Positions 1-64,000 of a stretch of DNA of 64,000 nt are shown here, in pieces. The notes beneath the pieces were generated by a model that saw nothing but the letters and a program-made list of their open reading frames with translations, searched no databases and was not told the origin of the DNA. Position numbers and translations under genes: made by a program. Positions within the stretch are counted from its first letter, which is position 1; every line of letters starts with the position of its first letter. The DNA comes from Enchytraeus crypticus. Its lineage: Eukaryota; Annelida; Clitellata; Enchytraeida; Enchytraeidae. Location of the stretch: contig CAJHZI010000206.1 in assembly GCA_905160935.1 (NCBI GenBank), positions 432,501 to 496,500 of the forward strand. The letters are read 5' to 3'.

Positions 1-420
1 CTATTGCTAAATATATTGTTGTTGTAGTAGTTGATATTGTTGTTATTGTAGCTGCTGTTGTTGTAGCTGTTGCTGTTGTTATTGTTGTAGCTGTTGTTGT
101 TGCAGCTGTTGTTATTGTTGTAGCTGTTGTTGTTGTAGCTGTTGTTATTGTTGTAGCTGTTGCTGTTGTAGCTGTTGTAGCTGTTGTTGTAGCTGTTGTT
201 ATTGTTGTAGCTGTTGTTATTGTTGTAGCTGTTATAGTTGTAGCTGTTGTTGTAGTAGCAGTTGTTGATGTTGTAGCTGTTGTAGTTATTGCTGTTGTTG
301 TTTTAGCTGCTATTATTGTTGTAGTTGCTATTGTTGTTGTAGCTGCTGTTGTTGTTGTAATTGTTGTGGCTGTTGTTGTTGTAGCTGCTGTTTCTTTGCT
401 GTTGTTGTTATCGCTTATCG
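1..420. repeat. (GTT/GCT)n-rich degenerate trinucleotide tract
   Basis: Imperfect TTG/CTG/GTA repeats with GTAGCTGTTGTT as a recurring higher-order unit. It continues off the left edge. No gene content seen in 1-720. Confidence 0.9.
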
Positions 421-720
421 ACGGTGCTAACCATTAGCATAAAACCCTTCAGAGAGTTCACAGAGTTAACAAGTCCTGTGCAGGCCTAAAGCTCTCAGCG
501 AAAGCCAATCAAATATAAAAAATCAACTATAGCCTGATAATCAATTGTCTGCATATTTCACAGTAATACAGACTAGACAAGCGAACGACTTCGAATAAAT
601 GCTACAACGCGTGTAACGCCTGTTTCCTGTCTGCATTTCATATCAGCGACCATTGCATTTGAACCTGTATCCAATGGCCAGCAATCAGTCTAGCCGACCA
701 AGCCACTTGCTCAACTGTTA

Positions 721-813
721 TTAGACGTTATATGCACTGGACGACACGGAACTGTTTGGTATCAGAGAAGTTCTCTCGTTGTTTTCTGTCTCCGTCTCTT
801 CTTCTGTTGAAAT
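721..813 (-). CDS. fusl: Fuseless-like terminal exon (residues 407-436)
   Basis: Acceptor ATTACAG|ATT, then 30 codons and TAA. The product begins ISTEEETETENNERTS and ends SAYNV: an acidic, Ser/Thr-rich cytoplasmic-type tail. Phase 0 matches exon 3. Confidence 0.6.
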   Translation of the reverse strand: MSTEEETETENNERTSLIPNSSVSSSAYNV

Positions 814-3800
814 CTGTAATACATGCATCACAAAATAGAAAAATACCACGTAGTAAATTAACCATGTATAATTAGTCAAAAGTCAAAAAGTCCCACCAGA
901 TTAATATATTGTGAAATAATCCGGTGTTGTGTTCGGATCACTAAAGAATAGACCAACGGCAATCTGCACTTGTCGTAGGCGACAACTAAACATGAATTAT
1001 GAAAGACCTCCGAGTGAATCAACTTCGAGGCGACATTTTTCAAAACAATAGACTATAAAGCAACAGTGAGAATGAAGCATAACCTTTACTGGAGCACGTG
1101 ACTTGATGATCAGTCGAGTGAAGCGAGAAGAAAGGTTAGGAATATGTACCTAGGACATGTCATTTGACTGGGCACTAGAGAGATTACAGATAAAAAAATA
1201 GATGTTATCAAAAAGACTGTACAGAATGAAGGTGTACAGAATGAAGGTGTACAGAATGAAGGTGTACAGAATGACGGAGTACAGAATGAAGGTGTACAGA
1301 ATGAAGGTGTACAGAAAGAAGGAGTACAGAAAGAAGGTGTACAGAAAGAAGGTGTACAGAAAGAAGGAGTACAGAAAGAAGGTGTACAGAAAGAAGGTGT
1401 ACAGAAAGAAGGTGTACAGAAAGAAGGTGTACAGAAAGATGGTGTACAGAAAGAAGGAGTACAGAAAGGTGTACAGAAAGAAGGTGTACAGAAAGAAGGA
1501 GTACAGAAAGATGGTGTACAGAAAGAAGGTGTACAGAAAGAAGGTGTATGGATAGTAGGAGTACAGAATAAGGATCACAATAGTGACAACTGCTTAAAAC
1601 ATTTCGATATTTGCACTGCTTCACCTCAACGGGTTGGTAACTAATGGTTAATTTCAAAACAACGCTATTCTGAATAACCCAGAGATTGTACTTGCAGTTA
1701 GTAACTTACCCTCTGATAGCCTTGTGCCTCTATATGTCTTCTATACAGCAGAGTGAAGTACTCAGTGCGTTGCGCTATGCCCACAGCATACACGTCAAGG
1801 CCCCTCGTCACCTCAGCATCTGCATCCCTTGGAAGATGAGCCACTGTCAAATATTCCCTATCAACGGCACAGCCCACTGATCCTAGTGTCTTACCAACCT
1901 GTTCACAAACCAGCTAATCAATCAGTCTGTAATCAATTATCCTCATCATAATCATCATCATCCTCCCTTGAATCCCAGTTTAACTAAGGTCGGGATACAA
2001 ATAGACTGTCTCAAATCCTCTCTGTCCTACATCATATCATCCATCAGTCAATCCCCTATTTGAGAATTATCCATTCGTTTAAATTTTGGTATCAATTTCA
2101 GGAGCCTAGTCGCTCACCAACCGAATGCCCTGTTTGACGCTGGTATGGATCTTAATGCTTTAGTCGCCTTCCACGACACGTGCAGTCACCGGTTGGTGAA
2201 TTCTTCAGACAACCGGACAAAAGACGGAGAAGTCTGTAAGCAATCAATCAGTCTAAAATGGCATTAATTGCAAGGAAAGGGCTACACTAAGTTGAGTTTA
2301 AGGCATAACCATAGAGAAGGAGTTAACAGGTCAACGGACGGAGTTCCATTTCTGGGGCGTCAAAGCTGTTAGTACAAAACATCAGCATTGAACTTGCCGT
2401 TTGGCAGAAAACTAGAGATCTAATTTCAAGAGGCGGAGTCACAAGAGTTAAAGTCTAATTTCAAAAGTCCATCTCAAACAAAATGAGCGTTTTTAGCAAT
2501 ACGTACGAGAACGCTGAAATTGTCTCTAACTCATTCAAAAGCACTTCATCGACAAGTTGATTCCGTTAAAAAGAGTTTTAGACTTTGTTCGTACGAAATT
2601 ATTGCATTTTCTTCTTAAATTAATCGTGGAACGCGTGTTTTAATTGCGGCTTGTTGATTTTGGTATAACAAAATTATGAGACCGGAGGTGACAGCTTCCC
2701 ATTGGTTCTTATAACCAGCGCAGGTTAGGCTTCGTTGATTCATATATACTACGCCAAACATCTAAACTTAAAATATACTGTAAACTAGCCTAGTTATAAT
2801 TAAATAGAAAGAGAGAGAGACAGTGAGAGACAGAAAGACAGAAAGACAGAGAGAGAGAGAGGAGAGAGAGAGAAACAGAGACAGAGAAGGAGAGAGAGAG
2901 AGGCAGAGAGAGAGAGAGAAGGAGAGAGAGAGCGACAGAGAGACAGAGACAGAGAGAAGGAGAGAGAGAGAGAGAGACAGAGAGACAGAGAGAGAGGAGA
3001 GAGAGAGAGACAGAGAGACAGAGAGACAGAGAGAGAGAGAGAGAGAAGGAGAGAGAGAGAGAGAGACAGACAGACAAGCAGACAGAGAGAGACAGTGCAG
3101 AGGGAGACAGACAGAGAGGCAATGACAGAGAGAGAGCATAAGCAAGACACAGACTCAACCAACCTGTAACACAACCATGCCCATGAAGCCCAGTATATGA
3201 AAGGACAAGCCTAGCTTCCACTGAGACGCCTCCTTCAGTAGATAAGTCCTGATCATTCCCCACAACCCTCTCCACAACATCAGCACCACCACTGTTGACA
3301 GGCACCCATACGCCACGTCAGCCACGTACACCAGGCAGTACGCCACCCGCCCCGCACCAGGGGCCGCCACCTGACGTAGCAGTCGCTCCAGGGTCTTCTG
3401 GATAGAGAATAGAACGATGGTGAGGACGTACCCGCCTCCGAGGCAGACGAGGAAAGAGTTCAGTTGATCGTTGGGTAGGACCAGAGCGTCGAAGACTTGC
3501 CAGAGGCTGGCCCAGAGGAGGATGACGAGAGTGAAGATGAGCAGAACAGATAGGAGAACATCGAGTGTGTAGTAGAATAGATCGTTCATCTGTTTGTAGT
3601 ACAGAGAACGAATAGATGGGATAATAGAGAATGAATAGATAGAACAATATTTAGTCAATGAACAGATAGAAGAAGAATAGTGAATGAGTACCTAGAAAGA
3701 AGAATTGTGAATGAATTGATAGAACAATTGTGAATAGATAGAACAATAGTGACTGAATAGATAGAACAATAGTGACTGAATAGATAGGACAATAGTGACT

Positions 3801-6043
3801 GAATAGATAGGACAATAGTGACTGAATAGATAGAACAATAGTGAATGAATAGATATCTAGAACAATAGTTCATGAAAAAATACATGGGACAATAGTGAGT
3901 GAATAGATGGAACAATAGTGACTGAATAGATAGAACAATAGTGAATGAATAGATCTCTAGAACAATAGTTAATGAAAAAATACATAGGACAATAGTGAGT
4001 GAATAGATGGAACAATAGTGATTGAATTGATAGAACAATAGTGAATGAATAGATAGAACAACTCTAAGACTTATTACGCTATCTCCATTTATCATCTCAC
4101 CCTTCCATCTCCTCTTTAATTGCTCCGTTTTTCCTTATTCACCCTCTGTACTTTACCTTCCAGTGCCTCTCTTGCATTGTCCAACATCTCTCTTACTTTC
4201 TCCACATTGTCTCCTACTATCACCAGATCATCTGCAAATAGCATGCACCTCTTTAGTAACTCCCTTAAGCAACACATCCATAATCAATATAAACAAATAT
4301 GGACTTAGGGCTGACCTTGATGTACCCTGATCTTCACATCAAAACTCTCAGATTGTCCACTCTCCACTCTCACACTAGTCTTCACCCTGCTGTACATATC
4401 TTTGATTAACTCAACATATCTCCTGTTCACTTTTCTCTTCTTCAAAACTTCCCAAACCAGTTCTCTCGGAACCCTATCATAGGCCTTTTCGAGATCCACA
4501 AATACCATCTGTATCTTCTTCCTCTCTCTCCTTTTCTTCTCCATCAATTGCCTCAACATAAAGATCGGCTCTGTTGTCGACCTTCCAGGCATAAACCCAA
4601 ACTGGTTGCCCTTAATGTTTGTTGAACATCTCACGCTACTCTCCACTACTCTCTCCCATACTTAAAATTATAAAGAGAATTCACTGAATTTTCATTCAAT
4701 GAATTTTGTTTCTCTGTTAATAACAACAACAAAAAATTAACTGAACAAAAGCAGGCAAGTGATAGAAGTGATAACAGGCAAGTCATAGCAGGCAAGTGAT
4801 AGCAGGCAAGTGATAGCAGGCAAGTGATAGCAGGCAAATGATAGCAGGCAAGTGATAGCAGGCAAGTGATAGAAATGATAGGAGAATATGATTCTAAAGA
4901 TAGAATCAGAATAACGCTGAACAACATACAAACTGAAGTGAGTGTGCTACAGAAGTGATTTTTCATTAGTTCAGAAAAACAGAACAATTAAAAACTTAGA
5001 ATAATTAGAACAACAATACTGGACATGAATAGAAATAAATTCAGGAAGTAATATCACAGATCATTCATATATCCTTTTAATAGATAAATCAGTACACACA
5101 AGGAGTACAGAAAGAAGGAGTACAGAAAGAAGGAGTACAGAAAGGAGTACAGAAAGAAGGTGTACAGAAAGAAGGTGTACAGAAAGAAGGTGTACAGAAA
5201 GAAGGAGTACAGAAAGAAGGAGTACAGAAAGAAGGAGTACAGAAAGAAGGAGTACAGAAAGAAGGTGTACAGAAAGAAGGAGTACAGAAAGAAGGTGTAC
5301 AGAAAGAAGGTGTACAGAAAGATGGTGTACAGAAAGAAGGTGTACAGAAAGAAGGTGTACAGAAAGATGGTGTACAGAAAGAAGGTGTACAGAAAGAAGG
5401 TGTACAGAAAGATGGTGTACAGAAAGAAGGTGTACAGAAAGAAGGTGTACAGAACGATGGTGTACAGAAAGAAGGTGTACAGAAAGAAGGAGTACAGAAA
5501 GATGGTGTACAGAAAGATGGTGTACAGAAGGATGGTGTACAGAAAGAAAGTGTACAGAAACAAGGTGTACAGAAGGATGGTGTACAGAAAGAAAGTGTAC
5601 AGAAAGAAGGTGTACAGAAAGATGGTGAACAAAAAGAAAGTGTACAGAAATAAGGTGTACAGAAAGGTGTACAGAAAGAAGGTGTACAGAAAGAAGGTGT
5701 ACAGAAAGGAAGGTGTACAAAAAATGTTACTATAAGATAATGTTATCATATAGACCAACCGTTAACTGCACGTGACGTAAGAGGCAAAACAACAAATACT
5801 GAGGAAGAAAACTGAAGCCATTTCAAAAGCCATATTTTTTCTCAAACCATAGGCTACATAAAGTAAAAAAAGTAAACACGCATTATAGTGAAATGATCAA
5901 CTATGTTGATATCTATCACTTTTAAATACCACATGTGTAAACTGTTGGGCAATTTATTCCTTTTTCCATGTAACCAGTCCAGTGAATGTCCAAGATTTTA
6001 CTCTCAGATCAGCGCGGCTGTGATATACATATATCCCATATAC

Positions 6044-6113
<70 letters not shown>

Positions 6114-7676
6114 GATATATATATATATATATATGGGATAATATACATATGATAATGATATTGCAAAGCTTTTAGTGAATGGATTAACTTGTTGATCTAA
6201 GGAGTGCTCTTATGGAGCGTGAAAGCAGATTCTGAGTATGAATATGTACCTTGAACCTGCCACTTGCAGAAAAATGGATCGAGAGAGTTTACAGCAAATA
6301 GGTCTACGCTTAAACTGATGTTAGTTAAATAATATAAATTTAATAAAAGGGCTAAAACAACGTCACAGAAACTCGTCGATAGACGAAAGAGAAAGCTGTC
6401 AGATATTCATTATATGTTTTCCTATTGCAAAAATTCTGTGATTATTTAACTGCACTTAACTTAAAAGTCTAAATAGAAGCAACTTAAAAACAGAAAGGAA
6501 AAGAAATGGTATATCAAAAGGAATGTTATAGATGATTAAAAACCCACTAGTGTGTGAAAATGTAGAGGAAAACGGAACATGGAGATGAGTGGAGGCGCTA
6601 TATACTTATATATAGAGAGAGAATCAAATTATATCTTGTCCATGAGATAACTTTTTAATAGTTAGAATATTAATTATTATTAATTACTGATTATATAATT
6701 AGTCAGTAATTTTTAATCAGTTTATCACAACATACAGATTAATAAGTCAGACATAGACGGAAAGTTACATTACAAAATTGCATGCATGTGTGAAGCGGTA
6801 ATAAATTCTAAAAGTTTAGCACTTAAATATTCCGCAATTATATGAAAATAAAGTTACTAATAATGATTACTGATTTTCAGTTAAAAAGTAGGAAACTGTA
6901 AAATAAAATATAAACCTAGATTACAACAGCGGCATACATAAACATTTATGTAGAGAATCTAAAGTAGAGAGATGAGAATAAAAGACAAAATAAAACAATT
7001 TGCGCATTGTAATTAAATATCAAAATACAGATAATACATTAACTCTAGATCTAGAGGTAAAATAAATGCTCACCTGGGTTCTACAGCGAGGAAGAACCCT
7101 ATAAAAGTCCTCAGTGATATCTGTCTGTATAACCATTGGACTGCCAGCAGCGCCTGAGGATGATTTCAATATGACAAGCGATATCTGACTAAACACAAGA
7201 ATACCCCACGATATTTCTACTCTCTTATTAACCTGCGCATCGACAAAGTTCCACACGCCTCTAAACAGCAGCACGATGCCTAGAGCAGTCACGTAGATGA
7301 TAATCCTAGAAACTACCACGTGTTTCAGCGTCCACGCCACTTCTATTCTACTCTCCAGTAGCGGTAGGATATAGTGCATGAGGACTAGGATAACGACTCC
7401 AGCAGCAAAACTGATTCCCGTGCTAAGTTGAGGAGAGTCCGGGAATACGTAGCTATCCAGTAGATACCATGATCCACTCCAGTACATCGCAATCAGTGGA
7501 AATATCACTGTACAACTCCAGATGGCGTCGAGAATGAAGAGGAGCTCAAATTTGGTTCTCTGGAATGACTCCGCATAGTCGCTAGGCACCGCATTGATGG
7601 AATTGAATGTACTGTTATCATCCGTTGAAGTCCTCGTTCTATCTTGAGCTGCATTCACGACGCTTTGCCGATTCAT
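721..7676 (-). CDS. fusl: Fuseless-like multi-pass membrane protein, 4 exons, complete frame
   Basis: Exons on the minus strand: 7074-7676, 3164-3589, 1710-1898 and 721-813. All junctions are GT-AG in phase 0 and join to 436 codons plus TAA. The first two exons encode several hydrophobic segments arranged as two similar halves (a W..D..P motif, then a long helix, R..Y, then FRGVW or WRGLW). This matches the invertebrate Fuseless family, known in flies for a role in presynaptic organisation and calcium channel localisation. Exon 3 encodes a soluble 63-residue stretch and exon 4 an acidic, Ser-rich tail. The family call rests on recalled resemblance in exons 1-2; exons 3-4 are placed by open frame, splice sites and matching phase. 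The introns hold two 15-bp arrays, a (GA)n tract and a LINE fragment. Confidence 0.8.
918..1190 (+). repeat. Element C copy (SINE-like), decayed
   Basis: Matches the family seen at 14690 and 40930: GTGTTCGGATCACT..AATAGACCAAC.. to the terminal block GTACCTAGGACATGTCATTTGACTGGGCACTAGAGAGA. It directly abuts the 15-bp array at 1200. Confidence 0.55.
1205..1565. repeat. 15-bp minisatellite, unit GGTGTACAGAAAGAA
   Basis: About 24 units. A 15-base unit is open in several frames on both strands, which explains long spurious ORFs (VYRKK, FFLYT, LLSVH). Same unit as the array at 5100-5715. Confidence 0.95.
1710..1898 (-). CDS. fusl: Fuseless-like exon 3 (residues 344-406)
   Basis: Open 63-codon block with a good acceptor (GTGAACAG|GTTGG) and a consensus donor (AGG|GTAAGT), phase 0 on both sides. 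The product (VGKTLGSVGCAVDREYLTVA...) is soluble. Assigned by position, phase and splice quality; I do not recall this part of the family well enough to confirm it. Confidence 0.65.
1945..2245 (-). repeat. Element D copy with (CAT)n tail
   Basis: ATCATCATCATCCTCCCTTGAATCCCAG then a body with CTCACCAACCGAATGCCC and CGACACGTGCAGTCACCGGTTGG, shared with 18626-18910. The stretch 2246-2760 shows no gene or recognised repeat. Confidence 0.7.
2808..3140. repeat. (GA)n-rich simple repeat
   Basis: GAGAGACAGAGAGAGAAGG-type purine tract in intron 2 of the Fuseless-like gene. Open frames here are low-complexity artefacts. Confidence 0.95.
3164..3589 (-). CDS. fusl: Fuseless-like exon 2 (residues 202-343)
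   Basis: Acceptor CAAACAG|ATG, donor ACAG|GTTGG, 142 codons. A second multi-pass module (LLWASLWQVFDALVLPNDQL, then VLMLWRGLWGMI) mirrors exon 1. A 23-24-bp tandem array starts just on the intron side of the acceptor. Confidence 0.85.
3600..4075. repeat. Tandem array, 23-24-bp unit (GAATAGATAGAACAATAGTGACT)
   Basis: About 18 imperfect units beginning on the intron side of the acceptor of Fuseless-like exon 2. Confidence 0.9.
4095..4650 (-). mobile_element. Non-LTR retrotransposon (RTE-like) RT fragment
   Basis: Reverse transcriptase core: NQFGFMPGRSTTEPIFMLRQ, FVDLEKAYDRVPRELVWEVL, VHQG near the end, then in another frame SALSPYLFILIMDVLL and DDLVIVGDNVEKVREML. Truncated at both ends and frame-broken, within a Fuseless-like intron. 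Confidence 0.85.
4745..4880. repeat. 14-bp tandem array (AAGTGATAGCAGGC)
   Basis: About nine units just upstream (plus strand) of the LINE fragment at 4095-4650. 4881-5090 shows nothing recognisable. Confidence 0.85.
5095..5720. repeat. 15-bp minisatellite, same unit as 1205-1565
   Basis: About 41 units of GGTGTACAGAAAGAA with variants GGAGTAC and GATGG. An ORF of 191 VYRKK-type codons here is an artefact. Confidence 0.95.
5735..5870 (+). repeat. Element C fragment
   Basis: ATAGACCAACCGTTAACTGC..GAAGCCATTTC..CCATAGGCTACATAAAG; truncated where SINE-B begins. Confidence 0.6.
5863..6032 (-). repeat. SINE-B copy (tRNA-derived family), tail part
   Basis: Shares GTAAACACGCATTATAGTGA..ACTCTCAGATCAGCGCGGC with 17352-17512 and, reversed, with 10346-10608. 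Runs directly into a (TA)n tract. Confidence 0.65.
6033..6145. repeat. (TA)n microsatellite
   Basis: Imperfect TA/CATA tract after SINE-B. Confidence 0.95.
6163..6300 (+). repeat. Element C 3' part
   Basis: GGATTAACTTGTTGATCTAAGGAGTGCTCTTATGGAGCGTGAAAGCAGA..TACCTTGAACCTGCCACTTGCAG, the most conserved block of this family, quoted here in pieces. Confidence 0.7.
6508..6625 (+). repeat. RTE-1 LINE 3' tail copy
   Basis: AATGGTATATCAAAAGGAATG, CCCACTAGTGTGTG and GAGTGGAGGCGCTATA match the 3' end of the element at 27130-28915. 6626-7073 shows no further feature. Confidence 0.65.
7074..7676 (-). CDS. fusl: Fuseless-like exon 1 (residues 1-201)
   Basis: Starts at the ATG at 7676 (MNRQSVVNAAQDRTR) and ends at CAG|GTGAGC. 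After a polar N-terminus of about 55 residues come four to five hydrophobic segments, including FELLFILDAIWSCTVIFPLI and a VLLFRGVWNFVD motif. Upstream codons are interrupted by stops, so this ATG is the likely start; a spliced 5' UTR cannot be excluded. Confidence 0.85.
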
Positions 7677-7679
7677 GGC

Positions 7680-8235
7680 GTTGTCATAAATAAAAAATTA
7701 TTTTATTTGTAATAAAATAAAATGATTGACTAAAACGAAAGACGAGACGAAAATTTATGCTATGCCCATGAATATCAACTAAAACAATAGAAGTCAAAGC
7801 AAGTTCAACGTGAGCTTCCTGCTCGAATAGCAACGAATTTGAACCTTCCACATACTGATTCGCTGTCTACTTACCAACAAGCCACCGGCTCAGCCCAATC
7901 GATTGAACTAATAATTAATTATTTTCATAATTGAAATAGATGAGTAATTATATGTTAAAAAATAGAACTTAGGAGCAAATTCTACTAGGGTAAAGTTTCC
8001 ATAGCAACCTAATGTTTCTGAAGTACTTCAGTAGATATGGGCTTCAAATCTGATGCTAGTACGTCATGGTAGAAACTAACGTTAAAATTGACTTTAGTAT
8101 AGGAACAAGCCATCGCTCTCCATAGGCAAATTAGCCTTAAAGTTCAGAAAGTTGAGCCCATGTGACTCTAGGTGCGGTCGCTTAGGCTATGTGGGAATGC
8201 GAATATATTATACCTGTATGTGAATATCACATTGG
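7680..8235. other. Upstream region of the Fuseless-like gene
   Basis: No ORF, known repeat or clear promoter motif recognised. Confidence 0.4.
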
Positions 8236-8254
8236 TTCACATAGCTGTGTGAAC

Positions 8255-8390
8255 CTCTTTCTCTCTCTCTCTCTCTCTCCCTTTCCACAGCCTACTGGCA
8301 GGTCCACGATATATAACGCCTCCACTATTCGCAGTATTCCGTTTTCCGCTTCATGTCCACTTAGGAGCGGACCTTACATAAATCTTTAAA
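8255..8390 (-). repeat. RTE-1 3' tail copy
   Basis: (CT)n then CAGCCTACTGGCAGGTCCAC..ATATAACGCCTCCACTATTCG, reverse complement of the LINE tail ending GGCAGTGCACTAAGAGAGA. Confidence 0.7.
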
Positions 8391-8639
8391 TTAAAAATTA
8401 AATTAATCTGAATCCTATAAAAAAAGTGCCAGATGTCATAATTTGGATAGCGAACTAGAATAATATGAAAATTTGTTTACAATATTTAATCCAGTGAAAT
8501 ATATGTAAAAGCAAAAGCAGGACTCACATTACAATTAAAACGAAGCCAACTGCTTAGAACTTTAGAGGTTCTACTCAAGACTGAGTTATACTAAGAGTCT
8601 GATAGAAGATATCAAATAGAGATTTATGCGAGAGGTTAT

Positions 8640-8830
8640 ACATGAAAGCATCAACGCAGCACAGTGAACCTCTATGCAATGTGAACAGCTGTGACACACA
8701 CACTCTCTCTCCACTGCCTACTGGCAGGTTCATGGTATATAACGCCTCCACTATTCTCTGTTATCCATTTTCCTCTTCATGTCCACTTAGGAGTAGAGCT
8801 TTAAATCTTCTAACATTCCTAATTTCGGAA
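8640..8830 (-). repeat. RTE-1 3' tail copy
   Basis: CTCTCCACTGCCTACTGGCAGGTTCATGG..TATAACGCCTCCACTATTC. The flank around 8637-8670 is partly repeated at 8867-8900. 8900-9320 shows nothing else. Confidence 0.7.
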
Positions 8831-9322
8831 GATGTTAACCAAAGTTAGACGTATTAAATTTATTACAGGTTATACATAAAAGCATGAGCGCAGCACAGTG
8901 TACAGTGTTACATGGTGTTCATTGTTCACTAGTGCATCGCTCAGGCTAATAGCTGGCAACGCTCCAAGGGCAGTCAATTACAATCTGCAAATAGTTAATT
9001 AGGCAGAACAGCTGAAAAGGAAAAATAGAGAGCACATGGCCTACATCAAATGCCTGTTATAAAGCGATAACAGAGAACGATTATAGCAGACTGCCTATGA
9101 TACAAACGCAATCAAATTCTGCATAAAACCTTGCAATGTAATGCCATATACTTATATAGTTACATTTATATTGAGATTTTCGGAAAATTGTAACCACAAC
9201 AAAGGAAGTACAAAAATGTGATACATTTCATAGATTTTTTGAATCTCTAATTTATTTAAATTAAGTACAGGAGCAATTTAAGATTTCAAGTTGCAAATAA
9301 TTAATACTAGCACACAGATAAG

Positions 9323-9498
9323 CAGTGGCATAGCGTGAGAGGGGCAAGCGGGTCATGGGACCCCAAGATGTCATGTACATTTTTTTTATTAAGTGCAAAA
9401 ATATAAGTGCACACATTATAAAAATTCTGTGCCTCCCCCAATGTGCCCTTCCCAGGATTCATGTACCCCTCCTCTCCAGAATCCTGGCTATGCCTCTG
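9323..9498. mobile_element. Probable non-autonomous hAT-type MITE
   Basis: 176 bp with imperfect terminal inverted repeats: CAGTGGCATAGC at the left, and CAGAGGCATAGCC when the right end is reversed. No coding capacity. An 8-bp target duplication is not clear, so superfamily is tentative. Confidence 0.55.
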
Positions 9499-9604
9499 GA
9501 ACTTAATAGTGGGATCGAATTATAAATAAAACTCTATCATTTCAGATATTAAATAAGACTTAAATCACAGTATTAAATATAGTACTATAAAATATATACT
9601 GATC

Positions 9605-10055
9605 CAATGTTGTGTCTGGGATACAGAAGAATAGAACAATTATAAACTGCACCTGTCACAGAGGCGTAAGGCGACTAAGCAAGAACTGAGGAAGTAATGG
9701 TAGCTACATTAGAAGAATTATTTTTCAACCCTGAAGGCTACATAAGGTTTTGTAAAGGCTTAGTACTTATGACAGGTAGAACTTGTAGGTCAATGGAGTG
9801 ATCACACTAAACGTGAAAGCAAAGAATTTTTGTGGGAATATGCAATGCGGTAAAGGTAATATTTCCGTCTGTTTCATTTCTCGAAAGTGATATCAGAGAC
9901 GTCTAGCTCAGAACTTGAAACCCCACATTCTGATCTGCAGTCATATGTCTTATCGACATCTGATGGCGATGCATTACATTGATGTTGGTGTTGGTACATG
10001 TACCTTGAATGTATCACTTGCCAGCGCACTGGAGAGATAAAATACAGTGACGAAG
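9605..10055 (+). repeat. Element C copy split by a SINE-A insertion
   Basis: Element C body at 9605-9845 (TGTTGTGTCTGGGATACAG..GGCTACATAAGG) and its 3' end at 9990-10050 (GTACCTTGAATGTATCACTTGCCAGCGCACTGGAGAG). Confidence 0.6.
9851..9990 (-). repeat. SINE-A copy (tRNA-derived) inside element C
   Basis: TTTCTCGAAAGTGATATCAG..GAACTTGAAACCCCAC..TATCGACATCTGATGGCG; diverged but collinear with 25491-25626. Confidence 0.55.
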
Positions 10056-10279
10056 TTATGTCCATATTTTCTCCAGCAGACTATGTCGGTGATGGTGAAC
10101 GTCTTAAGAAATTGCGCATTGGTAAGAAAGAATTGAAGCTAATAGTAAGAATGTTAGTGACAAAGAAAACTAAAATGAATATGAATGCCAATGCTCATAT
10201 GAATAATTATAATATTTATAGTTGTCCCATTAAATATTTATTATTGTCCCATACAATAGTTGCCCCGTAAAGAATAAAT

Positions 10280-10790
10280 AGAAGAAATTTGTAATCAATC
10301 AATCAATCAGAATATAACGTTTCTTTCCTCGCCATAAGGCAATGTCTCAATGGCACAATGGTTAGAGGTGTAGATAACGTCATGAAATTTAAAATGACAG
10401 ATCCTGAGGTGAATGGAACCCTCGTGGGTTCGATTCCCGGCCGCGCTGATCTGAGAGTAAAATCTTGGACATTAAAATCTCGGACACTCACAGGACTGGT
10501 TATACGGAAAATGGTCTAAATTGCCTAACGGTTTCCACATGTGGTATTAAAAGTGATAGATATCAACGTAGTTGATCATTTCACTATAATTGTGTTATTA
10601 TTATTAATGTCAGGGACCTTTCTTGCAGACTCTACACAAACAGGTGCCAAAGCATCACACGATGACGACTGAGTATGGAGAGACCACAGGAGAAAGTGAG
10701 ATCAAAACAGCGCAAGTCTGAGATCCAAGGCAAGCGAGTCAAAATTTAGACCAGACACAAACACGGCAACAATCAAAATGCTGCTGTTGT
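10280..10790 (-). repeat. L2-like LINE 3' tail (type A), interrupted by SINE-B
   Basis: AATCAATCAATCAATCAG + AACGTTTCTTTCCTCGCCATAAGGCAATGTC, interrupted, then resuming AATGTCAGGGACC..CTACACAAACAGGTGCCAAAGC..ACGATGACGACTGAGT. Same tail as 36851-37085. Confidence 0.75.
10343..10608 (+). repeat. SINE-B, near full-length tRNA-derived SINE
   Basis: tRNA-like head with an A-box-like stretch (TGGCACAATGGTTAGAGG) and a B box (GGGTTCGATTCCCGG), then a body through CTGAGAGTAAAATCTTGGAC to a TTATTATTA tail. AATGTC on both sides fits a target-site duplication. Not a tRNA gene: the acceptor stem does not pair. Confidence 0.75.
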
Positions 10791-12100
10791 CAATGGCAAC
10801 ACCAAGCACTATGAAACTAATAGCTAGGCCGACGACCAAAAATGAGCTCAAAATAGTGCAAATCCAATTTCAAAATAACATGTTCTACAATAGGAAACTA
10901 AAGAAAAGAACGTTAACGTGATGTACAAGATTACAAATAACAGGAAAACTACGAAAGCAGAGATAAAATAAATACTATTTTATACTACTTAACTTAAAGA
11001 GCTCTGAATATAAAGATATTAGCACAATAATTCGTAATGTGTTTCAATATCCTACCTAGAAAGTTAGCTTGACTCTATATTTTATTACAACAACGACATT
11101 GCAATACGTGCTACTGTCGTCTGTCTTCAACGATATCATAGATGACTAAATACTAACTAATATACACTAACTTAATCTACAGTCCGAAAGATGCCTCTAT
11201 TTAGCGGACTTCCATTGTTTGACTTGGGCACGATACGACGTTTTATTTTTCTTGATTCTGATATTATACTTAAAGCAGAGAAACTTTGAGAATTGAAAGA
11301 AAAATCAGATACTCTAATAAAACTTCGATCAGTCACAAAATTAAAAAAAACACTACTTAGCTATTTTCGCAAGCAACTTGTTTAAATGCAAAAGCCAATA
11401 TTTGATTGTTAGTTAAAAGTTAATATTTATTGTTTGATGTTTTTACACAATGCAAAAGTAAACAAAGAATCATCTGTTCACATGACCTGACCTAGAAAAA
11501 ATCTTTAAAGTTTTTTTTATATTTTCACTTTTAGTTTTGAATCTAAGATTATTGACAGCACTATATTATAGATCAAAGGGATTCTACTTCAGTAAAATAC
11601 CTCTATTAAATTCGTATGCCTATGCCAGTTACTCCAATACAAATTATTTCCATTTTTCTCATTTGCAACTTTGCATCCTTCCTCTGAAAAAAGAGTATTT
11701 ATATTTGAATTTAATTTACACATCTATGTAAACAAGGTAGTATCGGCTGGTTGATTTAAGAAATAAAGGTGATTTATTTAAATTGTAACTTAAATTAATT
11801 ATACTGGGTCAGGAAGGTGAAGAAGAAGGTGAAGTATTTAAATTTTAGCTGAAATTAATTATCCTGGTTCAAGAAGTCATGAAGGCATGTAACACCAGTC
11901 CAGTCGTAATTGAATACTTCATCTTATAAAAATTGTAAAGGAAATTGTTCACTTATAAGGAATAGGATAATAATTGCACTACTTTTAAGACCCATTTAGA
12001 CTACTTTGCAGATTCTAGCAGATTATTATAAATCTTTTCCATAATAATAATAATAGTAATAGTAGTAATAATAAAAATAATTAATGCATTTCCTATGAAC
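10791..12100. other. Intergenic, mostly unrecognised
   Basis: 10755-10880 shares GTCAATGGCAAC..ACGACCAAAAATGAGC with 42640-42740 and 61240-61330, an unassigned repeat family. The remainder is AT-rich with no supported gene; the ORF at 11537-11731 has no recognisable homology. Confidence 0.4.
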
Positions 12101-12139
12101 GCCGCTAAATGCAATAAGCCGCAGTAGCTCTCCTTGGTT

Positions 12140-12310
12140 AATCATGTTTGCTATTGATAGGCTAGCGCCAACTGGCAACCAGCTATGATGCACGATTAAC
12201 CTTCCCTGTGTCTAAGGGGATATCTACGGTTTGATGACACCTGGACTTTGAACCTAGGCCACTTGCATCCGAGGCAAACACTCTAACCTTTATGCCATAT
12301 CTCCTTCCTT
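12140..12310 (-). repeat. SINE-E copy
   Basis: GCGCCAACTGGCAACCAGC..GATTAACCTTCC..GAACCTAGGCCACTTGCATC..AACACTCTAACC, shared with 39955-40135. Reversed, it has A-box (GGTTAGAGTGT) and B-box-like (GGTTCAAAGTCC) words, so probably tRNA-derived. Confidence 0.6.
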
Positions 12311-12694
12311 GCATAGCAACTTCTTAGCATACTTTAGAAGTATGTTAACAATGTGATAGGTCCTTAACTGGCCTGTAGAATTTACTGTTCAGATTTAATC
12401 GCCAATTTTGATGTGTCTAGATCCATTCATCATGAGATGTATCATATATTTCTTGGCTCACTATATACCCGATCTACTGATCTACTATATTATTGTTATT
12501 TATGTAGAATACTAATTTTTACTACTTAAGTTAATAACACACTCAACTTAACTTGGATTATATGAATTAAGCTGTGATAGGTCATTGGGGTATCTCTTCA
12601 GGCAATATAATGTTAAGCAGTACTTACTAGTTTGAAAATATCAAATTTTCTAATATTACTTCACTAGAATTAAGTTGGTAGTGTCATATTGCTT

Positions 12695-12763
<69 letters not shown>

Positions 12764-12849
12764 GCTAATGCTAAGGTTAGCGTCAGTTTCCTCACCCGAA
12801 AGTGATATATATATATATATATATAGAAATATAAATTATATATAAATAT

Positions 12850-12932
<83 letters not shown>

Positions 12933-12945
12933 TAATATTTATATA
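12695..12945. repeat. (TA)n tract enclosing a SINE-A end fragment
   Basis: TA repeats at 12700-12762 and 12806-12930. The island 12763-12805 (AATGCTAAGGTTAGCGTCAG..TTTCCTC) is the 3' end of SINE-A, reversed. Confidence 0.85.
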
Positions 12946-13120
12946 TAATTGATATCTATTAAGTTTACTAACTAGTATTTAGTTTATTAGTATTGAGATC
13001 ACTGGTACTTATCGAATATTAGTAGAACTAGTAGAAAGTTGTGCTTTGCAAATGTTGTATTGCTAGTAATTAATGTCTTATTCAATTTTTGCTGCAGTGA
13101 CAATTTAAGAAACGCTAAAC

Positions 13121-22964
<9,844 letters not shown>

Positions 22965-23004
22965 CGGTCTCAATAACCACTATTACTTGACAACGAAAAC
23001 TTAT

Positions 23005-23075
23005 CTGGCAGTGTCATGGTCGAACTCGGTCTTCGAGACTACTTCACAGAAAGAGTTCAATAGTAATAATAATCT
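23005..23075 (+). repeat. Short interspersed repeat, CAGTGTCATGG family
   Basis: GGCAGTGTCATGGTCGAACTCGGTCTTCGAGAC shared (in pieces) with 39882-39945 and 52935-53000. Confidence 0.55.
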
Positions 23076-23461
23076 AAATAATGTTTATGATGAGTTTTTT
23101 CATTTCAGCCTTTATCGGGCTGCTCGATTCCATATCGATATTCCATGTCGATAGTTGAAGATCGTTTTACTTAATTCTAATTTTGTGTGAAGTTTTTTTA
23201 AAAATTCTATTAAAGTGAATTTGGTGTGTTGTATTTAGATTTTTTTTAAATTTACAAGAGTAACAATTGAGTGTATCTAATGGAAATATTTATGGGGCTC
23301 CAATGTGATGAATCTGTATAACTTTTAATCCGTTTGTTTCTTATCAAACAGTACAATTCAGCTAAACATACAATTACTTGAGCTAAATATATTTACAATT
23401 CTCAGGCTAGGAAAATGTCAGATGAATTTAAGAAATGTTGAGATCAGTTTTGTAATATGAG

Positions 23462-23464
<3 letters not shown>

Positions 23465-23502
<38 letters not shown>

Positions 23503-23550
23503 TATATAAAGGGAGAGAGAGATATAGAGAGATAAATAAGAGTCAAGGCG
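23465..23550. repeat. (GA)n microsatellite
   Basis: GAGAGAGA run then TATATAAAGGGAGAGAG; lies between ALG12 and IFT122 3' ends. Confidence 0.95.
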
Positions 23551-23745
23551 CATGTGCATCCTTGATTCTTCAGCATCCCACATATACATTATCTTTCTGC
23601 TTATATACGCAGCGTAAGTCGTTAGCAAAATTGTTTGCCGGCTTCCGCTATACTCTAGAGGAAAACTTTGATTCAATTCTGACTTTGTTATATAGGCTAT
23701 CGTAAGACGTAGAGCTTTCATAAAGATAATCATTAGCGCCGCTAA

Positions 23746-23780
23746 CCAATTCTAAATGCCCTGAGTGCATTTAGAATTGG
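23746..23780. other. Perfect 14-bp hairpin
   Basis: CCAATTCTAAATGC and GCATTTAGAATTGG separated by 7 bases. Could be a MITE core or a transcript-end structure between the convergent genes. Confidence 0.7.
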
Positions 23781-23929
23781 CTACATCATTGTGCATTTTG
23801 CAATTATCTTATGCAATCATTGGACAATTTTATATAAATGATGACTTTAGACTCTGTTCAGAACTCTGATTGTCCAATTCCAGAGAGGACGTGAAATCAG
23901 ACAGATAGAGACAAAATATGAGAGAGCGA

Positions 23930-23938
23930 GAGGGAGAG

Positions 23939-23973
<35 letters not shown>

Positions 23974-23995
23974 GAGAAGGAGAAAAAAGGAAGAG
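23930..23995. repeat. (GA)n microsatellite
   Basis: GAGAGAAACAGAGAGAGAGAG, just beyond the IFT122 3' end. Confidence 0.9.
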
Positions 23996-24119
23996 ATATG
24001 GAGATATACAGTTTCATGAGTTAATAAATTGTAAACTTGTGTTGATTAGCTTCAATTAATTAGTACTGGATTCAACTAATCGCCTCTAGTCGCTGCGTCA
24101 TGTAGAAGTGATTATCGGG

Positions 24120-24200
24120 TTACTCGTCAGTGGGTGTGCGACAGTAGGGACAACGATTGTGCTGTAGAGCCAGCAGCTCATAATCGTCTTTATGAAAGAT
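24120..24200 (-). CDS. IFT122: IFT122 exon 28 and stop (residues 1167-1192)
   Basis: GTGTTCAG|ATCTTTC to [23 protein letters not shown] then RTPTDE; CPYC completes the site opened in exon 27. Confidence 0.96.
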
Positions 24201-27200
24201 CTGAACACATGACAAAACAAGTCCATTAATACCACTCCAGTTGTGTCCGCAACACTGGAGAGTAGACATACCGTTTACTGCGCGTATCGTAAAAGGCGAC
24301 TAGCGATAACTAGAGAAGGCAATGTGATACTATCTCAGAAGCCATAATTGTTCCTAATTAAAGGAAATTTTACCGTAAGCACATTTTGAAGGAACGTATT
24401 GTATTTTACGTAACACTTAAATATTGGTAAACGCTATCTGTCATAAACACACTAAATACAGGACGCTAAATGTTCACGAAGATAAAACTCATTGAGTAAT
24501 TACTACAAATAACAAGTACAACATTACATAGAGCGATATCAGTGATAGTAGAACAAAATCATTACAAAATACCATAGTGACAGGAACAATAAACGTAAAA
24601 ACGAAGAAATGGTCGGCAGAGGATGACATTCATTACTCATTAGGAGTCTAATGCAAATGGATGCAGATAACAGAAACAGAGATGATCAGAGCAACAATGG
24701 ACAGAGACATATGGAGGAACATGACCATGACCGCCTAGGCTTGGAACAGGCAGGACACTTGAAGATAAAGAAGAGTGATGGCAATGATAACAGTGATGAA
24801 AATGATAATAGTGATAACAATGATGATGATGATAACAATGATAACAGTGATGATAATGCTAACAATGATGATAATGCTAACAATGATAAAACAGTTATAA
24901 CAATGATGAAATTAATAACAATGATAAAACAGTTATAACAATGATGAAATTGATAACAATGATAAAACAGTTATAACAATGATGAAATTGATAACAATGA
25001 TAAAACAGTTATAACAATGATGAAATTGATAACAATGATAAAACAGTTATAACAATGATGAAAATGAGAACAATGGTAACAGTAATATAAGTGATAACAG
25101 TAAAGTGATTTTGAGAAATGTAAAAGACAACCTTATTGCAGGCGTTGCACTTAGCCATGGGCACGTCTAGCATGACAATCTTGTAGTACTGGTATCTGAG
25201 AGGCTTAGGCCACTGACATATCATCACCTCAGTGCGAGACATAGAGCGTAGTACATCTCTGTTACATACGATCTTCTTAAACTCTCCACTACTCTGTTTA
25301 CACAATACAGACAATAACACAGTGTTACTATCACTCAATATCTCTCTCTCTCTCCCTCCTGTTATCATTATCAATGTCATGTTCGTTGTCATTACCATCG
25401 TCATTATCATAGTCGTTATCATTCTCATTATCATTTATTATCATTGTCATTATCATTGTTATTATAATTGTCAATATCATTATCATCGTAAAAGCTGGTA
25501 AAGCTTATGTTAACGTCAGTTTCCTCACTCGAAAGCGATGTCAGTGACGGGCGAGCCCAGGATTTGAACCCAGCACATACTGATCCGCGGTCGAGTATCT
25601 TTACCGACTTCGCCACTGGTCCAGCCATTATCATCGTCATTATCAATGTCAATGTCTTGGTCTTACAAGAGTTTCTATATTATCATTATCAATGTTATTT
25701 ACATCCTCTCTACCATCGCCATTACCATCATCATTATCATTGCATTTATCATTGTCATTGCCATAATCACTGTCATTATCATTATCGTAGTCATTTTAAT
25801 TCATTGCTATTATCATTGCCATTATCATTTTTAGTATCATTAGTCAATTATTTGCCATTATCATCGTCATCAGGCCTACCATAGTCATTATAATTGTCAT
25901 TATAATTGTCATTATAATTGTCATTATAATTGTCATTATAATTGTCATTATAATTGTCATTATCATTGTCATTATCATTGTCATTATAATTGTCATTATA
26001 ATTGTCATTATAATTGTCATTATCATTGTCATTATCATTGTCATTATAATTGTCATTATCATTGTCATTATCATTGTCATTATCATTGTCATTATAATTG
26101 TCATTATAATTGTCATTATCATTGTCATTATCATTGTCATTATCATTGTCATTATCATTGTCATTATAATTGTCATTATAATTGTCATTATCATTGTCAT
26201 TATCATTGTCATTATCATTGTCATTATAATTGTCATTATAATTGTCATTATCATTGTCATTATAATTGTCATTATCATTGTCATTATCATTGTCATTATC
26301 ATTGTCATTATCATTGTCATTATCATTGTCATTATAATTGTCATTATCATTGTCATTATCATTACTATCGTCATTATCACTGTCAATGCCCTAGCTTTAC
26401 ATCAGTCTCCATATTTTAGAGAAATATTGAGCTCTCACCTCAAAGCTGACAAATCTAGTGTTGAACGGATCATGCTTAGAGTTCTGCTCGTCCAACATGG
26501 CCGCATACTCCTCCTCTATTTTCTGAGCGTCCCCAGTGACTGATGTCATCGTCAAGGTTCTTACCGTAGACATTAAACACATTATCTTGTTCTTTCATAT
26601 TGTCATTATCTTGTTCTTTCATATTGTCATTATCTTGTTCTTTCATATTGTCATTATCTTGGTTGTTGTCGACTTATTATTAATAATAAATATTAATAGT
26701 CTTATTATTTACTATTGTCATTGTCTTATGTTGTTCTTTATTTATTTATGAGACGAGTAGAGTTTTCTATTGACTGGAGCCAGTGGGGATGTCGGTAGAT
26801 AATCGACCGCGCATCAGTATGTGCGGGGTTCAAATCCTGGGCTCGCCCGTCACTGACATCGCTTTCGAGTGAGGAAACTGACTTTAACATTAGCTTTTTT
26901 GCTTTATATAATCATGTCTTATTTACATGTATACTTTGTGTTTATAAGATTTAGAGTAAGCTACTACCTCTCTCTCTCGTTCTTTTTTCTCTCTCTCTTT
27001 CTCTCACAACCATGGGCTGTTTACCATATGAGTATATACCATATAATATATATATTTACCATAATGTAAAAATTAGGTATTAATGCATAGTTACATCCTC
27101 AGATCGTTTTCATTGTCTTCCTCGTTATCTAAATTAGCATTAATAAGATAAAAAAAGATAAGTGTGATGATTTAGCAGAATATGATAGAAGAGGGAGGCC

Positions 27201-30200
27201 GGATCTATTATACCAGGAAGTCAGGATATTAACAAGAACCGACAAGGAGATGCAAAGAACATTAGTAATAATGGGTAAAGATGGGGAATTGAAGACAGAG
27301 CTGGAAGAAGTAAAAGAAAGATGGAGAGAATATGTAGAGGAATTGTATGATAAGGCTGGGAAACCAGTTCAAGAGATTTTTAATAGAAGAAGAAAATATC
27401 ATAGAAAACGATAAAAGAGGCCCCGATTTAATGAAGGAGGAAATTTATTCTGCAATTAAAAGTATGAAGAAGGGAGGCAGTCGGAATAGATGAAATCCCA
27501 GCAGATTCTTGATAATTTGAAGGAGAAACACTCATAAGTTAGTGGAGTTATGTATTGAAGTGTACAATACAGGTATTTGGCCAGACGACTTCACCTAGTC
27601 AGTGATGATCCCAATTCACAAAAAGCCAATGCTGTGGAGTGTTCGGATTACAGAACAATCAGCTTATACCTCATGCATCGAAGATTTTCTTAAAGATAGT
27701 AAATAATTGCATTCAGTCGAAAGCAGAGATGATACTTAGCAAGACACAATTTGGTTTTAGGAAAGGATGCGGCACAAGAGAAGCAATAGGAGTAATGCTG
27801 GTTCTTTGCGAAGAAGCTTAGAATATGGAAATGACGTTTTTGTATGCTTTGTAGACTTCGAGAAGGCCTTTGACAGGATTGATTGGATAACGATGATGAA
27901 TGTCTTAAAAAGATTAGGAATTGACTGGAGAGATAGAAGATTAATTTTGAACTTGTACATGAATCAAAGAGCAGTAATCAAAATCCAACAAGAATACTCA
28001 GAAGAAGGTGAAATAGGACGTGGAGTAAGACAAGGTTGTAGCATTTCGCCACTGCTGTTTAACATTTACGCTGAGGCAATGATGGAGGAAGCCATGGAAG
28101 ACTTGGAAGAAGGAATAAAGTAGGAGGGAATTTGTTACAAGATGTACGTTTTGCAGATGACCAAGGAATGGTAGCGGCAGCGAGATTGGATTGCAGAAGA
28201 TAATGGATAGGCTGAATGATACGGCCCTAAGATATGGCATGAAGATTAATATAAAAAAGACCAAGGTTATGAGAGTGTCCAATAATAAAGGTGAAGTTAA
28301 TATCACAATAAATGGTACGAACTTGGAACAGGTAAGGAGGTTCAAATATTTGGGTCATACTATAACAGATGACGGGAAATGTGAGACGGAAATATGCAGT
28401 AGGATTGCACAAGCAAAAGCGGCCTTTGGTAGTAGAAAAGAACTATTAACAAAAAGTCTAAAGAAAGACACAAAGATAAAGATAGCGAAAACTTTGATCT
28501 GGACCACGCTTTTGTATGGATGTGAAACATGGACCTTAAGGAAGGAAGATATTAGGAAACTGGAGGCATTGGAAATGTGGAGTTGGAGAAGAATGGAGAG
28601 GATTAGCTGGACTCAAAAGGTTACAAATGAGGAAGTTCTGGAGAGAGTTGGCACAGATAGACAATTGATAAATGTATTAAGAAATAGGAAGAAGAGATGG
28701 ATAGGACATATTCTAAGGGGAGAAGGTCTATTGAAAGAGATCATAGAAGGTAGAATGGAAGGAAAAAGAGGCAGGGGCAGGCCGAGATTAGGTATTTAGA
28801 TGATTTAAGGACCCACTTATATGTGGAAATGAAGAGGAAGGCGGAAGACAAAGAGTGGAGGCTTTATGTACCATGGACCTGCCAGTAGGCAGTGCACTAA
28901 GAGAGAGAAGATAAAAAATACTAGTAGCATAGATAAGATCAAAGGATACTAGTAGTATTGAGAAGATCAAAGGATACACTAGCATTGATAAGATCAAAGG
29001 ATACTAGTAGCATTGATAAGATCAAAGGATACTAGTAGCATTGATAAGATCAAAGTATGCTAGTAGCCTTGATAAGATCAAATGATATAAGATAAAAGGA
29101 TACTTGTAGCTTTAAATTCTCTCTTTTTCTCTCGCTGGTGTCTGCTGTTTGGAGGCTCTAGCTCGAGCAATGATATCGCCTCAGCATCAGTGATGTCAGG
29201 GTCTATGAAAAACTCTATCAGTGGCAACAGCTCTGCATAGTCAATTGAGCAATCAATCAATTAATCAGTCAATTGATCAATTGAGTAATCAATCAATCAA
29301 TTGATGAATCTATCATTCAATTAATCGATCGATCAATCAATTTATTATTCGATTGATCAGTTAATCAAGCAATTAATTCCTTATTTAATCTGATAATTAG
29401 CTACTTCAAATACAAATCCGGTATTCGGAATAAGCTTAGTTTAATGAAAGATAAGTATAACAAGTACTGAACAAATGTATTGAACAAATGTATTGAACAA
29501 ATGTATTGAACAAATGTATTGAACAAATGTATTGAACAAATGTATTGAACAAATGTATTGAACAAATGTATTGAACAAATGTATTGAACAAATGTATTGA
29601 ACAAATACATTGAATAAATGTACTGAACCAGTTTCCTGAACAAGTGTAGTTAAACTATAGTTAAATTATATATAACACTATAGCTAAACTGGAATTCAAG
29701 AAAATATGATGATGAAGATTGTGATAATGTTGACTATGATGATGGTGATGATGGTGACGATGACGAAGGTGATGATGGTAATGATGATGGTGATGATGAT
29801 ACAATTAAACAATTATAAGCTGGATCATAAACTCACCGAACGCTACGAAAGAGAAGACGAATGGTTGACGACAGTTGACGCAAGTGTTACCACTGCTGTT
29901 GAGAAGTGGGTTTGTAGTAGAGCAGCGGTAGCAGAGTGGTAACAGGTCCTGAACAATCATGATAAATCAATTAATGAAGAATCTATCAGGATCAATGACG
30001 ATTAGCATCAGCTTCTACACTGTAGCTCTTTACAGTTCAATACTATTTTCATTATTTATGTTTATTATCTCCAATTTGTCTACAAACTTATGTTGCTATG
30101 TTGTTTCCATGTTTCCGGTAGTCAGCTAGATAGAGCTCAATTTGGCTCTTTCTGACGGCCGTTTTATTTGTATTCTGTCTCGTTTGTATGCGCTTTGTGT

Positions 30201-33200
30201 ATATTTTGATTCAGTTACAAATAAAAGATCATGGTTCTCTCAAAGGCGATTTCAGGAATGTCTGAGTGGCGCACTAGCTAAAGTATACTATACAGGAATC
30301 ATTCAGGATTTAAATCCACAATGGAAGTAGGATAAGCCAATTAAATAAATAATAAATAATAAATAAAGGTTTAACGTTCGTTTCCTCATACAAGGATGAT
30401 GTCAGGGACGTCAGATCATTAGAGATCAAGCTATCAACTAAACTACAACAACTGATTGACTGACAGATATGAACAAAAACTTATCATTGAAAGCTAAACC
30501 CCTCAACCCATAATCACCTTATGACTGATTAATAATCATTATATAGTAGTTAAGTTGAATACCACGCGTCTGTAGAAGTTCTACTTCTAACTTCTACTTC
30601 AAATTAATTATCGACTGATAAATAAACACAAAATCACAGCAATATCGAAATTTAAAGTTGTAATATCTTATATAGTGCTTGCTCGCAACACTAAGATCAA
30701 AATCAAAGCATAATTTCTTTACTGGCTGGTTGACCAATAGTTTAATTGACTGATTGATGAATAGATCGATTAATTGATTGATAGATTAATTGATTGATCG
30801 AGTAATTGATTGATCGATTAATTGACTGATCGAGGAATCCAATGCTTGATTGATCGCAAATGGACTAATCGAAATTCGACTGCCTGATTAAGAAATCGAT
30901 TGATTGACTGATTGATTGATTGATTACCTCGGTATCATGGAAAGCCTTGCCCCTAATCATCACGGCGCCCATGTCAGCTGACTCCTGGTATCTAGCTGGC
31001 ACCCTCAGGGTCTCGAGCTTCTCGTAGGCGTGACGGGCGAGCTTGAGCGCCCCGAGTAGCTTGCTGTGCTTGGCCAGGGTGTAGAGAGTCGCCCTGTGGC
31101 GTTAAATTAGGTCAGGTTAAGAAAATATGGGACAGGTTAAGAAAAGATAGGTCAGGTTAAGAAAAAATGGGTCAGGTTAAGAAAATATAGATCAGGTTAA
31201 GAAAATAGTGGTGAGGTTAAGAAAAGATAGGTGAGGTTAAGAAAAAACAGGTGAGGTTAAGAAAAAATAGGTCAGGTTAAGAAAAAATGGGTCAGGCTAA
31301 GAAAAAATAGGTCAGGTTAAGAAAAATGGGTCAGGTTAAGAAAAGATGGATCAGGTTAAGAAAAGATGGGTCAAGTTAAGAAAGGATGGGTCAGGTTAAG
31401 AAAAATGGGTCAGGTTAAGAAAAAATGGGTCAGGTTAAGAAAATATGGGTCAGGTTAAGAAAAGATACGTCAGATTAAGAAAAGATAGGTTAGGTTAAGA
31501 AAAGTGAGATAAGTGCAAGTAAAGACTATAACAGCAGCAACAACTAGTGTGCAACTGTAAATGTTTTGAGAAAGCAGATATTAAAACTTGATTAATCAAT
31601 ACAGAGCAATCAATTAACCTGTTAATTAAAGAGAGAAACAATATAAAAGCTATCCAATCAATTTTTCACTCAATTAAACAATCACACACTAAGTTAACAA
31701 ATTCATCAATTAATCAATCAATCAACTATAACAATCACTCGAACCGTAAGCAAATGAACAACTCCAATATTAAAGAATCAGTCAATCAATCGATCAATCA
31801 GTAAGTCAGTCATTCAGTCAATCAATCAACCAATCAATCAATCAATAAATCAGTCATTCAGTCATTCAGTCAATCAATCGATCAATCAGTAAGTCATTCA
31901 TTCAGTCAATCAATCAACCAATCAATCAATCAATATATCAGTCATTCAGTCAATCAATCGATCAATCAGTAAGTCAGTCATTCAGTCAATCAATCAACCA
32001 ATCAATCAATCAATAAATCAGTCATTCAGTCATTCAGTTAATCAATCGATCAATCAGTAAGTCAGTCATTCAGTCAATCAATCAATCAATCAATCAAATT
32101 CTGTAGTAAGCACAACGGATACACTTTGGAGATTCCAGCTGGAGGATCGTTGATGGTCAGTAGACAGTGCCAGAGATATCGAGATATGTTGAATAGAGTC
32201 TCAGGCTGTAGCGAAGTGAATGGTTCTTCCTGGTTACATAAAAATGTATTGTTTTAACAGAATGTATTGTTTTTTGTCAATATCAACAATGACAGAATTT
32301 ATGAACTTAGTGCATCGAGGTGAATGGCTCATATTGGTTACGTAAAATTCATTAGAATTATGCATAGATAATACAATCAATATAAATTGAAATTCTTATT
32401 ATTATTATTAATTATTAATAATATCAATAATAATGTAAAATAATTATAAATTTACTATAGCTAGCTGAATGAATATTCCTGGTTAGTAATATATTCAATA
32501 TAAAGAATTTGTAAACATATTTAGACGTTTTACTAAAAACTACATAACAACAAAGCGGGAGCGGGTTTAATGCACTGGTTTAGAGCAGGCTGGAGCCAAT
32601 AAAGCAAGTTAAGCAACGTCGGTCCAGGTTTAAACTAGTTCTATCAAATTTGAACAAACACTTGAGGGTATTGAAAGTTTACCCTTAATCTAATTAACCC
32701 ACTGACAGCAATGCACTGCATAACAACAATTAATGGCAACAGATGGTAATAATCGTGAAAGTAATGAAATTTAAAAAGAAAACGAACACAAATTTGAACA
32801 GACCGTAAACCGTTGTATGAAGTGATAGGCATAGTACATCTCGGCTCGTCTCTGAAATTCCTGGAACTTCTTCAACATGCTGTCACGTGACGTGTTGTTC
32901 TCGTCTGTCACAAGACAACAACAACATTTAACACGCTGTCACGTGACGTGTTGTTCTCGTCTGTCACAAGACAACAACATTTAACACGCTGTCACGTGAC
33001 GTGTTGTTCTCGTCTGTCACAAGACAACAACAACCTTAAACACGCTATCACGTGACGTGTTGTTCTCGTCTGTCACAAGACAACAACAACATTTAACACG
33101 CTGTCATTTGATGTGCTGTTCTCGTCTGTCACAAGACAACAACAACATTTAACACGCTGTCACAAGACGACAACAACATTTAACAAGCTGTCACAAGACA

Positions 33201-36200
33201 ACAACAACATTTAACACGCTGTCACAAGACAACAACAACATTTAACACGCTGTCACGTGATGTAATTATATATACATGTGTATATATAACTAAGATACTC
33301 TCTACTCAATTTACTATTTCATTAATCAACTAGGGCTCAACTAAATTCTTCTAAAAGAGAGATACGGATGGAGTCGCTAAAAATAAATAAAATACAGATA
33401 AAGATATTAGAAATATAAACATATAGAAACAGAAATACAGAAATATAGAAATAGAAATATAGAAATAGAAATATAGGAATAGAAACATAGAAATAGAAAT
33501 ATAGAGATATAGGAATAGAAATACAGAAATATAGAAATAGAAACATAGAAAGAGAAAATTTCTATTGCTATGTTTCTATGTTTCTATTCCTATATTTCTA
33601 TATTTATATTTCTATATTTCAATTTATATATTTCTGTAATATAGAAATATAGAAATAGAAATATAGAAATATAGAAATAGAAATATAGAAATATAGAAAT
33701 AAAACTATAGAAATATAGAAATATAAAAATAGAAATATAGAAATAGAAATATAGAAATAGAAAAATATAGAAATAGAAAAATAGAAATAAAAATATAGAA
33801 ATAAGGAAACAGATATATAGAAATATAGAAATAGAAATATAGAAATAGAGAAATATAAATATAGAAATAGAGAAATACAAATATAGAAATAAAAATATAA
33901 AAATAGAAATATAGAAATATAAGAAAGAAATAGAAATATAGAAATATAAATATAGAAATATAGAAATATGGAAATAGAAATATCGATATTTAGAAATATA
34001 GAAATATAAAATATAAAAATAGAAATATAGAAATAAATAATAAAGGTTTAACGTCCATTTCCTCATCCAGGGATGATGTCAGGGACGTCCCCAACAGCAC
34101 ACACCACTACAGATCAATTCACCCAGACCAATCTGCGAAGAAAGAAATGTGCTGAGGAGAAGTAAGGTCCTAAACGAAAGCCAGTCCGGTGATCAAAAAA
34201 TGGTCAAGGTAGATTGATTATGTCTATGGTGGGAAAAGGTAAGTTTTAAGCTTGCTAGAGAATGTTGAAAGAGAAGAACAAGAGTGAAGATTAGCAGGTA
34301 AAGAATTCCAGATTGTTGGTGCTGCGTAAGAAAATGAACGTCTGCCCAATATAGAAATAGAAATATAAATAGAAATATAGAAATAGAAATATATAAATAT
34401 GTAAATAGAAAAATATATAAATATATCAATGTTATCTAGAAGGAAGAGAACCTGCCGCCAGGTCGAGGCACTGTATGGAGAGTTTCCAGTAGTAGTACCC
34501 GGCGTCATCAAACCTGTTCTCTGTCACCGCGTTGTGGGTCAACTGCTCCAGTACCTTTACCGCCTCCCTCTCTAACCCCGCCCTGTGGAACGCTGTACGA
34601 CACCGCACACCATCTTTCTCTCGTTTAGTATCGTTTATTTGTTTATCATAGCACAGATTTGTACCAGAAATAATGGTATATCAAGACAAAAGACCCACTC
34701 ATATGTGGAAATGAAGAGGAAGGCGGAAGATAGAGAAGAGTGGAGGCGTTATATACCATGGACATGCCAGTAGGCAGTGCACTAAGAGAGAGAGAGAGAG
34801 CACAGACTTAAAATAGATGGCTGGAGCCAGTGGCGAAGTCGGTAAGATACTCAACCGCGGATCAGTAGGTGCGGGGTTCAAATCCTGGGCTCGCCGTCAC
34901 TGACATCGCTTTCGAGTGAGGAAACTGACGTTAACCTTAGCGTTGCCAGATTATACAAACAATAGGAACGTGCATGTAGTTAGATAAACAAATAATACAA
35001 AAGAGGCTACCGTAAAAGAGCCGTAGCTCTGCTCGGTAATGCTATAATTAGTAGCTATAGCAGAGTCTAATTGAGTCTGAAACACTTAAAAAATTCTATA
35101 ACAATACCAATTACCGTAAAACCGTTGGTAGCCATACAATTCAATATGTTCAAATTAGGAAATGGCGAGACACTGGCAAGTGAAAACTCAAATTAAACCA
35201 CTGCAGAGAGCGCCAACAGAGTCAATGCTTTCAATGTAAATTTATCTAACTATGTTTCCGATATTTACCTTCTTTAATGGGCAGTAATTAATTTGTACGG
35301 TTGCCACAGATTCTACAGTATTCTGTAGCATAGAAGACATTAGTAAACGTATTTGTTATTCTTAATAGCTGCTACTGACTGTATTACCTCACAGAGTTTA
35401 GGCTATTTTGAGGTAACCTTCTTCCTGATGATTTCTTTAGTTTCAAGTAAAGTACGCTGTATTTGTCGTTTATTATTTTAGACCTATTTTCTCTCGTTGA
35501 TTCAATGTATACTTGTATTTATATATGCATGTTCGTAGAGTGTGGGGCATATACAATCATTAATATTATGCAATACATGTATACTATACTACCATAATAA
35601 TTTTATTGTTGTATTAATAATAGTAATATTGATGGCCTAGATGCTTAACGTAAGTTTTTAAGTGCTTAATAAGAAAACAGTTGTATCAGTTTGAGGCTCA
35701 TGTTTATGTTTTCTGGCCTTTGAGTCCCATTTTACTTTTCTTCATGTAGAATAGTGAACACTACCTATTGTGTATAATTGAGAGCTAGTTGAAGCATCAA
35801 ATTCAATTCAATGAATTATTACATAAAATTCCACTAGGACCCAAATTAACGTCAGAAAGGGCATACGGTTAGTGAGCGCCTAAGCTCCAGAAATTAGTAT
35901 AAAATTTTCTTATCCATACCCTGGTTAAACTGGGATTCAAGGGAAGATGATGATGATGATGATGATGATGATGATAATAATGATGACAATGATGATGACG
36001 ATGATGAGGATGATGATGATGATGATGACAATGGTGATGGTGATGACGATGATGATGATAATGGTGATGATGATGATGATAATGATGATGACGATGATGA
36101 TGATGATGATAATAATGATGATGATGATAATAATGATGATGATGATAATAATGATGATGATGATGATAATGATGCTGAAGATGATGATGATAATAATGAT

Positions 36201-36550
36201 GATGATGATGATCATGATGCTGATGATGATGATGATCATGATGATGATGATGACGATGATGATGATAATGGTGATGATGATGATGATGATAATGGTGATG
36301 ATGATGATGATGATGTTGATGATAATGATGATGATGATGATAATGCTGGTGATGTTGATGCTGATACTCCTACCTTGCTGCGCCTCTTCAAACTTGTCGT
36401 TCTCTGCCAGGAACTGAGCGTACGGCAGATAGACGTCTACCTTGTATTCAGGATATTTCTTAGCCAACGCAAAAGCCTAAAATATTTTAATGGAGGCAAC
36501 AAATGTCAAGAAATCACTAGAAATGTCTACGACAACCCACCACCATAATT

Positions 36551-36585
<35 letters not shown>

Positions 36586-36643
36586 AGTCATCGTCATCGT
36601 CATCGCCACCGCCACCACCACCACCACCACCACCACCACCACC

Positions 36644-36700
<57 letters not shown>

Positions 36701-37092
36701 TTCCCTTGAACCCCGGTTTAGCTAGGGTCGGGATACGAATAGACTTTTTCCACTCCTCTCCGTCCCACGCCATATCATCAATCAATCCCCCATATTTAAA
36801 GTAAAAACAATACGTAAATCTTATGAATAATCAATATCAATATAAATCATAAATAATTTAACTTCCGGGTCCTCGCCATAAGGCAATGTCAGGGACGTCT
36901 CTTGCGGACTCTACACAAACAGGCGCCAAAGCACCACACGATGACGACTGAGTACACAGAGACCACAAGAGAAAGCAAGATCAAAAGAGTGCAAGTCCAA
37001 GATCCAAGGCAAGCGGGTCAAAATTTAAACCTATGGCGGAAAGAGATGGGTTTTTAGCTTGCCAAGGAAAGTTCAAATACAACTGAAGATAA

Positions 37093-37130
<38 letters not shown>

Positions 37131-39591
37131 GGTTTAACGTCCGTTTCCTCATCCAGGGATGATGTCAGGGACGTCGCCAACAGCACACATCACTACAGAT
37201 CAATTCACCCAGACCAATCTGCGAAAGAAATGTGCTGAGGTCCTAAACAAAAGCCAGTCCAGTGACCAAAAAATGGTCAAGGCAGATTGATTATGTCTAT
37301 GGTGGGAAAAGGTAAGTTAAGTAAAAGAAGGGCCTCACCTCCTCCCAGTACTTGGCCTCGACGTGCAGCAGGACGAGGGCTCGTAGGTCCCCCAGCTTCT
37401 CGTAGACCTCGGAGGCATAGGCGTACTGCTCCAGCCTGCACAGGTACTCGGCGCTCTTACGTAGCGGCTCCTCGTCCGCCTTGTCCAGTCTACGAGCTAG
37501 CTCTATCAACCTATCAATCAAACACAGCCAGCTCTATCAACCTGTCAGTCAAACATAGTCAGCTCTATTAGCCTGTCAATCAAACAGAGCCAGTTCTATC
37601 AACCTGTCATCAAACAGTGTCAGCTCTATCAACCTGTCAATCAAACAGAGTCAGCTCTATCAACCTGTCAATCCAACATGGTTGCTATATCAACCTGCCA
37701 TCAAACAGAGTTAGCTCTATCAACCTGTCATCAAACAGAGTTAGCTCTATCAACCGTTCAATCAAACAGAGTTAGCTCTATCAACCGTTCAATCAAACAG
37801 AGTTAGCTCTATCAACCTGTCAATCCAACATGGTTGCTATATCAACCTGCCATCAAACAGAGTTAGCTCTATCAACCTGTCATCAAACAGAGTTAGCTCT
37901 ATCAACCGTTCAATCAAACAGAGTTAGCTCTATCAACCGTTCAATCAAACAGAGTTAGCTCTATCAACCGTTAAATCAAACAGAGTTAGCTCTATCAACC
38001 GTTCAATCAAACAGAGTCAGCTCTATCAACCTGTCAATCAAACAGAGCCAGCTCTATCAACCTGTCATCAAAACACACTCAGCTCTATCAACCTGTCAAT
38101 CAAACAGAGTCAGCTCTATCAACCGTTCAATCAAACAGAGTTAGCTCTATCAACCTGTCAATCAAACAGAGTCAGCTCTATCAACCGTTCAATCAAACAG
38201 AGTCAGCTAAGGAGTAACTCACATGTCCGCCCAGCCATGTTCACCGATGATGCAGACAGCCTTCGTGAACTCTCCGGCTGTGATGTACATCTCTGCGGCT
38301 GTCTTGGGCTCGTTCAGGTTACTGGCCCAGTCAGCCTGCTTAGTCATCAGCATCTTCTTCTCTTTAATATCCTCCGCTCCTACGAACTCCTGCCGTAATC
38401 AATCAATCAATCAATCAATCGATCGATGCATGATTGAAACAATCAATCAATCGATCAATGAATGATTAAAATAATCAATCAATCGATCGATGCATGATGA
38501 AACAATCAACCAATCAACCAATCAATCAATCACATAATCAATGAGTCAATCAATCGTTCAATCAGTCAGTCAATTACGGTCTAAATAAATTGGCTAATGA
38601 TCGGTAGTAAATTCGTTAATAATCTTCTTTTATATCTTTTGTTCACGAGCAGTCCTGTAATAATGTCACTAAATACATAAAAAAACCAGCAATGCATGCA
38701 ATCCTGCAATATCTAATCAAACGTAGATGTATAGAGCGAAACAACCCATGATTGCCAAACAAGCAAAATAGGCCACATAATAAAATAGCCACAAAATGAA
38801 TATAACTCAGGCTACGAAATAAAAAGCTGCCACAAGAAGCCAGATTTTTATAACAGTCCATACACCATTCTCTTTCATTCATGGAAACTGTAGGTTTTTT
38901 TTAGGTTCAAGGTACATGTTCATACTCAAAGTCTGCTTTCTCGCTCCATAAGAGCACTCCGTAGATCAATAAGTTAATCCCTTCACAAAGTCTATGCCTT
39001 ATCTATACCTTATGTAGCCTATAGCTTTGGAAAAGTATGGCTTCTGAGATGGTTTCCCATTGCCTTCCTCAGTTAGATACATTAATAGGCTACCATTTAA
39101 TCCTGAGGGAAAATATTTCATGGTGAGGTGGGTCCCCTCTTACCATCCTCAGCACCTGCCTTAGTCGCCTCTTACGTACACGCAGCAGATTGTTTGCGGT
39201 TTCCCTATTCTACATTGGTTCATCAACCACACCCGAGCACAACACGGGGGTATATATATACCATAAATTTGAATATATACCAAGGACCTGCCACATGACA
39301 GAACACTAAAGAGAGAACGAGATAATGATAATGTAAGCAGTTCACAGTTAACCTTGGCGAGATCAAACATCCTGAGGTCAGTGTACATGTTGAGAGCCTT
39401 AGAGGGGTAACCACTCGTCTTGTACATCCGTGCAGCCTCAGAGAACTTACCCTCGTGAGCGTAGATGTCTGCTAGAAACACGTTCATGTTGCTCTCCCCG
39501 TGTCTACGTCTCTCCTACGTACAGCAGAGAGGCGATTAATCGTCGTCGTCGTCATCGTCGTCATCATCATCATCGTCACCATCATCGTCAC

Positions 39592-39631
<40 letters not shown>

Positions 39632-41615
39632 GTCATCATCATCATCATCATCTTACCTTGAGTCCCAGTTTAGCTACGGTCAAGATTAGATTAGATTGGA
39701 TTAGATAAGATTGGATTAGATTAGATTGGATTAAATTAGATTACATTGGATATGATTAGATTGGATTAGATTAGATTGGATTATATTAGATTGGATTAGA
39801 TTAGAGTGGAGTGGATTACGGTCGGGATTTGGGTTGGGATGTAATTGAGCACAAAACAATAATAAATGACCTCCGACAACTTCTACAGCAGTGTCATGGC
39901 CGGTGAGCGGTTTTCGAGACTGCTTTACAGGTTCCTAACACGCTATTATTAACCCTTCCTGGGGTTAAACATATTCTGATAGCGCCAATTGGCAGCAAGT
40001 ACCGATACAAGATTAACCTTCCATGGGCATATGGGGATATCCATCTTTTGTTGACTGACGTGGGCCATGAACACAGGTCACTTGTATCCAAGGCGAACAC
40101 TCTAACCTTTACCTTCTCACATAGCTGCACAATGCCTAACAGCGCACCATGATGAAATAGATTTGGTAGCGATAAAAGAAATTTGATGGCAGAGTTGACA
40201 GATATGCTCGCTCAATAAACCTAGGACTAATGATTCGAATCCCAGATGAACCAAGCCCAATCATCCAGGACAGATGATATGGAAACAGCCGTTAAAGTTA
40301 GTTCTCAATTCTTATTCAGATTTTAACATACTGACAGATCTATAAAATAAACATCTCTAAAAATAAACATCTCTAAAAATAAACATCTCTAAAAATAAAC
40401 ATCTCTAAAAATAAACATCTCTAAAAATAAACATCTCTAAAAATAAACATCTCTAAAAATAAACATCTCTAAAAATAAACATCTCTAAAAATAAACATCT
40501 CTAAAAATAAATTTCTCTTGCGGTCTCTGTGTACTCAGTCGTCATCGTGTGGTGTTTTGGCGCCTGTTTTTGTATAGGCTGCAAGAGACATTCCTGACAT
40601 TGCCTTATGGCGAGGAACCGGACGTTTAATTTTTATTGATTGATCGATTCATATCAGAGATAAGATAAAGAAAACAGATTATAATAATTAACCAACCGAA
40701 ATGTTTATTAAATAATAGAACTCACTATACAGGTTTGAATTTTACTAATATCCTTTAGAACTATCTACCAAAAATTAGGCTTACAATATTGTGTTGAACC
40801 GGTGGCTTGTTGGCATGTTGATCGACATTGGATCATTAGGTACAAGGTTCAAATCCAGTGCTTTTCCTGCCACCGACATGTTATCAAGCCGGAAACTGAC
40901 GCTATACTTGGCTTAGCCTTCAGGTATCTGATTTTGATATAGATGAAGAAGGCAACAGGAAACCACCTCAGAAGCCATACTTTTCCCAAGGTATAGGCTA
41001 CATAAGGTATGGATAAGGCATAAACTTTGTGAAGGGATTAACTTGTTGATCTAAGGAGTGCTCTCATTGAGCGAGAAAACAGACTTTAGTATGAATATGT
41101 CAATCGAACCTACCACTTGGCAGTGCACTGAAGAAGAAGAAAATACAGATGAAGTGATCGAGATATTTGACTTGAATACTAATGAACTGAGATATCTACA
41201 GAATGAGTACCTCTATATCATAGATGAGATTAAGATATCTATAAAATAAACAACTCTATATCATAGATGAGATTAAGATATCTATAAAATAAACACCTCT
41301 ATATCATAGATGAGATTAAGATATCTATAAAATAAACAACTCTATATCATAGATGAGATTAAGATATCTATAAAATAAACACCTCTATATCGGAGATGAG
41401 ATTAAGATATCTGATGTCCCTTGTTCTCCTGAAAGCCTTGCTCGCTGTCGTCAACTCCAGCGACTGTAGAGCCTCGTGAGCCAAGTGATCCCAATCCCCA
41501 CTGGTTACCCCTAGACTAGCAACACTGTACGCCTCACTACACAACAACAACAACAACAAGTGATCCCAGTCCCCACTGGTTACCCCTAGAATAGCAACAC
41601 TGTAAGCCTCACTAC

Positions 41616-41648
<33 letters not shown>

Positions 41649-44166
41649 GCAACAAATGATCCCAGTCACCACTGGTTACCCCTAGTAGCAACAACAACAA
41701 CATCAACAAGTGATCCCTACATTATTGTTCAAAATATTATCTTAGAATTCAACATACTTGAAAGATTTCTTCTCGAGATACTGGTACATAGATGCAGACT
41801 GTGGTACAGAAATGGTAGTGATGGCATAGCCATTCAAACAGTAAATGTTAGAACCGTTGAAGGCCACGACAAATCCCTGAACATAAATAACACATAAAAA
41901 AATTGTATCATACTTCCATCACTCGTAAATATACTCTTATCATTCGTGTCACTCTTATCATACTCTTATCACTCGTATCATACTCTTATCACTTGTAGCA
42001 TACTCCTTATCATACTCTTATCACTCGTATCATACTCTTATCACTTGTATCATACTCTTATCACTTGTATCATACTCCTTATCATACTCTTATCATACGT
42101 ATCATACTCTTATCACTCGTATCATACTCTTATCACTCTTATCATACTCTTACCACTCTTATCATACTATTATCACTCGTATCATACTCTTATCACTTGT
42201 ATCATACTCTTATCACTCGTATCATACTCATACCACTCGTATCATACTTTTATCACTTGTATCATACTCTTATCACTCGTATCATAAATTTAGTTATTGA
42301 GCGTCTAATTCGCGATTCAAAGGTGCTCGGTTCAAATCTCGTAACTCATGGTCTACTGCATGATGCAGAAACTGTACAGTCAAATTTTGATACTAAATAT
42401 AAAAGGTAGCTGAAAGCTCTTAATCTAAATCTTGCATAGTCTTCGAATTTGACTAGACATAGCAGAATCCTCCAAGAATAATGGTATATCAGAAGGAATG
42501 TTATAAATAATTTAAAGATTCACTCGTATGTGGACATAGTGCACTAAGAGAGAGAGAGTCTTTGAAAATATCTAATTAAACAATGTACAGTACACAAGCC
42601 GTTTAGTGATCCCCTAAAACTACGTTGTAAACAATAATCATAATGACAACAATTAGAGTGCTACTGTCGTCGATGACAGCAACGAGCACTACTGAGACAA
42701 ATACAAGCCGGTGTGCAAAAAGAAGTTCCAAAACGGTGCAAATTCAAAAATTCAAAAACCCACTCGAAAGATACAAATAAACAACTATAGAACGCTGATT
42801 AAGATATAAAACACGTTTAGGAGAACGACTAACCTGCACTTTCTGTTGATGCACAGGGAAATTGGCGACCTTGATGTTAAGCATGCCCACACCACTGAAG
42901 CAGAGCATATCATCATGCTGGGTGTTCCACGCTACGCTCGTGGCATTCGGCTCCTGGTCCAAACATATGAGTAAAATAATTAATAATATTTAATAATAGC
43001 ATTAGTAATTTAACTATAAAGTAGACGGCAAGAGAACATCGGGAAGACCTAAAAGAAGATGGAAGGACTGCCTCGAAGAAGACTTGAAGGCTGCTGGAGT
43101 TAGCAGTTACGGAAGAACAGAAGGAAGAAAAAGAATGAACATTGTGAAAATGGCAAAGAATAGAGTTTTGTGGAGGAACATCATAGAGAAATCATTGGCT
43201 GGAACCAGCCCCAGGATGATCACATGACATGACATCAGTAATCATCAGCAACATCGTAAACTTAATCCCAGTTAATCATTAAAACCAACCCTAGTCAAAA
43301 TAATGACTATGGTTTATTCCATAACAGGAGCTTAAATCACAATCAATCAGTTTGATTGGTCAATCAGCACATTTCTGATCTGCCGTTGGTTGAACGCGAA
43401 TATTTACAAGGATACCAAATTGAAATTAAATTAATGATCACACCGAATGTAACCGAATGTAACCATAAGTTAACAATATCCATCGTTCATAGCTTAACAA
43501 TAACCAATCAATCAACATAATCAATCTACATAATTTAACAAAAAATCAATCAACATAAGAAGGTTCATTAGTTAGCAACAACCATCAACACGGTTCACAA
43601 CTTAACAACAATCAATCAACACGGTTCATAAGTTAACAACAACCAATCAACACGATTCACCAGTTAACAACAACCAATCAACACGATTCACCAGTTAACA
43701 ACAACCAATCAACACGGTTCATAAGTTAACAACAACCAATCAACACGATTCACCAGTTAACAACAACCAATCAACACGATTCACCAGTTAACAACAACCA
43801 ATCAACACGATTCATAAGTTAACAACAACCAATCAACACGGTTCACAACTTAACAACAATCAATCAACAAAGCTCATAAGTTAACAACAACCAATCAACA
43901 AGGTTCACAACTTAACAACAATCAATCAGTCGACACACAGAGTCCACCAAAGTTATTTATTTATTTAAAATTTCGATTTTGCATAGCAAATACACAAAGC
44001 AATGTAAATAATTGAATAGTAGCACATAATTGCAAAATAAAGGTTAACCCAAGGCACTAGGCACTTATAGGGACCCATATAAAGACAATATATAATATAT
44101 ATATATATATATATTTATATATCTACTTATATATCCTATATTATATATATTATTTATGTATATGTA

Positions 44167-44212
<46 letters not shown>

Positions 44213-47200
44213 ATATATATATATATATTCATACATACATACATATACACTAATATACATATGTATATACTCATATACATACACATACATACATATACAC
44301 AGAATAAATACATATATACATAGGTATAGACCTGGAAGAGCAGTTCCTTGGTTTTGATGCTGTACACGAGGCAGGTGTTGTGATCATCTACGACTGCCAG
44401 CTTGCTACGAGACGCGTTGATGTCCAGACATCTCATGCTGCTGTTCAGCTTCAACATCTGCACTGGGAACGGGTTGTCTATGAATATCTGCAGGACCTGA
44501 CAGTTGAAAGAGCACACAGGGTTAATGAGCTGAGCTACCAATAGTAGGATGTAATTATCGCAGTTTATGTTTGTAAAACACACTTCATTTAAACATACAT
44601 TAGCTCAAATATAATATATTACCTATGCGTCTGTTGCTAAGTGAGTTATGTAGGTAGGAGACTACAGAAAATTGCATAAAAAGCTAAAGCTAGGGTTAAC
44701 GTTAGTTTCCTCACTCAAAAGCGATGTCAGTGACAGACGAGCCTAGGATTTGAACCCCGCACATACTGATCCGCGATCAAGTATCTTATCGACGTCGCCA
44801 CTGACTCCAGCCAAGTTGCGACTGGCTCCACCATCGTATCGTAGTTGAAGTGTGTAAAGCACACTTCAACTATACATACATACGCTCATATATAATATAT
44901 AAGCTCTGCGTCTGTGTCAAGTGAGCTATTTAGGTAAGAGACTATAAAAAAATACATACAACCATTTAAAGTCAATTTTTGAACGAGGCCCCTCGACCTA
45001 CCTGACCGTTCTTTAGCCCCACGAGCAGGCCCTCACGTCCTGGTAGACCCCCCGTCACCCGCACGTATCGAACGGGCGACTCCACCACCCACTCTCTCTC
45101 CTTCACACCCTTAAAGTTGAGACACTGTACTCTGCGCTCCTGCACTCAGAGAAAACTATTATATAATTATACCAATTATTATATAATTATACTAATTAAT
45201 ATATAATTATACTAATTATTATATAATTATACTAATTATTATATAATTATACTAATTATTATATAATTATACCAATTATTATAGAATTATACTAATTATT
45301 ATATAATTATACTAATTAATATATAATTATACTAATTAATATATTAGTCAATTCTCTATTAAATCCAGAATTAGTAATCAATATTAACTGGTACTCTTAG
45401 TTGCTGCAACGTGTATTATCTCACACTGCTTTGCCTCTTTTGTCGTTACCCAATTCTTCTTGATTACTTATTTATTTTGCTAGTTAAGCGTGTTTGTATA
45501 TAATGTTATTGTGACAATATAAATACCATTGAAGATTAAAAAACAACAATTCAAAATGTCCAATAGTAATGTTTAGCGCTTAATAGAGTAGCCTATTTTT
45601 TTTTTTTTTTATCTACTGTTATCAAATTACAAACCAAAAATTACATAGTATGTAATTCAAAACACATTACAAAGCAAAAATATCATGCCTTAACTTAGCG
45701 AAGATATCATACAAACCTGATTTTATAGGAGCATAATTACGATTTTTAATGCTATTGACGCAATAAACTCTAATCAAATTAAAAAACATGAGCGAGATTT
45801 TCCAAATATAGCATAATAAAGTATCGCACGGTTTTGTACCGCATTATGATTAACAAATTTGAGAATAGTCAACTGTAAACAGAGGTTGTTTGAAAAATTA
45901 ATCAATCAATAAGAATTTAACGTCCGGTTCGTCGTCATAAGGCAATGTCAGGGACGTCTCTTGCAGACTCTACACAAACAGGCGTCAAAGCACCAAACGA
46001 TGACGACTGAGTACACAGAGACCACAAAAGAAAGCGAGATTAAAACAGTGCAAGTCCAAGATCCAAGGAAAGCGGGTCAACATTTAGACCTATGGCGGAA
46101 AGAGATGGGTCTTAGCTTGCCAAGGAAATACCAATACAATTACAAGACCGAATATCTTGTGGCAGAGAGTTCCATATTGTCGGAGCAGAAAACATGAAGG
46201 AGCGTCTGCCCATGCAAGATATAATGTTTGGTACAGTGAGAAGGTTTTTACTAGAGGAACGAAGACTACGAGAGGGTTGATAGATGGATAAAAGATCAGA
46301 TAGATAGGATGGTTTACCATAATTTAAACTTTTGAAGGTCAAGGAAGTTATCTTGAATTTTATTCGTTCGGAGACGGGAAGCCAGTGCAGTTTCTTAAGA
46401 AGAGAAGAGGTGTGAGAATTGAGCATTTTTACATTGCAGACGACTCAAGAAAGAGAATTTTGTACATGTTTGAGACAAATTGGAGAGGTCTTCGGGAGAT
46501 CATTCAGTAGAGCGCTACAGTAATCTAGTTTAGAATGGACAAGCGCATTAGCTAATACAGTGGCGGAATTAAAATCAAGGCGGACCAATATAAAGCCGAC
46601 CAAAGCAGAAAATGAAGAAGGCAGGCACATGAAGCTACCTTCTGAGCCAAAAATCAGCAAAGTTAGGCCTAAAATTTGATGAGAAAAAGCTAACTTACCA
46701 GAAGGGATAGGCTTAAAGATTGTTGGATGAGGGAATGCACATTAAGGGGCGAAGAGGATAAACAGACAAACCAGACAGACAATGAGGTAATTGGAGGAGA
46801 ATAAAACAGACAAACGAGACATACAATGGGATGGTTGGACGATTATAAAGAAGACAAACCAGTCAGATAATGAGATGATTGGAAGAGAATAAAGCAGATA
46901 AACCAGTCAGACAATGAGATGATTGGAGGAGAATAAAGCAGACAAACCAGTCAGATAATGAGATGATTGGAAGAGAATAAAGCAGACAAACCAGTCAGAT
47001 AATGAGATGATTGGAAGAGAATAAAGCAGATAAACCAGTCAGACAATGAGATGATTGGAGGAGAATAAAGCAGACAAACCAGCCAGACAATGATATGATT
47101 GGAAGAGTATAAAGCAGACAAACCAGACAGACAATGAGATGGTTGGAGCAGAGTACAAGTAGATCACATTCAATCTTAGCGGTGAACTTGTCTCTCACAC

Positions 47201-50200
47201 GATACTGCATGTCAGTGGCATCATCAGCTGTCAGCTGATACACCACCACTCTCTCGCTCAGCTGTATCTAAATACAACGAAAAGCAATACGATGCACAAT
47301 ACAATACAATGCAATATGAATACAATACCCTGACTTACAATACAATGCAATACCCTGACATACAATACAATGCATGTCAGTGGCGTCATCAGCTGTTAAC
47401 TGATACACCACAACTCTCTCGCTCAACTGTATCCAAATACAACGTAAAGCAATACGATGCAATACAATATGCAATATGAATATCATATACTGATATGGTA
47501 CAATTATGTCTGTGGCGTACTATGATGGCGCCATTTAAATAAAATCCAAATAATATGATGTCAACTCATTCGCTACCATTCTCTAACTCAACTTCATCTA
47601 AATGCAATACAAAAAAATACAATGCAATAGTATAATACAGAATAATAAAACATGATACAATATACTCTAATGCAAAACTACATATTATAGGGTCATATGT
47701 TTTAATTCATACATTATAAATCTCTTGCTGAACAACAATACACTGGAACTGGAATGCAATATCATACAATACAACAGAGCCAAATACAAAAAAATATATA
47801 TAATTCAGTACATATAATATAATATAACGAATCATAATTTAAAAAATAGTCGAATATAGTAGTTTTCACAAAACATGCCTATCAATTAGCCTAATGCAGT
47901 AGTGTTCACAAAACATGCCTATCAATTAGCCTACTAGAGTAGTGTTCACAAAACGTGCCTATCAATTAGCCTAATATATTAGTGTTCACAAAACATGCCT
48001 ATCAATTAGCCTACTAGAGTAGTGTTCACAAAATATGCCTATCAATTAGCCTACTACAGTAGTGTTCACAAAACATGCCTATCAATTAGCCTACTAGAGT
48101 AGTGTTCATAAAACATGCCTATCAATTAGCCTAATGCAGTAGTGTTCACAAGTCGTGCCTATCAGTTAGCCTACTAGAGTAGTGTTCACAAACATGCCTA
48201 TCAATTAGCCTACTAGATTAGTGTGCATAAAATATGCCTATCAATTAGCCTAATATAGTAGTGTTCACAAAAGGTGCCTATGAATTCTTGTGAATCTGAA
48301 AAGCATTGAGACACTGCTGAGAGTAAAGACTTACAGCGAGTACATGCTTGTATGTGGCCACTCTCTTCACCAGATCTCTGCATCTGATACGAACTGCGGA
48401 TAACAATATACACGCAGCTGTTAGAAATAGCATCATGCAAGGGTAGAATTAGTATATTCGTATGTATTTACAAAACTTAACAATTACAATCTTAAAGAAC
48501 CATTCAGTTAAATCAAAGCATACCCAATTCATTAATGGTGCTAGTTATTAACTAACATTTATTATTTCTCATTAATTAGTTATCATTTAAAACTAAAGCC
48601 TACGAGTTAGAAAAATGATGTTTAACCTATACAATCTAATTAATTGAATTTCGGAGATAAGATCACAAGTAAACACTAACTGCACCTGTTTTCAATGATT
48701 CAGAGATTCGTATAACGCCAAGCACCGCTTGTAGTATTTTAACTTGTCTGCCACCATATGTCAACTCTCAGTTCATTAAACAGCTAGTCAGCGAAATAGA
48801 ATGAACAGCTTGATCGCCAAAATAAATAATTGAGTAAAATAAATAACAGATTAATTTGGAGGAAGGGCTAAGTGTACTTGGCAACCGGTCCGGATTTAAG
48901 AATAATCTTCCAACACCCTCGGAATTTTTTCATTCTAGGCTGTCAACACTCGGTTTTCCAAGGTGGTTACCCACAATGTACTAACTGGGCGTGACGTAGC
49001 TTAGCTTTGTTCAGAAAAACCGAGTGCGGTAAATCCCTCCCCTCTAAATTTGATGATTGCAGTGAAATAACTTCATAAAGTCTCTGGCATCGTCATTGGA
49101 TTATAAAAGAACATAAAACCTTGTAAAGTATAAACATATTTCAATGCAGCGGAATGTTAGAAATCTGTTGATAACTCACACTACGATGTAAGATGAAACT
49201 GCACTGTTATAGAAAGTAGGAGACCTTTTTGATCAGTAATGAGATGCTGTATGACCACATCAGTCATGTTATCCCTGTAGGCGTATCGATCCTTATGAAG
49301 TCCGTGTATAACACTGAACGTCAGCTGATTGTATGAGATTAAACCATCTTCAGTCCCATAGGCCTGTCATACATTGATCATAGATTAACTGATATACCAT
49401 GGCCTGTCATACATTGATCATAGATTAACTGATCATACAATGGCCTGTCATACATTGATCATAGATTAACTGATATACAATGACCTGTCATACATTGATC
49501 ATAGATTAACTGATATACAATGACCTGTCATACATTGTTCATAGATTAACTGATATACAATGGCCTGTCATACATTGATCATAAATTAACTGATATACAA
49601 TGGCCTGTCATACATTGATAATAGATTAACTGATATACAATGACCTGTCATGCATTGATCATAGATTAACTGATATACAATGACCTGTCATGCATTGATC
49701 ATAGATTAACTGATATACAATGATCTGTCATACATTGATCATAGATTAACTGATATACAATGACCTGTCATACATTGATCATAGATTAACTGATATACAA
49801 TGGCCTGTCATACATTGTTCATAGATTAACTGATATACAATGACCTGTCATGCATTGATCATAGATTAACTGATATACAATGGCCTGTCATACATTGCTC
49901 ATAGATTAACTGATATACAATGGCCTGTCATACATTGATCATAGATTAGCTGATATACAATGGTCTGTCATACATTGTTCATAGATTAACTGATACACAA
50001 TTGCCTGTCATACATTGCTCATAGATTACTTGATATGCAATGGCCTGTCATACATTGTTCATAGATTAACTGATGTGCAACGGGATACCACAGAGTTTTA
50101 CGTGCTTTAGCATTGTATGAGTCATTCAGGAGATGCCATTGGAACTATAGGATTGAACCTTCTGTAGACCTCTCTTAATTTCAATAAAGAGTTCACTTGT

Positions 50201-51230
50201 TATTCTTTAATCTTAGCTATTAATGCAGCAAGAGCACTACAATAAAACTATGCAATAAATTAAAATTTCAAAAGGAGGAAATTAGAAATATTAGCAAAGT
50301 TACTTTTGTAAATTAGTGCGTTCTGTCATATATGGAATAATAGAACGAGTCTCAAATCTCAAATGTTTGGGAATCACAATTTTGTGTAATTTTTCCTTTT
50401 CTACTCATATATCCAATCTTATATCCTCATGTTCGAGTAATATTTTTGCTTTATACTCCTTGCGCACAAAAGGTCTATCAAATGAACTACTTCAGATAGT
50501 GTTCCAGTCTTCTACTCTTAGTAAATTATTCTATGCCTCACAATTTAGGTGGGGGTTTACTTCTGCTGACGACAGAAACCGCCTAGAAGCATTTTTAAGA
50601 CGAGCAAAAAGGGCTGGTTTTTATAACAAAGAGCAAACTTTTGAGAATCTCTGCATGTCAGCTGACAGTAAGCTATTTAGGTCAGTCTGTAATAATTCTG
50701 ACCACTTGCTGGCTCCATTTATGCCCTCACTAAACCAACATTCATATCAAACCCAAAGAAATGTTGCAAAAAGAACTTACGCCATACCAACAAAGCGTAG
50801 CTCTTTGAATGATAAAAACTTCATAACCCGCATGTCATTAAGTGATGCTATAAAACTATAGCTAATTTAATCTTGGTTTATGCAAGATTAAATTAAAATG
50901 CATTGTTACTATTTAGCGTGACTGTGTCATTATCTTCTCGTATAATGTATGTTCGAATGAAACCTCTCTGCGGTTGTTAGATTGTTTTAAATAACGCAAG
51001 ATTTTGTTATTATATTTTAAGTTAAGTGGGAGGGTTCATCCATTTTAAATATCATTTAAACGCACTCCCTTCGTGGTTAAGAATTTATCATTAGAATATC
51101 GTATAATGACCGTTATGAAACATTATCTTGGACTATTGTTGTCTTGGTATTATTGAACTTTCTATTTACTTTTTGTTCCATGTATGTTTGTACGTTTTCT
51201 GCGGTATGTCAGACTTCAAGTAATAAACGA

Positions 51231-51274
<44 letters not shown>

Positions 51275-54000
51275 TATGTTCAAAGGTTCGAATACAAAAA
51301 TGTAAGGCAACTTTGGCAATGCATTCAGTTTTATGTTTAATCGAATGAAAAAACCTAATACGGTATCTTTCTCAGGGTACTGTCTACTGGCAGGTCCATG
51401 ATATATAATGTGTCCACTCATCTCTATCTTCCCTCTTCCTCTGTATGTCCACATACGAGTGGATCAACACTCGTATGTGGACATACTTTGACAAATTTTA
51501 ACAGTTTGTCAATTATTCAGCGGCCCGGACACAACTCGGGAAAACACAAGTCCTATGAAATACACTCAGTGCACTAACCACACAGTTGGACGAGGGATGG
51601 ACCTTGGCACAAAGCACCCAGGACGCTGCCTCAGAAATCTTCCCCACCTTGATGCCGTCCTTAGAGTAGAGAAGACAATTCTTTCCTGAACCACAACCCA
51701 CCAGGAATTCCCCCTTAGAGAACCAGTTGATCTGACATGGGTCATAGCCCAATGATCGCTCCTTTCCAACCTTTGTACATCAGCAACAACAATATAAACA
51801 ACACTGGGAGTTATTTATTTTGTTTATTATAGAAGTTGTCTATTCGTCTATCGTTAGTCTATTCGTATTCCGACCCTGGTTAACTGGGATTTAAGGGAAG
51901 ATGATGATGATGATGATTTATGGAAGTTGTCAGACAATAATTAAGCAATAAGGATAAAGTTGTCAAGAAACTGCCTTCCAGGTGTATTATTATATTCAAT
52001 GAAAGCTAGCTTTTTAAAAACTATGCCTAATCTAGTTTCAATTTTGCCACTTTCAATCCTCATTAATAATTTAATGCTGAATAACTAAGTATAATAGGGA
52101 GTCATATAGCATAGAGCTATATACTGAAAATAAAATAAAACATAAAGTATATTAAACATAATAATAATAACAGTTTAACGTCCGTTTCCTAATCAAAGGA
52201 TGATATCAAGGACATCCACACAGCACACTTCACTACAGATCAGTTCATCCAGAATACATCCGCAATCTTCCATCGTGGTCTTTTTGATTAATATAAAAAA
52301 GACCAAGGTTATGAGAGTGTCCAATAAATGTTACCCAAGTTAAGGAATTGCAAAGGAAGTGTTGATGATTAGTTTCCAGAATAAATTAGATGATGAAATT
52401 TGGTAATGAAATATCCTAATAGCATTGGTTTGTTAAGCCAGATGCTGCCTTAAGTCTCTGCCCGATACAATCTCAATCAGTAATAGAATAATTAGTTATT
52501 TACGCAAGAAATAACTAATAGGACTGAAATAATCTTAATAGTCACCTAACAATTTAGATACTGTTAGTATGAGAAGGGTTGGTACGCTAAGTTCGGAAAA
52601 TGTTTAAATAATGTTTGGTCTGGAGCCAGTGGCGATGTCGGTAAGTTATTCGACGACGGATGAGTAAGTGCGGGGTTCAAATCCTGGACTCGCCAGTTTC
52701 TGATATTGCTTTCGAGTGATGAAACTGACGTTAACATTAGCTTTTAGCTTTAAAAGAATTTTGCTAAAAAGACTGAAAGCACAGGCAGGTTTATACCGGT
52801 CTGCCAGAGAGATGATAGAACGAAAGCTTTTGAGACCAGTCACCCACAGCCAGTGTATCATATGCCTCGTATCTAGAGCAAATCCAAATAAATAAATAAT
52901 TATTATTAATAATTATTATTAGCAATGAACACTTATATAGCAGTGTCATGGCCGAACTCGGTCTTCAAGACTGCTTTACAGGAAGAGTTCAATTGTAATC
53001 ATGAGCTAAATAACAATTGCATTTAAATTAATATCTAAACTAGTAAAATTTTCTACATATGAGCGGAACTCTAGGCTATCCAGCAACACTCATTCCAGAC
53101 TTCATATACAAAATACTTATAATAAACATACTGTACATACGTGTATAGTACTAAAGTATACTAAAGTATAGTAGAAAGTCTACTAAAGTATAGTAGAGAA
53201 ACTACGCAACCACAATAATGTTTTCACACCACTACAGAAAGCTAAATAGTTAGACTCATGTCTTAGACTATTAGGTGTCAAACCATTCCAAATGCAAGCC
53301 GCGGCAGAAGGCCAGGCTCGATCACCTAGCGAGGTATTATAGCATAATACAACGCAATGCATGCAAAGCTGTGTAACATAATTATAGCGCTGAAATTCAT
53401 CAGATTGAATTAAATTTTATATAATAAAAGACAATATAGAATAGAGTAGTTTATATTACAATTTATATTATAGTGCATGCATCACATTAATAGCAACTAA
53501 CGGCTTCAGATAAGCCTTCACTTCTTGGTTTTACAGCTGCATTTTGATCTGCTCGGCTAAATGGTAATAATTTCCAACAGAATTAACTTCTCTCTGTCTT
53601 GCAGATAATATCTCACTACAATGATTGAATTACAAAATGTTCACTTCAAACAGCAGAAATCGATTGACTAAATAATGAAAAGTCATACAGAAAGAATACA
53701 ATTATGCAATTTTGACTCGAAGCAGCTATATCAATTATTATAATTATATTGTATTAACATATTAACACATCTCTCTCCCTCTCTCTTAGTGCACTGCCTA
53801 CTGGCAGGTCCATGGTATATAACGCCTCTACTCATCTCTATCTTTCATCTTTCTCTTCGTGTCCACATACCAGTCATCATCATCATCATCATCATCTTCC
53901 CTTAAATCCCAGTATAACCAGGGTCAGGATACAAATAGAGTTTCTCCAGTCTCCAGTTTTGAAGTTTATCCATTCGTCCACATACCAGTAATATTAACAT

Positions 54001-54083
<83 letters not shown>

Positions 54084-57000
54084 ACATACTGAAAGAATAC
54101 CAATGCGAAATGTATGCTCCATGCATCGAAAGTCAATTGATTAGATTGTATCATACTGAAATAATAAAATTAAAAATATTTCTTTCCATGCATCAGCAGA
54201 TTATATAATAAAGGACAATGAAAGTGACACACTTGTTAGGACACCACTCTAGAGTCCATACTGGAGCCGAGTCCCTCTCTATCTTCACTTTCTCTTCCCC
54301 AGTCTGTCAATTCAGTCAAATGACAGCAATATAGCTTACCAAGTAATTGACAGATAAACATCAATCAATCAATCAATCAATAAGAATTTAACGTCCGGTT
54401 CCTCACCATAAGGCAATATCAGGGACGATATCAAGTAGCAAAGCACTTAATTATTTCTAAGTCACAGAAAATTAATTGTTTTTTGTGTAAGTATTTACAC
54501 ATGTGACATAAAACACATGCTACTGAGATTTCATGCTTAGCTTTTTGTTTGCTGTAATTTTCTTTATTTCCTTCTTCCTCTCATGGTCATTAGTAATCAT
54601 TGCCCTTTGAAAATACATTAATTGCAGCCGATGTGCGTATATATTAATACGGACGCAGACCACAGTACCTTCTAGCCCTGAGCTAGATAAACGAAGTAAT
54701 ATGTGTTACTGTATTGCATTGTATAGTATTAATTACCTTTGTATGAATGTCGATAACAGCACTGATTTAGACAAAACAACAGATACTGTATTATACTGTA
54801 TTATTGCACTGTTGCATATCATGCTGCAATGTTCTGCATTACATTGCATTGTACCATTATACCAGTGTTCAATACTGTATTATATTGTATTGTAGCATAT
54901 AGTATTGTACTTTACAAATTAAATTACATTACACCGTTACATTGCACCTGTCATATTAAATTACACTGTACTGTTAAACCTTGGTACGTATGCTGATAAC
55001 ACCATTGATAAGACCCAGAGTTAGATACTGTATTGTACCATTATACCTTGGTACGTATGCTGATAACGCCGTTGATTAGACCCAGCGCAAGATACTGTCC
55101 ATCGTTAGTCCACGAGCAGCTTGTAATGCGAGCATTTATCTTGTGCTTGTCAACCGCCTTCACATCCTTCGACCAGAATCCTGAGATATTAAATAAAACA
55201 CTTCAAGTTAAAAAGCAAAAGCTGGTAAAGCTAAGGTTGACGTCAATTTCCTCACTCGAAAGCGATGTCAGTGACGGGCGAGCCCAGGATTTGAACCCCA
55301 TCACCATCATCACCCTCATTACTCATCATTATCATCATCATCTTCCTTGAATCTCAAGAGAAGATGATATAGTCAAATATATCAAGGCACTAACTAGGGT
55401 CAGGATTAGAAAAGTTTGTTATAATTTCTGGAACCTGTGCGATCACCTAACGAATGCACTTTCTGATGTTAGTTTGAATCTTTGTGTTCTGTCACTTTTT
55501 ATTACAAGTGCAGTCAATGTTTTGTGTTTTTATTTATTTAACACATGTGAATATTTATGTACACACAGTACAATACAGCTTAAATTCTTGTTTTATAAAC
55601 AAATTGTCTATATTAATAAGTTCAATTTAAAATTATTATAATCCTTCGTTACACTGGTTCAGGAATTGCCATGTGTTAATGTCATATATTACTTTCCTGA
55701 CATTGCCTTATGGCAAGGAACCGGACGTTAAACTCTTATTGATTGATTGATCGATTGATATTTAGTAAGTCCAATACAAATTAAAAGGAGTTCAATACAA
55801 GTCATACCAAAATCAGATGTGGCGCAAGAGACGAGAGGTTCCCCTAGAGGATTGAACGCAAGACACTGTATTGCCTCATTGTGGCTGCAGGGAAAAATCA
55901 AAAATCAAATTAACAAATATATAAAATAAAAAATAAAAAAGCTAAAAATATGCAAAATAGAATTCACAGATTAGCTATAAAATAAAAATTAGATTAAACA
56001 TGTTGTGGCTGCAGGGAAGCAAAAATATGCAAAATAAAATTCACAGACTTGAACAGAGAGACAGAAAGAGAGAGAGAGAGAACTATGTTTATTGAAGTAC
56101 ACATACAAGTATACATACAAACACAAAGTCATCAACGAGGGTATATATACCCAACCTAGTTGACAGCCAGCAATCACGCAAGAACAGGCAAACAATAGTA
56201 ATACAATAATATTGAATAGGAATATGACAGAACAAAAGTAGCAGTCCAGGAAAACTACTGTACAATATTCAAATATGTAGGATTCGTAAATGATGATTAT
56301 AATTACGATTAACAGTCTGGTTAGAGTTATAAAATTAGTAAAAATCACCATTGCTATAGCAAACAAAAGCCTAACAAAACAGGAAATTACTTTTAAAGTG
56401 CATTTGTCAGAAATTGATTAACGAGCATTCAAATAAATTCAATTAAAGTTAAGTAAAATATACTATGTATATTGATTTTCTTATAGAGCAATTCTTCTTT
56501 TAGTTCAATTAATATATGTGTTTAGAATAAAATAGAGAATATAAGAGAATGCTCTAACATGTATCAATAGAGCATATAATCAATCAATCAATCAATCAAT
56601 AAGAATTTAACGTCCGGTTCCTCGCCATAAGGCAATGTCAGGGACGTCTCTAAGAGAACGAAATCACTTTAAAACATTTAACAACATAAAGATCACATAT
56701 TGTCCAATGAAATTCCAAAAGTAATGATACAGCAAAGCAATAAAATAAATCAACAAGAACTAAATTGAAAATGTAAAAATAAATAAATAAATAAAAAATA
56801 ACCGAGAGAATAGATCTTACACATATCTTAATATTCCTTCAAGTTTATCGCTCCATATGATCACAGTTTTGTCGGCCGATCCTGATGCAAATTTCTTTCC
56901 ATCCGAAGCAAATGCCACGCAATAGACGCTGTCCTTATGACCTTTTAGCGCTTGAAGCAACGTTCCCTCAGCAGTCTCATAGATGGCAACCTTGTGACCA

Positions 57001-57677
57001 CAAGCAACCACTAGCCAACTACCGTCAGGGTTGAAACACAGGTCCCAGACACTGCACAAATATCAGCATATTAATTCAACTACAAATATAAGTAATTCAA
57101 TTAAAGCTGACTTAATAATTAGAATTTGATAGATTTCACAGCAGTAATTGTGTATTAAAATGAGAGGGAAAGTTGTATTGCCACCCTAATATTTAATAAC
57201 AATAAAACAATAACTACGGTACAATTAAAGTGATACTATCATTCGCAATAGTCTCGAGCACGATGAAACCAAAACCTTGACTGTGAACAACACGTACATA
57301 GGTCTGAATTCACATTCCTTAATCTCAATAATATGTAAAAAGTCAAGTAAACCAAGCGCCAATAATATCAAAAAATCAAGCATTCCAGGAAAACTACGGC
57401 AAAATATTCAAATGAATTAGATTAGTAACTGTTTGACTATAATCACGATTAAGAGTCCGGTTAGAGTTATAAAATTAGTCAAAGTTACCGTTGCTATAGT
57501 AAACAAAGCCTAATAAGTCGGGAAATTATTTTTAAAGTGCATTTTTCAGAAATTTAGTAACGCGCATTCAAATAAATCTAATCTATGTTACGGAAAGGCG
57601 CCGAAACTTAGGCAGACTAACCTCTGCTGCCGGTCTCTGTCTACAATTTTATCACACCACAATTCTAAACTCTTCAT
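24120..57677 (-). CDS. IFT122: IFT122, intraflagellar transport complex A subunit, complete, 28 exons
   Basis: Core IFT-A protein needed for retrograde transport in cilia and for ciliary entry of membrane cargo. Twenty-eight GT-AG exons join without a frame break into 1192 codons plus TAA, matching the vertebrate protein in length and order. Residues 1 to about 280 form the first WD40 propeller ([25 protein letters not shown]), about 280-575 the second ([20 protein letters not shown]), and about 575-1000 TPR-like helical repeats ([40 protein letters not shown]). The C-terminus holds CYRC..CVNC and CNAC..CPYC zinc-ribbon-type cysteine pairs. The gene spans 33.6 kb for 3.6 kb of coding sequence; introns are packed with satellites and LINE/SINE insertions. 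Confidence 0.97.
24240..24375 (+). repeat. Element C fragment
   Basis: TTGTGTCCGCAACACTGGAG..GTTTACTGCGCGTATCG..GCGACTAGCG..ATCTCAGAAGCCATAATTG. Confidence 0.6.
24780..25085. repeat. Tandem array, (GATAACAATGAT)-type and 33-bp units
   Basis: GATAACAATGATAAAACAGTTATAACAATGATGAAATT repeated about five times at 24890-25065; the ORF at 24651 is low-complexity. Confidence 0.85.
25132..25293 (-). CDS. IFT122: IFT122 exon 27 (residues 1113-1166)
   Basis: TAAACAG|AGTAGTG to [32 protein letters not shown] then KCNACNK, the first half of the second zinc-binding site. Confidence 0.96.
25365..25490. repeat. (CATTATCATTGT)n imperfect repeat
   Basis: Upstream of IFT122 exon 27 in intron 26. Confidence 0.8.
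25491..25628 (-). repeat. SINE-A copy
   Basis: AAAGCTGGTAAAGCTTATG..GACGGGCGAGCCCAGGATTTGAACCC..ACTGATCCGCGGTCGAG..CACTGGTCCAGCC, inserted in an ATCATT tract. Confidence 0.85.
25640..26390. repeat. 12-bp satellite (TCATTATMATTG)n
   Basis: Roughly 40 well-kept units at 25885-26370, mixing ATAATTG and ATCATTG variants in blocks. The 180-codon MTMIMT ORF is not a gene. Confidence 0.95.
26439..26539 (-). CDS. IFT122: IFT122 exon 26 (residues 1079-1112)
   Basis: ACATCAG|TCACTGG to [32 protein letters not shown]. An alternative acceptor 17 bases further in (CTCAG|AAAATA) would break the phase with exon 25, so the outer one is preferred. Confidence 0.85.
26575..26660. repeat. 22-bp array (TTGTTCTTTCATATTGTCATTATC)
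   Basis: Four units in the intron next to IFT122 exon 26. Confidence 0.85.
26774..26900 (+). repeat. SINE-A copy
   Basis: GACTGGAGCCAGTGGGGATGTCGGTAGATAATCGACC..GGGGTTCAAATCCTGGG..GAGTGAGGAAACTGAC. Confidence 0.82.
27130..28915 (+). mobile_element. RTE-like non-LTR retrotransposon ('RTE-1'), 5'-truncated
   Basis: RT-linker ([20 protein letters not shown]), RT blocks [54 protein letters not shown], then [58 protein letters not shown] and [20 protein letters not shown]. No endonuclease domain is visible, and the frame changes several times, so it is dead. The 3' end CCTGCCAGTAGGCAGTGCAC then TAAGAGAGAG recurs across the window. Lies in IFT122 intron 25, opposite to the gene. Confidence 0.9.
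28918..29103. repeat. 28-bp array carrying copies of the IFT122 exon 25 donor
   Basis: Units TTGATAAGATCAAAGGATAC-TAGTAGCA, about six copies. On the gene strand each reads CTACTAGTATCC, against the true junction CTACAA|GTATCC. Confidence 0.85.
29104..29232 (-). CDS. IFT122: IFT122 exon 25 (residues 1036-1079)
   Basis: TATGCAG|AGCTG to [32 protein letters not shown] is conserved; the lysine-rich end is variable. The only in-phase GT is the one used. A 28-bp array downstream contains copies of this donor. Confidence 0.9.
29230..29390. repeat. (ATCA)n degenerate repeat
   Basis: CAATCAATCAATTGATGAATC-type sequence upstream of exon 25. Confidence 0.75.
29465..29640. repeat. 13-bp array (TGAACAAATGTAT)
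   Basis: About 13 units in IFT122 intron 24. [13 protein letters not shown] frames are artefacts. Confidence 0.93.
29705..29805. repeat. (ATG)n degenerate tract
   Basis: GATGATGGTGATGATGGTG, likely an element D tail; preceded by AAACTGGAATTCAAGAAAATATG. Confidence 0.75.
29837..29948 (-). CDS. IFT122: IFT122 exon 24 (residues 999-1036), zinc-ribbon half
   Basis: GTTCAG|GACCTG to [31 protein letters not shown] then CVNCRQPF: the CxxC..CxxC pair typical of the IFT122 C-terminal region. Confidence 0.96.
30340..30425 (-). repeat. L2-like type B 3' tail end
   Basis: AATAATAAATAAAGGTTTAACG then TTTCCTCATACAAGGATGATGTCAGGGACG. Confidence 0.75.
30730..30930. repeat. (TTGA)n degenerate repeat
   Basis: GATTGATTGATCGAGTAATTG-type repeats reaching the donor of exon 23. 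Confidence 0.75.
30928..31093 (-). CDS. IFT122: IFT122 exon 23 (residues 943-998)
   Basis: CCACAG|GGCGAC to [31 protein letters not shown] and [21 protein letters not shown] 20-bp array begins just upstream of the acceptor. Confidence 0.96.
31107..31505. repeat. 20-bp array (GGTCAGGTTAAGAAAAAATG)
   Basis: About 20 units starting 15 bases from the acceptor of IFT122 exon 23. Confidence 0.95.
31675..32100. repeat. (CAAT)n with a ~120-bp higher-order unit
   Basis: CAATCAATCAATAAATCAGTCATTCAGT blocks alternate with CGATCAATCAGTAAGTCAG; probably a grown L2 type A tail. Confidence 0.85.
32123..32229 (-). CDS. IFT122: IFT122 exon 22 (residues 908-943)
   Basis: TAACCAG|GAAGAA to [31 protein letters not shown] and PPAGISKV. 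Of two overlapping donors the downstream one fits the phase of exon 23. Confidence 0.94.
32804..32904 (-). CDS. IFT122: IFT122 exon 21 (residues 874-907)
   Basis: GTGACAG|ACGAGAAC to [32 protein letters not shown] and IQRFT. The donor was chosen because only this GT keeps the frame with exon 22. The acceptor and first ~26 coding bases recur in a 56-bp array. Confidence 0.93.
32905..33260. repeat. 56-bp array carrying copies of the IFT122 exon 21 acceptor
   Basis: About four 56-bp units followed by shorter ones. Each long unit repeats the true acceptor (CTTGTGACAG|ACGAGAACAAC) plus about 26 coding bases. Confidence 0.95.
33400..34020. repeat. (ATAGAAAT)n purine-rich satellite
   Basis: Irregular AGAAATATAGAAATAGAA repeats over 600 bp; reversed strands give IFLFLYFYF frames. 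33555-33610 contains a short inverted segment (CTATGTTTCTATTCCTATAT). Confidence 0.95.
34022..34515 (-). mobile_element. L2-like LINE 3' end (type B) with C-terminal ORF2 remnant
   Basis: From the minus strand: [20 protein letters not shown] then [14 protein letters not shown] (the classic L2 C-terminus), a 3' UTR, and a tail GTTTAACG..TTATTATTT. An AGAAATATA block at 34348-34425 interrupts it. It lies against IFT122 exon 20. Confidence 0.85.
34452..34592 (-). CDS. IFT122: IFT122 exon 20 (residues 827-874)
   Basis: GTACAG|CGTTCC to GGCAG|GTTCTC (weak donor). [20 protein letters not shown] then [13 protein letters not shown]. Confidence 0.93.
34665..34802 (+). repeat. RTE-1 3' tail copy
   Basis: AATAATGGTATATCAAGACAAAAG..GAAATGAAGAGGAAGGCGG..CCATGGACATGCCAGTAGGCAG + TGCACTAAGAGAGAG. 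Confidence 0.85.
34815..34950 (+). repeat. SINE-A copy
   Basis: TGGCTGGAGCCAGTGGCGAAG, CGGTAAGATACTC, GGGGTTCAAATCCTGGG; immediately follows the RTE-1 tail. 34951-35810 shows no recognised gene or repeat. Confidence 0.85.
35815..36365 (+). repeat. Element D with expanded (GAT)n tail
   Basis: CCAAATTAACGTCAGAAAGGGC..CCTGGTTAAACTGGGATTCA + AGGGAAGATGATGATG, then ~415 bp of GAT/AAT/GAC repeats ending close to the exon 19 donor. Confidence 0.9.
36374..36476 (-). CDS. IFT122: IFT122 exon 19 (residues 793-827)
   Basis: ATTTTAG|GCTTTT to [33 protein letters not shown] then [13 protein letters not shown]. Sits between two long trinucleotide tracts. Confidence 0.96.
36548..36790 (-). repeat. (CAT/CAC)n tract with element D
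   Basis: ATCATCATC..CACCACCACC.. then CTTCCCTTGAACCCCGGTTTAG and CTAGGGTCGGGATACGAATAG. Poly-His/Met frames are artefacts. Confidence 0.9.
36845..37088 (-). repeat. L2-like 3' tail, type A
   Basis: AATTTAACTTCCGGGTCCTC, GCCATAAGGCAATGTCAGGG, CTCTACACAAACAGGCGCC, CGATGACGACTGAGTACAC, TGGCGGAAAGAGATGGG. Confidence 0.85.
37092..37325 (-). repeat. L2-like 3' tail, type B, with (TAA)n
   Basis: AATAATAATAATAATAAAGG, GTTTAACGTCCGTTTCCTC, CACCCAGACCAATCTGCG, GATTGATTATGTCTATGGTG; ends 14 bases from the donor of exon 18. Confidence 0.88.
37339..37510 (-). CDS. IFT122: IFT122 exon 18 (residues 735-792)
   Basis: TTGATAG|GTTGATAGAGC to [32 protein letters not shown]. The acceptor plus the first ~12 coding bases are repeated over 20 times upstream (37511-38215). 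Confidence 0.96.
37511..38216. repeat. 30-31-bp array carrying copies of the IFT122 exon 18 acceptor
   Basis: About 23 units of AGCTCTATCAACCTGTCAATCAAACAGAGTC-type sequence (written 20 + 11). On the gene strand each reads TTTGATTGACAG|GTTGATAGAGCT, the true junction plus 12 coding bases. It fills intron 17 up to exon 17's donor. Confidence 0.96.
38223..38389 (-). CDS. IFT122: IFT122 exon 17 (residues 680-735)
   Basis: ACGGCAG|GAGTTC to [31 protein letters not shown] and [20 protein letters not shown]. Confidence 0.96.
38397..38580. repeat. (ATCA)n degenerate repeat
   Basis: AATCAATCAATCAATCGATC then a 56-bp partial duplication containing GATGCATGATGAAAC. Confidence 0.8.
38900..39320 (-). 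repeat. Element C copy, long
   Basis: GTTCAAGGTACATGTTCATAC..CTCGCTCCATAAGAGCACTC..GTAGCCTATAGC..TTAGTCGCCTCTTACG..GGACCTGCCACATGACAG. 38590-38890 shows nothing else. Confidence 0.8.
39353..39514 (-). CDS. IFT122: IFT122 exon 16 (residues 626-679)
   Basis: TACGTAG|GAGAGA to [31 protein letters not shown] and [17 protein letters not shown], a TPR-like unit. Confidence 0.96.
39535..39690 (-). repeat. (CAT)n tract with element D end
   Basis: GTCGTCGTCATCGTC..ATCATCATC then CTTACCTTGAGTCCCAGTTTAG, 20 bases from the acceptor of exon 16. Confidence 0.85.
39690..39825. repeat. (GATTA)n array (GGATTAGATTAGATT)
   Basis: Degenerate pentamer/decamer repeats following the element D end. Confidence 0.85.
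39880..40135 (-). repeat. CAGTGTCATGG repeat fragment plus SINE-E
   Basis: CAGTGTCATGGCCGGTGAGCG..GACTGCTTTACAGG then GCGCCAATTGGCAGC..GATTAACCTTCCATGGGC..CACTCTAACC. Confidence 0.65.
40345..40512. repeat. 16-17-bp array (AAAAATAAACATCTCT)
   Basis: Ten near-identical units in IFT122 intron 15, little diverged and therefore young. Confidence 0.95.
40510..40660 (+). repeat. L2-like type A 3' tail
   Basis: CTCTGTGTACTCAGTCGTCATCG..GCAAGAGACATTCCTGACATTGCCTTATGGCG..CCGGACG then TTATTGATTGATCGATTC. Confidence 0.85.
40795..40925 (+). repeat. Diverged tRNA-derived SINE
   Basis: GGCTTGTTGGCATGTTGATCG..GGTTCAAATCCAGTG..GAAACTGACGC resembles SINE-A in layout. Confidence 0.45.
40930..41135 (+). repeat. 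Element C copy
   Basis: GAAGGCAACAGGAAACCACCTCAGAAGCC..GGATTAACTTGTTGATC..CTACCACTTGGCAGTGCACTGAAG. Confidence 0.85.
41195..41382. repeat. 43-bp array carrying copies of the IFT122 exon 15 3' end
   Basis: Four to five units of CTCTATATCATAGATGAGAT + TAAGATATCTATAAAATAAAC. On the gene strand they copy AGATATCTTAATCTCATC..GATATAGAG with or without the GT of the donor. Confidence 0.93.
41383..41536 (-). CDS. IFT122: IFT122 exon 15 (residues 574-625)
   Basis: TTGTGTAG|TGAGGC to [32 protein letters not shown] and [20 protein letters not shown] open the TPR-like region. Partial copies of its 5' end lie upstream and copies of its 3' end downstream; one upstream acceptor copy is in frame. Confidence 0.96.
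41537..41718 (-). repeat. Partial tandem copies of IFT122 exon 15 5' end
   Basis: Two upstream copies (about 41555-41640 and 41655-41715) encode [10 protein letters not shown] again, linked by (CAA)n. The nearer copy retains an intact TGTGTAG|TGAGGC acceptor at 41611/41612. Confidence 0.95.
41758..41876 (-). CDS. IFT122: IFT122 exon 14 (residues 535-574)
   Basis: GTTCAG|GGATTTG to [31 protein letters not shown] and [17 protein letters not shown]. Confidence 0.96.
41890..42290. repeat. 20-bp array (TCATACTCTTATCACTCGTA)
   Basis: About 19 units in IFT122 intron 13, close to exon 14. The [12 protein letters not shown] is an artefact. Confidence 0.94.
42477..42560 (+). repeat. RTE-1 3' tail copy, internally deleted
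   Basis: AATAATGGTATATCAGAAGGAATG..CACTCGTATGTGGACAT then AGTGCACTAAGAGAGAGAG. Confidence 0.75.
42635..42760. repeat. Unassigned interspersed repeat
   Basis: GAGTGCTACTGTCGTCGATGAC..GTGTGCAAAAAG shared in part with 10755-10880, 61240-61330 and (reversed) 15308-15345 and 63945-63985. Confidence 0.5.
42834..42953 (-). CDS. IFT122: IFT122 exon 13 (residues 495-534)
   Basis: GGACCAG|GAGCCG to [32 protein letters not shown], almost identical to vertebrate IFT122. Confidence 0.97.
43020..43230 (+). mobile_element. Second RTE-like LINE, 3' coding fragment
   Basis: Open frame to [63 protein letters not shown]. This is the basic C-terminus typical of RTE-like ORF2; only the tail survives. Confidence 0.75.
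43440..43945. repeat. 32-33-bp array (TTAACAACAACCAATCAACA...)
   Basis: About 14 units of CACGATTCACCAGTTAACAA + CAACCAATCAA, in IFT122 intron 12. Confidence 0.93.
44090..44320. repeat. (TA/CATA)n tract
   Basis: ATATAT and ACATACATATA runs reaching to 12 bases from the exon 12 donor. Confidence 0.92.
44332..44496 (-). CDS. IFT122: IFT122 exon 12 (residues 440-494)
   Basis: CTGTCAG|GTCCTG to [31 protein letters not shown] then [20 protein letters not shown]. Confidence 0.97.
44678..44818 (-). repeat. SINE-A copy
   Basis: AAGCTAAAGCTAGGG..TTTCCTCACTCAAAAGCGATG..GATTTGAACCCCGCAC..GACTCCAGCC. The 3' flank near 44855-44940 repeats CATACATTAGCTCAAATATA from 44593-44650. Confidence 0.82.
45002..45139 (-). 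CDS. IFT122: IFT122 exon 11 (residues 394-439)
   Basis: GTGCAG|GAGCGC to [31 protein letters not shown] and [14 protein letters not shown]. Confidence 0.96.
45148..45345. repeat. 20-bp array (AATTATTATATAATTATACT)
   Basis: About ten units beginning right at the acceptor side of IFT122 exon 11. 45346-45890 has no recognised feature. Confidence 0.94.
45895..46700 (-). mobile_element. L2-like LINE, 3' end (type A)
   Basis: Minus strand: [20 protein letters not shown] (46445-46660), [60 protein letters not shown], then 3' UTR and tail CGGACGTTAAATTCTTATTG + ATTGATTAA. These are the usual L2/CR1-type C-terminal blocks; frames are broken and the RT core is missing. Confidence 0.9.
46740..47123 (-). 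repeat. 44-bp array carrying copies of the IFT122 exon 10 3' end and donor
   Basis: About eight units of CAGTCAGACAATGAGATGAT + TGGAGGAGAATAAAGCAGACAAAC. On the gene strand each repeats CATCTCATTGTCTGtCTG|GTTTGTCTGC, the true exon end plus donor. Confidence 0.95.
47124..47267 (-). CDS. IFT122: IFT122 exon 10 (residues 346-393)
   Basis: TATTTAG|ATACAG to [31 protein letters not shown] and [19 protein letters not shown]. Both ends recur in the flanking introns: the 3' end as a 44-bp array, the 5' half as two pseudo-exon copies. Confidence 0.96.
47268..47640 (-). pseudogene. IFT122: Partial tandem copies of IFT122 exon 10 5' half
   Basis: 47367-47465 encodes [20 protein letters not shown] again, nearly identical to exon 10, but the acceptor TAG is TGG, and the copy stops after ~60 coding bases. 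A third, decayed copy lies at 47505-47620 (ATTCTCTAACTCAACTTCAT + CTAAATGCAAT). Confidence 0.9.
47865..48290. repeat. 40-bp array (ATCAATTAGCCTACTAGAGT...)
   Basis: About ten units of AGTGTTCACAAAACATGCCT + ATCAATTAGCCTACTAGAGT in IFT122 intron 9. Does not contain exon sequence. Confidence 0.94.
48335..48393 (-). CDS. IFT122: IFT122 exon 9 (residues 326-345)
   Basis: ATCCGCAG|TTCGTA to [30 protein letters not shown] matches the vertebrate segment VRIKCKELVKKIAIY. Confidence 0.95.
48870..49055 (-). repeat. 5S-rRNA-derived SINE copy
   Basis: Reversed: GAACAAAGCTAAGCTACGTC, CAGTTAGTACATTGTGGG, TAACCACCTTGGAAAACCG, the same 5S-like core and body as 20988-21245. Confidence 0.7.
49225..49363 (-). 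CDS. IFT122: IFT122 exon 8 (residues 280-326)
   Basis: TATGACAG|GCCTATGG to [32 protein letters not shown] is nearly invariant in the family. The acceptor is the edge unit of an 18-copy 40-bp array. Confidence 0.97.
49362..50085 (-). repeat. 40-bp array carrying copies of the IFT122 exon 8 acceptor
   Basis: About 18 units of ATGGCCTGTCATACATTGAT + CATAGATTAACTGATATACA. On the gene strand each contains TGTATGACAG|GCC, identical to the true exon 8 acceptor, which is the outermost unit. Confidence 0.96.
50282..51272 (+). mobile_element. Non-LTR retrotransposon, 3' part with (TAA)n tail
   Basis: Open 181-codon frame 50316-50861: [80 protein letters not shown]. This is the region after the RT core in jockey/CR1-like LINEs. 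A 3' UTR follows, ending AATAATAATAATAATAATAA at 51233-51272. 5'-truncated, but this part is intact and so fairly recent. Confidence 0.85.
51375..51482 (-). repeat. RTE-1 3' tail copy
   Basis: GTACTGTCTACTGGCAGGTCC..ATATAATGTGTCCACTCATC..GTATGTCCACATACGAGTGGATC. Ends about 100 bases from exon 7. Confidence 0.75.
51579..51770 (-). CDS. IFT122: IFT122 exon 7 (residues 216-279)
   Basis: TACAAAG|GTTGGA to [31 protein letters not shown] and [20 protein letters not shown]. Confidence 0.96.
51860..51918 (+). repeat. Element D 3' end
   Basis: CGACCCTGGTTAACTGGGATTTAAGGGAAG then ATGATGATGATGATG. Confidence 0.8.
52155..52330 (-). repeat. L2-like type B tail with a fragment of RTE-1
   Basis: AATAATAACAGTTTAACGTCC..GATGATATCAAGGACATCC, then 52287-52328 (ATTAATATAAAAAAGACCAA + GGTTATGAGAGTGTCCAATAA) is identical to RTE-1 at 28245-28286. 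Confidence 0.75.
52619..52755 (+). repeat. SINE-A copy
   Basis: CTGGAGCCAGTGGCGATGTCGGTAAG..GGGGTTCAAATCCTGGACTCGCC..GAAACTGACGTTAAC, ending ~45 bases from exon 6. Confidence 0.83.
52797..52872 (-). CDS. IFT122: IFT122 exon 6 (residues 190-215)
   Basis: GCTCTAG|ATACGAG to [31 protein letters not shown]. The acidic linker seen between these blocks in vertebrate proteins appears short or absent. Confidence 0.93.
52920..53010 (+). repeat. CAGTGTCATGG family repeat
   Basis: ATAGCAGTGTCATGGCCGAACTCGGTCTTCAAGAC..GAAGAGTTCAATTGTAATC. 53011-53760 shows no recognised gene or repeat. Confidence 0.6.
53765..53985 (-). repeat. RTE-1 tail followed by element D with (CAT)n
   Basis: CTCTCTTAGTGCACTGCCTACTGGCAGG..ACGCCTCTACTCATCTC, then CATCATCATC + CTTCCCTTAAATCCCAGTATAAC. 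The words ..CCACATACCAGT occur at both ends of the element D insert, a likely target duplication. Confidence 0.8.
54005..54082. repeat. (TA)n microsatellite
   Basis: TA run in IFT122 intron 5, about 150 bases from exon 5. Confidence 0.95.
54233..54303 (-). CDS. IFT122: IFT122 exon 5 (residues 167-190)
   Basis: TTGACAG|ACTGGG to [31 protein letters not shown], a closely conserved WD-repeat stretch. Confidence 0.94.
54360..54430 (-). repeat. L2-like type A tail end
   Basis: CAATCAATCAATCAATAAGAA, TTTAACGTCCGGTTCCTCACC, AAGGCAATATCAGGGACG. Confidence 0.85.
54740..55046 (-). repeat. Decaying partial copies of IFT122 exon 4 3' end
   Basis: 54978-55030 repeats CTTGGTACGTATGCTGATAA..ATTGATAAGACCCAGAG (exon end plus AAG|GTtt-like donor). 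54735-54795 (TATGAATGTCGATAACAGC..GATTTAGAC) is an older copy. Between them lie TATTGTA/ATTGCATTG-type repeats. Confidence 0.8.
55047..55180 (-). CDS. IFT122: IFT122 exon 4 (residues 122-166)
   Basis: TCTCAG|GATTCTGG to [31 protein letters not shown] and [20 protein letters not shown]. Its 3' end recurs downstream in the intron at 54983-55030 and, decayed, near 54744-54790. Confidence 0.96.
55214..55302 (-). repeat. SINE-A copy, truncated
   Basis: AAGCTGGTAAAGCTAAGG..TTTCCTCACTCGAAAGCG..GAGCCCAGGATTTGAACCCC, then (ATC)n and element D-like sequence to about 55510. Confidence 0.8.
55690..55765 (+). repeat. L2-like type A tail end
   Basis: CTGACATTGCCTTATGGCAAGG..CCGGACGTTAAACTC then TTATTGATTGATTGATCG, 45 bases from exon 3. 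Confidence 0.85.
55808..55884 (-). CDS. IFT122: IFT122 exon 3 (residues 96-122)
   Basis: CTGCAG|CCACAAT to [31 protein letters not shown] then ATSDFG, a WD repeat. Confidence 0.95.
56075..56200 (-). repeat. LINE 3' UTR copy with (GA)n
   Basis: GTCATCAACGAGGGTATATA..CCTAGTTGACAGCCAGCAATCA resembles 59050-59105, the 3' end of the LINE at 58930-60600. Confidence 0.5.
56245..56460. repeat. ~210-bp repeat, copy 1 (second copy 57382-57592)
   Basis: CCAGGAAAACTAC..AATATTCAAAT..GGTTAGAGTTATAAAATTAG..TTGCTATAG.AACAAA..TTTAAAGTGCATTT..GCATTCAAATAAAT in both copies, same orientation. Confidence 0.85.
56577..56655 (-). repeat. L2-like type A tail end
   Basis: AATCAATCAATCAATCAATA, AGAATTTAACGTCCGGTTCC, GCCATAAGGCAATGTCAGGG. 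Confidence 0.88.
56821..57051 (-). CDS. IFT122: IFT122 exon 2 (residues 19-96)
   Basis: GTGCAG|TGTCTGG to ATATGT|GTAAGA. First WD repeats: [52 protein letters not shown]. The GTAAGA donor, not GTGTAA two bases earlier, keeps the phase of exon 3. Confidence 0.97.
57382..57592. repeat. ~210-bp repeat, copy 2
   Basis: Same sequence as 56245-56460; lies in intron 1, ending about 30 bases from exon 1. Confidence 0.85.
57622..57677 (-). CDS. IFT122: IFT122 exon 1 (residues 1-19)
   Basis: ATG at 57677; [18 protein letters not shown] aligns with the start of vertebrate IFT122 (MRAVLTWRDKAE...). Donor AGAG|GTTAGT, phase 2. No upstream in-frame extension was needed. Confidence 0.85.
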
Positions 57678-57679
57678 CT

Positions 57680-58925
57680 TGGAAACGAAGTAAACATCAA
57701 TACAGGAATTCAGGTCAGGTTAAACCGTTAAAGCTTGTCACTACTCAGATTTTTATCTCATCCATTAGCTTTTGTTAATGTATCAATTGTTTCAGCGCCA
57801 CACTCTATATACACTATTTCTATCGTTTTTCTACTGTGTTTTAACTCTATAATAAAATACTTAGCGTAACCATTTAAAAATATAGCGAGTATCATATCAA
57901 AGCGTCTGTATTTAATACCTATTCAAATCAGGTTAGGTCAGATTCAGCTCTTTAGTAACGTAACTTACGTTTAACAAATACAAGATCAGAAAAGAGAAGA
58001 GATGTGAGAAATTCCAATTGCACATAATTATACTGTACTTACACATAATTATACTATAATTGTACATAATTAGACAAAATTACATAATGATGAATATAAC
58101 ATCGCACGATAGAGAGGGTACTTTTTTAAAGCCATAGAATAAAGAATTACATAATATAATTCTATATCTTTGTTAACAGCTTCAAAATTCTAAAATAATT
58201 TTTCAAACAAATTTTTCTCATTCCCTTTCCGTCTTACTTAACTGAACTTAACCTACATTAAACTGGTTCAGGAGGCCGCCAAGATCTGTAACACTGCTTC
58301 AGGAGACCGCCATGACTTGTCTTCATTTATCGATTCATGCTGGTTACTCTCTTAATTGGTCTTGGTCTTGCGGGTCAGTGTCATAATTGGTTTTGGTCCT
58401 GCAAAAACTGCCTTGACCCCATTACTGCTACTGCCGTCAATGCCAATATCGAGTACTACCGAACCCATAGAATAAAGAAAAACTATAGAAGTGTCAAAGA
58501 TAACTCAACCATTGTAAACATTGAGTTAAAGAATTGCACAGATGCCAAGAACTAATTTTGGCAGCCAGAGGTAAACAATATCAGCTGATAGTTATTTAAA
58601 GGCATAAAATAATGTAGTTTTTGAACATTTAAAAATTCTTTTAACTGTAATGAAACACTTTAGGAGCACATTTATCGTCACATCTATCCAACATATCGTC
58701 ATGACAAAAAATTATTTGAAACGAATTCCTATTAATTGGATGTATATTTTTATAATACATAATGCAAACAAATTCTCTTTCAAATCTCTTAAAGGATATT
58801 CCCCCGTTCTTTAGTTTCCGTATTTCTGGAGTTTGTATACCCAAATGCGCAACAATACATCATCTTAGAGACCGAATATCATGAAAGAAATCTGAAAATA
58901 CAGAAATTACTATTTAAAACACATA
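57680..58925. other. Region upstream of IFT122
   Basis: No TATA or RFX-type X-box was identified with confidence. A short tandem duplication (GGTTCAGGAGGCCGCCAAG, then GCTTCAGGAGACCGCCATG) lies at 58263-58318. The plus-strand ORF 58337-58555 has no recognisable homology. Confidence 0.35.
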
Positions 58926-58929
58926 TGTC

Positions 58930-60600
58930 AAAGGGAGCAGTTTATTTTTGTTCATATATCACACAACACGACAGTCAACATATTTCGAATAACATAAAGG
59001 TACAAAGTAAAAACGCAAAGACAGGCACACTAATACATGCAAAAACCAGGCCATCAATGAGGAAGCATAACACCCTATCGAGTTGACCACCCGGATATCA
59101 ATTACCCCGCTAACAAGCGTCCCACATGTCTAAATCAAACTTTTAATCAAAATAAAAGAGTGAAAGTGTCAATCATAGAAGATTTTAAATTACAACAAAG
59201 TAGAAGTTGGATGAGAAAAAAAAATTTCTTATTGTGACAAATTTTCTAATAAACACTGTTTAAATTCTCTAGAAAAGGTTGATAGCAATTTGATGTTGCG
59301 TAATATTGGTGGAATTTTATTCCAGTCCGTACACGCCTCATTTACATAAGATTTATAGAATGACACATTGGATTTTTTAAACAGATAGTTGGAGTCAAGC
59401 AGTCTAGTTGAATAATTATGGTTAGAGTGGTTGAGATCAAATATATTAGCCAATACTGTAGACTTAGGTAGATTACTGCTAATACATTTATGAATCAACT
59501 TGGCCATACAGTATTTATGCAATAGATGAACTGGCAAAATATCATAAGAAACATAAAGATCGTTAGCATTACAGTAACGATGACTTCCCTGCACGGTTCG
59601 CAGAACTCTGTTACAAGCAATATGTAGTGGTTGTAAAACATTCCAAGTGGCATAACCATAAATTTCAATGCAATATCTTACACGAGAATATATCATAGAG
59701 AGATACAAGTTCCTGCGACAGGACATTGGTATAAATTCTCTTCGATTAAAGAGTAATCCGTTAGCACTATTAACAGTTTTTGTAATTTTTCGATATGATT
59801 TTTAAAACTTAAATGTTCGTCAATTTCTACACCAAGGAATTTAATACAATTAACTCTTGCAATTTGATTATGGTCCATAAATAATGTAAGATTGTTATCA
59901 CGTATATACGCTTCGTCATTGGTAGACGGAAAGAAAACAATATATGCTGATTTAGCTGTATTAATAGGTAAACGATTACTTTGGAACCAGTTACAAATTT
60001 TTTTACTTGCTGAATTGGCACATGCAAACAAATCTATCAAGTTATTTCCTTTAATAAAGGCATTTGAATCATCATCAAAAAGTTTGAATGAAAGGTCCGG
60101 GCACGTATGATGGATATCATTGACATATATTAGGAAAAGCAAAGGCCCTAATATAGAGCCTTGTGGAACTCCAACTGAGATTGGTTTAGTGAAAGAAACT
60201 GAGTCGCCTATAACAGAATATTGCTGTCTATTGGTAAGATACGAGGTTAGCCAACTGAGTGGTAAACCTCTTATACCATAACTTTCTAATTTATTTAGGA
60301 GGATGTCATGATCGACCGTGTCAAATGCTTTGCTGAGGTCTAGAAAGAGTCCCAGTGTATGATTTTTATTGCCTTTCTGAGAACGTATCATATTTAAACT
60401 ACTGAAAATTGCGTCTACTGTAGAGTGCCCTTTTCTGAAACCAAATTGATTTTCAGAAAGTGTATTATGCCGTTCAAAAAATTCAATATTTCTGTTATAT
60501 ACTAGTCTTTCAAAAATTTTACTGAGGTTGTCTAGCAAAGAAACAGGTCTAAAATTTTGTACATCGTCACTTATTTTGTGTTATTCAAAGGGGCTTTGTT
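58930..60600 (-). mobile_element. Non-LTR retrotransposon with RT domain, 5'-truncated
   Basis: Minus strand 60575 to 59229: NFRPVSLLDNLSKIFERLVY, NQFGFRKGHSTVDAIFSSLN, GLFLDLSKAFDTVDHDILLN, GVPQGSILGPLLFLIYVNDI, SFKLFDDDSNAFIKGNNLID, then after a frame change near 59700-59740 a post-RT region (LYLSMIYSRVRYCIEIYGYA, TDWNKIPPILRNIKLLSTFS) and TAG. This is a jockey/CR1-like LINE. The usual FADD is FDDD here. The 3' UTR extends to about 58930; endonuclease and ORF1 are absent. Confidence 0.9.
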
Positions 60601-60719
60601 TACCCTTTCGATTAAGTGGAGAATGTTGGAAATCAAGTCGCTCTTGTTACAAAACTGGTATCTTTGAAACAACAGTCATGCCATATCTACCTATTTTAAA
60701 GATCTTTGACTGAACGAAA

Positions 60720-62460
60720 TTCATTCCGACGCTCAAAAGTAAATGGGTCCAGGAAAAATTTCAAAATTCAATATCCAGAAAAAACCAGGCAAAACATGTT
60801 TTCTTTTCTGCCTTATAATTTAATCTTATCACATTAGAAGTTCCATTAATTTATTACACACAATTCTACACAGATCTTTGGTTCTATAGAAATGTGTTTA
60901 ATTTTAGAATCTGAGTGTCACTATTTTTCTAAAAATTTAATTATCTGGCTTTTCTGGAAAAAATTTCACTGGTAGCAGTGAATGTTATTTGTTTTGATCA
61001 GAGTTCAAGGTCATAGGTTAAAGTTTAACATACGTAATATTGCTCTTAAATTTAATCCTAATTTCTCTTGTGTCACTTTAGTGTCAGAGGAGAAGTGACC
61101 CTGCAGATTTCAACCGTACTGCTAGCGTTATCACTGCAAAACGTTATCACTGAAAAATCTGAGAATTTTCTATTTAAATTCTTGTAATCAATATACATTT
61201 ATAACTTGTTCTAGAAACACATGAAACACAATTATAATTGCCTACTGTCGCAATAACAACATTGAGCGTAATTAACCAAATCCAAGTCGATGAGCAAAAA
61301 TGCTCTAAAACAGTTTCTAAATATCCAGAAAATCGGTCCAAAGACAGAGAATTAGAGAAAAGTAGAGTCTCTTCACTGAATAAGTCGGTTACTCAGATAC
61401 CCAAAGATTAGGAAAGAGTTTGCTCATACAGTAGCTCTGTTGAGGTATCCCAAGCAACAATAATTCAGTCTTAGATGGGTTAAGTCTAACTAAAAGACAT
61501 ATATAAGTAATTAGACTGAAAAGATTGCCACGGGGGGGGGTATATCGCTATAGAGCATAGTAAATGATCAATCACATTTGTTCATTTATGATAAATGAAC
61601 AATGAGTAATGATCATGTATTACTTTCAATTTCACATATTTAAACCTTTATAGGCAGTTAAATCAATAGTATGTGTCATCAGAGAATGTCAGCGATTTTC
61701 CTCACTGATCAACTCACATATGATCTCATCTTTACTCCGTTCCGGATACTTTTCCTGTGTGTTCTTTCAATATATATATAATTGAAGTAACTATTTTAAG
61801 TCAGCTTAGATTAGGTAGCTTAATGTTTTGCTAAATCTTTATTTTTGACAGGCATATATTGTAGTCTGCAATGGATAAAATGAAATATTTTTAACATTTA
61901 ATAATTTACTGAAACTAGAGTTGTTATCTAAAGCAAGTACCTAGTCTATTTGTAAAATGTGCTAAAATATAATTATAACTTTATTAAAATTATAATTTAA
62001 ATATAATATCTATACAGATTCTTGGTACTTTGCTAACCTTGCATGATCTCATTCCTCAGTAGAAGTAAATTGAAGAAAGTCTGAGAATTTAAATTTTTTG
62101 TATACTTTTGAAGTAAAATAAAATAATTAATAAAAAGAATTAACCAAAGTCAGAAAGAGCATTCGGTTGGTGTGTGCCTAGGCACCAGAATTAGCTACAA
62201 AGTTTCCTAATCCCAACCCTAGTTAAACTGGGATTCAAAGAAAGATGATGATGGTGAATCAAAACAATGCAATTCTTCACCAGTATTTAGCTTTATATTC
62301 TCAATGATCATGTCTCGCTGATATTTAAATTATACTTAATGATGATTGTGATGTTTTTACAATATATAGGATCTAGCAAAAAATTGTGCAATTTTATATA
62401 CTGTAAAAATATAAATTGGAAAGTTACATTTTTAGGACGGAATATTTAAGGAGATTTTGA
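60720..62460. other. Intergenic region upstream of PDXK
   Basis: AT-rich. 61240-61330 holds the unassigned repeat also seen at 42635; 61541-61550 is a G tract; 62140-62255 is an element D copy. No gene recognised. Confidence 0.45.
62140..62255 (+). repeat. Element D copy
   Basis: ACCAAAGTCAGAAAGAGCATTCGGTTGGTGTG..CTAGTTAAACTGGGATTCAAAG..GATGATGATGG. Confidence 0.8.
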
Positions 62461-62476
62461 GACAGTCCTGTTTAGA

Positions 62477-62563
62477 ATGGAAGAAGATCGTCGAGTGCTA
62501 GCTATACAGAGTCATGTCGTGCATGGATATGTGGGAAATAAGAGCTCTACATTTCCATTACAG
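62477..62563 (+). CDS. PDXK: PDXK exon 1 (residues 1-29)
   Basis: Starts at ATG 62477, context TTAGAATGG; ends CAG|GTACAT, phase 0. Confidence 0.94.
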
Positions 62564-63757
62564 GTACATACTAGACTAAACTAGGGCTGCGGAAGTTAAC
62601 AATTAATCATTGAAGCATTTTTTACGAATAGAATATGGGTTAATGATTAATTGAAATTCTTTTTGTGCTTGCTTTTCATAACCAAAAGCAATTGTATTGG
62701 TGTAAACAACAATAATCAGCAGCAAGTTAAAATGCGGCCATTTCTGGAACTATGTTCGCTTATTTCTGATTCAAATTGTGTGATAACGGTACAGTTGCTT
62801 TCTCGAAGGTTGGGATTTAATTATAAGCAGCAGATCATCAGATCTAACTGATCTTCAGATCTAGCAGGTAGTATAACAGATGTAGAAGATCTAAAGATCT
62901 AACAGATATTCAGATCTAACAAATTATAAGATCTAACAGACCTTCAGATCTAACAGACCTTCAGATCTAACAGACCTTCAGATCAGACAGACCTTCAGAT
63001 CTAACAGACCTTCAGATCTAACAGACCTTTAGATCAGACAGACCTTCAGATCAGGCAGACCTTCAGATCAGACAGACCTTCAGATCTAACTGGTCTTCAG
63101 ATCTAACTGGTCTTCAGATCTGACAGATCTTCAGATCTAACTGATCTTCAGCACATCTTTTTATGCACTGGGTCAAATTTTACACTTGGTGTCCATAACT
63201 GTGGCTTGTTTGTAACTCTCCTGCTGCTGAAGATCAAAACGTTAATGCTTTAGTGCTTGATTATACTAATATTTTAACAATGTGTGATTTTATTTCTATA
63301 TAAGGTTTTAATTCAATATGAGGGTTTTAGCAGCATAAAACAAATTGCATGATTTTGAAGGGTTGATTAGTGTAATGTAAGGGTTTATTCTTTGTAAACT
63401 CTCTTTCTCTTGGTGCACTGCCTACTGGCAGGTCCATGGTATATAACGCCTCTACTCATCTCTATCATCCGTCTTTCACTTCATGTCCACACACAAGAGG
63501 ATCTTTAAATCATGTATAACATTCCTTTTGATATACTATTATTCTTGGGGGATTCTGCTTATGACGAGGTGGGTTCCCTGTGCCTTCCTCAGCTTCCACT
63601 AACAGTTACTGGGCAGGGGCGACATTCCCTGAGAAAACAATCCTGTTTACCCATATTCTTTGTAATAACTGTAAATAATTAAGAGTATTTTGTACATTTC
63701 AGTTACTTGGATTTGATGTGGATGCAATTAATTCCGTGCAATTCTCCAATCACACAG
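62477..63757 (+). CDS. PDXK: Pyridoxal kinase, 5' part (exons 1-2), continues beyond window
   Basis: ATP-dependent kinase that phosphorylates vitamin B6 vitamers in the cytosol (ribokinase/PfkB superfamily). Exon 1 is 62477-62563 ([20 protein letters not shown] then NKSSTFPLQ, donor CAG|GTACAT). Exon 2 is 63703-63757 ([33 protein letters not shown], donor CACAG|GTATTT, phase 1). These 47 residues match the pyridoxal kinase N-terminus, including the IQSHVxxGYVGN substrate-side loop and VQFSNHTG. Later exons lie past 64000. Head to head with IFT122, 4.8 kb apart. Confidence 0.95.
62840..63160. repeat. 16-17-bp array (CTTCAGATCTAACAGAC)
   Basis: About 18 units, many with AGATCT palindromes, in PDXK intron 1. 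Confidence 0.94.
63403..63545 (-). repeat. RTE-1 3' tail copy
   Basis: CTCTTGGTGCACTGCCTACTGGCAGG..TATAACGCCTCTACTCATC..ATAACATTCCTTTTGATATAC, a full match to the tail at 6508 and 34665. The following ~100 bp (GACGAGGTGGGTTCCCTGTGCC) resembles element C. Confidence 0.85.
63703..63757 (+). CDS. PDXK: PDXK exon 2 (residues 30-48, incomplete codon at end)
   Basis: [18 protein letters not shown] followed by a G that begins the next codon; GT-AG bounded, phase 0 to 1. Confidence 0.94.
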
Positions 63758-64000
63758 GTATTTTTGATGAAATATTGCGTGAACAAAGTTGTAAGTGTTA
63801 TACTACTAACGTTCATGAACTGAGACCAACACGTAAACCTCCATTCGGCTAGTACCCTTTCTTGGACTGATTACCCGTATTTTGGTTCGCATCGCTTATT
63901 GACCACCAACACTGTGCTCATAAGTTTTGATTTCTTTCCATGATACTCGATGTTGTCATGGACAACAGTAGCACTCTAATCGTATTGTTGTTGTTGTTGT

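Follow-up and report, generated by a model that had tools for sequence, protein, structure and literature searches.

The analysed window, a 64,000-nucleotide stretch of the Enchytraeus crypticus genome with a GC content of about 35%, contains the IFT122 gene on the minus strand, from 57677 to 24123. The gene model, obtained by splice-aware alignment to human IFT122 and curated by hand, comprises 28 exons with a frame that is open without an internal stop, and its exon numbering is the same as in the first-pass annotation of this DNA. A provisional version, which still contained frame errors, was about 60% identical to human IFT122 over 890 residues, and IFT122 chains from the PDB match pieces of the gene. 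On the plus strand, an ALG12-like mannosyltransferase gene with nine exons lies at approximately 13130-22958; 229 of 465 residues are identical to the human protein. Within IFT122 intron 25, open frames that resemble a non-LTR reverse transcriptase (LINE; named by eye) were found in antisense orientation (27133-28796, plus strand). When the window and six loci were searched with Rfam, the sole match was to a tRNA (12232-12304, minus strand, 34.4 bits). The assembly consists of 802 contigs with 524,188,772 bases. One of them (C802) is the 15,205 bp mitochondrion, which carries cox1-cox2-cox3-nad6-cob-atp6-nad5-nad4-nad1-nad2 on a single strand, with genes named from translated frames, in the usual annelid order. 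The genome publication gives 525.2 Mb, 35.41% GC and 39% repeats, and a mitochondrion of 15,205 bp with the gene order of Lumbricus (PMC8460440).

When all 54 internal IFT122 exon edges were analyzed by an ungapped off-diagonal scan, Tandem Repeats Finder and a print-out of the copies, nine edges in seven exons were found to recur within the adjacent intron, all on the minus strand. The exon 4 donor is contained in two 67 bp units with 52 coding bases (54967..55098), whereas the exon 8 acceptor array (49361..50074, 40 bp × 17.8) includes only three. Exon 10 is copied at both ends: the acceptor is present in two copies 165 bp apart with 71 coding bases (47197..47475), which is not a Tandem Repeats Finder row, and the donor forms an array of nine 44 bp units with 24-32 coding bases (46751..47155). 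Likewise, the exon 15 acceptor occurs in two 75 bp units with 55 coding bases plus a degenerate third copy upstream (41482..41634), and the exon 15 donor in 5.2 units of 43 bp with 30 coding bases (41190..41412). The exon 18 acceptor array consists of 23 units of 31 bp with 17 coding bases (37494..38208). At the exon 21 acceptor (32874..33256) the array is nested; it is built of 56 bp units with 31-34 coding bases, and those farther from the exon have lost part of the exon-derived segment, giving rise to an inner 31 bp sub-array. The exon 25 donor array (28918..29113, six 28 bp units) is a weak match with approximately 7-10 coding bases. Further weak edge matches at the acceptors of exons 22 (score 21), 3 (score 19) and 11 (score 10) were not counted.

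Exons 4, 8, 10, 15, 18, 21 and 25 had already been named in the first-pass annotation as having ends copied into adjacent introns, exons 10 and 15 at both ends, and the three methods together confirm this. The coding part, given there as 9 to 60 bases, in fact ranges from 3 to 71 bases, and the listed units of 28, 31, 40, 43, 44 and 56 bp are all present, but those of 67, 75 and 165 bp had been omitted. Separate units occur at separate edges, in line with the earlier view that the arrays are independent events, and the copy adjoining the exon body is the coding one in an intact IFT122 frame, as had been considered there. Introner-like mobile introns are introns with repeated sequence in which the same sequence is found in many unrelated introns. 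In contrast, the units described here are private to each edge, and the seven edge-touching IFT122 arrays had no dispersed match and a masked fraction of 0.0 against an approximately 325 kb sample of this genome. Other arrays on the minus strand lie close to an exon of IFT122 without including its edge, e.g. 40 bp × 10.8 at 47858..48286, 48 bp from the exon 9 donor, 20 bp × 19.9 at 31110..31504, 16 bp from the exon 23 acceptor, and 20 bp × 9.4 at 45157..45344, 17 bp from the exon 11 acceptor.

For the placement test, each array was collapsed to one unit, and the units were placed randomly in the collapsed introns, edge spanning being permitted. A null comparing total array coverage with edge overlap was dropped, since an array that has expanded takes up many points of the intron and its seed only one. 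In IFT122, 24 of 31 arrays were located within 100 bp of an edge compared with 8.9 expected, a value reached in none of 5,000 simulations, and seven were away from edges. Six arrays extended at least five bases to either side of an edge (expectation 1.75, P 0.005); this count is based on Tandem Repeats Finder rows, so that the acceptor of exon 8, the acceptor pair of exon 10 and the donor of exon 25 are not part of it. After removal of detected dispersed repeats, 25 of 28 arrays were near an edge (10.9 expected) and six spanned one (2.0 expected, P 0.01). All P values given here and below assume independent births, and the complex exon 21 array enters as two rows.

The analysis was extended to nine modelled genes with 164 edges, i.e. 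IFT122, CCT5, ALG12 and six WD40 loci. CCT5, located with Pfam, showed arrays across four of its seven acceptors, with 47, 12, 47 and 79 coding bases copied and edge-array units of 48 to 109 bp; the fifth of its five arrays lies 5 bp from an acceptor. Three of the four ALG12 arrays were within 100 bp of an exon edge and none spanned one. For the WD40 genes, seven proteins were run against 20 loci, and the six loci with at least 55% identity were modelled; L024 and L016 (47% identity) were excluded. Doubtful end exons were dropped (1-2 in LIS1b, 1 and 11 in WDR5, and 1, 10 and 11 in KATNB1). No array was found in the modelled RACK1 gene, and two of six LIS1a arrays were away from edges. The two LIS1 (PAFAH1B1) paralogues, L013 and L021, are 71% and 72% identical to the human protein, and L021 has fewer arrays than L013 in the modelled span (2 vs 6). 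A broader WD40 sample of 54 matches with 107 predicted edges contained 16 edges with an ungapped match score of at least 20 (10 acceptors, 6 donors), and 30 of its 125 arrays were near the 95 better-scored edges, whose 100 bp flanks make up 4.75% of the bases; since its edges are predicted, this sample serves as support only.

In the course of the gene searches, a chaperonin-family match at C373:1699388-1700899 was found to be a single open frame of 554 codons that covers approximately the whole domain, whereas CCT genes are intron-rich. Two further places, C259:219813-222410 and C400:245545-248142, share an identical pair of chaperonin matches with equal E-values and frame length (894 codons), perhaps reflecting a recent duplicate. 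Dispersed repeats were very abundant, some stretches having up to 46 matches within the approximately 325 kb sampled (loci L009-L034 and the window).

Across the nine genes, 48 of 58 arrays were within 100 bp of an exon edge, compared with 19.2 expected and a maximum of 35 in 5,000 simulation runs; the 100 bp limit was picked after inspection of the distance profile, to which the loci of six of the nine genes had contributed. With a 50 bp limit, 38 of 58 arrays were near (12.7 expected). The effect is not confined to IFT122, without which 24 of 27 arrays were near (10.2 expected), and leaving out CCT5 as well gave 19 of 22 (8.5 expected). Nearness to exons thus recurs in the array-bearing genes examined, and the non-random placement asserted in the first-pass annotation is borne out. 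The nearest edge was an acceptor for 27 near arrays and a donor for 21, and these similar numbers argue against the polypyrimidine tract or the branch site as sole cause. Coverage by collapsed units amounted to approximately 8-17% in the roughly 100 bp flank, compared with 2-4% at 200-500 bp (IFT122 and predicted WD40 edges). The array-rich zone is therefore a stretch of roughly 100 bp on the intron side of both acceptors and donors, where arrays occur at approximately 2.5 times the expected frequency, and this result is robust. The GC content was 0.50-0.52 in exons, 0.33-0.36 in introns and 0.31-0.36 in flanks. As the flanks hardly differ in GC from the remaining intron whereas exons are GC-richer, the border of an exon may act through a step in base composition, the edge of a nucleosome or an effect of transcription.

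Our preferred explanation, to which we assign a probability of roughly 60%, is that in this genome tandem duplications of local sequence originate, or are retained, mostly in intron sequence no farther than about 100 bp from an exon, by a mutational process, and that the copies are neutral. A tandem duplication would occur in this flank on either the donor or the acceptor side, and a unit long enough to touch the exon would carry along the splice site and some coding bases. Tolerance of such a duplication would come from the copy beside the exon body, which still yields the same exon, whereas the remaining copies would turn intronic, drift, and expand or contract as a minisatellite. The underlying events could be slippage or microhomology repair, and the zone may be set by the base-composition step, nucleosomes or transcription.

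Alternatively, a property of the splice junction itself might favour duplications that contain it, so that exon edges seed the arrays, as the first-pass annotation had it. Edge-containing arrays do exceed the uniform null, not only in IFT122 as described above but also in the nine genes, where 12 arrays (8 at acceptors, 4 at donors) spanned an edge compared with 5.1 expected (P 0.002), and in CCT5 four of five arrays span an acceptor. With detected dispersed repeats removed, 12 were still seen (6.0 expected, P 0.008). Thus, the claim that arrays contain edges more often than by chance holds for uniform placement. It does not hold once nearness is given, since nearness and unit length alone predict 12.1 spanning arrays, and 12 were seen. 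Moreover, the excess over the uniform null fades without IFT122 (6 vs 3.3 expected, P 0.09) and is absent without IFT122 and CCT5 (2 vs 2.7 expected, P 0.79). In IFT122, ALG12 and CCT5, the 10 arrays that span an edge are all made of units of at least 25 bp, whereas the 19 arrays with shorter units include no spanning case, and of the 30 arrays that do not span an edge 21 are nevertheless near one. Long units near exons reach into the exon, and hence no seeding role of the splice junction is required; the copying of exon ends follows from the longer units within the flank zone. We therefore regard seeding by the edge itself as unlikely.

Somewhat less probable still is an age bias, according to which births are even, but deep intron is mostly younger transposon DNA and arrays survive near exons, where insertions are selected against, with constrained exon copies remaining recognisable for longer. 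The share of masked bases in IFT122 is 6% within 0-50 bp and climbs to 25-32% at distances above 100 bp, as such a bias would predict, and repeats are put at 39% of the genome (PMC8460440). However, the excess persisted in the nine genes after detected dispersed repeats had been removed (47 of 53 arrays near, 23.5 expected, maximum 37 in 10,000 simulations); masking was by self-comparison of approximately 325 kb of one genome, and with about 21% of the window masked against the published 39% (PMC8460440) this removal is incomplete. Constraint also cannot explain the arrays without coding bases, of which 21 of 30 are near. An assembly artefact, in which exon ends were wrongly assembled into arrays, appears very improbable. 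According to PMC8460440, the published assembly is a MaSuRCA hybrid of noisy long and short reads, and copy numbers may be wrong, but copies inside the edge arrays agree by approximately 86-96%, each with separate substitutions and indels, instead of being identical repeats, and the same pattern is present on several contigs. That the copies are retained because they serve as spare or regulatory splice sites is equally hard to credit, even though the splice-like sites are numerous. At 13 edges of IFT122 and CCT5, 66 copies retain AG or GT; scored with splice-site matrices derived from three genes (42 acceptors, 42 donors), 36 of them come up to the lower quartile of real sites, and 33 equal or exceed the score of their own real site. 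The edge arrays can accordingly be described, as before, as banks of splice-like sites predicted from sequence. Only one of 58 IFT122 decoys, at the exon 15 acceptor (window 41482-41706), offers an in-frame extension free of stops, a 25-codon repeat of the exon's own start, which could possibly give an extended isoform. Against a function stand this single case, the unit lengths, which in 10 of 13 instances are not multiples of three, and the arrays without splice sites, which show equal nearness.

Arrays of this kind are known from amphioxus as 'mirages', minisatellite-like tandem duplications that contain an exon-intron boundary; they are described for Adh3, troponin C and the globins BflGb6 and BflGb9 as well as PGBD5, the latter added to the mirage genes in PMC3902484, where troponin C is cited, and normal splicing is reported to be undisturbed (PMC3087553, PMC3902484). 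The potworm arrays resemble mirages in having a tandem unit with a real splice site and coding bases in IFT122 and CCT5 (only three coding bases at the exon 8 acceptor), in affecting both donor and acceptor boundaries (four and eight spanning arrays, respectively, in the nine genes), in units that vary by locus (28 to 165 bp for IFT122 and 48 to 109 bp for CCT5), and in providing extra AG and GT sites. They differ in that the host is an annelid, outside the reported cephalochordate range of mirages, and in that the edge copies belong to a more general surplus of exon-near arrays, many of which lack an edge; the accessible parts of the two mirage reports make no mention of such a surplus. The potworm side of this comparison is known from the sequence of one assembly, in which the IFT122 frame is intact. 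In the CC-licensed PubMed Central literature, no annelid report of 'mirages' was found, and among the matches listed the term was used only in PMC3087553 and PMC3902484; the potworm arrays thus represent a known kind in a new phylum. Likewise, nothing was found in this literature on a preference of minisatellites for the flanks of exons, and the accessible parts of two tandem repeat papers (PMC4039745, PMC3152781) held nothing bearing on exon edges.

The earthworm metallothionein loci also combine an annelid host with minisatellites inside an intron, and carry exon 4 duplications that are absent from the transcript; they concern one gene family, and the accessible parts of the report describe neither edge-containing arrays nor a placement bias (PMC12783039). 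In the model of Rogers, as cited in PMC3087553, introns are gained when sequence containing AG/GT is duplicated in tandem. The arrays share with it the local tandem duplication that copies splice signals, but in that model a new intron is made inside an exon, whereas the arrays add length to the ends of introns that already exist.

More tentatively, and at slightly below even odds, exon flanks may be a genome-wide hot zone of tandem duplication in this annelid, with the mirage process having arisen independently (or having been kept) in annelids and amphioxus; introns would then be built outward from their ends, and the splice sites supplied would occasionally become exon extensions or new introns. 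As E. crypticus is a laboratory animal for which a long-read genome has been published and transcriptome data are public (PMC8460440), birth rate, polymorphism and decoy use are directly testable. A pattern reported from amphioxus is also present in a distant phylum and, if exon borders are a hot zone of tandem duplication, the growth of introns, cryptic splice sites and some of the changes in exons would share a measurable local source.
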